NCBI GenBank assembly: GCA_017398335.1
Contig: JAFQGK010000060.1
Span: 1-55,156, forward strand
DNA length: 55,156 nucleotides
Reading direction: 5' to 3'
Source: Bacteroidales bacterium
GTDB lineage: Bacteria > Bacteroidota > Bacteroidia > Bacteroidales > UBA932
Under the pieces are notes generated by a model. That model was given only the letters and a program-made list of their open reading frames with translations. It ran no database searches and was not told where the DNA came from. This document shows, piece after piece, positions 1 through 55,156 of the stretch. The stretch's first letter is position 1, and each line of letters begins with the position of its first letter. Both the position numbers and the translations under genes were made by a program.

Positions 1-227
1 ACTCTTACTCTCAACCCAACTGCGCTCCCTGAGGGTTCTTCACAGATGTTCCTCTTCTCTTCAAGCAACCCTAGCGTTGCAAGCGTAGTTCAGAGCACCG
101 GTGTAATCACTGCAAAGGCAGCTGGTGAGACTATCATCACTATCTACTCTAACGACCCTTACACTATGGAGCAGCCACCTTACACTACAGTTAAGGTTAC
201 TGTTATCCAGCCTGTAACTTCAATCAC
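1..227 (+). repeat. Copy 1 of 540-bp-period internal tandem duplication
   Basis: Bases 1-227 match 541-767 in 225 of 227 positions; the differences are at 120 and 123 and are synonymous in two adjacent Ala codons. The match runs off the left edge of the window, so the full length of the duplicated unit is unknown. Confidence 0.9.
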
Positions 228-1338
228 TCTCCCTGAGACTGTTGAGGTATACGTTGGAAAGTCTGCAAGCCTCAACCCTGTCGTAGGTCCTGAGAACGCA
301 ACTGACAAGTCACTCACTTGGACTGTAAGCGGATCTGATACTCCTGAGAAGATCAGCGTAAGCGCTGACGGTGTTGTAACTGCTAACAGCTACAACATGT
401 CTGGAAGCAACGAGTACACTGTTACTGCTACTTCAAAGAGCAATCCTTCTGTAAGCGCTTCTACTAAGGTTGTCGTTAAGCCTATCAACGTAACCTCTGT
501 TGTTGTTGAGAACGCTGAGATTACTCTCTCTGTAGGTGAGACTCTTACTCTCAACCCAACTGCGCTCCCTGAGGGTTCTTCACAGATGTTCCTCTTCTCT
601 TCAAGCAACCCTAGCGTTGCAAGCGTAGTTCAGAGCACCGGTGTAATCACTGCAAAGGCTGCAGGTGAGACTATCATCACTATCTACTCTAACGACCCTT
701 ACACTATGGAGCAGCCACCTTACACTACAGTTAAGGTTACTGTTATCCAGCCTGTAACTTCAATCACACTTCCTTCAGAGACTATTACTATTACTGAAGG
801 CGAGACTGTAAGCTTCGCATACACAGTAAACCCTGAGAATGCTTCAAACAAGGCTCTTACATGGAAGGTGTCTGGTGCTACTCCTGAGAAACTTGTCGTA
901 ACTGACGGCCAGATATATGCTGACGGTTTCAACCCATACATGTCAAACGAGTACACTGTAACTGCTACTTCAGTATCTAACCCTGAGGTAAAGGCTACAA
1001 TGAAGGTTGTGGTCGAGCAGGCTCCGCTCGTAGAAAGCGTGTCAGTTGACGCTGAGACCATCACAATGAAGGTTGGTGAGACATTTGACACAAGCAGACT
1101 CACAGTAGCTCCTGCTGGTGCATCAAACAAGACCTCATTCAGATTCCAGGCGTATGTATATGGATCATGGAACAATACCAACGGATACGGTACTCCAGTC
1201 AGTGGTAATGTGATCACCGAATCTAACGGTACATTTACTGCCAACACTCCTGGAACTTACACTATCGGTGTTTCAATGGATGGTCTGTACAGCGTTCAGC
1301 CACCATTCACATCATTCACTCTCGTAATCGAAGAGTAA
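1..1338 (+). CDS. BIG2 (bacterial Ig-like) repeat surface protein, 5'-truncated
   Basis: The reading frame is open from base 1, so the N-terminus lies outside the window; the first Met at base 46 is internal to a repeat. The visible 445 residues are successive Ig-like domains with the BIG2 signature: phrases such as SVxVG(E/K)xxxLNPxxxPENA, then LTWxVSG, then xVTATS and a closing VKVTV strand. Such domains form beta-sandwich stalks in extracellular or outer-membrane-anchored Bacteroidetes proteins. Bases 1-227 recur at 541-767 with only two differences, so at least one 540-bp (180-residue) unit was duplicated recently. The last domain (about residues 340-445) diverges and ends in IEE with no evident sorting domain. 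Ligand or function cannot be told from the sequence. The frame ends at TAA 1336-1338 and is followed by an intrinsic terminator. Confidence 0.8.
   Translation, partial: TLTLNPTALPEGSSQMFLFSSSNPSVASVVQSTGVITAKAAGETIITIYSNDPYTMEQPPYTTVKVTVIQPVTSITLPETVEVYVGKSASLNPVVGPENATDKSLTWTVSGSDTPEKISVSADGVVTANSYNMSGSNEYTVTATSKSNPSVSASTKVVVKPINVTSVVVENAEITLSVGETLTLNPTALPEGSSQMFLFSSSNPSVASVVQSTGVITAKAAGETIITIYSNDPYTMEQPPYTTVKVTVIQPVTSITLPSETITITEGETVSFAYTVNPENASNKALTWKVSGATPEKLVVTDGQIYADGFNPYMSNEYTVTATSVSNPEVKATMKVVVEQAPLVESVSVDAETITMKVGETFDTSRLTVAPAGASNKTSFRFQAYVYGSWNNTNGYGTPVSGNVITESNGTFTANTPGTYTIGVSMDGLYSVQPPFTSFTLVIEE
541..767 (+). repeat. Copy 2 of 540-bp-period internal tandem duplication
   Basis: This is the second copy of the segment at 1-227, in the same frame. 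The copies diverge abruptly after 767, where the Ig-like domain continues with a different sequence. Confidence 0.9.
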
Positions 1339-1374
1339 TCTGAACAAAGGTCCATATGGACTTGAATATATGAT

Positions 1375-1408
1375 AAAGGGTTCGCAGACTGGCGGACCCT
1401 TTATTTAT
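1375..1408 (+). terminator. Intrinsic terminator after the BIG2 gene
   Basis: An 11-bp stem (1375-1385 with 1392-1402, one G-T wobble) around a 6-nt loop is followed by a T-rich tract. It lies 37 bp after the BIG2 stop codon. Confidence 0.85.
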
Positions 1409-1442
1409 TGCAGATAAAATGAAATAATCTTGTGGCAACAGA

Positions 1443-1472
1443 TTGTTTTATCGGAATTTATATCTATCTTTG
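1443..1472 (+). promoter_or_regulatory. Bacteroidetes-type promoter of rpsO
   Basis: A TTG (-33 element) at 1443-1445 is followed after 19 bp by TATCTTTG at 1465-1472, a perfect match to the TAnnTTTG -7 consensus. This predicts a leader of roughly 65-70 nt before rpsO. Confidence 0.75.
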
Positions 1473-1543
1473 CGCCGCAAAAATCCGCAATCTGCAGGTT
1501 TTATGCAATGACAATTATTATTAACCTCTAATTTTTTCTAAAG

Positions 1544-1819
1544 ATGGCTGAATATTTGGCACCAGAGAAAAAACAGGAGCTTTTCGCGAAGTACGGAAAG
1601 TCTAATACTGACACAGGTTCTCCAGAGAGCCAGGTGGCTTTATTTTCCTACCGTATCGCTCATCTTACCGAGCACCTCAAGAGCAACAAGCACGACTACT
1701 CTACACGTCGTTCACTCTTGAAGCTTGTAGGTAAGAGACGTCGTGTCCTTGACTACCTCAAGGAGATTGATATTGAGAGATACAGAGCTATCGTTAAGGA
1801 GCTTGGTCTCCGTCGATAA
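1544..1819 (+). CDS. rpsO: 30S ribosomal protein S15
   Basis: The 91-residue product is full length for bacterial S15, which binds the central domain of 16S rRNA early in 30S assembly. Diagnostic features are the [17 protein letters not shown] segment (residues 22-38), the [13 protein letters not shown] segment and the basic C-terminal helices ending in LGLRR. The start is fixed by the conserved N-terminus and by a consensus promoter about 70 bp upstream. pnp follows, the same neighbour order as in many bacteria, but here an intrinsic terminator lies between them, so co-transcription would need read-through. Confidence 0.97.
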
Positions 1820-1843
1820 GCTACATTATAGTAGGAAACGACG

Positions 1844-1880
1844 AAAGGGGGAAACCGCACAGGTACATTCCCCCTTTTTT
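1844..1880 (+). terminator. Intrinsic terminator after rpsO
   Basis: GGGGGAA (1847-1853) pairs with TTCCCCC (1868-1874), extended by A-T pairs, and is followed by a run of six T. It separates rpsO from pnp. Confidence 0.85.
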
Positions 1881-1896
1881 ACGCAAGAAAGCGTCC

Positions 1897-1978
1897 TTAG
1901 CGCTAACACATCAACCTGCGGCGCAACAGGAGCACACAATATATAGACGTAACTATATCTAGAAGCCGGTAAGGCTTC
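1897..1978 (+). promoter_or_regulatory. Structured leader region upstream of pnp
   Basis: The 164 bp between the rpsO terminator and pnp hold no gene. They contain a 10-bp perfect palindrome (TTAGCGCTAA, 1897-1906), an inverted repeat ATATAG/CTATAT (1941-1946 and 1953-1958) and a 6-bp hairpin GAAGCC/GGCTTC with a 5-nt loop (1962-1978). No clear TAnnTTTG box is visible. The hairpins could act in pnp leader control, as is known for enterobacterial pnp, but this is inference. A purine-rich GGGGGAGGCGGG tract lies 15-26 bp before the ATG. Confidence 0.4.
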
Positions 1979-2044
1979 GTATGGACGGAACAGATGGAAT
2001 TAATAATGACTCCCATAGGGGGAGGCGGGTTGAAAATCAAGTAA

Positions 2045-4369
2045 ATGAATATCGTTAAAAAGACAATCGAACTATCCGACGGAAGGATAATCGAAATCGA
2101 GACCGGTAAGCTTGCCAAGCAGGCAGACGGTTCAGTTGTCGTCAAGATGGGCGGCACAATGCTCCTTGCAACAGTAACTTGCGCAAAAGACGCAAAGGAA
2201 GATGTTGATTTCATGCCACTTCAGGTGGACTACAAGGAGAAATATGCATCCGCAGGTCGTTTTCCTGGCGGATTTATGAAGAGAGAAGGAAAGGCTTCTG
2301 ATTATGAAATCCTTATCGCACGTCTCGTAGACAGAGCGCTCAGACCTTTGTTCCCTGAGGATTTCCACGCAGAAGTATTTGTAAACGTAAACCTTATTTC
2401 AGCAGAGAAGGATATCCAGCCTGACGCATTGGCAGGTCTTGCTGCTTCTGCAGCTCTTGCAGTCAGTGACATTCCTTTCGAAGGTCCTATTTCAGAGGTA
2501 CGCGTTGCGAGAATCGGGGGTGAACTCAAGATCAACCCTAACTTCAGCGAGATGGCTGATGCAGACCTCGACATCATGGTTGCTGCAACATATGACAACA
2601 TCATGATGGTAGAGGGTGAGATGAACGAGGTAAGCGAGCGCGACATGCTCGATGCTATCAAGTTCGCTCACGAGGAGATCAAGAAGCACTGCAAGGTTCA
2701 GATGGAGCTTACCGAAGCTGTAGGCAAGACTGAAAAGAGAGCATACTGCCATGAGGAGAACGACGAGGATCTCCGCAAGGCAATCCAGGAGTTCTGCTAC
2801 GACAGATGCTACGCCATCGCTAAGTCAGGCTCAGCAAAGCACGAAAGATCAGACGCATTCGAGGCACTCAAGGAGGAGTTCTACGCAACACTTCCGGAAG
2901 AGGAGCAGGAAGAGAAGAGAATGATGATCGAAAGATATTACCACGCTGTAGAGAAGGCTGCCATGAGAAACATGATCCTCGACGAGGGCGTACGTCTCGA
3001 CGGCCGTGACACTACTACAGTACGTCCAATCTGGTGTGAGACAGATTACCTGCCTTGCGCTCACGGTTCAGCAATCTTCACCCGCGGTGAGACTCAGTCA
3101 CTTTCGACTGTAACCCTCGGAACGAAGCTCGATATGAAGGAGCGTGACGAGGTTCTCATCCAGGACACCGACCAGTTCGTACTCCACTATAACTTCCCTC
3201 CTTTCTCTACAGGTGAGGCCCGTCCTCAGCGTGGTGTAGGCCGTCGTGAGATCGGACACGGAAACCTTGCATACAGAGCCCTCAAGCCAATGATTCCAAT
3301 GGCTCCGGAGAATCCATACGCAGTTCGCGTAGTTTCAGACATCCTTGAGTCAAACGGTTCATCATCGATGGCTACAGTATGTGCAGGATGCCTTGCCCTC
3401 ATGGATGCAGGTGTGAAGATCAAGAAGCCTGTAGCAGGTGTAGCGATGGGTCTTATCACAGACAAGGACAATCCTAACGAGCGTTATGCAATCCTTACCG
3501 ATATCCTCGGTGACGAGGACCACCTCGGAGATATGGACTTCAAGGTTACAGGTACCAAGGACGGTATCACTGCAACCCAGATGGACATCAAGGTGGACGG
3601 CCTTTCATATGATGTTCTCGAGAAAGCTCTCGAGCAGGCACGCCAGGGCCGTATGCACATCATGGGCGAGATGATGAAGACCATCAGCGAGCCACGTGCA
3701 GAGTACAAGGAGTTTGTTCCACGTATGGTACAGCTCATCGTTGAGGGTGAGTTCATCGGTGCAATCATCGGAAAGGGTGGCGAGACTATCCAGAAGATCC
3801 AGCGTGAGACCGGCACAACCATCACTATCACTGAGGAGCAGATCGACGGCGTTCAGAAGGGTGTCGTTGACATCTTCGGACTTGACAAGGAGTCTATGGA
3901 CAAAGCTATCTCATGGATCAATGGCATCACTGCAGTTCCAGAAGTAGACACTGTATACCATGGAAAGGTAGTTTCAATCCTGGAGTTCGGTGCTTTTGTC
4001 GAGATTCTCCCAGGCAAGGAAGGACTTCTCCACATCTCGGAGATCGACTGGAACAAGACCGAAAAGGTAGAGGACGTACTCAACATCGGTGACGAGGTTG
4101 ACGTGAAGCTGCTCGAGATCGACGCAAAGACAGGCAAGATGAGACTTTCACGCAAGGCTCTCATAGAGAAGCCTGAAGGCTATGTTGAGCCTGAGCGCAA
4201 GCCACGCGGTGACCGTGGTCCACGTCGTGACAATGACCGTCGCGACAACAGAGGTCCACGTCGTGACGAGAACCGTGGCCCACGCCGCGAAGACAGAGGT
4301 CCACGCGGGCCGCGTCGTGAGCGTCCAGCTGAGTCACACGAGCAGAACAACGAGCCAGAAATGTTCTAA
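2045..4369 (+). CDS. pnp: Polyribonucleotide nucleotidyltransferase (PNPase)
   Basis: PNPase degrades RNA phosphorolytically from the 3' end and is a trimeric cytoplasmic RNA-decay enzyme. The 774 residues show the full order: first RNase PH domain (about 10-145), all-alpha linker (about 150-310), second RNase PH domain (about 315-545) with the FPPFSTGE and [15 protein letters not shown] motifs, a KH domain with the GKGG loop (about 555-615) and an S1 domain ([19 protein letters not shown], about 625-695). After S1 there is an extra tail of about 55 residues dominated by RGPRR-like blocks, longer and more basic than in classical PNPases, which could bind RNA or partners. The ATG at 2045 precedes the conserved start of the first domain. 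An intrinsic terminator follows. Confidence 0.97.
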
Positions 4370-4386
4370 TCTAAATACGATATGGC

Positions 4387-4430
4387 AAAGCAGGCTGATC
4401 AGTCAGAAATGACGGTCAGCCTGCTTTTTT
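4387..4430 (+). terminator. Intrinsic terminator after pnp
   Basis: A 12-bp perfect stem (4387-4398 with 4416-4427) is followed by T residues. It closes the pnp transcript. Confidence 0.9.
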
Positions 4431-4502
4431 ATTGAAACATAACACTTCTTTAATCGAAATGATCTAACTTTATAAAAGTTTTGAAAACAGAGTTGCAAAC
4501 AG

Positions 4503-5513
4503 ATGGAAAGGCTGATAGAATGCGTACCTAATTTCAGCGAAGGACGCGACAGACAGACAATAGAATCCATTGTCTGTGCAATACAGAATGGCGGAAAGGT
4601 CAATATCCTGAACGTTGATCCGGGAGAGGCTGCAAACAGGACCGTGGTTACCTTTGTCGGCAGTCCTGAAGAGGTTGTGGAAGCTGCTTTTCATGGAGTA
4701 CGGCGAGCTGCAGAACTTATCGATATGCGGAAACACCACGGAACACACCCGCGCCTGGGTGCGACTGACGTCCTTCCTCTGATTCCTGTTTCCGGAATCA
4801 CTCTAGAAGAATGCGCACTGCTTGCAAGAAAACTTGCAGAGCGCATATACACGGAACTCGGCATTCCATGCTACTGCTATGAAGCTGCAGCATTCAAGCC
4901 TGAGCGCAAGAATCTTGCGGTGTGCCGCTCCGGTGAATATGAGGCCCTTCCCGCCAAGATGGCAGATCCGGAACGTCGTCCGGATTTCGGGCCTGAGACC
5001 TATACGGAACAGGCTGCCAAAGCCGGAGCCGTAAATGTCGGAGCCCGCAATTTTCTGATAGCAGTCAATTTCAACCTCAACACCACGTCTGCCCAACTGG
5101 CTAACGAGATCGCACGGGACGTAAGAGAAAAAGGGAAAGCAATTCCCGGCAGGCTCAAAGGATGTAAAGCCATTGGATGGTTCATTGAAGAATACGGCAT
5201 TGCACAGGTTTCAATGAACATTACCGACATAGACGCTACCCCTCTGCACAAGGCTTTCGAACAGGTTCGCAAAGCAGCTATGGAACGAGGTCTCGAAGTT
5301 ACGGGAACGGAGATCATAGGTCTTGTTCCCAAACGCGTCCTCATCGAAGCCGGAATCCATTTCCTTGAAAAGCAGCAGTGCGGAACAGGACTCTCCGAAG
5401 ACGAGATAATGCAGGTCGCAGTTGAATCAATGAGGCTGGACGATCTGAGACCATTCCACCCTAGGGATAAAGTCCTGGAGTTTCTTATCGGCGGACAGGG
5501 ACCGGACTTTTAG
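4503..5513 (+). CDS. ftcD: Glutamate formimidoyltransferase (formiminotransferase domain only)
   Basis: The enzyme moves the formimino group of N-formimino-L-glutamate to tetrahydrofolate, the last step of one route of histidine breakdown. The N-terminus carries the family signature CVPNFSEGRD, followed by HGTHPRLGATDVLPL (around residues 79-93), which contains the active-site His region. At 336 residues it covers only the transferase domains; the cyclodeaminase domain fused to it in mammals is absent. No other hut gene is nearby, so it sits alone between pnp and a convergent gene. Its last 29 bp overlap the 3' end of the Wzi-like gene on the other strand. A weak promoter-like TAACTTTA lies about 35 bp upstream. 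Confidence 0.92.
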   Translation: MERLIECVPNFSEGRDRQTIESIVCAIQNGGKVNILNVDPGEAANRTVVTFVGSPEEVVEAAFHGVRRAAELIDMRKHHGTHPRLGATDVLPLIPVSGITLEECALLARKLAERIYTELGIPCYCYEAAAFKPERKNLAVCRSGEYEALPAKMADPERRPDFGPETYTEQAAKAGAVNVGARNFLIAVNFNLNTTSAQLANEIARDVREKGKAIPGRLKGCKAIGWFIEEYGIAQVSMNITDIDATPLHKAFEQVRKAAMERGLEVTGTEIIGLVPKRVLIEAGIHFLEKQQCGTGLSEDEIMQVAVESMRLDDLRPFHPRDKVLEFLIGGQGPDF

Positions 5514-7005
5514 ATCCGGAAGCTGAGATTTTCATGGTCAATCCGAAACAGTTCTGATATAATTTACCGATGTCTCCGTATGCACCGACAGAAAGAGATA
5601 CCGGCAGATTCGTGACAACGCGTCCGAAATCCAGTTCCAAAGCAAGAGAAAGCTGCCATGGTCGGGAGTTGAATATTGAATCGCCGGACATGCCGAAATT
5701 GCCCCAGTTGGATGAATATGTAGCCTTGAAGCAATAAGGCAGCATACCTGCATTTCCTTTCAGTCCCACATGATGCGCACGTATACGGTTATTGACTACA
5801 CCCGGAACCTTCCCATCTTCTCCCACCGCCTCCGGAGTCATCAGGGGCAATCCGATTATCCTCCCATGGTAAGTCCATCCTGACTTATAATCCAGGCTGT
5901 TGAAGTAGGTGTCCATACCGCCTAAGACGATTCTTCCATAATAAAAGTCGTCCGGTCTCTGCCAATAGGCATCCACGTGGTCGGGATAGACCTTGGTCAT
6001 CTCTTCTTCCGTTGCCGGTCTGTCATGAACATCACCGGACTGCCAAGTGGTATGCACATATTCATATAGGACATCCGTCACAAAGCCACCTCTGTCGTTA
6101 AGATTGAAGATCAGGGAATAGACTCCATCAGGGGCATTCTGGATCTTGATTGCGCCTCTTCCATCCTCGAAAGGCATATCATACTGGGCTGTCATGACAA
6201 ACTTCCTTGCCCTCCACCTCAAGCGCACATACTCCCTGCCAAGATGATTGCCCAAAGCATTCTGTCTGTCACCATCAGGCGCATCCGCTCCCCCGGGAAG
6301 AGCAAAGATGACTCTCCAGTAATCCTTCCACGAGTGAGGAAGAGTGCCGTGGTCCGGAGACACGCCGCCCCACTGTACCCAATGGTCAAGTCCTGCTTCC
6401 AGATCCACCTTTCTGCCCAACGCCACCTTGAGTGCAAGCGACTTATTGTGGACCAAGGTACCTTTGACATATCTGTTGTCCAGCATCTGATAGTGAGCAA
6501 AATTACCTTTTATTCCTACCCAATGCCCTTTCTCGAAATATATCCAGTCCGACCATAGGTTCACACCGGGAAGGTTTCTGGCATAGCCGGACATAATGAT
6601 ATCACCTCCTGTCAGCGACAGATCGCACAGTTCCTGCTGCCGAGGCTTAAGGCCGATGTCCGCATGAAGCATACGCCATCCGGCGGAAAGATACAGTCTG
6701 TCTACCAGGCCCGTAACCCTGGAATCACTCACCGACCTTCCTGCCGCAATGCAGCCCACAAGATTGGCACCTGCCCCGAAGTACAGCCCGTTACTTGCCA
6801 TATAAAGTACATCTCCCCCACCAGACAGCAACGTAGAAGTCACATCCGGCATATATCCCCCCTTGACTGTCCTGGCCCAGAACGGAAGGACAGCGGAACT
6901 TCCTACAGCCGTGGCTGATGTCAGGCTGTAGTCAATTTTCCATCCTTGTCCAAAAACGGAGAATGACGTGAGATATAAGCAGAAAAACAGTACTATTCTT
7001 TTCAT
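5485..7005 (-). CDS. Wzi-like capsule-assembly family outer-membrane beta-barrel protein
   Basis: The 506-residue product has an N-terminal signal peptide (about 1-19, cleaved after FSVFGQ) and then many short amphipathic aromatic strands typical of an outer-membrane barrel. The early segment LPFWARTVKGGYMPD, the ADIGLKPR strand, the YARNLPGV segment and the overall length resemble the Bacteroidetes branch of the Wzi capsule-assembly family; E. coli Wzi is a lectin-like barrel that attaches capsule to the surface. No capsule genes are adjacent, so the role here is uncertain. It is read divergently from the esterase gene, with a consensus -7 box at 7034-7041, and overlaps ftcD tail to tail by 29 bp. 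Confidence 0.55.
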   Translation of the reverse strand: MKRIVLFFCLYLTSFSVFGQGWKIDYSLTSATAVGSSAVLPFWARTVKGGYMPDVTSTLLSGGGDVLYMASNGLYFGAGANLVGCIAAGRSVSDSRVTGLVDRLYLSAGWRMLHADIGLKPRQQELCDLSLTGGDIIMSGYARNLPGVNLWSDWIYFEKGHWVGIKGNFAHYQMLDNRYVKGTLVHNKSLALKVALGRKVDLEAGLDHWVQWGGVSPDHGTLPHSWKDYWRVIFALPGGADAPDGDRQNALGNHLGREYVRLRWRARKFVMTAQYDMPFEDGRGAIKIQNAPDGVYSLIFNLNDRGGFVTDVLYEYVHTTWQSGDVHDRPATEEEMTKVYPDHVDAYWQRPDDFYYGRIVLGGMDTYFNSLDYKSGWTYHGRIIGLPLMTPEAVGEDGKVPGVVNNRIRAHHVGLKGNAGMLPYCFKATYSSNWGNFGMSGDSIFNSRPWQLSLALELDFGRVVTNLPVSLSVGAYGDIGKLYQNCFGLTMKISASGSKSPVPVRR

Positions 7006-7033
7006 CTTATGCCTTCAAAAGGGCTTCCGCATA

Positions 7034-7041
7034 CAAAGATA
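7034..7041 (-). promoter_or_regulatory. -7 box of the Wzi-like gene
   Basis: CAAAGATA on the + strand reads TATCTTTG on the - strand, a perfect TAnnTTTG match 28 bp before the ATG at 7005. No clear TTG -33 element is seen. Confidence 0.6.
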
Positions 7042-7055
7042 CAAAATTAAATTTC

Positions 7056-7063
7056 TATCTTTG
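7056..7063 (+). promoter_or_regulatory. -7 box of the esterase gene
   Basis: TATCTTTG is a perfect TAnnTTTG match 44 bp before the ATG at 7108. With the minus-strand box at 7034-7041 it forms a back-to-back divergent promoter pair 14 bp apart. Confidence 0.65.
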
Positions 7064-7107
7064 TTCACAGAATTCCCTAAAGAAGAATCATTCATAACAG
7101 ATAAAAG

Positions 7108-7995
7108 ATGAAAAAGTTTCTATTCGTCATCCTTCTCGCTTTCTTGAGCGCAGGATCATTCAATGCAGCGGCGCAGAAACATCAGCCGCAGACCAAAAAG
7201 TACGAATTCCGACACCAGGGAATGGAAAGAAGCTACTGGCTCTACATTCCTGAGAATCTCAGGCCGGACGCTCCTCTTGTGTTCGTTCTTCACGGATATG
7301 GCGGAAAGGCAGAAGGCTACAGACCGGAAATGCTTGCGACAGCAAGAAAGCACGGATTTGCTGTATGCTACCCACAGGGAGCAAAGGACGGAAAAGGAAA
7401 GAACTGCTGGAATGTAGGATATTCATTCCAGAAGGACTACAAGACCAATGATGTAGACTTCCTCTGCGATCTTGCCAGATATCTCCAGAAGAAGTACGGA
7501 TTCAAGAAGCAGAACACCTTCCTTACAGGTATGTCCAACGGTGGCGAAATGTGCTATCAGATGGCAGCGCAGCGTCCGGATGCGTTTGCAGCATACGCTC
7601 CTATCGCAGGTCTGACAATGGAGTGGTCATACAAGAAGAACCCTCACAAGAAGGCTGTTCCGCTTATGGAGGTACACGGCACAATGGACAAGACTTCCAA
7701 CTGGCACGGCGATCTCAAGAACGAAGGCGGCTGGGGTGAATACATCTCAGTTCCTATGGCAGTAGGCGTTTGGGCAGCAAAGGCAAGATGCACCCACACC
7801 GAGAAGACAGAACTTCCAAAGAAGCGCAATCAGGTTGTATTGCATCGTCATGTAGGCGGAACACCGGCATGGAAGGGTGGTCCGGATGTGGAAGTACGCC
7901 TTTACGAAATCGTTGATGGCAAGCACAAGTGGGGACTTGAGGATATGGATACATGCGAGGAGATCTGGCAGTTCTTCAGCAAATACCTCAGATAA
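7108..7995 (+). CDS. Secreted alpha/beta-hydrolase esterase (PHB depolymerase / CE1-like)
   Basis: The 295-residue product has a signal peptide (about 1-22, AAAQ) and an esterase fold. The oxyanion motif is HGYGG (62-66), the nucleophile elbow is GMSNG with S143, and D194 (GTMDKTSNW) and H273 (DGKHKW) complete a plausible triad. This pattern belongs to the LpqC / polyhydroxybutyrate-depolymerase family, which in polysaccharide degraders usually acts as an acetyl or feruloyl esterase. It lies 27 bp before the AraC regulator and upstream of the rhamnose genes. A role in removing ester groups from rhamnose-rich glycans is therefore reasonable but unproven. Confidence 0.75.
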   Translation: MKKFLFVILLAFLSAGSFNAAAQKHQPQTKKYEFRHQGMERSYWLYIPENLRPDAPLVFVLHGYGGKAEGYRPEMLATARKHGFAVCYPQGAKDGKGKNCWNVGYSFQKDYKTNDVDFLCDLARYLQKKYGFKKQNTFLTGMSNGGEMCYQMAAQRPDAFAAYAPIAGLTMEWSYKKNPHKKAVPLMEVHGTMDKTSNWHGDLKNEGGWGEYISVPMAVGVWAAKARCTHTEKTELPKKRNQVVLHRHVGGTPAWKGGPDVEVRLYEIVDGKHKWGLEDMDTCEEIWQFFSKYLR

Positions 7996-8022
7996 CCATT
8001 ATCCTCTGACACTGCATCTCCC

Positions 8023-8922
8023 ATGAACACTAACTTTCACAGAAAGTATATAACTACCAATGCTACCGACCATTTATGGGGGCTCTCCATAAATTCGGTC
8101 GGTCAGCAGTTAATAGGCATGAACGAGCCATATCCCCCGCAGCTGCATCCGACACGATACCTGTTCAATACGGAAAAAGGACGCACTCTCAACGAGTACC
8201 AGCTGCTCTACATAACCAGAGGAAGCGGGAAGTTCACCAGTGAGCATGGCGGCAAATGGGAGATTAAGGAAGGTCAGATGTTCATGCTGTTCCCGGGAGA
8301 ATGGCACAATTATCACCCGGATCCGGAAACCGGATGGAACGAATACTGGATAGGATTCGAGGGTGACATCATACGACACTGGGTAAACACCGGGTTCTTT
8401 TCAAGAGAGAACCCGGTTTACAATGTCGGACTCAATGAAGAGATAATATCCCTTTACAAGAGGGCAAGAATCATAGCAGAAGCGCAGGAAGCCAATTATC
8501 AGCAGGCACTGGCTGGTATAGTAGGGTACCTTCTGGGAATGGTTGTCTATCTGAGCCGAAATCTGGCTTTCAACAGTTCAGTAGGAAGCAGTATAAATAC
8601 TGCCAAGATTGCCATTTACGAAAACATCAGCACTATTACACCTGAAGCTTTGGCTGCAATGTCCTGCATGAGCTACTCAAGATTCAGAAAGATCTTCAAA
8701 GAATACACGGGTTTTGCCCCTTCCCAATATATCCAGCAGGTAAGAATCAACATGGCGAAGGAAATGCTCACAAACACGCATCTTCCGATAAAGGAGATCT
8801 CCGTTGAACTTGGCTATGAAAACAAAGACTACTTCTTTACTGCTTTCAGAAAGGTAGCAGGCATGACGCCGCTACAATATCGCACATTCACGCAAGGGCT
8901 CAATCAGGAGCAGGCTCTATAA
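8023..8922 (+). CDS. AraC-family transcriptional regulator (probable rhamnose regulator)
   Basis: The 299-residue protein has an N-terminal cupin-like sensing domain (about 30-130, with YITRGSGKF, then LFPGEWHNYHPD) and a C-terminal AraC double helix-turn-helix (about 195-295). The second HTH carries the family signature IKEISVELGYENKDYFFTAFRKVAGMTPLQYR in part. Bacteroides RhaR, which activates the rhamnose operon, is an AraC-type protein encoded beside the same genes, so regulation of rhaB onward is likely. It has no separate promoter that I can see and probably shares a transcript with the esterase, 27 bp upstream. The ATG at 8023 is the only reasonable start near the preceding stop. Confidence 0.85.
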   Translation: MNTNFHRKYITTNATDHLWGLSINSVGQQLIGMNEPYPPQLHPTRYLFNTEKGRTLNEYQLLYITRGSGKFTSEHGGKWEIKEGQMFMLFPGEWHNYHPDPETGWNEYWIGFEGDIIRHWVNTGFFSRENPVYNVGLNEEIISLYKRARIIAEAQEANYQQALAGIVGYLLGMVVYLSRNLAFNSSVGSSINTAKIAIYENISTITPEALAAMSCMSYSRFRKIFKEYTGFAPSQYIQQVRINMAKEMLTNTHLPIKEISVELGYENKDYFFTAFRKVAGMTPLQYRTFTQGLNQEQAL

Positions 8923-9041
8923 AATGCAGTCATAAAATCATTTTTCAAAGTCGTTCGTCATATTCTTTCGTTAACTTAGCATCCACAAGGCAGATATAGC
9001 CACATCTTCAGCCATGTAACAGGAAGCAAAAAACCAAGTAT
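8923..9041 (+). promoter_or_regulatory. Regulatory gap before rhaB
   Basis: This 119-bp non-coding gap separates the regulator from the rhamnose operon. The best promoter-like element is TTAACTTAG near 8970-8978, one mismatch from TAnnTTTG. No obvious AraC direct repeat could be recognised by eye. Confidence 0.3.
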
Positions 9042-10505
9042 ATGACACTAGAACACTATTTCGCCGTTGATTTGGGAGCTACCAGCGGCAGAACGATCCT
9101 CGCCACATACAACGGGGAAACGGTCACGATGAAGGAAGTGACCAGATTCGCCAACCCGATGATTCCTCTTGGAGGACATCTGTATTGGGACATAGCCAAT
9201 CTTTACAATGAAATACTGAAAGGACTCAAGACGGTCGCAGACGAAGGCATTGCGGTCAATTCCATCGGAATAGACACATGGGGATGCGACTTCGCGTTTT
9301 TCGGCAAAGACGGACAGCTGCTAGGAATGCCTCACTGCTACAGGGACCAGCATACAAAAGGCGCTCAGGAAAAATTTTTCGCCAAGATGCCTGCCGATGA
9401 GGTTTACAGGCGCACAGGCATCCAGTTCATGGACTTCAACTCACTTTTCCAGCTTGACACAATCAAACGCAACAATTGTCAGGCATTGGAACACGCAGAC
9501 AAGATTCTCTTCATTCCAGATGCATTGATATATATGCTCACAGGAAATGCGATCTGCGAATATACCGTAGCGTCGACATCACAGATGCTTAATCCGATGA
9601 CCGGCGATCTTGACACAGAAATACTGGAAGCCTTGGGAATTCCGCGCGAGAAGTTCGGAGTAATGACACAGCCCGGCACAGTCGCAGGTACTCTTACGGA
9701 GCAGGTACAGGAGGCAACCGGACTGGGAGCGGTCCCAGTGGTCGCCGTTGCCGGGCACGACACCGGATCTGCCGTAGCTGCAGTGCCCGCCAAGGACAAA
9801 GAATACGCATATCTAAGCTGCGGCACCTGGTCACTTCTTGGCATTGAATCAGAAAAAGCCATAATAACCGAAGACAGCTTTCGCGAAAATTTCACCAACG
9901 AAGGAGGAATTGAGGGCACGACACGATTCCTGAAGAACATATGCGGCTTATGGTTGTTCGAACAAAGCCGAAAGAAATTCAAGGATGCTCCATCATCTGT
10001 CGGAGAACTAGTGGCACTTTGCGAATCATCGACCTATGACGGTCTCATATTCCCGGATGACCCATCCTTCTCCAACCCGTCATCAATGACAGCGGCAATC
10101 AGAGAATATTGCAGCCGCACAGGGCAGACGGCGCCAGAAACACCTGCTGATTATTGCAGATGCATATTCAGAAGCCTGGCATTCCGCTATCGTCAGGTGG
10201 TTGAGATTCTTGAGACAATGTGTGACTTCCCTATCAGGAAACTTCACGTAATCGGAGGTGGTTCTCAGAACAGATATCTGATGCAATACGCAGCAAACGC
10301 ACTGAATATGCCTGTGATATGCGGCCCGGTAGAAGGAACGGCACTCGGCAACGTTCTGATGCAGTTGAAGGCCTCCGGAGCAGTCGACACGCTGACTCGA
10401 ATGAGGGAGATTTCAGGTGCATCAGTAGACCTGGTGACCTATCTTCCTGAAGATGCAGAAAAATGGAATACCGAATACGAACGATATAAAACCACAATAT
10501 TATGA
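9042..10505 (+). CDS. rhaB: Rhamnulokinase
   Basis: RhaB phosphorylates L-rhamnulose at C1 with ATP. The 487-residue product is a FGGY-type sugar kinase: phosphate-1 motif VDLGATSGR (9-17), the rhamnulokinase segment SIGIDTWGCDF and CYRDQHT, then GIQFMDFNSLFQLD. The second half has the ATPase-fold motifs GHDTGSAVAAVPA and HVIGGGSQNRYLMQYAANAL. The sequence follows E. coli RhaB closely in these blocks, distinguishing it from fuculokinase. Its stop overlaps the rhaA start (ATGA at 10502-10505), indicating translational coupling. Confidence 0.93.
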   Translation: MTLEHYFAVDLGATSGRTILATYNGETVTMKEVTRFANPMIPLGGHLYWDIANLYNEILKGLKTVADEGIAVNSIGIDTWGCDFAFFGKDGQLLGMPHCYRDQHTKGAQEKFFAKMPADEVYRRTGIQFMDFNSLFQLDTIKRNNCQALEHADKILFIPDALIYMLTGNAICEYTVASTSQMLNPMTGDLDTEILEALGIPREKFGVMTQPGTVAGTLTEQVQEATGLGAVPVVAVAGHDTGSAVAAVPAKDKEYAYLSCGTWSLLGIESEKAIITEDSFRENFTNEGGIEGTTRFLKNICGLWLFEQSRKKFKDAPSSVGELVALCESSTYDGLIFPDDPSFSNPSSMTAAIREYCSRTGQTAPETPADYCRCIFRSLAFRYRQVVEILETMCDFPIRKLHVIGGGSQNRYLMQYAANALNMPVICGPVEGTALGNVLMQLKASGAVDTLTRMREISGASVDLVTYLPEDAEKWNTEYERYKTTIL

Positions 10506-11755
10506 AAGAAACACTAATCCACCAGGCGTACGAGATCGCCAAAGAACGTTATGCAGAACTCGGAATCGACACAGAGAAGGTTCTCGAGCAACTTCAGAAT
10601 TTCCACCTCAGCATGCACTGCTGGCAGGCTGATGACGTAAAGGGCTTCGAAGTGCAGGCAGGCTCACTGGACGGAGGTATCGCTGTGACAGGAAACTTCC
10701 CTGGCGCAGCGCGCAACATCGACGAACTGCGCGCAGATATCCTCAAGGCAAAGAGCCTCATCCCTGGAAACCACAGACTTAACCTTCACGAAATCTACGG
10801 AGACTTCCAAGGCAAGGTCGTTGACCGTGATGAAGTGACAGTAGACCATTTCAAAAGCTGGATCGAATGGGGCAAGGAGAACAACACACCTCTTGACTTC
10901 AACTCAACTTCATTCTCGCATCCTAAGAGCGGAAGCCTCTCACTGTCAAATCCGGACGAGGGCATCAGGAGATTCTGGGTCGAGCATTCAAAACGCTGCC
11001 GCGAGATTGCAGACGCTATGGGTAAAGCACAGAATGATCCTTGTATAATGAATACATGGGTACACGACGGATGCAAGGACGTTTCGGTAAACCACTATCT
11101 CTATCGTGAAACTCTCAAGAAATCCCTTGACGAGATCTTCGCTGAAAAGAAGGACTGGATGAAGGACTGCATCGAAGGAAAGATCTTCGGTATGGGCCTC
11201 GAGAGCTTCACTGTAGGCTCACAGGATTTCTACACAGCATATGCAGCAAAGAACAATATGATGATGACCATAGATACCGGCCATTATCATCCTACCGAAT
11301 CTCCTGCAGACAAGGTCTCTGCCCTTCTGCAGTTCATCCCTGAGCTGATGCTCCATGTCAGCCGCCCGGTACGTTGGGACTCAGACCACGTGACAATCAT
11401 GGACGACACCACTCAGGAGCTCTTCGCTGAAATTGTACGCGCCGGCGCACTCGAGAAAGTTCATTACGGCCTCGACTTCTTCGACGGATCCATCAACCGT
11501 ATCGGTGCATATGTAATCGGCTCACGTTCCGCACAAAAATGTATGACCAAGGCCCTTCTTGAGCCACAGAACCTCATCAGCAGGCATGAACTTGCCGGTG
11601 ACACATTCGAGGTACTCCAGCTCATCGAAGAGGGTAAGACCATGCCGTGGAATGCAGTATACGACGAATTCTGCGTACGTAACAACGTTCCTGTAGGAAA
11701 TGACATCATCGGAGCCATCAAGGAATACGAAAAGACCGTTCTTGCCGGCAGATAA
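10502..11755 (+). CDS. rhaA: L-rhamnose isomerase
   Basis: This enzyme interconverts L-rhamnose and L-rhamnulose. The 417 residues match the family from end to end: LSMHCWQADDVKGFE near residue 36, NLHEIYGDF, LDFNSTSFSHP, MNTWVHDGCKD with metal-binding context, MTIDTGHYHPTE and HVSRPVRWDSDHV. The metal-site His and Asp residues in the last two motifs are intact. It is called rhaI in Bacteroides literature. The gene overlaps rhaB by 4 bp. Directly after its stop begins an array of 23-bp repeats, placed where a further operon gene might be expected. Confidence 0.95.
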   Translation: MKETLIHQAYEIAKERYAELGIDTEKVLEQLQNFHLSMHCWQADDVKGFEVQAGSLDGGIAVTGNFPGAARNIDELRADILKAKSLIPGNHRLNLHEIYGDFQGKVVDRDEVTVDHFKSWIEWGKENNTPLDFNSTSFSHPKSGSLSLSNPDEGIRRFWVEHSKRCREIADAMGKAQNDPCIMNTWVHDGCKDVSVNHYLYRETLKKSLDEIFAEKKDWMKDCIEGKIFGMGLESFTVGSQDFYTAYAAKNNMMMTIDTGHYHPTESPADKVSALLQFIPELMLHVSRPVRWDSDHVTIMDDTTQELFAEIVRAGALEKVHYGLDFFDGSINRIGAYVIGSRSAQKCMTKALLEPQNLISRHELAGDTFEVLQLIEEGKTMPWNAVYDEFCVRNNVPVGNDIIGAIKEYEKTVLAGR

Positions 11756-11759
11756 TACC

Positions 11760-11903
11760 AACATCATCCCCGGCACGACACTAACGTCATCCCCAGCATG
11801 ACACTAACGTCATCTTGGATATGATACTAACGTCATCCCCGGCTTGACACTAACGTCATCTTGAATATGATACTAACGTCATCCCCGGCTTGACCGGGGA
11901 TCT
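11760..11903 (+). repeat. Six-copy 23-bp tandem repeat ending in a REP-like hairpin
   Basis: Units begin at 11760, 11783, 11806, 11829, 11852 and 11875, each about 23 bp and beginning with AAC(G/A)TCATC. Two unit types occur in the order A A B A B A. Type A has core GTCATCCCCGGCTTGAC or close variants; type B has CATCTTG(G/A)ATATGAT. The last unit turns into CCCCGG-CTTGA-CCGGGG (11883-11899), a 6-bp hairpin like those of dispersed extragenic palindromes. The array fills the gap between rhaA and fucO and may stabilise or punctuate the operon mRNA. Confidence 0.9.
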
Positions 11904-11916
11904 AACCAATAAGACC

Positions 11917-13071
11917 ATGAACAGAATAATACTAAACGAGACATCATACTACGGCGCAGGCTGCCGTACTGCCATTGCAGATGAAATCACCAAAAGAGGC
12001 TTCAGGAAGGTCCTCCTCGTGACAGACAAAGACCTCATCAAGTTTGGAGTAGCAGCCAAGATCGAGGAAGTACTGAACAATGCAGGAATACCATACGAGA
12101 TCTACAGCGAAATCAAGCCGAATCCTACAATCAAGAACGTTCTTGACGGACTTGCAGCATTCAAGGCATCCGGAGCAGACTGCATGGTCGCCCTCGGAGG
12201 CGGTTCATCAATCGATACGGCTAAAGCCATCGGAATAATCAACAACAACCCGGAATTTGCAGACGTACGTTCACTTGAAGGAGTTGCTCCTACAAAGAAC
12301 AAGGCTGTGCCGACATTTGCAGTACCGACTACTGCAGGTACAGCTGCCGAGGTAACCATCAACTACGTGATCACAGATGAGGAGAACCGCAAGAAGATGG
12401 TATGCGTGGATCCTAACGACATTCCGATCTGCTCTGTGATAGACTGCGAACTTATGATGAGCATGCCTAAAGGTCTTACTGCGTCCACCGGTCTTGACGC
12501 CCTTACTCATGCAATCGAGAGCTACATCACCCCTGGCGCATGGACAATGAGCGACATGTTTGAATACAAGGCAATAGAACTGATCCACCAGCACCTCTAC
12601 AATGCCGTCCAGAATGGAAACGACGTGAAGGCACGCGAGGGAATGGCTGAAGCACAGTACATAGCAGGAATGGGATTCTCAAATGTAGGTCTGGGAATCG
12701 TCCACTCCATGGCTCACCCGCTTGGAGCATTCTACGACACGCCACACGGAGTAGCCAATGCACTCCTACTTCCATATGTAATGGAATACAATGCTGATTC
12801 ACCGGCACGTGAGAAATACCTTGGTATCGCAAAGGCAATGGGTGTCAACACTGAAGGGATGAGCGTGGATGAAGGAGTTGCTGCTGCAATAAAGGCTGTA
12901 CGCGACCTTTCCATCAGCGTGAACATACCTCAGAAACTTCACGAGATAGGTGTGAAGAAGGAAGACCTTCACGACCTCGCAGTGGCCGCATTCAATGATG
13001 TCTGCACAGGTGGCAATCCACGTCCTACATCAGTAGAAGACATAGAAGAACTTTATAATATCGCATTCTGA
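11917..13071 (+). CDS. fucO: Lactaldehyde reductase (iron-dependent alcohol dehydrogenase)
   Basis: FucO reduces L-lactaldehyde, the aldolase product of rhamnose and fucose catabolism, to 1,2-propanediol with NADH. From the ATG at 11917 the protein is 384 residues and begins with the family start RIILNETSYYGAG. The nucleotide motif GGGSSID is at 94-100. The metal ligands correspond to D194, H198, H263 and H277, with HSMAHPLGAFYDTPHGVANA intact. An upstream in-frame ATG at 11890 would add nine residues encoded by the repeat hairpin and is unlikely. The stop overlaps the rhaT start by one base. In Bacteroides the equivalent gene is called rhaO. Confidence 0.9.
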   Translation: MNRIILNETSYYGAGCRTAIADEITKRGFRKVLLVTDKDLIKFGVAAKIEEVLNNAGIPYEIYSEIKPNPTIKNVLDGLAAFKASGADCMVALGGGSSIDTAKAIGIINNNPEFADVRSLEGVAPTKNKAVPTFAVPTTAGTAAEVTINYVITDEENRKKMVCVDPNDIPICSVIDCELMMSMPKGLTASTGLDALTHAIESYITPGAWTMSDMFEYKAIELIHQHLYNAVQNGNDVKAREGMAEAQYIAGMGFSNVGLGIVHSMAHPLGAFYDTPHGVANALLLPYVMEYNADSPAREKYLGIAKAMGVNTEGMSVDEGVAAAIKAVRDLSISVNIPQKLHEIGVKKEDLHDLAVAAFNDVCTGGNPRPTSVEDIEELYNIAF

Positions 13072-14105
13072 TGAACACTCTCATAGGTCTGCTTATCATT
13101 GCAGTCGGCGCATTCTGTCAATCAAGTTGTTATGTGCCGATCAACAAGATCAAGAAATGGAGCTGGGAGAGCTACTGGCTTATCCAGGGAATATTTGCGT
13201 GGCTTGTATTCCCAGTCCTAGGTGCATTACTTGCCGTACCCCAGGGTCATAACCTGATTGACCTTTATACATCCGCACCCAAAGAATCTTTGCTGACAAT
13301 ATTCTTCGGAGTCCTTTGGGGTGTCGGAGGACTTACCTTCGGACTTTCAATGCGTTATCTTGGCGTGGCTCTTGGCCAGTCGATCGCATTGGGAACATGT
13401 GCCGGACTAGGTACAATCATGGGTCCTGTACTCCTGAACGTGTTTTTTCCTGAACTCAACGCACTTCAGTCGCTTACAGCTGCCGTAATCATCGGAGTTA
13501 TCGTCACTCTTATCGGAATCGCCATCATCGGCGTTGCCGGAGGAATGAAGGCGGCATCTCTTTCCGAAGAAGAAAAGAAGGAAGCTGTAAAGGATTTCAA
13601 TTTCCCGAAAGGACTTGCCATCGCACTTCTTGCAGGATTCATGAGCGGGTGCTTCAATGTAGGACTTGAGTTCGGAAAGGATATCAATTTCGGAGAACTG
13701 ACCAGCCCTATGTTCCGTACGCTGCCGGCCACCCTCCTTGTAACAATCGGAGGATTCATTACAAATGCCGCTTACTGCCTCTATCAGAACGGCAGGAACA
13801 GGACATTCTCAGACTACAAAGACGGCAGCGTATGGGCCTCCAACATCCTTTTCTGCGCACTTGCAGGACTTCTTTGGTACAGCCAGTTCTTCGGCCTTTC
13901 ACTTGGAAGAAGTTTCTTCGAGTCCGGAAGCGCGATGGACACCCTGGCATTCTGCATTTTGATGGCTCTCAACGTCACATTCTCAAACGTATGGGGAATC
14001 ATCCTGAAAGAATGGAAGGGATGCTCTAAGAAGACCATCATTGTCCTTATTTCAGGAATTGCAGTGCTGATCCTCAGTTCTTTCCTTCCTGAAGTACTTA
14101 AATAA
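13071..14105 (+). CDS. rhaT: L-rhamnose/proton symporter
   Basis: RhaT carries L-rhamnose across the inner membrane with protons. The 344-residue product has about ten hydrophobic segments and the family motifs QSSCYVPINKIKKWSWESYWL (in part), GVLWGVGGLTFGLSMRYLGVALGQSIALG and GFMSGCFNVGLEFG. It is full length. The TGATG junction with fucO and an 18-bp gap to the GH106 gene place it inside the rhamnose operon. Confidence 0.92.
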   Translation: MNTLIGLLIIAVGAFCQSSCYVPINKIKKWSWESYWLIQGIFAWLVFPVLGALLAVPQGHNLIDLYTSAPKESLLTIFFGVLWGVGGLTFGLSMRYLGVALGQSIALGTCAGLGTIMGPVLLNVFFPELNALQSLTAAVIIGVIVTLIGIAIIGVAGGMKAASLSEEEKKEAVKDFNFPKGLAIALLAGFMSGCFNVGLEFGKDINFGELTSPMFRTLPATLLVTIGGFITNAAYCLYQNGRNRTFSDYKDGSVWASNILFCALAGLLWYSQFFGLSLGRSFFESGSAMDTLAFCILMALNVTFSNVWGIILKEWKGCSKKTIIVLISGIAVLILSSFLPEVLK

Positions 14106-14123
14106 ACCTTTAGCCAAAGACCG

Positions 14124-17100
14124 ATGAAGCGACTCGTCATTGCCCTTATTGCAACATTGATGTGCCTTACAGTCGTGGGCCAGTCCGACAAGAATTCACT
14201 AGAACAAGGATTCCAGTCTCCTCCTTCATATGCCAGACCACAGATCTGGTGGCACTGGATGAACGGAAACATAACGAAGGATGGAATACGCAAGGACATC
14301 GAATGGTTCGACCGGATCGGTCTTGGAGGTTTTCATGTATTCGACGCCAGCTTCTCCACACCACAGGTCGTGGAGGAGCGGCTTGTCTATATGACAGAGC
14401 AATGGAAGGATGCATTCAAGTATGCTATTGACATTGCCGACTCGCTTGGCTTGGAAGTGACGATTCCAAGTTCCCCAGGCTTCAGTTCCACAGGAGGACC
14501 TTGGGTCAAGCCCGAGGAAGCCATGAAGAAAGTCGTGTGGAGAGAGATGACTGTCGAAGGCGGCTGCAAAGTCAAGGCGGTCCTCCCTGAGCCATACATG
14601 ACAACCGGTAAATTCCAGAATTACGGGATGAAGAAAGGACCGTCAGTCGTAGATTCAGGCGAGGCCATAGGTGAATCCTACTCTGACATTGCCGTGATTG
14701 CAGTCCGGCTTCCCGACAATTACAGGACACTCTCCGAACTCGGAGCAGTCATTTCTTCAAGCGGAGGTTCATTCACACTCGAGCAGTTGACAAATGGAGA
14801 CTTGTCGGACACCGGCAGGCTGCCTGCCGGCAATAACGGATATGCATGGATCCAGTACAGTTTCCCGGAACCACAGACAATACGTTCGCTGGCAGTAATA
14901 AATGACATTGTCCGCAACGAAAGGCACTCTCTTCCGGCGCATTGCGAAGATTCCCTTCAGATAAGTGACGACGGAATCCATTTCACCACTGCATTCGGAA
15001 TACCGGTCGGAGATGCACTCCGCCAGACAATCTCTTTCGAGCCGATCACGGCAAAGCATTTCCGTCTCAAGCACAAAAATCCGGTAAGTGCCTATCACTA
15101 CACAATGAAGGAGAGGCTTCCTGACCCTGAATATTCCGAAATCGCAGAGTTCGTGATCTATCCACAGACCAGGATCAATCATGTCGAAGAAAAGGCAGGA
15201 TTCGGCTCTGCACATGACATTGAACTGAACCCTACACCAGCTGCAGATGACGAGATCTGCAGTAATGTAATTGACCTTTCCGACAAGGTCAAAAAGGGAA
15301 AACTTATCTGGAAAGCTCCTCCGGGAAGATGGAGGATATACCGCTTCGGTGCATCTCTTACAGGCAAGCAGAATCACCCGGCCTCTCCTGAGGCGACCGG
15401 ACTGGAAGTCGACAAACTTGACAAAGAAGCCTGGCAGCGTCATTTCCGCAGCTATCTGGACATGAACAAGGATGCAGTAGATGGAAAACTTGGAGAGAAT
15501 GGTATCAGCTATGTTCTGGTGGACAGCTACGAAGCCGCACACCAGAACTGGACTCCACGTCTTCGCGAAGAATTCATCCAGAGAAGAGGTTATGATCCCC
15601 TTCTCTGGTATCCTGTTCTCACAGGACTGATCCTCCATAGTCCGGAACAGAGCGAACGCTTCCTTTGGGACTGGAGAAAGACAATCGGTGAACTGTTCGA
15701 GGAGAATTTCGCAGTTCTTGACAAGCTTGTCAAGGAAGAATACGGAATGAAGGGCTGCTATGTGGAATCACATGGCAACGGCAGAGCCTTCATTGCAGAC
15801 GGAATGTCCATGAAGAGCCATTGCGACTTCCCGATGTCTGAAATCTGGATTCAAGGAAAAGTCGGGACCCAGAACAGAGTACAGGAAGGTATATCCGACA
15901 TCAGAGAATCATCATCTGTAGCGCATATCTACGGCAAAGAAGTGGTTGCTGCAGAATCTTTTACAGCTACAGGAGCAGGAGGGGAAGCATACAGATTCCA
16001 CCCCGGCAACATCAAATGGACAGCCGATACGGAAATCGCCAACGGACTGAATTCCTTTGTAATACACGATAGTGCCCATCAGCCTCTCGACAACCTTAAG
16101 CCGGGTCTGGGACTTGGCGTATATGGTCAGTGGTTCACCAGACACGAGACCTGGGCGGAGAGTGCCGGTGCATGGATTGATTATCTCGCCAGGAGCAGTT
16201 ATATGCTCAGACAGGGCGAACATGTAAGTGACATCCTTTGGTACTATGGAGAAGACAACAACATCACCGGACTCTACAGTCATTCATTCCCTGAAATCCC
16301 GGAGGGCTATGATTTCGACTTCATCAATCCGGATGCCCTTCTCTCTGAAATTTCCGTTATAGATAATAAGGCTGTGACCGGCGGCGGCAAGGAATATAAG
16401 GTTATCTGCCTTGACGGCAACTGTAAGAAAATGTCACTTGAGGTTCTCAAGAAGATTGCACTGCTGGCCCGCAGAGGTGTAATCATCTGCGGGCAGATTC
16501 CTTCTACAGCAGCAAGCATGTATGATTCAAGCCGCGAATTCGAATCAATAGTAAAGGATATATGGTTCTCAGGCAGAGCCAATGTCTTTGGCGGCAAATG
16601 GCTTGAAGATGTGATGCCGGCTTCCCGCATAGCTCCAGACTGGATTATCCTGAACGGAAACGGAATAAGAGTCGTACACAGAAAATTGTCTGACGGACAT
16701 ATATATTGGGTGAACTCCCCTTTCTCCGAGCCTCAGACTGCTGAAATTTCTCTCAGGACACATGGTCTGAAGCCTCAGAAATGGAACCCTGTCAATGGAG
16801 AAATATCGGATCTGACATATAGATTTGATGGAGACAGGACAGTGGTAAATCTTGATTTCGAGCCAAACGACGCTTTCTTTATCGTTCTCAGGGAGAAGAC
16901 AGACGAGAAATCTTTCACGCTTCCGGAGAAAAAATCAGCTGTCCTGAAGCAGCTTGACATCGAAGGATCGGGGTGCTGGACTGAGAATCCGGAAACCAGA
17001 TATTTCTCAGGCACACGCAGCTACATAAGCAAGGTAGATATCCCTGAATTCACAGGAAACCTTTTCCTTTACCTCGGAGAAGTATATAATCTTGCTCAGA

Positions 17101-17372
17101 TTCTCATTGACGGACAGAAGGTCTGCACCCTATGGAAAGCCCCGTTCAAGACAGAGATTACCGATTACATAAAAGGGAAGAAGAATATCGAACTGGAAAT
17201 CAGGGTCACGAATCTATGGGTCAACCACCTGATAGGAGATGCAATGAAGGATCCTTCACAAAGGTCATCATACGTATCATCCGAATTCTACAACGGTACA
17301 GAACCACTTCAGAAATCCGGTCTCCTCGGTCCTGTCGTCCTCATCGAGACGACTTCGACATCAAATGACTGA
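14124..17372 (+). CDS. GH106-type alpha-L-rhamnosidase, secreted
   Basis: The 1082-residue product has a signal peptide (1-19, VVGQ) and the N-terminal GH106 signature WWHWMNGNITKDGIRKD with GLGGFHVFD (42-74). A plausible catalytic pair is E470 (LVDSYEAAH) and E611 (AAESFTATG), which by position resemble the acid and base of Bacteroides thetaiotaomicron BT0986; this is my reading, not an alignment. The C-terminal beta-sandwich (about 965-1050) has the LYLGEVYNLAQILIDGQ and TNLWVNHLIGD features common in these enzymes. It would cut terminal alpha-L-rhamnose from pectin (RG-I/RG-II) or similar glycans and feed the adjacent operon. Confidence 0.85.
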   Translation: MKRLVIALIATLMCLTVVGQSDKNSLEQGFQSPPSYARPQIWWHWMNGNITKDGIRKDIEWFDRIGLGGFHVFDASFSTPQVVEERLVYMTEQWKDAFKYAIDIADSLGLEVTIPSSPGFSSTGGPWVKPEEAMKKVVWREMTVEGGCKVKAVLPEPYMTTGKFQNYGMKKGPSVVDSGEAIGESYSDIAVIAVRLPDNYRTLSELGAVISSSGGSFTLEQLTNGDLSDTGRLPAGNNGYAWIQYSFPEPQTIRSLAVINDIVRNERHSLPAHCEDSLQISDDGIHFTTAFGIPVGDALRQTISFEPITAKHFRLKHKNPVSAYHYTMKERLPDPEYSEIAEFVIYPQTRINHVEEKAGFGSAHDIELNPTPAADDEICSNVIDLSDKVKKGKLIWKAPPGRWRIYRFGASLTGKQNHPASPEATGLEVDKLDKEAWQRHFRSYLDMNKDAVDGKLGENGISYVLVDSYEAAHQNWTPRLREEFIQRRGYDPLLWYPVLTGLILHSPEQSERFLWDWRKTIGELFEENFAVLDKLVKEEYGMKGCYVESHGNGRAFIADGMSMKSHCDFPMSEIWIQGKVGTQNRVQEGISDIRESSSVAHIYGKEVVAAESFTATGAGGEAYRFHPGNIKWTADTEIANGLNSFVIHDSAHQPLDNLKPGLGLGVYGQWFTRHETWAESAGAWIDYLARSSYMLRQGEHVSDILWYYGEDNNITGLYSHSFPEIPEGYDFDFINPDALLSEISVIDNKAVTGGGKEYKVICLDGNCKKMSLEVLKKIALLARRGVIICGQIPSTAASMYDSSREFESIVKDIWFSGRANVFGGKWLEDVMPASRIAPDWIILNGNGIRVVHRKLSDGHIYWVNSPFSEPQTAEISLRTHGLKPQKWNPVNGEISDLTYRFDGDRTVVNLDFEPNDAFFIVLREKTDEKSFTLPEKKSAVLKQLDIEGSGCWTENPETRYFSGTRSYISKVDIPEFTGNLFLYLGEVYNLAQILIDGQKVCTLWKAPFKTEITDYIKGKKNIELEIRVTNLWVNHLIGDAMKDPSQRSSYVSSEFYNGTEPLQKSGLLGPVVLIETTSTSND

Positions 17373-17399
17373 CACACAGAATCCGTCTCAAACACTGAA

Positions 17400-17431
17400 G
17401 AGGGCGACTAATAAGTGATTTAGTCGCCCTC
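17400..17431. terminator. Bidirectional stem-loop between convergent genes
   Basis: A perfect 12-bp stem (17400-17411 with 17420-17431) around an 8-nt loop lies between the GH106 gene and the convergent 752-residue membrane protein gene. Neither side has a long T run, so it may end or protect both transcripts rather than act as a classical terminator. Confidence 0.65.
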
Positions 17432-17448
17432 ATTGATATCAATTATCG

Positions 17449-19707
17449 CTACTCAGCAGTAACAGCTTCTGCTGCAACCTCTTCTACGACCACAGCCGCA
17501 TCAGTTGCGAGAGTATCAGCTGCAGCCTCCTCTACCACAACCTCTGTCTTGTTGAAGCGTGGAAGCGGAGATGTACAACCTGCCCAATCAAGAAGATTTG
17601 CAAGCCACAGGCCTCCAAGAACCGCAACCACTACTGAAAGCGAGATCACCCATTTCTTCCAAGGAGCAAGTCCCTTCTTTGCATAAGGATCCTTGAGCTT
17701 AAGCTTAGGGAACTTAGCGATATCTGTAAGAGTCTCGCCAAAAGGAATGCTGATCTTGGACGCTGCATTGACTGCCCAGCCATTTGCATTGAGAAGCGGA
17801 GCGATATTGCGGCGACGAAGCTTAAGCCATGCCAATATCATGGCAGGGCCAGAAACAACAAGCATAATTGCCACGAACACAAGGATAAGCTTCCACCAAG
17901 GAAGTGCATTAAGTCCCTCGAATATGGAAACGAGAGCCGATCCTATCATACCGACAGCCATACCGATGGCAGCAAAGATACCGGCAAACTTAGCGATATC
18001 AAACGGCGGAGCTGCTGCCGGTTTTGCACCATCAGCCGGAAGAGCTGCTGGGGCGGCATTGATTTTCGCTGTGGCATCTGCCATCATCTTTGCATCTTTG
18101 TCCGCAGCACTCTTGTTGATAAGATTCTCAACAGTCTTTGCCATTCTGCGGTATGGAGACCAGAATGACTGTGCGATACTTATAGGGTTGTCTATGATCT
18201 TGGTGATCACTGCATCCCATTCAAGACCCGAATTATCATAGTAGACAGCATTCTTGCCTACAATCAGATCGCCGACATCACCCACGGTCACAGCCGCAAC
18301 GATTGAAAGTTTGCCTGGCTTGGTCTTCGTTGTGCAGTCGCAGTATACAAGGAACATTCCGCTGGTTGCAGCCGAAGCATTGTGCTTGGCCATATCAGCA
18401 ACCTTCATACAGAAGCGGCACTCTCTCTGGTCGATAATAAGTTTTCCGGACTGGAACAACGCGCTTACCTTCCTGTCCTTCGAATAGAAGTCAGTCAAAG
18501 TCACGAAGTTTCTGAGAAGCCTGTAGAAATCACGGAGAACATAAAGTGCCTTGTCTACAGACTGGATGTTGCCAGCCTCTTCGGCGAGAGCTGCATCCTG
18601 GGCCACAAGGGCAAGAAGAGCCCCCTTTGCATTCTGTTCAGCAAATTTCTTCAAGGTATCAAGTCCCAGAGACTCGACGATTTCGCCCTTTTTGGCACCC
18701 TTCCACGCCACATATGCTGCGAGCTGGCTTCCTATCGCATTCCAATCCTCCTCAACGAGAACCTTCTTGTCAGCTGCCGCTGCAGATATCACTGTATTGA
18801 ACTGAGCTGCCCAAGCAGGATTTACAGGAGCAGACAGGTCAATCTCCGCCTTGCCGTCAATCCTTGAAATAGGATACTCAGCTATCTCTACAGACTTAGA
18901 TGTGAGATTTTCAGCACTGATGGCCTCGATTCTTGCAGTCTGCACGTCAAGCACTGCTGTACTTGCCGGCGAGAAAGCTGCCAGTCTTGAGCGAAGGAAG
19001 AAGTCTTTGACTTTGGCATCCAACGCATTGTATGCAGCCAGAACCGCTTCTGTAGCATCTCCGAACGGCGCCTCCACCGCTGACGCCTGCCATGCCAGAT
19101 ACTCAGCAAGAGCAGCATAGAACTTCTCGATGAGTTCTGCATTGACTCCATTCTCGCCGCTTCTGTCCGGCACACCACCAAGAGTAGCGATGATTGCCGC
19201 TATGACAGCCTTTTCATCCTCATTGTCAGAAGATGCAGGAGTAATCACCCCATCTCCATTAAAGCGCGTCTTGGCGAAGATCGCAGCAATGTCAGCTGTA
19301 TCTGCAAGAGTGATCACGCTTCCTTCCTTACCGAGATTTTCAAGAATCTGCTTCGCTGAATTGTACAGCTTCAGACCTGATTCAGTCTCTTTGTCAAACT
19401 CTTCAATGTCAACCGAGCCCTCCTCTTTCAGGATGACATCAGGATTCCTGAGTGCTGCAGTAATCCACTTGGCAGTGGCGATCACATCATTGACACGGAT
19501 CTTGCCATCTCCATCAGAATCCACATAAAGGAGACTCTTTTCTTCTATTTCCAATCCTGTTACCGGACATGACAATACTGTCCACATCTTAGGATCAAGT
19601 TCATCAAGATGAGCGATATCCTCACCTGAATTAATTCTTACACGGGAAGCTCCGCCTATGCTGTCAAACTCCCATTTGTACTTACGGTCCTTGTTAAAAA
19701 TAGCCAT
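17449..19707 (-). CDS. Conserved-type membrane protein with EF-hand-like loops and Cys cluster, function unknown
   Basis: I do not recognise a named family. The 752-residue protein has no signal peptide. Near the N-terminus is a textbook calcium-loop sequence, DSDGDGKIRVND (63-74), and a second, FNGDGVITPASSD (149-161). A long Ala-rich helical region follows, then a possible metal site C430-x2-C433 and C456-x-C458. Three hydrophobic segments (about 573-596, 604-628 and 685-705) anchor the C-terminal part, and the last 30 residues are acidic and Ala/Val rich. The start overlaps nothing and lies 17 bp after the M3 peptidase stop, so the two are probably one transcript. The topology puts the large soluble part in the cytoplasm. 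Confidence 0.7.
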   Translation of the reverse strand: MAIFNKDRKYKWEFDSIGGASRVRINSGEDIAHLDELDPKMWTVLSCPVTGLEIEEKSLLYVDSDGDGKIRVNDVIATAKWITAALRNPDVILKEEGSVDIEEFDKETESGLKLYNSAKQILENLGKEGSVITLADTADIAAIFAKTRFNGDGVITPASSDNEDEKAVIAAIIATLGGVPDRSGENGVNAELIEKFYAALAEYLAWQASAVEAPFGDATEAVLAAYNALDAKVKDFFLRSRLAAFSPASTAVLDVQTARIEAISAENLTSKSVEIAEYPISRIDGKAEIDLSAPVNPAWAAQFNTVISAAAADKKVLVEEDWNAIGSQLAAYVAWKGAKKGEIVESLGLDTLKKFAEQNAKGALLALVAQDAALAEEAGNIQSVDKALYVLRDFYRLLRNFVTLTDFYSKDRKVSALFQSGKLIIDQRECRFCMKVADMAKHNASAATSGMFLVYCDCTTKTKPGKLSIVAAVTVGDVGDLIVGKNAVYYDNSGLEWDAVITKIIDNPISIAQSFWSPYRRMAKTVENLINKSAADKDAKMMADATAKINAAPAALPADGAKPAAAPPFDIAKFAGIFAAIGMAVGMIGSALVSIFEGLNALPWWKLILVFVAIMLVVSGPAMILAWLKLRRRNIAPLLNANGWAVNAASKISIPFGETLTDIAKFPKLKLKDPYAKKGLAPWKKWVISLSVVVAVLGGLWLANLLDWAGCTSPLPRFNKTEVVVEEAAADTLATDAAVVVEEVAAEAVTAE

Positions 19708-19724
19708 AGCGATATAAGTTCAGA

Positions 19725-21818
19725 TTATTTCCTGATTAGTCCTAATTTCTCCATAAGAGCCTGTGGTTCAGGATCATGACCACGGAAATTCCTATAGAGA
19801 ACCGAAGCATCCTCAGAGCCTCCCTTAGAGAGGATGTTCTCTCTGAAAGACTTTGACACTTCCTGATTGAATATTCCCTTTTCCTTAAAGAGAGAGAAGG
19901 CATCCGCCTCGAGCACCTCCGCCCACTTGTAAGAATAATATCCAGCTGAATATCCGCCGGAGAAGATGTGTGAGAAAGAGGTCGAGAAGCCTGTTCCGTC
20001 TACTGAAGGCATCACTGCATACGGAGCAAGAACCTTATGTTCGAACTCCATTGCCGATTCCTCCGGGAGTGCGGTAAGTGAATGCCAGTTCATATCAAGG
20101 TAGCCATAGTGAAGCTGGCGTACCTGTCCGTAACCTGCCAGATAATTCTTTGCTGCAACGATCTTCTCGATCAGTTCGGCAGGGATAGGCTCACCTGTCT
20201 GGTAATGTTTTGCAAAAGAATTGAGATATTCAGGCTCGAATCCCCAGTTCTCCATGATCTGTGAAGGAAGCTCCACAAAGTCACGTGCCACGCTTGTACC
20301 GGTAAGCGACGGATATCGTCCCTCTGCCATGATGCCATGAAGTGCATGTCCGAACTCATGGAGGAATGTAGTGAACTCATCATGTGTAATAAGAGACGGC
20401 GTATCAGCTGTCGGCTTGGTGAAGTTCATCACAGTGCTGATGAAAGGTCTGTACTCAACGCCGTTCCTGATGCTCTGACCACGGAAGTCCGTCATCCACG
20501 CTCCTCCTCTTTTGCTTGCTCTTGGGAAGAAGTCTGCATAGAACAGAGCCATATGTCTTCCGTCCGCATCCTTGACTTCATAAACCTTCACATCCTCATG
20601 ATAAACAGGGACATTGTCAAGTTCCACGAACTCAAGACCGTAAAGTCTGTTGGCAAGACTGAACACCGCATCAATGCAGTTCTCAAGTCTGAAATATGGC
20701 TTGAGTTCCTCCGCATTAAGAGAATATTCTGCCTCCTGATAGCGCTCAGACCAGAATGTAAAGTCCCAAGGCATAAGCTTGTCTCCTTCGAAACCGTTCT
20801 TCTTTGCGAAATCATATACAGCCTTGACGTCATTGCGTGCAAATTCCATTGAAGGTTCGAGGAGCTGGCTGATGAACTCATTAACAGTCTTCCTGTCCTT
20901 TGCCATTCTCTCTTCAAGCTGATAGTCAGCCCATGTTTCATAGCCAAGGACATTGGCAACCTTGATTCTGAGGTCGACGATCTTCTTTACAACCTCGGAG
21001 TTATCAAACTCGCCACCGAAAGCCCTTGAATTGTATGCCTTCCACATATCCTCACGGAGATTCCTCACTGTGCTGTACTTCATGAATGGTCCGTAGCTTG
21101 GGTAGTCAAGCGTAAATGCCCATCCCTCAAGGCCTTTCTCTTTTGCAGTCTCAGCTCCCATCACCTTCGCATACTCCGGAAGACCGGCAAGATCCGCGCT
21201 GTCGGTAATATGAAGAGTATATGCATTAGTGGCTGCGAGGACATTCTTGCTGAACTGGAGAGTAGCAAGAGACAATTCCTCGGACCACTTGCTGTAAAGT
21301 TCCTTATCCTCGTCAGAAAGGTTCGCACCTCCTCTTACAAAACTCTTGTAATTATCCTCAAGAAGAGTCATCTGGTCCTTATCAAGCCCCAGTTCGTCCT
21401 TCTTCTCATACACCTTCTTTACTCTTTCGAAAAGCGGCGCATTGAGGGACACATACATCGAATATTCGGTAAGCATCGGTGACACCTGTTCCGCTATCGC
21501 CTGCATCTCATCACTTGTATGAGCTTCCATGAGATTATAGAATATACCGGCAACCTTGTTGAGTGTCTGTCCTGCATATTCCATTGCCTCGATGGTATTC
21601 TCGAATGAAGGTTCATCCGGATTTGCTACGATTGCATCGATCTCGGCCTTAGCCTCATTGATACCTGTCTCAAATGCCGGAAGATAGTGTTCTGTCTTGA
21701 TTTTGTCGAACTCCGGTGCACCAAAAGGTGCCTTCGACTCGGAAAGTAACGGATTTTCCATTTTACAACCTGTAATAAATGCAAGCGCAACGCCCGCGAG
21801 AATCAGTTTTTTTATCAT
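19725..21818 (-). CDS. dcp: M3 family metallopeptidase lipoprotein (peptidyl-dipeptidase Dcp-like)
   Basis: M3 peptidases are zinc enzymes that cleave short peptides; Dcp removes C-terminal dipeptides. From the ATG at 21818 the 697-residue product starts MIKKLILAGVALAFITGC, a lipoprotein signal with C18. The zinc site is HEFGH (H487, E488, H491) with E516 exactly 25 residues after the second His, as in the family. The later GYSAGYYSYKWAEVLEADAF block also fits Dcp. An in-frame ATG at 21851 would add a hydrophilic N-terminus, overlap the upstream gene and fall at the predicted transcription start, so 21818 is preferred. E. coli Dcp is not a lipoprotein; here an envelope location is likely. Confidence 0.9.
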   Translation of the reverse strand: MIKKLILAGVALAFITGCKMENPLLSESKAPFGAPEFDKIKTEHYLPAFETGINEAKAEIDAIVANPDEPSFENTIEAMEYAGQTLNKVAGIFYNLMEAHTSDEMQAIAEQVSPMLTEYSMYVSLNAPLFERVKKVYEKKDELGLDKDQMTLLEDNYKSFVRGGANLSDEDKELYSKWSEELSLATLQFSKNVLAATNAYTLHITDSADLAGLPEYAKVMGAETAKEKGLEGWAFTLDYPSYGPFMKYSTVRNLREDMWKAYNSRAFGGEFDNSEVVKKIVDLRIKVANVLGYETWADYQLEERMAKDRKTVNEFISQLLEPSMEFARNDVKAVYDFAKKNGFEGDKLMPWDFTFWSERYQEAEYSLNAEELKPYFRLENCIDAVFSLANRLYGLEFVELDNVPVYHEDVKVYEVKDADGRHMALFYADFFPRASKRGGAWMTDFRGQSIRNGVEYRPFISTVMNFTKPTADTPSLITHDEFTTFLHEFGHALHGIMAEGRYPSLTGTSVARDFVELPSQIMENWGFEPEYLNSFAKHYQTGEPIPAELIEKIVAAKNYLAGYGQVRQLHYGYLDMNWHSLTALPEESAMEFEHKVLAPYAVMPSVDGTGFSTSFSHIFSGGYSAGYYSYKWAEVLEADAFSLFKEKGIFNQEVSKSFRENILSKGGSEDASVLYRNFRGHDPEPQALMEKLGLIRK

Positions 21819-21828
21819 AATTGAAAAA

Positions 21829-22233
21829 TTAATATTTCGGTTTTTTACCAATCTGCAAATTTAATGAAATTTTCATTATGCCGCTGATTCTGGTCGGGGT
21901 CATTATATATTTTATATCAAAACATGCATATTCATCGTGTCTCCGTACCCGATGGTGAGATGTCATAACGTCCAGAGAGAAACCCAGATTCACTATATCA
22001 AAAAGATCCATCGACGTTACTCCTGCTTTAAGCAGCTTGTCCAGAATCTCATAATTAGCTGCCATTGATTTCATTACCCTCCTCCTGTAGGATCTTGCAG
22101 CCTTGATCTGTGCATTGTTGTACCGGTTCCTGCAGTTTTCGCAGCAGAACTTCTTGTCAGCTCTTCCATAGCTGATCTTGTGTCCGCATTCCAGACATTT
22201 GGGAATGCGTCTGATTATTTTCTGATATTCCAT
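21829..22233 (-). CDS. Small zinc-ribbon protein, function unknown
   Basis: From the ATG at 22233 the product is 134 residues. It has a compact zinc-finger signature C13-x2-C16, then C30-C31-x2-C34 within FCCENCRNRYNNAQ, followed by a basic helix (SYRRRVMKSMAANYEIL) and a hydrophobic C-terminal half. The CxxC...CCENCR arrangement resembles short nucleic-acid-binding ribbons found in Bacteroidetes, but I cannot name a family. A TTG codon at 22254 would extend it by seven residues and is less likely. It lies 10 bp upstream of the M3 peptidase start, on the same strand. Confidence 0.65.
   Translation of the reverse strand: MEYQKIIRRIPKCLECGHKISYGRADKKFCCENCRNRYNNAQIKAARSYRRRVMKSMAANYEILDKLLKAGVTSMDLFDIVNLGFSLDVMTSHHRVRRHDEYACFDIKYIMTPTRISGIMKISLNLQIGKKPKY
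21856..21863 (-). promoter_or_regulatory. -7 box of the M3 peptidase gene
   Basis: CAAATTTA on the + strand reads TAAATTTG on the - strand, matching TAnnTTTG. It lies inside the 3' end of the zinc-ribbon gene and gives a leader of about 35 nt before the ATG at 21818. Confidence 0.5.
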
Positions 22234-22254
22234 AGATATAGATTCATATGGCAA

Positions 22255-22524
22255 ATTTGCTCAGACTAAACATAGAGGGCAATAGCAGAATCCGGCTTTT
22301 TGCTTTTTTTATAATCCTTTTTTCTCTTTTTTATAATCATCAGGACACATAAAAAAATCTTTGCATCATAAAAAAGATTGCAAAGTGATAAAAAAAAGAA
22401 AAACATTGCTTCCGCAGCTGTCCTGAATGAAAAGATAAGATGATTTTTCCTTTACTTTGCCACCAACCTATATAGCGCGCATAAGATGTAGGGAGGAAAT
22501 GTTTATCAAAATGTAGAAAATCTT
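22255..22524. other. AT-rich intergenic region with phased A/T tracts
   Basis: This 270-bp gap between divergent genes holds no gene. Between 22304 and 22398 it has T-tracts at 22304-22310, 22318-22323 and 22327-22332, then A-tracts at 22351-22357, 22370-22375 and 22390-22398. TTTTTTATAATC occurs twice, 22 bp apart (22305 and 22327). An inverted repeat CTTTGCA/TGCAAAG sits at 22359-22365 and 22379-22385. The spacing near 20-22 bp suggests intrinsically bent DNA or a multi-site operator. TTACTTTG at 22452-22459 is the best -7-like element for the SSB gene. Confidence 0.6.
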
Positions 22525-22863
22525 ATGGAACACATCAACAGAATCGAACTTCAAGGCCGTGTAGGTACTGTCAGGACCAACACATTCAACGGAACTCTGG
22601 TTGCTAATTTCTCGCTAGCGACCGATTTCCTGTACAAGAACAGGGATGGAAGCGGAGTCTCCGAGACCACTTGGCATAATGTAGTTGCATGGAGCAACAG
22701 GGAAATGCCGGATCTTTCGCAGATATCAGTAGGTATGCCGGTACATGTGACCGGCAGGATGAGGGCTACCAAATATACAGCTGCGGATGGTGCTGAAAAA
22801 TATTATTACGAAGTAGTTGCAAGCAAGGTAAGATTCATTGCCGGAGAAAGTGCTGCGGAATAA
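22525..22863 (+). CDS. ssb: Single-stranded DNA-binding protein paralogue, short form
   Basis: The 112 residues form one OB-fold of the SSB family: NRIELQGRVGTVRTN at the start, FSLATDF, TTWHNVVAWSN (about 49-59) and VHVTGRMRATKYTAADGAEKYYYEVVASKVRFI. The protein ends a few residues after the fold, at AGESAAE, so it lacks the flexible linker and the acidic DDIPF-type tip that recruits partner proteins. That argues for an accessory SSB rather than the main replication SSB. A strong GGGAGGAAATG at 22491-22501 precedes a five-codon open frame (22499-22516) just before the gene. Confidence 0.85.
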   Translation: MEHINRIELQGRVGTVRTNTFNGTLVANFSLATDFLYKNRDGSGVSETTWHNVVAWSNREMPDLSQISVGMPVHVTGRMRATKYTAADGAEKYYYEVVASKVRFIAGESAAE

Positions 22864-23038
22864 GGATTCCAAGCGTCAACGGAACAGGTCGGAACTTCGC
22901 CGTTCCAGCCTCTCATATCATTAATATACAGGCACTTAGCTAAACATGTAAAAAAGTGCGTCATTTTATGAAAATAGCTATTGCAGGGGATTGATTTTTT
23001 CCCTTTTTGGAAGTATCTTTGTCCCGAATATGATAGAG
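22864..23038 (+). other. Intergenic region upstream of pflB
   Basis: No gene is seen in these 175 bp. Small inverted repeats occur at 22891-22906 (GGAAC/GTTCC) and 22932-22959 (GCACTT/AAGTGC), either of which could end the SSB transcript, though neither has a T tract. The pflB promoter occupies the right end. Confidence 0.4.
22991..23021 (+). promoter_or_regulatory. Bacteroidetes-type promoter of pflB
   Basis: A TTG (-33) at 22991-22993 and TATCTTTG (-7) at 23014-23021, separated by 20 bp, form a consensus promoter. Transcription should begin near 23025-23028, which rules out the upstream TTG as a start codon. Confidence 0.7.
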
Positions 23039-25270
23039 ATGAAAAATATGACGCAAAAATTCAACGATGGCAGATGGAGCCATAGAATTGACGTTGCTGA
23101 TTTTGTGTACAGCAACATTACGCCTTATGATGGAGATGCATCATTCCTCGCCGGTCCGACAGAGCGTACCAAGAAGCTTTGGGACAAGTGCCTTGAGGCA
23201 TTGGAGGAAGAAAGACAGAACGGAGGCGTCCGTTCTATTGACGCAAGCACAATTTCAACAATCACTTCACATGCAGCCGGCTATATCGACAAGGAGAACG
23301 AACTGATTGTCGGACTGCAGACTGACGAACTTCTCAAAAGGGCTATCAAGCCATTCGGAGGATGGAAGGTTGTTGATAAGGCATGCAAGGAGAATGGCAT
23401 CGAACTCGATCCTGAAGTAAAGAAGATTTTCACACACTACCGCAAGACGCATAACGATGGCGTATTCGACGTGTATACTGAAGAAATCAGGAAGTACAGA
23501 TCTCTCGGTTTTCTTACAGGTCTTCCTGACAATTACTCGAGAGGACGTATTATCGGAGACTACAGAAGACTTGCCCTTTATGGAATAGACAGACTTGTCG
23601 AAGCCAAGAGAGAAGACCTCAAGAACCTTACCGGTCCTATGACAGAGGCTCGAGTGAGACTCCGCGAAGAGGTTGCAGACCAGATCAAGGCTCTCAACGA
23701 GATCAAGATAATGGGAGAATACTATGGTCTTGACCTCAGCAGACCTGCGACTAACGCTCAGGAGGCTGTACAGTGGGTGTATATGGCATACCTTGCATCT
23801 GTAAAGGAGCAGGATGGTGCTGCGATGTCACTTGGAAACGTATCTTCATTCCTTGATATCTTCATCCAGTACGATCTGGACAACAACATTATCGACGAGA
23901 CATTCGCTCAGGAACTTATCGACCAGTTCGTAATGAAGCTCAGAATGGTTCGTCACCTCAGAATGGGTTCATACAACGATCTTTTTGCCGGAGACCCTAC
24001 ATGGATCACAGAATCCATCGGCGGACGCTTTACTGGCGGAAAGCACAAGGTGACAAAGACATCTTTCCGTTTCCTTCAGACACTTTACAACCTCGGACCT
24101 GCTCCGGAGCCAAACATGACTGTCCTCTGGCATCCGAACCTTCCGGAAGGCTTCAAGACCTTCTGCGCAAAGGTTTCGATTGACACAAGTTCCGTTCAGT
24201 ACGAGAACGACTCTCTCATGCGTAAGGTAAGAGGCTGCGACGATTATGGTATCGCATGCTGCGTATCATATCAGGCAATCGGAAAGGCAATCCAGTTCTT
24301 CGGAGCACGTGCAAACCTTGCAAAAGCCCTTCTTCTTGCACTTAACGGAGGACGATGCGAGAACACCGGAACCCTTATGATTGAGGGCATCAAGCCTCTC
24401 AAGAGCGACGTGCTTGACTTCGATGAGGTAATGAGCAACTACAAGAAGGTTCTTCACGAGGTCGCAAGAGTATACAACGAAACGATGAACATCATCCACT
24501 ATATGCATGACAAATATGACTATGAAAAGTCGCAGATGGCGTTCATCGACACCAATCCGACCATCAACCTTGCTTATGGTGTAGCCGGTCTCTCGATTGC
24601 AGCAGACTCTCTTTCTGCGATCAGGTACGCAAAGGTGACAGCCCACCGCAATGCTGACGGCCTTACTGACGGATTCAGCATTGAAGGAGATTTCCCTAAG
24701 TTCGGAAACGACAATGACGACGTGGACACATTGGCAAGGGAACTTGTTCATTTCTTCAGCAACGAGCTCAGCAAGCTTCCTGTATACAAAAACGCACAGC
24801 CGACACTTTCACTTCTTACCATCACATCAAATGTGATGTATGGAAAGAAGACCGGAGCTACTCCTGACGGAAGAGAGAAAGGTGTAGCATTCGCCCCAGG
24901 TGCCAACCCAATGCACGGACGTGACACCCATGGTGCCATCGCTTCACTTTCATCTGTCGCAAAGCTTGACTACTATGATTCGAAGGACGGTATATCGAAT
25001 ACATTCTCAATCGTACCTAAGTCACTCGGTCCTACTGATGAAGACAAGATCGAAAACCTCATCACAATGATGGACGGATACTTCACAAAAGGTGCGCACC
25101 ACCTTAATGTGAATGTTCTGAACAGGGAGATGCTTGAAGATGCAATGGAGCACCCAGAGAAGTATCCGCAGCTGACAATCAGAGTTTCCGGTTACGCTGT
25201 GAACTTCACAAAGCTCAGTCGCGAGCATCAGCTTGAAGTAATTTCACGTACATTCCACGAATCACTTTAA
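23039..25270 (+). CDS. pflB: Formate C-acetyltransferase (pyruvate formate-lyase)
   Basis: PflB converts pyruvate and CoA to acetyl-CoA and formate by a glycyl radical, a key anaerobic fermentation step. From the chosen ATG the protein is 743 residues, near the usual length. The catalytic cysteine pair is C407-C408 (IACCVSYQA) and the radical glycine is G718 in RVSGYAVNF. The N-terminal [18 protein letters not shown] block is also typical. In-frame ATGs at 23030, 23039 and 23048 are all possible; the promoter places transcription start at about 23025, and similarity to known starts favours 23039 or 23048. The pflA ATG overlaps its stop (TAATG). Confidence 0.96.
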
Positions 25271-25995
25271 TGATAAAGGTACATTCTTACGAATCAATGG
25301 GAACATACGACGGGCCGGGACTAAGGCTCGTCGTTTTTCTGCAGGGCTGCCCTTTCCGCTGCCTCTACTGCGCCAATCCCGACACTATATCATTTGACGG
25401 AGGAACTCCGACAGAGCCGGAACATATCATCCGGATGGCAGTGAACCAGAAGCCTTTTTTCGGTAGACGTGGAGGAATCACTTTCTCCGGAGGTGAGCCG
25501 ACTGCGCAGGCAAAGGAACTCATTCCGCTGTGCAAAAGTCTCAAGGAAGAAGGAATACATATATGTCTGGACACTAACGGAGGAATATGGAATCCCCAGG
25601 TCGAGGAACTGCTGAGCCTTACTGATCTTGTTCTTCTGGACGTGAAGCAGATAAATCCTGAAAGGCATGAAAACCTGACAGGAAGAAGCAACGCCCAGAC
25701 CTTGAAGACCGCTCAATGGCTGGAGGACAATTCAAGGCCATTCTGGCTGAGATATGTACTGGTTCCTGGAATAAGCGACTCGGAAGAAGACATCAGGGCT
25801 CTGTGCAGACATTTCAAGGATTTCCGGATGCTCCAGCGTCTGGAGATTCTTCCATATCACACATTGGGTGTCCATAAATATGAGACCATGGGGCAGGAAT
25901 ATAAACTGAAAGACACGAAGACCAATACTCCGGAACAGCTGGACCGTGCGATGAGGATTTTCAAGGAATATTTCGAATGCGCAATTATGAATTAA
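25270..25995 (+). CDS. pflA: Pyruvate formate-lyase activating enzyme
   Basis: This radical SAM enzyme abstracts hydrogen from the PflB glycine to make the active radical. The 241 residues carry the CX3CX2C cluster motif at C27, C31 and C34, the GxGGE-like SAM motif FSGGEPTAQ (about residues 76-84) and the C-terminal YHTLGVHKYE typical of PflA. One-base overlap with pflB ensures coupled expression. An intrinsic terminator follows. Confidence 0.95.
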   Translation: MIKVHSYESMGTYDGPGLRLVVFLQGCPFRCLYCANPDTISFDGGTPTEPEHIIRMAVNQKPFFGRRGGITFSGGEPTAQAKELIPLCKSLKEEGIHICLDTNGGIWNPQVEELLSLTDLVLLDVKQINPERHENLTGRSNAQTLKTAQWLEDNSRPFWLRYVLVPGISDSEEDIRALCRHFKDFRMLQRLEILPYHTLGVHKYETMGQEYKLKDTKTNTPEQLDRAMRIFKEYFECAIMN

Positions 25996-25998
25996 TGT

Positions 25999-26026
25999 AA
26001 AAAGAGCCTTGACGGGCTCTTTTTTT
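25999..26026 (+). terminator. Intrinsic terminator after pflA
   Basis: GAGCC (26004-26008) pairs with GGCTC (26015-26019), extended by A-T pairs and followed by seven T. It overlaps the promoter zone of the next gene. Confidence 0.85.
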
Positions 26027-26036
26027 GTTATATTTG
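26009..26036 (+). promoter_or_regulatory. Promoter of the patatin-like gene, predicting a near-leaderless mRNA
   Basis: TATATTTG at 26029-26036 matches TAnnTTTG, with TTG at 26009-26011 as a possible -33 element 17 bp upstream. The expected start of transcription is about 26040, only about two bases before the ATG at 26042. Confidence 0.55.
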
Positions 26037-26041
26037 CCATT

Positions 26042-27034
26042 ATGAAAAAGGACGTTGCACTTGTCCTCTCCAGCGGAGGACCGCGAGGATGGGCATACAT
26101 AGGGGCCATAGAGGAGCTTATACGCAGAGGTTACAGGATAACCTCTGTAGCCGGAACATCTATCGGATCTCTTATCGGGGGAATCTTCGCTGCCGGAAAG
26201 CTTGAGGAGGTCAAGGATTGGCTGTTTACCTTCGACGCATGGAAGGTCTTCTCCCTTATGGACATATCAATCAGTAAGAATCATCTTGTAAAGGGTGACA
26301 AGGTCATTTCTGCCATAAAGGAAATTGTTCCGGACGTAAATATCGAAGACCTTGAGATTCCGTTCTGCGCAGTAGCAGCCGACCTGTACACAGGTGAAGA
26401 AGTCGTTTTCAATCAAGGTCCGCTGTTCGATGCAGTCAGGGCTTCCATTTCGATTCCTTCGCTCTTCCGCCCGGTAAAATATGGCTTCAGGACACTGGTC
26501 GACGGAGGAATAGTAAACACGATGCCGATCGATAAGGTTGCCAGAAGCGGAAAGGATATTCTGGTTGCATTTGACGTCAACGATATTGATGTAGAAGGAA
26601 TCAGGAACACCCTCATTACCGATGCGAAACAGACTCAGGCACGTGAACTCGAAGAAAGACAGCTAGATCTGGAGACCAGGACAATCATAAATGCCGTGCG
26701 GCATAATGATGCTCTGTCGGTTCTCGACAAGATCCGCCTTGCCGGTGCTCAAGGATATAAGATCTTAAGTCACCACCTGAATTCAGAAGAGATCGAACCT
26801 GGTCTGGAAAGCTACGAAAACAATTATTACAGCATTCTTTCGCGCACATTCTCTATTATGAACCATGCTCTTGCAAAGGTCGCGGCAGAACGATACCAGC
26901 CTGATGTTCTCGTAAAGATGCCTTTCGATGCATATGACGAAATCGGAGACTACGCCAGAGCCAAGGATATATCGGAAGCCGGCCGGGAACTTATGAGAGC
27001 GGCGCTGGACAGATTTGAAAAAGACAACAACTAA
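26042..27034 (+). CDS. Patatin-like phospholipase (RssA-type)
   Basis: The 330-residue protein has the patatin catalytic dyad: oxyanion motif SGGPRGWAYIG (11-21), nucleophile elbow GTSIG with S40, and D154 in LVDGGIVNTMP. This bacterial group (RssA/YchK-like) is expected to hydrolyse acyl esters of lipids in the cytoplasm; the real substrate is unknown. The C-terminal half (about 200-330) is helical and lacks recognised motifs. A TTG upstream at 26009 lies within the terminator of pflA and is not a credible start. The stop is 8 bp before the polyferredoxin gene, so the three following genes look like one operon. Confidence 0.85.
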   Translation: MKKDVALVLSSGGPRGWAYIGAIEELIRRGYRITSVAGTSIGSLIGGIFAAGKLEEVKDWLFTFDAWKVFSLMDISISKNHLVKGDKVISAIKEIVPDVNIEDLEIPFCAVAADLYTGEEVVFNQGPLFDAVRASISIPSLFRPVKYGFRTLVDGGIVNTMPIDKVARSGKDILVAFDVNDIDVEGIRNTLITDAKQTQARELEERQLDLETRTIINAVRHNDALSVLDKIRLAGAQGYKILSHHLNSEEIEPGLESYENNYYSILSRTFSIMNHALAKVAAERYQPDVLVKMPFDAYDEIGDYARAKDISEAGRELMRAALDRFEKDNN

Positions 27035-27042
27035 ACATAACT

Positions 27043-28530
27043 ATGCTAAGAAAAATAAGAATAATTCTTGCAGCAGCATTCTTTCTATGCATTACAATGC
27101 TGTTTCTGGACTTTACAGGAAGTCTCCATGCCTGGCTGGGATGGATGGCAAAGATTCAGTTCCTGCCGGCTGTACTCGCCCTGAACATCGGGGTTGTTGC
27201 AGTTCTGGTCATCCTTACTCTCCTGTTCGGAAGAGTGTATTGTTCCATCATCTGTCCTCTCGGAGTCATGCAGGATATAATCTCATGGATTCATGGCAGG
27301 ACGAAGAAAAAGAACAGATTCCGTTTCAGGTATTCTCCTGCAAAGAACTGGCTGAGATATTCCGTGCTTGTGCTTTTCATCATAGGTCTTGCATTGGGCG
27401 CGCATTCGTTAGCAATTCTGATTGCTCCATACAGTGCCTACGGAAGAATTGCAGCTAATCTTTTTGCTCCGATTTACCAATGGGCGAACAATTTCTTTGC
27501 GTGGATTGCAGAAAGAGCAGACAGCTACGCTTTCTACAGCACTGAGGTATGGCTGCGTTCGATTCCTACATTTATAATAGCGGCTGTCACCTTTGTGGTA
27601 ATCTTCGTTCTGGCGTGGAGAAACGGAAGGACCTGGTGCAACACAATATGTCCGGTAGGTACAGTCCTTGGATTCCTTTCACGTTTCAGCGTCTTTGCAC
27701 CTGCCATTGACACTGAAAAATGCCGTAATTGCGGACTTTGCGGGAAGAGGTGCAAGGCATCATGTATTGACATGAAGGAACACGAGATCGATCTTAGCAG
27801 ATGCGTTGCGTGCATGGATTGTATAGATACATGCAAGGAAGGAGCTGTTCACCTTGCATACAGATATGGGAAGAAGAGCGAAAAGAAAGAGGAGAATGTA
27901 GATAACGGACGCAGGGCATTCATAGCATCCGGTGCCATAGCAATGACAACCGCAGCAACAGCAAAGGCACAGGCAGAAGTAGACGGAGGGCTTGCAATGA
28001 TATCTCATGCTGAAAAACCGGTAAGGAACACTCCTCTTGTACCGGCAGGAGCTCTTAGCCTGAAGAACTTCACGAACCATTGCACCGCATGCCAGTTATG
28101 TGTGAGCGTATGTCCTAACCATGTATTAAGACCGTCGGCATCACTTGACACTCTGATGCTTCCGGAAATGGGATATGAAAGAGGTTATTGCCGCCCTGAG
28201 TGTACACTCTGCTCCGAAGTATGCCCTGCCGGCGCCATAAATCCGGTCACCAGAGCGAAGAAATCGTCGATTCAGATAGGACTGGCTATAGTCAATCTTG
28301 ACAACTGCATAGTCAATACAGATAATGTAAACTGCGGCAACTGCGCCAGACACTGTCCTGCCAAGGCAGTAAGGATGGTCCGCAAAGATCCTTCGGATGA
28401 AAACTCTCTGAAGATTCCGACCATAAATGAGCAGAAGTGCATCGGATGCGGTGCATGCGAGAATGTATGTCCGGCACGACCGTTCACAGCCATTCATATA
28501 GAAGGTTACGAAGTTCATAAAACGAAGTAG
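27043..28530 (+). CDS. Membrane polyferredoxin, NapH/NapG-like fusion
   Basis: The 495-residue protein starts with a NapH-like membrane part: about four hydrophobic segments (around 7-25, 42-62, 104-128 and 176-192) and two CXXXCP motifs (C67/C71 and C199/C203). Two 4Fe-4S motifs follow (C227-C237 and C254-C264). Residues 288-311 then read like a Tat signal (NGRRAFIASGAIAM...KAQA), followed by a NapG-like part with clusters at C347-C357, C383-C394, C431-C438 and C466-C476. NapH and NapG are separate quinol-oxidising subunits in proteobacteria, so this looks like a fusion that kept the NapG signal region. It probably moves electrons from quinol to a partner such as the next gene's product, 3 bp downstream. 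Confidence 0.8.
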   Translation: MLRKIRIILAAAFFLCITMLFLDFTGSLHAWLGWMAKIQFLPAVLALNIGVVAVLVILTLLFGRVYCSIICPLGVMQDIISWIHGRTKKKNRFRFRYSPAKNWLRYSVLVLFIIGLALGAHSLAILIAPYSAYGRIAANLFAPIYQWANNFFAWIAERADSYAFYSTEVWLRSIPTFIIAAVTFVVIFVLAWRNGRTWCNTICPVGTVLGFLSRFSVFAPAIDTEKCRNCGLCGKRCKASCIDMKEHEIDLSRCVACMDCIDTCKEGAVHLAYRYGKKSEKKEENVDNGRRAFIASGAIAMTTAATAKAQAEVDGGLAMISHAEKPVRNTPLVPAGALSLKNFTNHCTACQLCVSVCPNHVLRPSASLDTLMLPEMGYERGYCRPECTLCSEVCPAGAINPVTRAKKSSIQIGLAIVNLDNCIVNTDNVNCGNCARHCPAKAVRMVRKDPSDENSLKIPTINEQKCIGCGACENVCPARPFTAIHIEGYEVHKTK

Positions 28531-28533
28531 GCT

Positions 28534-29892
28534 ATGAAAAATATTGATAGAAGAGAATTCATCAGGGTTGCAGGAGGAACAGCACTCACCATTGGTTCCG
28601 CCGGCTTCCTTTCCGGATGCACCGGCAGGAAAAAGACAGACAACGATGACACCGGGTCTGTTACCGGAACAATGACATACCGCACTAACCCAAAGACAGG
28701 CGACAAGGTCAGCATTCTTGGATATGGCTGCATGAGATGGCCCATGATAAAGGGAGAAGATGGAAAGGATGTGGTAGATCAGGAGACAGTTAACCGTCTT
28801 GTCGATCATGCCCTTGAAAACGGAGTGAATTATTTCGATTCTGCCCCCGTATATCTTCATGGACAGAGCGAATCAGCAACAGGCATAGCTCTGAGCAGGC
28901 ATCCCAGAAACAGTTATTTCATTGCGACAAAGCTTTCCAACCACAGGGGTGTAGCCAGGAAAGAGGATGGCATAAACATGTATCGAAATTCACTGGAAGC
29001 CTTCCGGACAGACTACATTGACTATTATCTGCTTCACAGCATAAGCAGCGAAGCCGTGTTCAACAGAAGATTCAAAGACAACGGTCTGATTGACTTCCTT
29101 ATGGAAGAACGAGAGGCCGGCAGAATCAGGAACCTCGGTTTTTCGTTCCATGGCAGCAAGGAAGGTTTTGACGAGCTGATGGCTCTCCATGACAAATATC
29201 ATTGGGACTTTGTGCAGATCCAGCTGAACTGGCTGGATTGGAACCACGCCTCAAAGCGCAATACGAACGCCTCCTACCTACAGGCAGAACTTGACAAAAG
29301 AGGTATTCCTTCCATCATTATGGAACCTCTGCTTGGAGGAAGACTGGCTGACGTTCCGGATCATGTAGCTGACCTTCTGAAGGAAAGGAATCCACAAGGA
29401 AGCATTGCTTCTTGGGCGTTCAGGTTCGCTGGTACGCACACAGGGGTGCTCAACGTCCTTAGCGGAATGACCTGCATTGAACACCTTCAGGACAATATAA
29501 AGACATATTCGCCACTCAAGCCGCTGACAGATGATGACATGACCTTTCTTGAAAAGACTGCCGTCCTGCTCAGCACATATCCTCTCATTCAGTGCAACGA
29601 CTGCAAATACTGCATGCCTTGTCCTTATGGCCTTGACATCCCTTCGATCCTCATGCATTACAACAAATGCGTGAACGAAGGATTCATCAACGATGATGAA
29701 GAAGACGATGAGTACAGGAAAGACAGGAGAGCTTATCTTATCAGCTATGACAGAGCTGTACCTAAACTACGTCAGGCCGACAGATGTGCAGCATGCGGAA
29801 TCTGCGTAAACAGATGCCCGCAGCACATAAACATTCCTGCTGAAATCAGACGTATCGACAGATATATTGAAAAGCTGAAACGCAGCAGATAA
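28534..29892 (+). CDS. Tat-exported lipoprotein aldo/keto reductase with ferredoxin Cys motifs
   Basis: The N-terminus has twin arginines (R6-R7 in DRREFI), a hydrophobic stretch and a lipobox LSGC (C29), so it is a predicted Tat lipoprotein. The core is an aldo/keto reductase with a complete apparent tetrad: D102, Y107, K133 and H168 (FDSAPVY, ATK, LLH). The C-terminal part has two Cys groups, C354-x2-C357-x2-C360-x2-C363 and C418-x2-C421-x2-C424-x3-C428P, which fit 4Fe-4S binding. Cytoplasmic aldo/keto reductases use NADPH, which is not free in the periplasm, so the adjacent membrane polyferredoxin may supply electrons instead. The substrate is unknown. Confidence 0.85.
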   Translation: MKNIDRREFIRVAGGTALTIGSAGFLSGCTGRKKTDNDDTGSVTGTMTYRTNPKTGDKVSILGYGCMRWPMIKGEDGKDVVDQETVNRLVDHALENGVNYFDSAPVYLHGQSESATGIALSRHPRNSYFIATKLSNHRGVARKEDGINMYRNSLEAFRTDYIDYYLLHSISSEAVFNRRFKDNGLIDFLMEEREAGRIRNLGFSFHGSKEGFDELMALHDKYHWDFVQIQLNWLDWNHASKRNTNASYLQAELDKRGIPSIIMEPLLGGRLADVPDHVADLLKERNPQGSIASWAFRFAGTHTGVLNVLSGMTCIEHLQDNIKTYSPLKPLTDDDMTFLEKTAVLLSTYPLIQCNDCKYCMPCPYGLDIPSILMHYNKCVNEGFINDDEEDDEYRKDRRAYLISYDRAVPKLRQADRCAACGICVNRCPQHINIPAEIRRIDRYIEKLKRSR

Positions 29893-29909
29893 TCGTCTGC
29901 TGTTCCGGA

Positions 29910-30007
29910 TACTCCGAGTGCCCTCGGTTTTACAGGATTCTCCCCGCCTGCGGGTCTCCTCCCTTTTCGGGAGCCAATGTCCTGTAAGACCGAGGGCACT
30001 CGGAGTA
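29910..30007. repeat. 98-bp cruciform BIME-like palindromic element
   Basis: Two 28-bp arms (29910-29937 and 29980-30007) are inverted copies with one difference. Each arm contains its own hairpin (CCGAG-TGCC-CTCGG on the left, CCGAG-GGCA-CTCGG on the right). The middle adds two more hairpins: CCCGC/GCGGG (29943-29954) and CTCCC/GGGAG (29959-29973). The whole can fold as a branched cloverleaf. It lies between convergent genes, so it may serve as a bidirectional transcript end, but the modular build resembles paired REP sequences. No transposase is next to it. Confidence 0.8.
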
Positions 30008-30019
30008 ATATGAATATGC

Positions 30020-30469
30020 CTATAGCCAAAGAACCGGTTCTTCACCTGCCATAGACTTCAATGCATCAGAATAATGGTATCTTACTGTAGCCGGTATTGT
30101 CTTCCTGACATATGATATTGTTTCACCTGAATCGACTCCCTTCAATACGAGTATATCTCCCTCACGTGAAACCATCTTGGCCTCTTTCCACTGCACCTTG
30201 TCGGAATATACTCCATTCAGGACAGTGCCGTCATAAGTATAGGTGCCGACATATCTTCTGAATGCGCCTTCTCCATCCTTCTGGAAAAGCTGGAAACTCC
30301 TGTCCTTTGCGAAGGACACATATATCTGAAGAGGCATATCGGCCTCTGCTGACTCATAATACCAGTCTCCGAGAACATCTTCCAACAGCATCTCATCTGA
30401 CTGCACACATGAAACCATGGCCAGAGCCGCCACTACTGCAATGAATATTTTATTGATCAATCCTTTCAT
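30020..30469 (-). CDS. Small lipocalin-like lipoprotein (cassette C)
   Basis: From the ATG at 30469 the product is 149 residues with a lipoprotein signal ending in MVSC (C21). The rest is beta-rich: LGDWYYES, then FAKDRSFQLFQKDGE, GTYTYDGTVLNGVYSD and EGDILVLKG, a run of strands like a half lipocalin or up-down barrel. It is clearly related to the 129-residue lipoprotein at 45118-45507, in the same position after an S8 protease. An earlier in-frame ATG at 30490 overlaps the protease stop and makes a poorer signal. Function is unknown; an inhibitor or chaperone of the adjacent protease is a hypothesis based on position and fold class. Confidence 0.75.
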   Translation of the reverse strand: MKGLINKIFIAVVAALAMVSCVQSDEMLLEDVLGDWYYESAEADMPLQIYVSFAKDRSFQLFQKDGEGAFRRYVGTYTYDGTVLNGVYSDKVQWKEAKMVSREGDILVLKGVDSGETISYVRKTIPATVRYHYSDALKSMAGEEPVLWL

Positions 30470-30480
30470 AACCGACAATT

Positions 30481-32475
30481 TTATAGCCATCCTCCATTCT
30501 TGGCCATTCCTGATTCACGAGACACTATCGACACCTCCTTGGAGAAAGCGGTTCCACCCATGACACCCTCTGTTCCAAGGACATCACCTCCTGCGATGGC
30601 ATGTATTCTTATCTTTGCCGAGCCGTTCTTATTACAGCAGATATTCAGCTTGCCGTTCTTTATGAACGGTTCTTCCTCCAATCCAAGAGCATCTCTAGCC
30701 TCATCACTGATCTCTATGTCAAGATAGGTGAGATTCGCTGCCGCTCCACCCATTGGTTCATTCAAAGACAACTTGGTCATTTCACCTGTCTTTGCCACCA
30801 GATTCGGAGTTCCTTCAATCTGCATATAAAGCCTCCATGTATCGATTGCCCCTGTACCCATCTGACGCCAGTAAGGAGTAAGGTCAAAATTGATTCCATT
30901 GGCAACCTTGGAACAAGTCTCAATATAATGGTCAAGATTGTTCACAGAGGTATAAATCATTGCCAGGAAGTCATCATAAGTAAATTCCTTACCTAATTTT
31001 CTTGCATATGACAGTGCCAGAGCTACAACTCCAGACACATGAGGGCACGCCATGGAAGTTCCCTCCATATATCCATAATCTGTATCATACTCTTTGCACT
31101 CGCTTGGCACCGTTGAAAGTATTGTCGCTCTGTCAGACTCTGTTGTCATGTTGATTGACGAGTCGCCTCCTGGCGCAGAAATATTCGTACCGGGACCATA
31201 GTTAGTGTATACAGCCGGGAGGTAGTCAGGGCCGAAAGCTGCTACTGCGATATAATCCCTATGTGCCGCCGGATAACCGGCAAGATGATAGGCATCATTT
31301 CCAGAAGCAAAGATCACGAAATTCTTATCTACCGGTGAATATGGCTGCCTGTAATTAAAGAAATAATCCAAGCCGACTTTTTCAACGCCGTATGTCAGTT
31401 CAAACTGGCCGTCCGAAGTTACCATACCGCCGGCAAGTCCAAAAGAGCACTGAAGGATACAGGCCCCGTTATTTGCGGCATATTCATATGCCTTGGCTCT
31501 GGAGGCCACGGTTGCGGATGAATTTCCAGAGAAAACCTGACAAGACATGATTCTGACACCGTCACCATTGCCGGAGCCTCCGGCAACGCCTCCCACACCG
31601 ATTCCATTATTGTTCACAGCGGCAACGGTTCCGGCCACATGGGTTCCGTGTCCCCTATCACCATCTTCATTCCATGTGATGTCCTTAGGATATTCGGAAG
31701 TACTGAGGAAGTTCCAGCCATGGATATCATCCACATAGCCATTACCGTCATCATCGATATCATTGTCGGGAATCTCGCCTGCATTCACCCACATGTTATC
31801 TATAAGGTCAGGATGAGTATATTTCACTCCTTCATCACATACTGCCACGATGATTTCCGGATCACCGGCGCATAGCTTCCAGGCTTCCTTGACATTGATG
31901 TCGGCTCCCTCACGTGAAGTCTGGGCAACACTAAGGTCTACGTTATTTACATAATGCCACTGGTCTGGAAGAAGGGGATCATTATATGGAAGGTCGAACT
32001 CTCCATATGCTTTTGGCTCATAACGGTAAGGAGTACCTTCGCTGCCATAATTTCTTTGCACGACAGTATTGAACTGCACATGTTCTACTGATGCAACCGA
32101 AGCGAACCTTTCTGCCACTGCCGACGGATTCTGCCTGTCCTCGAAAGTTACAACATACCATCTGTGAAGACCCTTGGAACGGGCAAGAGCATTATCTGAC
32201 ACGAAAAGTCTCTCCAGATGCTTTACACCAGTATCTTCACACGCCTCCTCAAACGCAAGATCCGATGCGCCTCTGCCAAGTTCCTGAACCAGTTCCTCAC
32301 TCAGCATCAGAAGCATGGTCTCCTCATCAGCATCCTCAGGGGAATTGACTACCTTTGCAGCATACGCAGAAGCGGCATCCATTCCGGTATCCCCTGACAC
32401 AGGTCCACCGGTTTCCGCACACCCTGCCATCATAACAGATGCCACAATCAAGGTACCAACTGTTTTTCTTAACAT
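30481..32475 (-). CDS. S8 subtilisin-like serine protease lipoprotein (cassette C)
   Basis: The 664-residue product has a lipoprotein signal (MMAGC, C19), a propeptide-like region (about 45-190) and a subtilase domain. The triad is D214 (VAVCDEGV), H276 (GHGTHVAGT) and S474 (GTSMACPHVSG), with oxyanion N393. The Asp motif is DEG where most subtilases have DTG or DSG. A beta-rich extension (about 550-664) follows and the protein ends in GGWL; its paralogue at 45518-47491 ends in QGWL. It should be a surface or periplasmic endopeptidase. It sits 27 bp after a large lipoprotein gene and 11 bp before the lipocalin-like gene, downstream of SusC/SusD. Confidence 0.93.
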   Translation of the reverse strand: MLRKTVGTLIVASVMMAGCAETGGPVSGDTGMDAASAYAAKVVNSPEDADEETMLLMLSEELVQELGRGASDLAFEEACEDTGVKHLERLFVSDNALARSKGLHRWYVVTFEDRQNPSAVAERFASVASVEHVQFNTVVQRNYGSEGTPYRYEPKAYGEFDLPYNDPLLPDQWHYVNNVDLSVAQTSREGADINVKEAWKLCAGDPEIIVAVCDEGVKYTHPDLIDNMWVNAGEIPDNDIDDDGNGYVDDIHGWNFLSTSEYPKDITWNEDGDRGHGTHVAGTVAAVNNNGIGVGGVAGGSGNGDGVRIMSCQVFSGNSSATVASRAKAYEYAANNGACILQCSFGLAGGMVTSDGQFELTYGVEKVGLDYFFNYRQPYSPVDKNFVIFASGNDAYHLAGYPAAHRDYIAVAAFGPDYLPAVYTNYGPGTNISAPGGDSSINMTTESDRATILSTVPSECKEYDTDYGYMEGTSMACPHVSGVVALALSYARKLGKEFTYDDFLAMIYTSVNNLDHYIETCSKVANGINFDLTPYWRQMGTGAIDTWRLYMQIEGTPNLVAKTGEMTKLSLNEPMGGAAANLTYLDIEISDEARDALGLEEEPFIKNGKLNICCNKNGSAKIRIHAIAGGDVLGTEGVMGGTAFSKEVSIVSRESGMAKNGGWL

Positions 32476-32502
32476 ATATAATCTTCTTTAAATTTCTGGT
32501 TG

Positions 32503-34968
32503 TTATCTTTCAACTGCCTCAAAACCAGTTGATTCAAGACCGTTATAAGGAATCATCTGGAATTCATTCACCGGAAGAGCATTGAGATCCAGATAATTCT
32601 TGATATACCTTCCTGAGCGCGCCAGCTCGGCAGCCGATCTTATAAAGCCGTCAAATGTTTCGACATTGTTGACAGGTCCCCTCACTATCAGATTATGGAA
32701 CTGTCCGATCTGGCCCATTGTGACGGTTTCATCTTCCTCCTCGTCATCTTCTTCAGTAACGAGCATACCGTTCTCCGCTATAAGCCTGTCATCAACATCG
32801 GGTCTGATCAGCAGCATATCGGTCACAATTCCAAGCAGGCCGTTCATCATGGTATGGCTTTGATCGGCATATGCCAGCAAAGCCAGTCCCTCACATTCCT
32901 CACCATAGTCAGCGAACTGTCCGGAATCCACGATGGCAAATATACCATCGCTGACATATCCACCCAAAAGGCCTACTCTACCTCCATATAACGCACCGGA
33001 TGCCGTATACATATATACCAAAGGATAATAGATAGATCCCTCATACACAAAATGATCGAATGCCTGTTCGAAATTATAAAGGAAGCCGTCAAGATAAACG
33101 AAGGTCATCTTGTCCTCCTTCATGTTGAAATTCTTTCTCGCATGTGGGAAAAGGCCTGAAATCGACGCATAACTATAACCTGGCATACTTCCTGAACCTG
33201 GTGAGATGATAGCATCTCCAAGGTATTCCCTTGAATACATTCCATTCTCAATGGCGTAATAACGATACTCACCGCAATAGCCATCAAGGTTGGCAGGAAT
33301 AAGGTCCTGACTGATATCCGAAAGATCATATTGTGCAAGACGGGCATCCCATTTACCTTCTGTAGACCTGCATGCCGTAAAGACTTTCTCTCTGTAACCG
33401 TTATAAGCATCCACTACAAGGATATATTCGGTGCCCGGAACAAGGTAACCCTGCTTCAAGGAGAGACCTGTACTGTTCACAAGATCCAGACTGGCCTTGT
33501 TCATCTGGTACTCCTTCATCTCACTGAGAATAACATCCGGGTTCTTATCCCACTCGCTCTTTTCATAAATTCCGGCATGTATGCGCTGAATATTCTTGCC
33601 ATTGATATAAAGTTCCAGAGAATTCTTCGATGTAAGTCCTTCAGAAGCATATTTATCAGAGACCGTAAGACCACATGACAGAATCACCTGCTTTCTGTCA
33701 CCACGGGCATCCTCGGCATTCAGATAGCCGAAACTTACATTTGAATACTTCCGGATATTACCAGAAGCATCGAATCCCACAGCAACAAGCGAATAAACTC
33801 CTGTCTTTTCGAAAGAAAGATTCAGTTGAGCCTCCTTCTTGAGCTTCCTGACATTCTCGGTGATCAGCCCCTGTGCCATTTCCTCAGCCCTGGCCGCTGC
33901 CGCTGTTTCAGTAATCGTTCCCTCGAAGGCAGAAAGCCATACCTGAGTGATATCACGTCCGAAATCAACATCCACCGGAATCATTCCATTCTGATCGGAA
34001 ACACCTACAGTCATGTCCACATCATATTCCTTGGCTCTATAGCCGGGAAGGATAATACGATGATTTCCTGAAGAATTGGCAGAATACCATCCCATAAGCT
34101 CAAGCTTCATCTGAAGAGAGCCTGAAGGGAATTCTATCACACCCTCACTAAGTTTTCCATATACTGAAGTAATTGAAGCGCCGAAATCAGCCGCATTCTC
34201 AGTCACATAAGAACCTATCGAAACCTCACCATAATCGGAATGCAGGATAAGACCACACTTGAAAGTAGGAATCCATACTTTATCCGGATCGGTTGCATCA
34301 ACGTATGTATATGACTGGTACACACAGTTAGAGGACATGTTTCCTCCGAATATTCCGGACATATATGCATTGTTGTACACATCATACATCCTGTAATATC
34401 CGGGCATATCGTCTCTTTCCTGAATCTCGATATCCCGTTCATAATCCTTGCTGGATACTGAGAACCAATCCTGAAAGACTGCATCACGATATTTTCCAGT
34501 CAACTCACCATTCGGTCCCTTCAGTGAATTCCACTGAATCATTGTCACACTGAACTGAATTGAAGAACTGTTCTTCGAATACTTTGAGACATACTCGTCT
34601 CCATCAATCTCCAGAGTACAATCATACGTAACACCGATTTCAATGGAAGGGAAGGTAACGACAAGATCAGCTACCGGTTCCTCATCCTTGAATTCTATTT
34701 CATAGACCGAGAACACATGAGCAGGATCGGTTATCTTGACAGGGACATTCAGGTCGCCCTCTGTATTTGTTCTCCTCACCTTGAAAGTAAATACTGTCGG
34801 GTCAGTCGGTTCTATCTGAATATCTCCTGTGCCTGACTGAACCGGGAAATATACCCCATAGCAATTTTCATTATCCGCTTCTCCCGGCTGATATCTCAGT
34901 TCCTCCTGACACGATACCACGGCAAGAGAAATCAGGATTGTCATAAAATATATGAAATGTCTTTTCAT
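32503..34968 (-). CDS. Large multidomain surface lipoprotein (cassette C)
   Basis: The 821-residue protein has a lipoprotein signal (AVVSC, C20). The N-terminal domain (about 35-150) starts with the motif ENCYGVYFPVQSGTG and reads like an Ig-like sandwich (FTFKVRRTNTEGDLNVPVKI). The middle holds Fn3-like strands (KTGVYSLVAVGFDASGN) and a Tyr-rich beta region. The C-terminus has an acidic run (EEDDEEEDE) and a helical tail. It is homologous along its length to the 860-residue protein at 47565-50147. Its position right after SusD matches that of SusE/SusF-type surface binding proteins, so it may bind the cassette's substrate, but no carbohydrate-binding family is recognisable. Confidence 0.75.
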   Translation of the reverse strand: MKRHFIYFMTILISLAVVSCQEELRYQPGEADNENCYGVYFPVQSGTGDIQIEPTDPTVFTFKVRRTNTEGDLNVPVKITDPAHVFSVYEIEFKDEEPVADLVVTFPSIEIGVTYDCTLEIDGDEYVSKYSKNSSSIQFSVTMIQWNSLKGPNGELTGKYRDAVFQDWFSVSSKDYERDIEIQERDDMPGYYRMYDVYNNAYMSGIFGGNMSSNCVYQSYTYVDATDPDKVWIPTFKCGLILHSDYGEVSIGSYVTENAADFGASITSVYGKLSEGVIEFPSGSLQMKLELMGWYSANSSGNHRIILPGYRAKEYDVDMTVGVSDQNGMIPVDVDFGRDITQVWLSAFEGTITETAAAARAEEMAQGLITENVRKLKKEAQLNLSFEKTGVYSLVAVGFDASGNIRKYSNVSFGYLNAEDARGDRKQVILSCGLTVSDKYASEGLTSKNSLELYINGKNIQRIHAGIYEKSEWDKNPDVILSEMKEYQMNKASLDLVNSTGLSLKQGYLVPGTEYILVVDAYNGYREKVFTACRSTEGKWDARLAQYDLSDISQDLIPANLDGYCGEYRYYAIENGMYSREYLGDAIISPGSGSMPGYSYASISGLFPHARKNFNMKEDKMTFVYLDGFLYNFEQAFDHFVYEGSIYYPLVYMYTASGALYGGRVGLLGGYVSDGIFAIVDSGQFADYGEECEGLALLAYADQSHTMMNGLLGIVTDMLLIRPDVDDRLIAENGMLVTEEDDEEEDETVTMGQIGQFHNLIVRGPVNNVETFDGFIRSAAELARSGRYIKNYLDLNALPVNEFQMIPYNGLESTGFEAVER

Positions 34969-34989
34969 CGTCGTAGGAAATTTATCAGA

Positions 34990-36705
34990 TTATTCTTCGG
35001 CCATAGGGATCTTGTTTGACGGATCCGGATTGTTTGTTTCATCTGTGATAGCAGTATTTGACTGGAACTCAACACGAGTCACCACGATATTCCATTGAGG
35101 AGAGCGTCCTTCTGTCGCCCCAAGGCGGAATACAGAAGGATGGTTTGAACCGGCAAACGCTCTGTTGATACCTACATCCAGACGTTTGTAATCAAACATC
35201 AGAATACCCTCGCCCCAGAACTCTATTCTCTTCTGAAGCATATACTCAGTCTTGAAATCCTCCCATGTCGAAGGATTCCTGTCATAACTTGAATAACGGT
35301 ACTCCTTCATAAAATCCTGAAGCAGCTTCACTCCCTCTGTAAACTGAAGATTTGCCTTTGCCTCCATTTCAATGAAATACATCTCCTCAATACGCATCAG
35401 ACAGTAATCTCCCGCGTTTCCGATATTGAAATCCGAACATTCTCCCTGAGCGGGGCGGAACTTGAGAGCCACATATGACTTTGCCGGCTGGGCTCCATTC
35501 AGGAAATTATCGCGATCTTCCTCGCTTCCGGCAAACTTATAGTCATAATAATCAGTACGTTCAGGGTCCAGCCATGAATGTTTGCGGAAATCGGCATCCG
35601 GAATCTGGTCATAAAGGGCACTAGCCGAGCCAAACTGAGCATATCTTCCATAACCCCAGGCGGCTTCTGCCGACATATGAGAGATATAGGTCAAAAGATT
35701 ATTGAGGACTTCGGAAGAAACCGTTATACCCCATATCCATGCATTCTGCGATGTACCGTTATTGAATCCGTTGGAAGGGTCCTCCCACTGAGCCTGAGTC
35801 AGAGGTGTCTTGCCGCTTTCATCAATCACCTTTCTGGCATACTCCGCTGCTTTTGCATATGCTTCATACTGAGTCAGAGGCAGAATATCCGGATTAGGGT
35901 TCACTCCCTTATTCTCCTTATAGGCAGCACCAAGCTCGATATATGCCCTGGCATAAAGTCCATAGACAGCCATAAGAGTCGGAGCCGTAAAGGTTGTCTT
36001 TGATTTGTCAAGATATTTCTCAGCCCTTGCAAGATCGTCAAATATGAATTTATACATCTCCTCTCTCGGAACTCTTGGATTTCCTTTGGTGTCATCGATT
36101 GTCGTATACTCATCAACGATAGGGACAGTCAGACCGGCTATATGTCTTACATCCGTATACTTGTTCAGTTTTGGTTCATAAAGTCTTGCAAGGTCGAGAT
36201 AGAACCATGCCCTGTAGGCATAAGCCTGGCCGATAATATGCTTGAACTCGACATCTTCCTGATCCGTTCCATTCTCATCAATGATAGGCTTCATGGAAGC
36301 GATCACGTCATTGGCAAGTCTGATCAACGTGTAGTAATAATCCCAGAAATAAGCACAATAAGTGTACTCGGATCCCTGAGCCATATTCATGTCATACGCA
36401 TAGAAGCGGTTGTAATATGGGTTGTCCGACATCGTTGCCAGATCCTCCAACATATGTTCCATGCGAAGATGGACTCCGGGTATACCGAAATCCGTATGGT
36501 CTCCATAAGAGCTGGCATAACCGGCAACTCCTGATGCATACAGAGTCGCAGGAATCGAATTTATCATCGACTTCAAGGCAGACTTAGATGCCGACACCTG
36601 TGCCTGGGTTACAGAACTTCCGATAGGAATCGTCTCCTCAATGCAGGATACTGCAGAAAGTACAGCGCAAACAGCTGATAAAATGACATTTAATATTCTT
36701 TTCAT
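34990..36705 (-). CDS. SusD/RagB-family surface lipoprotein (cassette C)
   Basis: SusD-type proteins form the lid over the SusC barrel and bind the substrate outside the cell. From the ATG at 36705 the protein is 571 residues with a lipoprotein signal (LSAVSC). It has the TPR-type helices of the family: GQAYAYRAWFYLDLARLYEP, then LTVPIVDEY, NPRVPREEMYKFIFDDLARAEKYL, and a C-terminal FWGEGILMFDYKRL. A TTG at 36720 would extend the frame but is not needed. It lies 16 bp after the partner susC and 21 bp before the large lipoprotein gene, and closely resembles the SusD at 40104-41789. Confidence 0.92.
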   Translation of the reverse strand: MKRILNVILSAVCAVLSAVSCIEETIPIGSSVTQAQVSASKSALKSMINSIPATLYASGVAGYASSYGDHTDFGIPGVHLRMEHMLEDLATMSDNPYYNRFYAYDMNMAQGSEYTYCAYFWDYYYTLIRLANDVIASMKPIIDENGTDQEDVEFKHIIGQAYAYRAWFYLDLARLYEPKLNKYTDVRHIAGLTVPIVDEYTTIDDTKGNPRVPREEMYKFIFDDLARAEKYLDKSKTTFTAPTLMAVYGLYARAYIELGAAYKENKGVNPNPDILPLTQYEAYAKAAEYARKVIDESGKTPLTQAQWEDPSNGFNNGTSQNAWIWGITVSSEVLNNLLTYISHMSAEAAWGYGRYAQFGSASALYDQIPDADFRKHSWLDPERTDYYDYKFAGSEEDRDNFLNGAQPAKSYVALKFRPAQGECSDFNIGNAGDYCLMRIEEMYFIEMEAKANLQFTEGVKLLQDFMKEYRYSSYDRNPSTWEDFKTEYMLQKRIEFWGEGILMFDYKRLDVGINRAFAGSNHPSVFRLGATEGRSPQWNIVVTRVEFQSNTAITDETNNPDPSNKIPMAEE

Positions 36706-36721
36706 ACCTAACCTAATCAAT

Positions 36722-39700
36722 TTAGAACATTATGTTCAGACCAAAGGAAATCGTCCTTACAGGCGAGTTGCCCTCATAGCTGGTACCTCCGGAGAAGCTT
36801 GTACGAGGGTCAAAACCATGACGACGTGACCAGTATACGATATTGTCACAAGTAGCATATATCCTGATCTTGTCAACCTTCACCTTGCGGGTGAGGTCTG
36901 AAGGGAATGTATATCCTATCTGAGCATTCTGAAAATTAAGGTAGCTGGCATCCACAAGGAACCTGTCTGAGGAACCGTTTATACTGAGGTCGGTGTCGCC
37001 ATAGTAGAAACGCGGATGATCTGAATCCGGATTTTCAGGAGTCCATGCATTAAGCACATCCACATGGAAGTTCTTTCCAACTGTTCCGCCTGGAGCTTCA
37101 AGGAAGTTTGCATAACCGGAGTCATATGAAAGTCCACCTACAGAATATGTGAAAGATGCCGAGATATCAAATCCATAGAAAGAGAAAGAAGTTCCGAAAC
37201 CTCCATAGAGCTTCGGAGTCGGATCATCACACAGATATTCTGTAGCCTCGGAATATTCTGAAGTCAAAGTCTGTCCAAGCACATTTCCATCCTTGTCCAG
37301 AACGTCCTTATAATATAGAGGCAGACCGTTGGTCTTGTCTATTCCGGCATACTTAGGCATAAGGAAAGTATTGAGAGGAAGACCTTCTCCTACATATTTG
37401 TTTCCTGACGCATATCCCTTATAACCTTCGATATCACGGTTCTTATGCGTATCCGGAAGCATGATGATCTTATTTGTGTAATGAGTCATGTTAAGATATG
37501 CATCCCAACGGAAGTTTCTCCTGTCAATCACAGCACCGTTCACCGCAAACTCGATTCCGGAGTTTCTCATATCACCGATATTGTCATAATAACCGCTGAA
37601 TCCGTACGAAATCGGAATCGTTACGAAATAAAGCATATCGGAAGTAAGTCTGTAGAAATATTCGACCGAACCGGAGATCCTTCCTCTGAGGAAATCGAAA
37701 TCAAAACCAGCATTGAAGTTGGTGTTGGTTTCCCAAGTGATGTCCGGATTACCGATGGAGCCTCTCTTGATACCGATCTCTCCGTCACTGTTAGTTATTG
37801 CATACATATCGGTATAGAGAAGGTCCGAGATGTTGTCGTTACCCTGGGAACCGATGGATGCCTTAAGTTTCAGCATATCAATCCAAGGGACTCTGAACCA
37901 CGGCTCCGAATTGATTATCCAGCCTCCGCCAAGCGACCAGAAGTTACCCCAGCGGTTATCAGGATGGAACCTTGACGAAGCGTCCCTACGGAAGGATGCA
38001 CTTGCAAATATCCTGTTCTCATAGTCGTACTGAGCCCTGAGGAAATATCCTTCATTGTTGTACTGACTGTATGCGGAACTTGCTGCCTGCATATCGATTA
38101 CAGCTCCTCCAAGTTCCGTATTGTTAAGCGAGAACATCTTGCTCTTCTGAGCACCGAGATTGACACCCGTTGACTTATACCATTCATGTCCGAGAAGGAC
38201 AGTGACATGATGCTTGTAATTGAAGGTTCTGTCCCAGTTGAGAAGCTGCTGGAGATTAAGATAGAAGGACCTTCCATGGCTCTTCGAGATTATTCCTCCA
38301 TTTGCAGCGAACTGGCCATAGTACATATTGCTGACCGAAGTGCTTCTTGTTTCATCGACTCCTATACCGGCATTGAATGTAAATTTGAAATCCTTAAGGA
38401 ACTTGACTTCGACGTATCCGGTGCCGTTGATGGCATTTCCTTCCGAATTGTTTGTATCGAGAGTGACCGTCCTGAGGGCATTCATGTTACCATTGATAGG
38501 ACGGGACAGGCCGGCATTCATTCCATCACCGAAGTCATACATCTCCAGACCATTGGAGTCTATCTTGATGCTGCCGTCCGCATTCCTCACATAGACCGGA
38601 TAAATCGGAGCAACTGACGTAGCATAGCTGAAAATGTTTCCTGAAGCATCTCCATTACCATTGTTCCAGTTGAAGTTGGTGTATCCGGCATTCATTCCGA
38701 TCTTCAGCCAATCCTTTGCCTGATAATCTGTCCTGATACGTGCAGTATAACGCTGCATGTCCTCTCCATCGATAATACCCTTATTGTTCAGATAACCGAA
38801 TGAAGCAAATATCTGTGCATTTCCTGTAGTACCTGCAACGCTGACATTGTATTCCTGCCTGAGTGAAGTCTTGTAAGCCTCCTTCATCCAGTCATCCGGC
38901 TGGAGGAGAAACCTTTCTCCCTTGTAATTCACGATTCTGCCTGGAGTCGCATTAGGATTGAGCCTGCCGTTAGTACCGATGAGACGCTGTTCGGCAGGAA
39001 CATTAAATGTAAGATAGCCGAGACCGCCATCGGTTGCAGGACCTGTAAGATTTGTTGCAGCCTTCAGATTCGCTTCTTCCGGCGTCATACCCTGTTCATA
39101 GCAATAGTAATTGTACAAGGCATTATAATGTGTCTCATAATACAATCCCGGGTCGGTAATATAGTCATAGCTCTCCAGGGCCTTTGTATTGATTCCCCAC
39201 TTAGCGTCAATATTTATCTTCGCCTCTCCCAGTTTGGCTTTCTTGGTTGTGATCATGATGACACCATTCGCACCTCGGGCACCGTACAAAGCATTTGAAG
39301 CGGCATCCTTAAGGACAGTCATCGATTCTATATCCGCTGCATTGAGATTGTTCATATCTCCGGAATAAGGGACGCCATCCACAACATAAAGAGGGGCGGT
39401 TCCCGCTGTAATAGAACTGATTCCACGAATCATGATGGAAGGAGAACTTCCCAGCGAACCTGATGGAGTGGTCATCTGTACACCGGCTACCATACCCTCC
39501 AGAGCTCTTGTCACATCTGATGACTGCGTCTTCTGGATATCAGACGACTTCACCACTGTTGCAGAACCTGTAAAGGACTCTTTCGTCGCTGTACCGAACG
39601 CCACAACTATGGTTTCCTCAATAGTCTCGGTATCTGGATCCATGGAAACATCGTGCTGGGCCTTACCTGCTACCTGCACCTCCACGTTCTTATAACCTAC

Positions 39701-39925
39701 TGATGAAAATACAAGGACACCATCTGCAGGGACTTGAATAGAATAGACTCCATCTCCATCAGTCATTCCGCCTGTCATCGTACCCTTTAGCTGGATACCT
39801 GCAAAAGGCACAGGTTCTCCAGTCGATGAATCCTTGACTTTACCGGTCACAGTCAGATTCTGGGCAAAAGCCAGATTGGATATCATAACCGCCAACACAG
39901 TAAGAATAAGCCTTATTTTTTTCAT
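36722..39925 (-). CDS. SusC/RagA-family TonB-dependent transporter (cassette C)
   Basis: The 1067-residue product begins with a signal peptide (1-21), a carboxypeptidase-regulatory-like domain (about 24-98) and a TonB-box segment TIVVAFG (near 105). The plug domain has LKDAASNALYGARGANGVIM and the rest is a large barrel ending in an aromatic residue (NIMF). It should import the oligomer captured by the paired SusD. An in-frame ATG at 40084 lies upstream of the predicted transcription start and encodes no signal sequence, so 39925 is the start. A promoter at 40056-40063 and a strong leader hairpin precede it. It aligns without gaps to the SusC at 41804-45004 over the first 130 residues. Confidence 0.94.
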   Translation of the reverse strand: MKKIRLILTVLAVMISNLAFAQNLTVTGKVKDSSTGEPVPFAGIQLKGTMTGGMTDGDGVYSIQVPADGVLVFSSVGYKNVEVQVAGKAQHDVSMDPDTETIEETIVVAFGTATKESFTGSATVVKSSDIQKTQSSDVTRALEGMVAGVQMTTPSGSLGSSPSIMIRGISSITAGTAPLYVVDGVPYSGDMNNLNAADIESMTVLKDAASNALYGARGANGVIMITTKKAKLGEAKINIDAKWGINTKALESYDYITDPGLYYETHYNALYNYYCYEQGMTPEEANLKAATNLTGPATDGGLGYLTFNVPAEQRLIGTNGRLNPNATPGRIVNYKGERFLLQPDDWMKEAYKTSLRQEYNVSVAGTTGNAQIFASFGYLNNKGIIDGEDMQRYTARIRTDYQAKDWLKIGMNAGYTNFNWNNGNGDASGNIFSYATSVAPIYPVYVRNADGSIKIDSNGLEMYDFGDGMNAGLSRPINGNMNALRTVTLDTNNSEGNAINGTGYVEVKFLKDFKFTFNAGIGVDETRSTSVSNMYYGQFAANGGIISKSHGRSFYLNLQQLLNWDRTFNYKHHVTVLLGHEWYKSTGVNLGAQKSKMFSLNNTELGGAVIDMQAASSAYSQYNNEGYFLRAQYDYENRIFASASFRRDASSRFHPDNRWGNFWSLGGGWIINSEPWFRVPWIDMLKLKASIGSQGNDNISDLLYTDMYAITNSDGEIGIKRGSIGNPDITWETNTNFNAGFDFDFLRGRISGSVEYFYRLTSDMLYFVTIPISYGFSGYYDNIGDMRNSGIEFAVNGAVIDRRNFRWDAYLNMTHYTNKIIMLPDTHKNRDIEGYKGYASGNKYVGEGLPLNTFLMPKYAGIDKTNGLPLYYKDVLDKDGNVLGQTLTSEYSEATEYLCDDPTPKLYGGFGTSFSFYGFDISASFTYSVGGLSYDSGYANFLEAPGGTVGKNFHVDVLNAWTPENPDSDHPRFYYGDTDLSINGSSDRFLVDASYLNFQNAQIGYTFPSDLTRKVKVDKIRIYATCDNIVYWSRRHGFDPRTSFSGGTSYEGNSPVRTISFGLNIMF

Positions 39926-39984
39926 TGGTTGTTTATAATTGTTAATATTTTGTCTTTTTGGATTACAGCAAAACCCATAAACTA

Positions 39985-40019
39985 GCACATAATCCTCTGG
40001 CAAACAGAGCATTATGTGC
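39985..40019 (-). promoter_or_regulatory. Strong hairpin in the leader of cassette C susC
   Basis: GCACATAAT (39985-39993) pairs with ATTATGTGC (40011-40019). After one C-C mismatch, CTCTG pairs with CAGAG, and the loop is GCAAA. It lies about 60 bp before the ATG and about 35 bp after the predicted transcription start. There is no T tract, so it is more likely a leader structure than a terminator of the upstream susD. Confidence 0.6.
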
Positions 40020-40055
40020 ATTTCACGCTCTTTAAAGCTAGATTTTCCCAAGCAG

Positions 40056-40084
40056 CAAAGATACGATTTTATATGGACAATCAA
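40056..40084 (-). promoter_or_regulatory. Promoter of cassette C
   Basis: CAAAGATA (40056-40063) reads TATCTTTG on the - strand, a perfect -7 box. A TTG at 40082-40084 (CAA on +) is 18 bp upstream. It would give cassette C a transcript of its own with a leader of about 125 nt. Confidence 0.7.
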
Positions 40085-40103
40085 ATAATTATTTTACTAT
40101 TAT

Positions 40104-41789
40104 TCATTGACCGTTCCACAGTATGAGTTTTCCTGACGGATCCGGATTATTTGTAGAAGTATCAATACCTGTATTATATTGAAATTCCCCATTCGTCACA
40201 ACGATGTTCCACTGAGGAGACCGGCCGTCACTGTTGAAGGCATATACTGATGATTCATTGGTGCCCGGATAACCTCTCGTTATACCTTTCCCAAGCCTTT
40301 TGTAATCATAAAAGACCACACCTTCTCCCCAGAATTCAACCCTCTTCTGAAAAAGCATCTCATCCAGAAAAGCATCCAGATCCGAAGCCGCACAGACATA
40401 GCTTCCATCAGTCACTCTCGTGTCCATAAACTTTTCAAGCAAGGCTTTTGCTGCCGCCACATCGGAATGTGCCACCGCTTCCATTTCAATAAAATGCATT
40501 TCCTCAACGCGCATCAAAGGATGATCGGCGCAATTGCCCGTCGCATAATCGCTGCACTCGCCCTGATAAGGTCTGAACTTGATATTCTGATAATCCACTG
40601 CCGGAGGATTCATCTCCGTTCCTTTCAGGAAATTCACCTTATCTGCATCTGTCCCTGAAAATCTGTAATCATAAGGAGAAGCATCTTCCGGTGCTGCAAT
40701 ATACTGCGGGTCCAGCCACGAATGTTTTCTGAAGTCCCCTTTGGCTATTGAATCATAAAAACGACGTGACGCACATATCTGGGAAAGCGGAGCATAGCCC
40801 CAGGTTCCTTCGGAAGAAACGTGAGCCGTATATGTCACGATATTGATAGTATTTTCACTGGAAGTCGTCAACCCCCATATCCATGAATCTGACGCTGCAC
40901 CATTGTTGAATCCGTTGACCGGATCTTCCCACTGTTCCTGAGTCAGAGGAGTCCTTCCGCTGGCAGAAATCGCCTTGCGGGCATATTCCGCCGCATTTGC
41001 AAAAGCTTCGGCATCCTCCGACCAGTAAGCTTTCTCAAGCCATGCACGGGCATACAGGCCATAAACCGCCGCCAATGTAGGCAATGTATAGTTCCTGACA
41101 GCCGGATCCAGAAGATCTTCTGCAGTAGAGAGGTCTGACATAATGAATTCATACATCTGTTCACGCGAAGCGCGAGGATTGTTCTTAGCCTGCTCCTCTC
41201 CAGTTCCTTCAGTAACGATCGGCACAGTCAGTCCCAATATCGAAGACACATCCGTATAAGCATTCTCCTTCGGTTCATAGAGTCTCGCCAGATCCAGGTA
41301 ACACATTGCCCTGTAGGCATATGCCTGTCCCAGATACTGAACCGCTTCAGGCGTTGCCGTTTCAGGATTGACAAGGGATATGATATCATTTGCCGCCTTT
41401 ATCCATTTGTAATAGCACTGCCAGAAATATGCGCAATAGATATATCTTTCTCCCTGGCTTCTATTCATTATATATGCATAGAAACGGTTGTAATAAGGAT
41501 TATCACCGGACGTCACCATATCTTCAAGCATAAAGTCCGTCCTCAGATGTATGGCTCCGATGCCGAAATCCGTATGATCGCCATACATGCTGGCCGAAGC
41601 CCACCCAAGCACATTGGAAGTCATCATCGAAGCTGGGATGGCATTGGCCATAGCTTTCAATGCCGACTCGGACCCGGATACCTGTTCCTGCGTCTGTACG
41701 CTTCCCTGTGGCAGACTTTCCTTGATGCAGCCTGCCGACAATAATACAGCAGACGCTAACACAACATATTGAATATAAATATTTTTCAT
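40104..41789 (-). CDS. SusD/RagB-family surface lipoprotein (pair B)
   Basis: From the ATG at 41789 the protein is 561 residues with a lipoprotein signal ending LLSAGC. Family features are QYLGQAYAYRAMCYLDLARLYEP, then LTVPIVTEG, NPRASREQMYEFIMSDL and FWGEGVVFYDYKRLGKG. ATG codons at 41804 and 41795 are also in frame; GGAGGAG, rare in this window, lies 7-13 bases before 41789 and favours that start. It is much closer to the SusD at 34990-36705 than to that at 50168-51808. Unlike the other two, it is not followed by lipoprotein, protease or lipocalin-like genes. Confidence 0.92.
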   Translation of the reverse strand: MKNIYIQYVVLASAVLLSAGCIKESLPQGSVQTQEQVSGSESALKAMANAIPASMMTSNVLGWASASMYGDHTDFGIGAIHLRTDFMLEDMVTSGDNPYYNRFYAYIMNRSQGERYIYCAYFWQCYYKWIKAANDIISLVNPETATPEAVQYLGQAYAYRAMCYLDLARLYEPKENAYTDVSSILGLTVPIVTEGTGEEQAKNNPRASREQMYEFIMSDLSTAEDLLDPAVRNYTLPTLAAVYGLYARAWLEKAYWSEDAEAFANAAEYARKAISASGRTPLTQEQWEDPVNGFNNGAASDSWIWGLTTSSENTINIVTYTAHVSSEGTWGYAPLSQICASRRFYDSIAKGDFRKHSWLDPQYIAAPEDASPYDYRFSGTDADKVNFLKGTEMNPPAVDYQNIKFRPYQGECSDYATGNCADHPLMRVEEMHFIEMEAVAHSDVAAAKALLEKFMDTRVTDGSYVCAASDLDAFLDEMLFQKRVEFWGEGVVFYDYKRLGKGITRGYPGTNESSVYAFNSDGRSPQWNIVVTNGEFQYNTGIDTSTNNPDPSGKLILWNGQ

Positions 41790-41803
41790 TTTCATCTCCT
41801 CCA

Positions 41804-44800
41804 TTAGAAAGTAATATTGACACCACCTGAAAGGGTCCTTACCGGCGAATTGACAGCATAATTCGTCGTGCCTGTAAAGCTATATCTCGGATCAAGTCCC
41901 TGACGGGACGACCAATAGAATATATTGTCACACAGGACATAGACCCTGAGTCTGCTTACCTTGAATTTATCAGTAATCTTCCGAGGGAGGGTATATCCAA
42001 TCTGAGCGCTCTGAAAATTAAGATAGCTGGCATCTGTCAGGAATCTGTCCGACTGGGCGGCGATATTCTCATCCAGATACTGGAAACGCGGGATTGATGA
42101 ATCTGTATCGTCAGGTGTCCAGGCCTGCAGCATGTTCTTGTGGATATTCGAACCTGTCGAACTGCCGGGAGGGGTCATCAGCGCCGCATAGCCGGAGTCA
42201 TAGGTCAATCCTCCGACAGAATATGTAAATTGGACAGAAGCATCGAAGCCATAGAAAGAGACAGATGTACCGAAACCACCGTAAATATCAGGAGTCGGAT
42301 CTCCGCATAGATAATCCGTCGCATCTGAATACACGGTAGTCGTCACACGTTCCCCGTTCTTTTCCTGATACCACATCGGAAGGCCGGTATCAACCTCCAC
42401 ACCGGCATATTTCGGCATATAGAAGGTATATATCGGGAGGCCTTCGCCATAATACCTTCCGCCGCTCTGATAGCCTCTGAAGCCTTCTACCTCCATCTTC
42501 TTATGTTCCTCCGGAAGCATGGTTATCTTGTTGGTATAATGAGTCAGATTGGCATTCACATCCCAGACGACATTCTTCCTCTGCAGAAGAACCGCATCTA
42601 CAGCCACCTCTATTCCGGAATTCCTCATATCACCGATATTGTCATAGTAGCCGCTGTAGCCCAGTGACAAAGGGACATTGAAAAAGAAGAGCATATCCTT
42701 GGTCTTTCTGTAGAAATACTCTACCGAACCTCGAATACGTCCGCTGAAAAGTTCAAAATCCACTCCGGTATTGAAGTTAAGATTTGTTTCCCAGGTTATA
42801 TCAGGATTTCCTTTGGTACGGAAAGCCACCGCCACATCACCTTCATTGTTGGAGATCTCGTAGGTATCCACATACAGATAATCGGGAATGCCGTCATTGC
42901 CTTGAGATCCGATTGACGCCTTCAGTTTGAGAAGATCGACCCAGTAGGCCTTGAACCACGGTTCATGGTTGATTACCCATCCGGCCCCTGCCGACCAGAA
43001 ATCACCCCACCTTCTGTCCTTATGGAATCTCGAGGAAGCATCCCTTCTGTATGATCCGCTGACAAAGACCCTGTCTGCATAGTCATATTGGGCACGGATG
43101 AAATAGCCCTCGTTATTATACTCAGTCCTTGATGACCCGGCCTGCTGCCCGTCAATGACGGCACCTCCAAGTTCCAGATTATCAATGGAAAACATATTGG
43201 TCTTGTATGCCGACACAGTCTCCGTGTTCCTGCTGTATGTCTCATGACCGAGCAGTACATCGACATTATGGACTCCGGCGAAAGTACGGTTATAATTCAA
43301 GAGCTGCTGAAGATTGACATAGAAACGGCGTTCATGCTCCTTGTAGAGGGTTCCACCGTTGGTAGCGAACTGACCGTAATACATATTGTTCATAGACGTA
43401 TGCCTTACGCCATCCACACCTGTTCCTACATTAAAGGTAAACTTGAAATCCCTCAGAAACTTCACCTCAGCATAAGCCGTTCCTGTGAAGGCGTTGCCTT
43501 CCGAAATGTTCCTGTCGAGAGTGATGAGTCTCAACGCATTGGCATTAGGTGCATTCGGACGTACCATTCCGGCATTCTTTCCGTCACCGAAATCATACAT
43601 CAGGAGTCCTCTGCTGTCCGTCATTATATTTCCGGAAGCATCGCGTATATAGACAGGATAGATCGGAGCCATGGAAGCCGCAAAGCCGAACACGTTTCCC
43701 ACAGAGCCGGCACTTCCCTCCTCCCCATTTCCATTATTGTAATCATAATTGGTATAAGACACGTTGGCGCCGACCTTAAGCCATTCCTTCGCCTGAAAAT
43801 CCGCTTTCAGGCGGGCTGTATATCTGTACATATCGGCCCCGTCAATGATTCCCTTGTTGTTCAGATAACCGAATGAAGCAAGAAAAGAAGCCTTGTCGAC
43901 TCCACCGGCGACACTGAGATTATATTCCTGTCGGAGAGACTGCCGGTAGGCCTCCTTCATCCAGTCATCAGGTATAAGAAGATAGTCCTTGCCGTTATGG
44001 TTCACGACATTGCCAAGAACCGCACGAGGATTTACCTTACCGTCAGGACCGATGAACGCCTCACCTTGAGGGACCGTAAACACCTGATAGCCAAGACCTC
44101 CACCCCTTACCGGCCCGGCAACTCTTTCAGAGGCCAAAGTACCGGCATCGGCCTGAGACATACCCTGCTTGTCCACATAGTAATTGTACAAAGCCTTGTA
44201 ATGCATCTCATAATATTGTGCAGGGTCCGATATTGTCTCATAGCTGCGGAGAGCCTTGGTATTCCACCCTAGCTTTGCGTCGAGAGTGACGGTCGCTCCG
44301 CGTCCTTTCGCCTTCTTTGTCGTGATCATTATCACTCCGTTTGCACCACGAGCGCCGTACAATGCATTGGACGCAGCATCCTTGAGTACGGTCATCGATT
44401 CTATATCGGATGGATTGAGATTATTGAGATCACCGGAAAACGGTACGCCGTCCACGACAAAGAGCGGTTCCTTGTCGACCGAGCCGGAAATGGTTCCGAT
44501 ACCACGGATACGTATGGATGGCGAAGATCCTAATGTTCCTGTAGATGTTGTCATCTGCACACCTGCCACCACACCATCTAGTGCCCTTGTGACATCCGAA
44601 GACTGGACTCTCGCTATCTCAGACTCCCCGACCACAGCTGCCGAACCGGTAAAGGATTCCTTTGTCGAAGTACCGAACGCAACGACAATGGTCTCGTCAA
44701 GCATCTGTGCATCCGGTTCCAAGGCTACCGAAAGCGTTTTCTGACCGGCAACCTGCCTTTCTATTGTCAGATATCCGATTGAAGAGAACACAAGCACCCC

Positions 44801-45004
44801 GTCTGACGGCACCGTAATCGAATAACTTCCTTGCGGATCGGCACTGACTCCCGTCATCGTACCTTTAAGATGAACGGACGCATATGGGACTCCCGTCCCG
44901 TCTGACGCATCCGTGACATTGCCGGTCACCGTAATCTGCTGGCCATACGCAACAGCAGACAACATAACCGACAACGCAGCAAAAATGATTCTGCTCGTTT
45001 TCAT
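41804..45004 (-). CDS. SusC/RagA-family TonB-dependent transporter (pair B)
   Basis: The 1066-residue product has a signal peptide (1-21), a regulatory-like N-terminal domain (about 24-98), a TonB-box segment TIVVAFG (105-111), a plug with LKDAASNALYGARGANGVIM and a full barrel ending NITF. Its match to the SusC at 36722-39925 is strong in all parts, including the GFDASVQFTYSVGG region near the C-terminus, so the two arose by duplication. No TAnnTTTG box is seen in the 113 bp upstream; expression may depend on read-through from cassette A or on a non-consensus promoter. Its stop overlaps an in-frame ATG of the following susD. Confidence 0.93.
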   Translation of the reverse strand: MKTSRIIFAALSVMLSAVAYGQQITVTGNVTDASDGTGVPYASVHLKGTMTGVSADPQGSYSITVPSDGVLVFSSIGYLTIERQVAGQKTLSVALEPDAQMLDETIVVAFGTSTKESFTGSAAVVGESEIARVQSSDVTRALDGVVAGVQMTTSTGTLGSSPSIRIRGIGTISGSVDKEPLFVVDGVPFSGDLNNLNPSDIESMTVLKDAASNALYGARGANGVIMITTKKAKGRGATVTLDAKLGWNTKALRSYETISDPAQYYEMHYKALYNYYVDKQGMSQADAGTLASERVAGPVRGGGLGYQVFTVPQGEAFIGPDGKVNPRAVLGNVVNHNGKDYLLIPDDWMKEAYRQSLRQEYNLSVAGGVDKASFLASFGYLNNKGIIDGADMYRYTARLKADFQAKEWLKVGANVSYTNYDYNNGNGEEGSAGSVGNVFGFAASMAPIYPVYIRDASGNIMTDSRGLLMYDFGDGKNAGMVRPNAPNANALRLITLDRNISEGNAFTGTAYAEVKFLRDFKFTFNVGTGVDGVRHTSMNNMYYGQFATNGGTLYKEHERRFYVNLQQLLNYNRTFAGVHNVDVLLGHETYSRNTETVSAYKTNMFSIDNLELGGAVIDGQQAGSSRTEYNNEGYFIRAQYDYADRVFVSGSYRRDASSRFHKDRRWGDFWSAGAGWVINHEPWFKAYWVDLLKLKASIGSQGNDGIPDYLYVDTYEISNNEGDVAVAFRTKGNPDITWETNLNFNTGVDFELFSGRIRGSVEYFYRKTKDMLFFFNVPLSLGYSGYYDNIGDMRNSGIEVAVDAVLLQRKNVVWDVNANLTHYTNKITMLPEEHKKMEVEGFRGYQSGGRYYGEGLPIYTFYMPKYAGVEVDTGLPMWYQEKNGERVTTTVYSDATDYLCGDPTPDIYGGFGTSVSFYGFDASVQFTYSVGGLTYDSGYAALMTPPGSSTGSNIHKNMLQAWTPDDTDSSIPRFQYLDENIAAQSDRFLTDASYLNFQSAQIGYTLPRKITDKFKVSRLRVYVLCDNIFYWSSRQGLDPRYSFTGTTNYAVNSPVRTLSGGVNITF

Positions 45005-45060
45005 AGACGTTTCTTTTAACCATTAATAACTAACACACTACAACCGAGAAACGCCCAAAT

Positions 45061-45095
45061 CAAAATCCGCACCTTTCCGGAAGAAAGATGCGGAT
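45061..45095 (-). terminator. Intrinsic terminator of cassette A
   Basis: On the - strand, ATCCGCA pairs with TGCGGAT (45065-45071 with 45089-45095), then one mismatch and CTTTC/GAAAG, with a 5-nt loop, followed by TTTTG. It lies 22 bp after the lipocalin-like gene and before pair B. Confidence 0.75.
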
Positions 45096-45117
45096 AACCC
45101 TATAAAGAGGTGGTATG

Positions 45118-45507
45118 TTACTTCTTATGATAAATATATGTCTCAGCATCCGAGACATCCGGGGTCATTGTAAGAACTGTTCCTTCCACAGAAATCTCAT
45201 AGGTTGCTCCCCAGGATTTTCCATCCGAATATTTTCCGGACAAGGTACGGTCAGTCAACTGCCATACTCCCGTGAAAACATCAGGACGCCCTGCCTCTGA
45301 ACCTATCTTCTGGGACAGGCTGAATGTGTTGTCAGCATTGAAGGTAATGACAATCTCTACGGCCTCTGCCCCGATATTGACAGATTTTGTCTGAATATCA
45401 GCAAGTTCCCACACTCCGGTAATATCCAGAGGAACATTCTTATCCTTTTTGCATCCAAGCGCCAGCACTGCTGCAGCTACAAGAATCAATATTCTAAACT
45501 TTCTCAT
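45118..45507 (-). CDS. Small lipocalin-like lipoprotein (cassette A)
   Basis: The 129-residue product has a lipoprotein signal (VLALGC, C19) and one small beta-rich domain: ITGVWELADIQ, FNADNTFSLSQKIG, GVWQLTDRTLSGKYSDGKSW and EGTVLTMTPD. This is the pattern of Bacteroidetes lipocalin-like lipoproteins. It is homologous to the product at 30020-30469, and both directly follow an S8 protease gene (10 bp gap here). No function is known; a protease-associated role is suggested only by this repeated linkage. Confidence 0.75.
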   Translation of the reverse strand: MRKFRILILVAAAVLALGCKKDKNVPLDITGVWELADIQTKSVNIGAEAVEIVITFNADNTFSLSQKIGSEAGRPDVFTGVWQLTDRTLSGKYSDGKSWGATYEISVEGTVLTMTPDVSDAETYIYHKK

Positions 45508-45517
45508 AACAAACCTC

Positions 45518-47491
45518 CTATAACCATCCCTGATTTGATGACTTGAACGAACGTGAAATGATACCTATTTCACACGACACATCCATTCCTCCTACATTGT
45601 CTCCACCTCCGAGTTCTGTACCGCCACCGACAGCTCTTACAGTAACCTTTCCGCTACCATACTTTGTCGGATGGATATACAGGCGGCCGTACTGGATATA
45701 AGGAGTTTCTACAAGTCCCAATGCCTCAGAATCATCGTCATCGACCTCCACACCCACATATGTCAGGCTTGTCGATGCCGTACCGAAATATGGCGAAAGA
45801 TCCAGCCACTGCTTTGTACCGATCTGAGCAGTAAGGCAAGGGGTACCCTCCACCTTCATCATAAGCCTCCAGGCATCTATCGATCCCGTGCCAAGTTTAT
45901 GATAGTATGGAGCCAGACTCATGGTCGAGCCATTATAGAATGTCTTGGAACCGTTCAGATACTGGTCCATGTCATTCGCTGATGTCACGATCATATCCTT
46001 GAAATCCTCCCTATCAAAAGTCTTTCCAAGTTTCTTCGCATATGATAAAGCAAGTGCGACAACCCCACTTACATGAGGACAGGCCATAGAAGTACCCTGC
46101 ATATAGCCATAATCGAAACCTGTCTTGGCCAATCTTTCGTCGTAATATGCCTTTACCTCCGAAGGAACGGTGGAAAGGACCAGGGCACGATAAGTAGTGA
46201 AAGGTGGCAGTTTGCTTTCTCCGCCAGGTGCTGAGATGTTGCAGCCAGGGCCATAATTGGTGTATTCTGCAGGAAGATAATCCGGTCCGAACGCTGTAAC
46301 GCTTATTATATCGTGGAATGCTCCGGGATAGTGGGCATACGGATGCGAATCGTTTCCTGCCGCAAATACAGCAATATTTCCATTCAGGACAGTATTATTC
46401 TGAGAACTTTCAAAATAATGTATGGCATCGATTTCTGCAGAGCCCTGTGACTTGATATAAGCATTGTCTGAAGCAAATGCACTTGTATATCCGAACGAGC
46501 ATGAAATTATGGAAGCTCCCATGTCCGCCGCATACTTGATAGCTCTTACGCTTGAGCCCACATCACCTCCTCTGTCTCCGCTGAATATCTGGCAGGACAT
46601 GATTCTGCAGCCGTCATTCTTTCCTGAACCTCCGGCGACTCCCGCCACACCTTTGCCATTATTGTTTACGGCAGCGATTGTTCCGGCACAATGAGTACCA
46701 TGGCCCGAATCCCCTGCCTTGCCCCATGTAACCGGGCCATTATCGACAAAATTATATCCATGGACATCATCTACATAACCGTTTCCGTCATCATCAATCC
46801 CGTTTCCGGCAACCTCTCCGGGATTGACCCACATATTGGCGGCAAGATCAGGATGGGTATATTTGACTCCTTCATCCACAACAGCTACGATGATATCCGG
46901 ATCTCCACATGTGAGCTGGGCCCATACATCCTTTACATTGATGTCCGCTCCTTTCCTTACGCTTGTTGTAATGGAAGCATTTCCGGTATTGTTATAATGC
47001 CATTGGTCCACAAGAAGGGGATCATTGAACATCTGACCGTCAGCAGATGCCTTTGTATCAGCACCATACAGTCTTTCATCAGAATTTCTGCTGGAAAGAT
47101 GGTTGTACTGAACAAGCGAAACCTCTGCAAGGCCGGCAATCTTCCTGGCCGCAGCATCCAGACCGGACTCTTCAAACCCTCTGACGATATACCATCTGTC
47201 AAGTCCGAAGCGTGCCTCAAGTTCCTCCTTTCCGGGAGTGCTTGGAAAAAGTTTCTCAAGCTGGAAAGAATTACCTGAAACAATACGTTCTACGACTTCT
47301 TCAGACGGGACAGCATTGAATTTTACCAGAAGTGAACCGGTATCATAACTGTCGTTGAACTTGGCTACTTTCGTCATCACCTGAGATTCTCCGGATGCGT
47401 CCGGCAACACCTGCGCTTCTTCTACAGCCACGCAGGAGGAGATAAGAAAGTAAGCTGCAGCAGATTGAATAACCCTAAACCAATTTCTCAT
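45518..47491 (-). CDS. S8 subtilisin-like serine protease lipoprotein (cassette A)
   Basis: The 657-residue protein has a probable lipoprotein signal (LISSC, C20), a propeptide-like segment (about 40-180) and a subtilase domain with D206 (VAVVDEGV), H264 (GHGTHCAGT), oxyanion N380 and S468 (GTSMACPHVSG). The Asp motif is DEG, as in the cassette C paralogue. A short acidic loop GIDDDGNGYVDD follows the Asp motif and could bind calcium. The C-terminal beta extension ends in QGWL. The two proteases share most of the catalytic domain and their N-terminal region, so they are duplicates. An intrinsic terminator separates it from the lipoprotein gene upstream. Confidence 0.93.
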   Translation of the reverse strand: MRNWFRVIQSAAAYFLISSCVAVEEAQVLPDASGESQVMTKVAKFNDSYDTGSLLVKFNAVPSEEVVERIVSGNSFQLEKLFPSTPGKEELEARFGLDRWYIVRGFEESGLDAAARKIAGLAEVSLVQYNHLSSRNSDERLYGADTKASADGQMFNDPLLVDQWHYNNTGNASITTSVRKGADINVKDVWAQLTCGDPDIIVAVVDEGVKYTHPDLAANMWVNPGEVAGNGIDDDGNGYVDDVHGYNFVDNGPVTWGKAGDSGHGTHCAGTIAAVNNNGKGVAGVAGGSGKNDGCRIMSCQIFSGDRGGDVGSSVRAIKYAADMGASIISCSFGYTSAFASDNAYIKSQGSAEIDAIHYFESSQNNTVLNGNIAVFAAGNDSHPYAHYPGAFHDIISVTAFGPDYLPAEYTNYGPGCNISAPGGESKLPPFTTYRALVLSTVPSEVKAYYDERLAKTGFDYGYMQGTSMACPHVSGVVALALSYAKKLGKTFDREDFKDMIVTSANDMDQYLNGSKTFYNGSTMSLAPYYHKLGTGSIDAWRLMMKVEGTPCLTAQIGTKQWLDLSPYFGTASTSLTYVGVEVDDDDSEALGLVETPYIQYGRLYIHPTKYGSGKVTVRAVGGGTELGGGDNVGGMDVSCEIGIISRSFKSSNQGWL

Positions 47492-47507
47492 ATGCTTACT
47501 GCTAAGA

Positions 47508-47542
47508 TTAAAAGGTCTGGTCAGAGAAGACTGGCCAGACCT
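47508..47542 (-). terminator. Internal intrinsic terminator between lipoprotein and protease genes (cassette A)
   Basis: On the - strand, AGGTCTGG (47535-47542) pairs with CCAGACCT (47513-47520), with three further pairs beyond a mismatch and a 6-nt loop, followed by TTTTAATC. It lies inside the 73-bp gap of what otherwise looks like one operon and could reduce protease expression relative to SusCD. Cassette C has no such structure at the matching place. Confidence 0.75.
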
Positions 47543-47564
47543 CGATTATATTCTTTATATCAGA

Positions 47565-50147
47565 TTAACGAAGGCTGATATTTTGATTTTTTATGATAGC
47601 ATCTCTTCTTGAAGGAGTCTGAACCTTTTCAGTAGAAAGTTCTGCCTTGAAAGCAACAGCCTTAGCTTCTCTCTGACCTTCGATAGATGTAAGCAGGCCA
47701 CGAAGAACAGGAGTGCTCTTGGCAGCGTCGATAATCGAACGGATGTTGCCTCTTGGAGTCTCAACGTAGTTTGTAGGTCCCTGCTTGAGAGCATTGCTGA
47801 TCTTATTGAGCTGAGCCGCAGTAGTCTGAGGAGCCTCTGGTGCAAGACCAGTGTCATCCTTAGCCGGATCTACGAAGAGGAGGTCTGCAATATAATCCAC
47901 ATTACCTACAGGGGATGCGCATGCCTCATCTGAGAAAGCACGGACAAGCCATCCGTTGAAGCCGTAAGAACCTGTTGCATCAACAAATGCCAGATATCCA
48001 TCCTGAACGAAACCTCCCAACATTGTATAAGAATTATTATGTCCATAAAGACCTCCGTCTGCTGTAGCATACATTACACCCATATAATAATTGCCATTTG
48101 TCGAAGGACCGAAATAAGAAGGCAACTGATACAGGACTCCGTCATAGAATTCCATTGTCATTGTATCATCAAAACCGTAGTATTCAGCTGCAGCTCCGAA
48201 GACTCCCTTAACTGAAACATATTCGGTTACGATTCCATAATCATCGGCAGGGAGATCTGCTACTTCACTGTCAGAAATCACGACCTGACCGCAATATTCT
48301 CTGGTTGAAGACAGATTCATCTTTGAATCAGCGACCTTTGCATAGTGATTATATGTTCCGAAGAATCCTTCTGAATTAGCAGGGATCAACTCGTCAGCGA
48401 TATCAGCCATGCTGAAATTCATATATACCGGATGCGGTTCACCAGTTGTATAGAATCCTTCTGAAAGGAAGAACTCTGTCGCATAGCCATTGCTGGCAAT
48501 AGCTAAGAGATAATACTCTGTACCCGGATTCAGTCCATCAACGACACTTACGAGACCTCCATCATTGATTGTTGCAAGAGTTTCCGGATCAACTGGCTCA
48601 GACGATGCCACAGTACCTATGCAAGCCTCCATACCCTTAGCAAGATCAATTGAAGAGAATATTCCGAACTTCACATACTCAAGGTCTGAACCATACATCC
48701 AGTACTCGAGAGCATAATCCGTGTCAACTCCTTCAGGAACATATTTCTGCGCAGATCCAACACCTACTGTAAGCACTACACGGACTTCGTCATCAGCAGC
48801 AACGTAAGAGAATGCCACAGATGAATTTTCCTGTACATTTCCTGCCTCGTCATATCCCACTGCAACGAGTGTATAGACACCTGTTGTCTGAAGTGAAACT
48901 GAGAGCACATTGTTCTCAGCAAGTTCTGCCGCAGTAATGGTTGCAGCCTCAACTGTACCGGCAGCAATTTCCTCAGCCTTGTTTGCAACCTGACCAGGGA
49001 AGAGTTCGCCCTCAAATACAGCATATTTGATTGAAGCGACATCTGCACCGGCATTGACTCTGACAGGAAGCTGTCCTTCAACGCTCTGACCTGCAACAAG
49101 TTCGATCGAGTAATCAGTTCTCACAAAACCGTCAGCAAGGGCAACAACATCAAATGTGTCAGGAGTCCATCCACCTTTCAAAGAAGGAATGTAGTACCTC
49201 AGATTGAAATGGAATCCACCATTTCCATCATAATAAGACTGATCGTATGTTCCAGGGTTCTTTGCAAGAAAACCAGCCCAGTCAGGCCATCCGCCTGGAT
49301 ATCCTCCATCGGTTGTGAGGAAATGGAACCAGTCATAGAAATATATAGGATTTGCAGCCTGTGACTCAGGCTTCGAGCCCCAGTCAGCATAGTCAAAACC
49401 GAAGTACTGCTTCTGGACATCGATAACCTGGTATCCATCAGCATTTGTAAGGTTGGTGTTCCATATAAAGTTGAAGGTAACACCGACAAGGTCACCCCAT
49501 ATACCTACCGGAACAGGATTGCCACTCTCATCCAGATATGGAGTACCATCTTCGTTAAGATAAACATCCTGACAAGTCGCTACGCATGTACGAACTCCAT
49601 CCACTTCATAATACTTGATCTTTGCAGTGTGGACTTCACCCCACCAGCCTTCGTAGAATGTAACGAGAGCCGGCTCGTTTGTCTGAGGATTAAGGAAATC
49701 AATCCACTCTACCCTCAACACAGAGAAATCAACATAGGTCGCGCCCTCCGAGTAGCGTGAAGCATACAAAGGATCCTCGATAGAAAGCTGAAGCTTATAC
49801 TCGGTTCCATTTGCAGACTCAGGGAAAGTCACCTTCAAAGTAGACTCAGAAGCACCGTCTTCAAATACGAGTTCTTCAAGCTTGAAGATGCCTTCATGCG
49901 ATTCCTTATACTTCACAGGAACAGTAATCTTGCCCTCTGAGTTTGTTCTTGCCACAGTGAATACAATCTCTGTATCCTGGCTAGGATCATATGTGTGTGC
50001 TCCGGTAGCCTCCTGTGCCGGGAAATATACGCCATAGCATCCTTCTACGTCTGCCGCGCCTTTCTCATATCCTTCCTCCTTGACACAAGCCGTGAAAGCA
50101 AGTATCAGAGCTGCCAGAGTAAATATGTATTTGTTAAACTTTTTCAT
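47565..50147 (-). CDS. Large multidomain surface lipoprotein (cassette A)
   Basis: The 860-residue protein has a lipoprotein signal (AFTAC, C21). The N-terminal Ig-like domain starts with VEGCYGVYFPAQEATG, followed by FTVARTNSEGKITVPVKYK. A central region has an Fn3-like unit (TTGVYTLVAVGYDEAGNVQENSS, in part) and many Tyr, Gly and Trp residues. The C-terminal part resembles the cassette C homologue, including VETPRGNIRSIIDAAKS against VETFDGFIRSAAELARS. It occupies the SusE/SusF position behind SusD and probably binds the same substrate at the cell surface. No catalytic motif is visible. Confidence 0.75.
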   Translation of the reverse strand: MKKFNKYIFTLAALILAFTACVKEEGYEKGAADVEGCYGVYFPAQEATGAHTYDPSQDTEIVFTVARTNSEGKITVPVKYKESHEGIFKLEELVFEDGASESTLKVTFPESANGTEYKLQLSIEDPLYASRYSEGATYVDFSVLRVEWIDFLNPQTNEPALVTFYEGWWGEVHTAKIKYYEVDGVRTCVATCQDVYLNEDGTPYLDESGNPVPVGIWGDLVGVTFNFIWNTNLTNADGYQVIDVQKQYFGFDYADWGSKPESQAANPIYFYDWFHFLTTDGGYPGGWPDWAGFLAKNPGTYDQSYYDGNGGFHFNLRYYIPSLKGGWTPDTFDVVALADGFVRTDYSIELVAGQSVEGQLPVRVNAGADVASIKYAVFEGELFPGQVANKAEEIAAGTVEAATITAAELAENNVLSVSLQTTGVYTLVAVGYDEAGNVQENSSVAFSYVAADDEVRVVLTVGVGSAQKYVPEGVDTDYALEYWMYGSDLEYVKFGIFSSIDLAKGMEACIGTVASSEPVDPETLATINDGGLVSVVDGLNPGTEYYLLAIASNGYATEFFLSEGFYTTGEPHPVYMNFSMADIADELIPANSEGFFGTYNHYAKVADSKMNLSSTREYCGQVVISDSEVADLPADDYGIVTEYVSVKGVFGAAAEYYGFDDTMTMEFYDGVLYQLPSYFGPSTNGNYYMGVMYATADGGLYGHNNSYTMLGGFVQDGYLAFVDATGSYGFNGWLVRAFSDEACASPVGNVDYIADLLFVDPAKDDTGLAPEAPQTTAAQLNKISNALKQGPTNYVETPRGNIRSIIDAAKSTPVLRGLLTSIEGQREAKAVAFKAELSTEKVQTPSRRDAIIKNQNISLR

Positions 50148-50167
50148 AATAACTACCTTTTGAATGA

Positions 50168-51808
50168 TTAGTCTGTCACACCGTCAAGAAGTTTACCGTT
50201 CTGGTATTTAACCGGCTGAGTTCCACCTGTATTATCTACAATCGCGAGGTTGGTATTGGTCTCAGTTGTGGTAAATCTCATCAGCCACCAGCCGTCATCT
50301 GGTGTAAGATTGAATCTGAAGTTATCAGGGACATTGCTGTCCTTGCCTTCATGGAAGCGGACAAGCGGCTTGTTCAAACGCCTTGTGTCACCATTCGAGA
50401 ATCCCTCTCCCCAGAGCTCGACACGACGCTGGAACCAGATTTCGTTCTCAAGTGAGCGACCTGTTCCGTCAGCCACATAGTTAGGATCGCGGTAAGTCTT
50501 CACGAAAGACTCAAGAATCTGCTTAGCCTTTGCTGCATCACCACCTTTGGCATAACCTTCTGCCTGAATGAGTATCATCTCCTCAACACGCATGAGCGGC
50601 CAGTCCTCATCATTATCTACACCACCTACGACATTCATTCCGAACTTCACGTTAGTGTAAGGGAGGAATGCCTCTTTGACATCTGTAATCTGAAGGTTGG
50701 CAAGTTCCTGTCCTGAGTAGTTCACACCATCGTAAGGCCATACGATCTTATCAAGGAGCGGAGAGTTGAGGTCTTTGTCAACCCACCAGCCCTTACGTAC
50801 GTCTGTATCGGAAATTCTCTCATAAAGAAGATTATTGATACAAGCATATACCTGGCATGCTGCAGAGTAGCTGTCACCTGAAAGTGAACGGATCCATGAA
50901 CTTGAAGTTGCATAAGGGAAAATCTTCGCAACTTCGAGAGTCATATCGTATCCCCAGATCCAGTTTCCTTCTGCGATATTGTAGAATGATGGAGCCGAGA
51001 GCTGCTCGATAGTAGCTGGAGTATATCCTTCTGCTGCCTTTTCTGCATCCTGTGCAGCCTTGAGCCACTCACCCATATTCAGATATGCTCTTGCTCTAAG
51101 ACCGTAAGCAACCTGCTGGTCGATACGGCTCTTGTCCGGACGTGTAAAGCCTTCGAGTTTCTCGATTGCATATGTAAGGTCCTCAAGGATAAGCTTGTAT
51201 ACTTCCTCAACCGTAGCACGAGGGTTATTTGTAAAGTCAACTGTATTCTCTGTTACGATAGGAACGCAAGGCTTGTCCTTAGCGGTAGAATAGCTGAACT
51301 GGAAATAAGGCGCAAGATTCAGATATGAGAAAGCACGGATTGCACGAGCCTGAGCGATCTGATGGATTGCATCAGGATCCTCTGTATCCGCAGGATAAGC
51401 TTTGATGACATCATTTGCAGCTGCAATCTCATTATAAGGAACTGCATAACGGACATATGGGTTTGCATAGTCTGCATTTCTTGAAGACAATTCACCGCAA
51501 GTCGAGAACCAGTTATAACCGCTGTCTGCGAGAATAACGTCAGCAGCCTCGACATCGCATGAGAATGCCATCATAGGGAAGCCCCAGTCATCAGGACGAT
51601 TAGAAGAGCCGAATACGCTTAAAGGCTCACCTATCTTGGTATACATACCGTTGAATGAGGCATTTACTCGAGATGGGATGCTCACATTGGTAGCTTTCAC
51701 CTGAGACTCAAGAAGAGCACTTCCCTGAGGAGTAATCTCATCCATTTTGCCGCATCCTGCGAGCGTTGCCGCTGCAAGAGCTATCGCTGTATATTTATTG
51801 AGTTTCAT
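50168..51808 (-). CDS. SusD/RagB-family surface lipoprotein (cassette A)
   Basis: The 546-residue protein has a lipoprotein signal (TLAGC, C19). Typical SusD features are YNEIAAANDVIKAYP, QARAIRAFSYLNLAPYFQFSY, CVPIVTEN, NNPRATVEEVYKLILEDL and FQRRVELWGEGFSNGDTRRL. It belongs to the same superfamily as the other two SusD proteins but is much more divergent, as is its SusC partner. It sits 18 bp after susC and 20 bp before the large lipoprotein gene. Confidence 0.93.
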   Translation of the reverse strand: MKLNKYTAIALAAATLAGCGKMDEITPQGSALLESQVKATNVSIPSRVNASFNGMYTKIGEPLSVFGSSNRPDDWGFPMMAFSCDVEAADVILADSGYNWFSTCGELSSRNADYANPYVRYAVPYNEIAAANDVIKAYPADTEDPDAIHQIAQARAIRAFSYLNLAPYFQFSYSTAKDKPCVPIVTENTVDFTNNPRATVEEVYKLILEDLTYAIEKLEGFTRPDKSRIDQQVAYGLRARAYLNMGEWLKAAQDAEKAAEGYTPATIEQLSAPSFYNIAEGNWIWGYDMTLEVAKIFPYATSSSWIRSLSGDSYSAACQVYACINNLLYERISDTDVRKGWWVDKDLNSPLLDKIVWPYDGVNYSGQELANLQITDVKEAFLPYTNVKFGMNVVGGVDNDEDWPLMRVEEMILIQAEGYAKGGDAAKAKQILESFVKTYRDPNYVADGTGRSLENEIWFQRRVELWGEGFSNGDTRRLNKPLVRFHEGKDSNVPDNFRFNLTPDDGWWLMRFTTTETNTNLAIVDNTGGTQPVKYQNGKLLDGVTD

Positions 51809-51826
51809 TGTATATCCTCCTTGTTT

Positions 51827-54800
51827 TTAGAATGTAAGTGTCAAACCTCCGGTAATTGTACGCATGGCTGCATATCCACCGCTGTTAAGACCTGAATTTG
51901 AAGTCATGGAACCAAGTCCTACAGAGAAACGTGGATCGACACCCTTACGTGCTGATGTTACAGCAAGGTTATCACCTGCAACATATACTCTCAGACCAGC
52001 AACTTTGATCTTGTCCATCCACTTCTTAGGGAATGTATATCCAAGTGTCACATTGTTCACGCTGAGATAGTTAGAACTGATGAAGTAGCAGTCTACAGCT
52101 GTCTGACCTACACTTGTATCACCATCAAGACGTGGAACATTTGTATTTGGATTCTCTGGAGTCCAAGCCTTGAGTGCGTCCTTATGCCATGCTGTTCCTA
52201 CACCATTTGAAGTGTGCATCAATGACTGATATGTTCCGTCATAGTACTTACCGCCAGCCTGATATGCAAGCTGAACAGAAAGGTCTACTCCGTAAACTCT
52301 CAATGTCGTTCCGAAACCTCCATAGACCTTTGGAAGGATGCTTCCGTTCTCAAACTGGTCTGAATCAGCAAACACATCTGTTGTCTTGGTCTCTCCTGTC
52401 CAGTTACCCTCTTTGTCGAGAACCTTCTGGTAATAAAGTCCCTTTCCTGTCTCAGGATCAATGCCTGCAAACTTATGGATATAAGACTCATAAAGGGAAC
52501 CGCCGATCTTATAGATGAAGTAGCTACCCCTGATACCGTTTTCAGCAACACTCTCGTCGAGAGCAAGAATCTTGTTGGTATAGTGGCTGATATTGAAGTT
52601 CCAGTCCCACTGGATGTTCTTTGTATTGATGATGTTTCCACCGAGAGTAACCTCAACTCCGTTATTGCGGATTGAGCCTACGTTCACAGGATACATACCT
52701 GTAGGATTACCTGAAGAAAGCGGAACATCCTTGCTGTAAAGAAGATCTACTGTAGTACGTGAGAAGTACTCCACCGTTCCGTTAAGATATCCGTTGAAGA
52801 GTTCGAAATCAACACCTACGTTGAATGCATGTGAAGACTCCCATGTCAGATCCTGATTACCCTTGTAGCTAAGAGTGAGTGAATAGTCACCTGTTTCCTC
52901 ATTATATGAGTGGGTATAATTGTCTGCATATGGGTAATATTTGATCGCAGATGATGAGTTCGGATAGAGGCTGTCATTACCCTGTACACCCCAGGATGCC
53001 TTGAGTTTCAACATGTTGACCCAATCTGCTCCGCTCATGAAGCCTTCCTGGCTGATAAGCCATGCTGCACCGACACTTCCGAAGTTACCCCAACGATGTC
53101 CCTTTGCGAATCTTGAAGATGCATCACGACGATATGAAGCACTTATGAAATACTTGCCGTCATAATCATACTGAGCTCTTGCGAGGAAACCCTGAGTGAT
53201 ATAATCAGCTGTATAGGATGATACGTTCTTCTGTGATGTTCCGTCCGCATTGCCAAGTTCACCTACAGTCGGATCAAAGAGATGGTCGTTCGATCCGGAA
53301 AGGCTCTGAATCTTCAATGAATAAAGCTCATATCCGGCGAGAACATCGAAATTATGCTTGCTGCCCTTGAAATCTGTCTTGTAAGACACAAGGTACTGGG
53401 TGTTAAGCGCAAACATTCTCTGATGACCGACGCTAGCCTGACCGTCAACGCTTGAACCTGAAGCGAATGCGCTGTAAAGATAGTTGTATCTTGTATTGTC
53501 ATTCATCAGACCGGCATTGGCAGTGATATCGAGTCCCTCGATAGGTGAAATCACTACACCGACCTTTCCATTCAGGACATCAGCATAAGATTTCTTAGAG
53601 TTGATCTCATTGTCACGAACGGCATTACCCATGATGTTCGGACGCTTGAAATTTGTCTGGTTGGCATCATACACCTTGTAGCCGTTCTCATACATGATGT
53701 TTCCTTCTGCATCACGTACATAAAGCGGATAAATAGGAGCGATGTTATTGGTAATATAGAATACGTTTCCTGATGAGCCGTATCCGCTATCGTATGAAGC
53801 AGCCTTCGAATCAGAGTGAGAGTAGCTTACGTTAGTTGTAACCTTGAACCACTTCTTTGCCTGATAGTCAGCATTCACACGGGCTGTAAATCTATGATAG
53901 TCAGAATTGCTTACAATACCGCCATCATCAAGATAACCTGCACTTGCATAGTAAGAGAACTTGTCCTTTCTGCCGCTTACCGAAAGATTATACTCCTGAC
54001 GGAACGAGTTGTGGAATGTCTCGTCATACCAGTTATCCGGGATATAAGTATATGTACCGTCAGAATATCCGAGCGTTGCGTTAGGATTGAGCTTGAAGTT
54101 GGTTCCGATGAATTTCTGACCTTCCGGTACAGAGTAGACCTTATAACCGAGGCCGCCGTTCTTCTCATCAAAGAGGTTTGCATCAGCAAAAGCATAAGCC
54201 TCAGCCGGAGTCTTGCCGGCATACACCTGCGAATTATAAAGCATCTTATAGTGAGTCTCATAATAGAGAGCAGGGTCATTGATCACGTCATACTGAGGTA
54301 TCAGACGAGAGTTTGAACCCCATTTCGCATCGAATTTCACAACTGCATCCGAACTCTGAGCCCTCTTTGTAGTAATGAGAACGACACCGTTGGCACCACG
54401 CGCACCATAAATAGCCGATGCTGCAGCGTCCTTAAGTACCGACATTGACTCTACGTCGCTTGGATTGATGTCGGAAATCGAGCCATCATAAGGCATTCCA
54501 TCCACGATATAGAGAGGTGCATTACTTGCACTCATGGATCCGAATCCACGGATACGGATGCTTGCACCACCTGACGCAGGGTCACCTGACGAACCGATTA
54601 CCTGTACACCTGGAGTTGTACCGGAAAGTGCGTTTGTGACATTTGTAGTCACACGATTTTCGATAGTCTCAGCCTTGACCATGGCAGCAGAACCGGTGAA
54701 GGAGCTCTTCGTAGCTGTACCATAAGCGACTACGATTGTCTCCTCTAGGAAGTGAGAATCTTCCTGCATTACGATATGGAGTGGATTTACCGAAACAGGT

Positions 54801-55057
54801 GCAGAAGCGGTCGTCATTCCAAGGAATGTCACGATAATCTCTTTTGCATCTGCCGGAACCGACTTGATTCCGAATTTACCCTCCGCATCTGTGATTGTAC
54901 CGATGGTTGTTCCATTGACAAGCACATATGCTCCCGCTATGGGTTGTCCATCCTTTTCGGCAACGACGGTACCGGTTACGGTAATCGTCTTCTGAGCCGA
55001 AGCGGTGCCTATGCCTAAGATCAGCAAGGCGAGCATCAACAATAAGTTTCGTTTCAT
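51827..55057 (-). CDS. SusC/RagA-family TonB-dependent transporter (cassette A)
   Basis: The 1076-residue product has a signal peptide (1-21), a carboxypeptidase-regulatory-like domain (about 24-98), a TonB-box segment TIVVAYG (107-113), a plug with SIRIRGFGSM (166-175) and LKDAAASAIYGARGANGVVL, and a full barrel ending GGLTLTF. It is expected to import the ligand of the adjacent SusD with TonB energy. It is the first gene of the five-gene cassette A. The 99 bp upstream inside the window show no perfect TAnnTTTG box on this strand; a small hairpin GTGTA-TCTT-TACAC lies at 55094-55107. Confidence 0.94.
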   Translation of the reverse strand: MKRNLLLMLALLILGIGTASAQKTITVTGTVVAEKDGQPIAGAYVLVNGTTIGTITDAEGKFGIKSVPADAKEIIVTFLGMTTASAPVSVNPLHIVMQEDSHFLEETIVVAYGTATKSSFTGSAAMVKAETIENRVTTNVTNALSGTTPGVQVIGSSGDPASGGASIRIRGFGSMSASNAPLYIVDGMPYDGSISDINPSDVESMSVLKDAAASAIYGARGANGVVLITTKRAQSSDAVVKFDAKWGSNSRLIPQYDVINDPALYYETHYKMLYNSQVYAGKTPAEAYAFADANLFDEKNGGLGYKVYSVPEGQKFIGTNFKLNPNATLGYSDGTYTYIPDNWYDETFHNSFRQEYNLSVSGRKDKFSYYASAGYLDDGGIVSNSDYHRFTARVNADYQAKKWFKVTTNVSYSHSDSKAASYDSGYGSSGNVFYITNNIAPIYPLYVRDAEGNIMYENGYKVYDANQTNFKRPNIMGNAVRDNEINSKKSYADVLNGKVGVVISPIEGLDITANAGLMNDNTRYNYLYSAFASGSSVDGQASVGHQRMFALNTQYLVSYKTDFKGSKHNFDVLAGYELYSLKIQSLSGSNDHLFDPTVGELGNADGTSQKNVSSYTADYITQGFLARAQYDYDGKYFISASYRRDASSRFAKGHRWGNFGSVGAAWLISQEGFMSGADWVNMLKLKASWGVQGNDSLYPNSSSAIKYYPYADNYTHSYNEETGDYSLTLSYKGNQDLTWESSHAFNVGVDFELFNGYLNGTVEYFSRTTVDLLYSKDVPLSSGNPTGMYPVNVGSIRNNGVEVTLGGNIINTKNIQWDWNFNISHYTNKILALDESVAENGIRGSYFIYKIGGSLYESYIHKFAGIDPETGKGLYYQKVLDKEGNWTGETKTTDVFADSDQFENGSILPKVYGGFGTTLRVYGVDLSVQLAYQAGGKYYDGTYQSLMHTSNGVGTAWHKDALKAWTPENPNTNVPRLDGDTSVGQTAVDCYFISSNYLSVNNVTLGYTFPKKWMDKIKVAGLRVYVAGDNLAVTSARKGVDPRFSVGLGSMTSNSGLNSGGYAAMRTITGGLTLTF

Positions 55058-55156
55058 AGTGTTGATTTTAGTTGTTAAACATTAAATAATAGGGTGTATC
55101 TTTACACTACACATTTCTATCAGTAGCTACACGCATTTTAAAACGGGCGTTTAAAT
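55058..55156 (-). promoter_or_regulatory. Upstream region of cassette A (partial)
   Basis: The last 99 bp hold no gene. They contain a GTGTA/TACAC hairpin (55094-55107) and an imperfect AT-rich inverted repeat around 55134-55156 that reaches the window edge. The true promoter may lie partly outside. Confidence 0.35.

Follow-up and report, generated by a model that had tools for sequence, protein, structure and literature searches.

What do SusC-SusD gene sets that encode a subtilase and no CAZyme take up? This question is raised by positions 30020..55057 of the window (the whole 55,156-nt stretch of Bacteroidales DNA that was analyzed), where the initial annotation placed a probable protein-harvesting locus. 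We consider that these gene sets probably cleave proteins outside the cell, on its surface, and take up the resulting fragments.

All of the genes described in this region are encoded on the minus strand. Cassette A consists of a SusC TonB-dependent transporter of 1,076 aa (51827..55057; Plug and CarbopepD_reg_2 by Pfam, RagA/SusC structures by phmmer), a SusD lid lipoprotein of 546 aa (50168..51808; SusD-like_3 and SusD_RagB), a large lipoprotein of 860 aa, termed Lip (47565..50147), which is the conserved third gene in 46 loci, a subtilase (S8; 45518..47491), and a Lipocalin_4 lipoprotein of 129 aa without a hydrophobic tail (45118..45507; Pfam). The subtilase has a lipoprotein-like N-terminus, Peptidase_S8_N, Peptidase_S8, and the C-terminus -SSNQGWL (Pfam and alignment), the GWL codons of which occupy 45518..45529 with the stop. 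Cassette B encodes SusC (36722..39925, with an ATG at 39925 in a frame that remains open to 40084; Pfam and BLASTP), SusD (34990..36720; Pfam), Lip of 821 aa (32503..34968; BLASTP to Lip of A), a subtilase ending in -KNGGWL (30481..32475, with the GWL codons and stop at 30481..30492; Pfam and alignment), and a lipocalin-like lipoprotein ending in -EEPVLWL (30020..30490; BLASTP to A), the gene of which shares 10 nt with that of S8. Identities between A and B by BLASTP were 40% for SusC (E 0), 27% for SusD (2e-37), 48% for S8 (1e-173), and 29% for the lipocalin (5e-10), while Lip aligned in two segments (30%, 3e-50, and 38%, 3e-26). The initial annotation was right about the five-gene order, the extent of A (55057-45118) and B (39925-30020), and the homology of each gene in A to its counterpart in B. 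However, its account of two cassettes missed a third SusC-SusD pair between them, at 45004-40104.

This middle pair (M) comprises a SusC of 1,066 aa (41804..45004; TIGR04056, 752 bits) and a SusD of 566 aa (40104..41804; Pfam). Between cassette A and M lies a terminator-like hairpin (45065..45095) that is a consensus match only; two such matches were found in the stretch versus 0.6 expected. The window contains three adjacent SusC-SusD pairs, each on one strand as in SusCD-type uptake loci. Two of these, M and B, are directly adjacent on the same strand, which is the arrangement of tandem trsusCD. Since M lies directly upstream of B, with 19 nt between it and the SusC frame of B, and its SusC and SusD are 62 and 52% identical to those of B, M and B together look like a tandem-SusCD operon.

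S8, SusC, SusD, and Lip of A and of B were each nearer to counterparts in other genomes than A was to B. A recent tandem duplication yielding A and B was thereby ruled out, and A and B are, judging from these distances, separate old lineages. The term "two copies" in the initial annotation holds for homology, but not for duplication, if this was implied. Distance matrices from 39 cassettes correlated strongly for SusC-SusD (r 0.96), Lip-S8 (0.86), and S8-lipocalin (0.80), and less for S8-SusC (0.53) and SusC-lipocalin (0.37); these values are also raised by linkage, because the linkage of adjacent genes favors co-divergence.

The five-gene order recurred across genomes. We retrieved 46 distinct loci via Lip, and the census was performed profile-first because antisense long frames win under a longest-frame rule: frames of 1,121-1,442 aa opposite SusD or Lip in L035, L274, and L285 were favored by that rule and were taken as antisense. 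SusC and SusD were upstream of Lip in 46/46 loci, and S8 was downstream in 43 of the 44 loci that continue past Lip (42 by the census rule and L035; L277 and L282 terminate at Lip and are outside the 44). L289 has Lip without S8, and one intervening gene is present in L278 and L279. The lipocalin was next in order in 40 of the 42 Lip loci that were not cut off; L266 has a tailed S8 without a lipocalin. Full-length Lip was found only in the genus and family of the window. In profile searches, Lip matched no Pfam family over the cut-off and no NCBIfam family at E 0.01, and Lip of A matched nothing in PDB up to E 10.

The fourth gene is a subtilase with intact catalytic columns. The S8 proteins of A and B scored 152 and 129 bits against Peptidase_S8 (cut-off 21.8), and D206, H264, N380, and S468 were invariant in the alignment. 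GWL ended 41/41 readable S8 C-termini in Lip loci, a count that is not circular since the choice of these proteins depended on profile and position and not on the tail. In contrast, the W and L counts, which come from 57 distinct tails that the pattern itself had selected, are circular. In the S8 tree, a single branch set apart all rows ending in -[G/D]W[L/M] (59/84), and this group included no tail-less row, at an SH-aLRT support of 94 by the quick method, below the threshold of 95. The pattern matched 23 times in the window's own genome; three matches were at the end of a long frame, and these were exactly the three S8s. A tailed S8 was also present in cassettes with other third genes (a 272-aa lipoprotein in L037 and several in L042, L045, and L046) and in L047, which lacks a third gene. 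In the related cassette L054, Peptidase_Mx1/TIGR04549, a second protease family, and DUF4302 take the place of Lip. L056 and L058 have the tailed S8 and lipocalin without SusCD in the same gene run. The -GWL end is a separable tail of the subtilase.

The tail was closely associated with a lipocalin-like gene. Against Lipocalin_4 (PF13648; cut-off 22.4 bits), the lipocalin of A scored above the cut-off (27.6) and that of B below it (16.8). A lipocalin-like gene was downstream of 59/60 tailed S8s (58 by the rule of within 2 kb downstream, 59 with L035) versus 1/57 non-tailed S8s, many of which are from other phyla. S8s without a stop in the locus and those with near-identical ends were excluded, as were, for the tabulated counts, those with 1,500 nt or less downstream. 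As a check on circularity of the model, we listed small lipoprotein-like frames in the 2 kb that follow each of the 57 non-tailed S8s and identified nine, in seven loci; the frame in L070 was lipocalin-like at 28 bits, and the rest, including that in L073, were recorded as small lipoprotein-like frames. In the window's own genome, the A5 lipocalin profile matched only two lipocalins, and the one on C56 needed a rebuilt model. The short conserved tail and the adjacent lipocalin-like gene suggest that the tailed protease and its small partner work together. Since the tailed S8s form one group, the link between the tail and lipocalin may be a single inherited event.

We propose that the lipocalin binds the S8 tail; this proposal, the tail, and their association are what is new in the present study. 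The neighboring lipocalin-like lipoprotein would take up the -GGWL tail in its calyx. Because the N-terminal lipid of S8 would be lost with the prodomain, the lipocalin would then tether the active protease to the membrane, or restrain it there, and keep it on the importer-bearing cell, and the protease and lipocalin would form a portable module of several SusCD cassette kinds. We know of no description of such a retention or control device and, taken as a whole, put it forward tentatively, as an unlikely arrangement. Alternatively, the lipocalin may be the cognate inhibitor of the subtilase and protect the cell, with hydrophobic C-terminal tails as product-like active-site ligands. Potempins of Tannerella forsythia are protease inhibitors of the kind envisaged, and potempin structures are present in PDB. 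The adjacency in 59/60 tailed cases is consistent with an inhibitor, as are the last two lipocalin residues, which were hydrophobic in 39/57 versus 40/488 background proteins. Among the works that PMC11982257 cites is one on how a C-terminal Leu of the propeptide of Tk-subtilisin affects its binding. However, the lipocalin tails vary and that of A in the window is not hydrophobic, whereas the S8 tail is nearly invariant. Moreover, none of the five PDB chains matched by the lipocalin profile up to E 10 was named potempin, and the best two were uncharacterized proteins (E 0.004 and 0.008). We regard an inhibitor as possible, on the unlikely side. An inhibitory role fits the cleavage and import of protein and competes with the anchor role only.

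The importers themselves did not indicate the substrate. Among the solved SusCs listed for that of A by phmmer were RagA (353 bits), 8aa4 (350), and 5t3r (336), with BT_2264 the weakest (148), while SusC of B matched the non-Rag 8aa4 best and RagA second. We take 8aa4 and 5t3r to be glycan importers. SusD of A matched 3snx at 121 bits and RagB at 34 bits, and SusD of B did not match RagB at E 0.01. Solved relatives thus gave no discrimination for the A and B pairs, and SusCD sequence, as compared here, does not separate peptide importers from glycan importers. Closeness to RagAB, the peptide importer to which the initial annotation referred, had no sequence support. BT_2264 is a SusC discussed in connection with peptides (excerpt of PMC11817032).

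These gene sets may instead belong to a glycan or glycoprotein utilization system, in which glycans or glycopeptides enter through SusCD, the protein carrier is removed or trimmed by S8, and the CAZyme genes lie at other places in the genome. Half of the recorded susCD loci are without CAZymes, and remote CAZymes are one explanation offered (excerpt of PMC6499787); BT4240-50 of B. theta combines a protease and GHs on mucin O-glycoprotein (excerpt of PMC11992087). The 21 SusD-like_3 matches in the window's own genome make shared CAZymes possible, and the higher score of SusC B against 8aa4 also fits, as does L056, where GH53 and GH2 adjoin the tailed S8 and lipocalin. However, as the initial annotation stated, no glycoside hydrolase, lyase, or sulfatase was found among the 12 window proteins (Pfam up to E 1), which do not form a polysaccharide utilization locus in the strict sense of CAZymes with susCD. 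A GH106 rhamnosidase is encoded on the same contig (14124-17372), outside 30020..55057. Nor were CAZymes routine in the homologous cassettes scanned, which the initial annotation had named as evidence against its reading. Among 48 distinct neighbors and members examined singly, no CAZyme was seen other than those of L056; this locus is not a SusC-SusD-Lip cassette. A pooled scan covered 79 of 95 neighbors and 25 of 71 matched families. A possible lyase (NF058554) in 2/79 members of related cassettes was rejected, the match being to the N-terminal part only (91 and 70 bits versus a cut-off of 1,100). With the five-gene unit complete without a CAZyme in tens of loci, we consider glycan or glycopeptide import improbable. 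A role for the subtilase in maturing or shedding the lipoproteins of its operon, and not in feeding, agrees with the Lip-S8 distance correlation, but is very unlikely because a tailed S8 is kept where other lipoproteins replace Lip (L037, L054, L042, L045, and L046) and where there is no third gene (L047).

The best reading of operons A and M+B in this Cryptobacteroides-like gut member of Bacteroidales is that they capture protein, cleave it at the surface, and import the peptides, and it is one that we hold with moderate confidence on sequence grounds. Lip and SusD would catch protein at the surface. The lipid-anchored subtilase would shed its N-terminal prodomain, as expected from its family, and cut the protein to oligopeptides. 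SusCD imports by a "pedal bin" mechanism driven by TonB, and would move these oligopeptides across the outer membrane. The same genome has two S46 dipeptidyl-peptidase-family genes and two neighboring POT (PTR2) frames, the products of which may complete peptide use; these genes are not special to this genome since the control Bacteroides ihuae also has them. The protein-harvesting reading of the initial annotation thus gains from the protease in 43/44 loci, the CAZyme-free window, Mx1 in L054, and S46/POT, but not from RagAB. SusCD not favoring peptide, L289 without S8, and L266 without a lipocalin are points against it.

If this reading is correct, a little-studied gut genus (at least 200 genomes) has a defined, ordered protein-use operon, and there is a concrete route to testing which of the many SusCD loci without CAZymes are peptide importers. 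Together, the -GWL tail and its lipocalin partner make a searchable signature that may be tested with purified proteins, and would indicate how a surface protease that apparently lacks a type IX sorting domain is retained or kept in check.

The kind of cassette is already known; the -GWL tail and lipocalin pairing appear to be newly seen. No description of the cassette or tail was found among the matches listed in open-licence papers. Loci with susCD and a peptidase but no CAZyme have been recorded, as have tandem trsusCD loci (Nat Commun 2019, PMC6499787); the present cassettes resemble the former, and M+B also the latter. However, these loci were counted as classes, and the excerpt of that paper does not mention a fixed five-gene unit, tail, or lipocalin. 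RagAB of Porphyromonas gingivalis is likewise a SusC/SusD pair, and RagA ranked first or second among solved matches for the A and B SusCs, whereas the excerpt of PMC11817032 does not describe RagAB as encoded with a subtilase, Lip, or lipocalin. The utilisomes of B. thetaiotaomicron (Nature 2023, PMC7618045) share a SusCD core with extra surface lipoproteins and a hydrolase; in the excerpt, these are glycoside hydrolases and glycan binding proteins. Cassettes with the TIGR04549 "substrate import-associated zinc metallohydrolase lipoprotein" (Peptidase_Mx1) also combine a protease lipoprotein with SusC/SusD, and both proteases occur in L054; however, the catalytic class differs and the family name does not include a subtilase. 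Bacteroidota subtilases of approximately 900 aa ending in ..VKL, presumably of the T9SS type, belong to the same peptidase family and occur in genomes of the same family. In contrast, the window S8s are lipoprotein-like and end in -GWL, which sits shortly past the last conserved stretch and, as judged by eye, differs from the ends of the ..VKL proteins.

Twelve consecutive genes occupy the minus strand from 55057 to 30020 of the window, which spans the entire contig C59 of a 2.2-Mb genome that is 86% complete. Their order is SusC-SusD-Lip-S8-lipocalin (cassette A), SusC-SusD (pair M), and SusC-SusD-Lip-S8-lipocalin (cassette B), in which Lip is a large lipoprotein, S8 is a subtilase, and the last gene encodes a small lipocalin-like lipoprotein. 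The remaining listed frames of at least 120 aa in this interval are on the plus strand, inside the twelve genes. Since a terminator-like hairpin of 14 pairs separates A and M and only 19 nt lie between M and B, A is likely to form one operon alone, and M and B one tandem-SusCD operon. A starts 99 nt from the contig end; therefore, any regulator upstream of A falls outside our view. The best matches of the window subtilases among named genomes were in Candidatus Cryptobacteroides, Alistipes, and Bacteroidales MAGs; the window is putatively assigned to Cryptobacteroides.

Outside the cassettes, an FGGY kinase, an iron alcohol dehydrogenase, and a GH106 alpha-L-rhamnosidase (946 bits) are encoded at 9042-17372 (plus strand). 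A PFL-like glycyl radical enzyme with a radical SAM gene, a patatin, a multi-4Fe-4S protein, and an aldo/keto reductase with a 4Fe-4S domain follow at 22991-29892 (plus strand). Proteins similar to the last two are encoded upstream of the cassette in locus L280, and L281 holds frames from the same two clusters. The stretch 17449-19707 had no Pfam match at E 1e-4 and neighbors a gene for a family M3 peptidase (19725-21851, minus strand, 446 bits). This peptidase gene shares the strand of cassette B, at a distance of approximately 8 kb, and its product may or may not act on the peptides of that cassette.

Lip was selected as the marker for a census of the cassette because it is not widespread. 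It was detected in 57 of 200 genomes of the genus (E 1e-20, partial matches counted), 11 of 149 of the family (E 1e-20), and 29 of 393 in an order-wide sample (E 1e-3), in which only the genome of the window and one other genome, G041, carried a full-length Lip; all others scored below 122 bits. Among 46 distinct Lip loci (score >150), SusC and SusD were upstream in all 46. The contig stops after Lip in two; S8 was downstream in 43 of the remaining 44 (42 by rule and L035), with one gene intervening in L278 and L279, and was absent from L289. The lipocalin came next in 40 of the 42 loci not cut off, and was missing in L266 and L289. Since the order is kept across these loci, we conclude that the five-gene cassette is a genuine conserved unit and discount a chance arrangement.

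A subgroup of cassettes encodes, immediately upstream of SusC, a family of proteins of up to about 740 aa (11 frames in one cluster over L038 [15718-19840], L040, L055, L256, L258, and L272); no Pfam family exceeded the cut-off in the members scanned. In L035 (10716-14081), L274, and L285, the complementary strand of SusD and Lip contains open frames of 1121-1442 aa, which were taken as antisense.

In the S8 tree, A was nearest L266 and L257 and B was nearest L265 and L261; A and B were not mutual neighbors. Comparisons of SusC, SusD, and Lip agreed with this placement, and the SusC of B was 82% identical to that of L265 and 81% to that of L261 versus 40% to that of A. The lipocalin of B had no close partner (36% at best). 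These comparisons indicate that A and B are old lineages. Distance matrices of 39 complete cassettes correlated strongly for SusC-SusD (0.96), Lip-S8 (0.86), and S8-lipocalin (0.80), and more weakly for S8-SusC (0.53) and SusC-lipocalin (0.37); no value as high was obtained in 499 permutations for any pair. This pattern fits two modules, the importer and Lip-S8-lipocalin, with some exchange between them; however, linkage alone would likewise make the correlation fall with distance along the operon.

The SusC and SusD proteins carry the expected Pfam domains, and the SusC of M matches TIGR04056. Subtilases A and B both have a lipobox-like N-terminus followed by a Peptidase_S8_N prodomain and a Peptidase_S8 domain with invariant catalytic columns in the alignment. 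The only solved structure matched at E 1e-25 was deseasin MCP-01 (126 bits). Lip matched no Pfam family above the cut-off and no NCBIfam family, and Lip A had no match in the PDB. Lipoproteins destined for surface export typically carry acidic residues soon after the lipobox. A lipobox was found by rule in 38 of 48 Lip frames; all 38 had at least one acidic residue at +2 to +7 and 33 had at least two, which fits a surface lipoprotein. The lipocalin-like lipoprotein exceeded the Pfam cut-off in A only, not in B.

All 41 readable S8 C-termini in Lip loci end in GWL, and these subtilases were chosen by place and profile, not by tail. Over all loci, tails were picked by the pattern -[G/D]W[L/M]; therefore, the residue counts of the 57 distinct ends (last residue L in 56 and M in one; third-last G in 56 and D in one) show how much the ends vary inside the pattern and are no proof of it. 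The tail, typically NGGWL, is a separable stretch past the last conserved strand-like segment. Two S8s from other cassettes of G041 terminate at that segment without a tail, and ..VKL-like ends occur on many subtilases of approximately 900 residues in the same genome family. A single branch of the S8 tree separated the tailed rows (59 of 84) from all untailed ones (SH-aLRT 94, quick method), a grouping that the selection pattern does not force. Two Alistipes records belong to the tailed group, as do members of genome families f59 and f78. Since the short end is retained while identity to window A drops to 35-47% (12-row alignment), it points to a putative binding function. In the source genome, the GWL-stop pattern matched 23 times and the reversed control 17 times. 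Only three of the 23 matches are at the end of a long frame, namely those of the three S8s, the third being on contig C56.

By rule, 58 of 60 tailed S8s were followed on the same strand, at a distance of no more than 2 kb, by a lipocalin-like gene; with L035, missed through the overlap limit, the total was 59, the exception being L266. In contrast, only one of 57 non-tailed S8s, many of them from other phyla, had such a gene, with a weak match (L070, 28 bits). Among the S8s fetched from G041, both tailed ones had a lipocalin and both non-tailed ones did not. The third gene varies among Lip, a 272-aa lipoprotein, several lipoproteins (in part LRR, DUF4458, and BACON proteins among the families listed in a pooled count), Peptidase_Mx1 with DUF4302, or none. 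In L056 and L058, the tailed S8 and lipocalin occur together with no SusCD in the same gene run. Because the tail and lipocalin persist while the third gene and SusCD change, the lipocalin is the most economical candidate binder of the tail. However, one inherited event could account for much of this count. The last two residues were hydrophobic in 39 of 57 lipocalins, compared with 40 of the 488 remaining proteins encoded in these loci (Fisher p 6e-24, uncorrected for relatedness). In the window, the lipocalin of B ends in -LWL and that of A lacks a hydrophobic end.

Other arrangements were noted. The third tailed S8 of the source genome (tail SSNGWL) is in a larger cassette, L045 (C56:1-19900), ordered SusC-SusD-several lipoproteins (one LRR-like by eye)-S8-DUF1573-like-lipocalin-like. 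In an Alistipes sp. MAG, two consecutive tailed S8 and lipocalin pairs follow a single SusCD pair (L059, 6711-12337). In L050 (11272-16250), a tailed S8 is preceded by an MlrC-like gene (93 bits, far under the model's cut-off of 999) and succeeded by the gene for a 489-aa protein that has FN3-like domains and a lipocalin-like end terminating in -KFL. The MlrC-like gene is presumably the one M81 metallopeptidase match of the pooled neighbor scan.

The initial annotation proposed that protein is captured and cleaved at the cell surface and that the peptides are imported. We regard this as the more likely reading. In its favor, the protease is constant, no CAZyme was found in the window cassettes, L054 encodes a second protease, Peptidase_Mx1/TIGR04549 (342 bits, cut-off 75), and L050 has the MlrC-like gene. 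The genome also encodes S46 twice and POT in two frames; both families are likewise present in Bacteroides ihuae, one of the control genomes, and, thus, are not special to the source genome. Against it, the SusCD sequences give no indication of peptides as the substrate, and, with 21 SusD-like matches, the genome may encode CAZymes at other loci. A Bergeyella subtilase is reported to excise its own N-terminal propeptide (PMC11982257); by analogy, the lipid anchor of the window subtilases would be lost once the N-terminal prodomain is cut off at activation.

Among known systems, peptide uptake by RagAB is stated in the accessible part of PMC11817032, which speculates on attached peptidases, and the glycan utilisome is a model of assembly in that of PMC7618045. 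As far as the available text of the survey in PMC6499787 goes, 52% of 28,250 susCD loci lack CAZymes, 11% of these CAZyme-free loci contain sulfatases and peptidases, and tandem susCD accounts for approximately 3% of loci. On these figures, the CAZyme-free kind of susCD locus is already known, and the present cassette is a defined variant of it.
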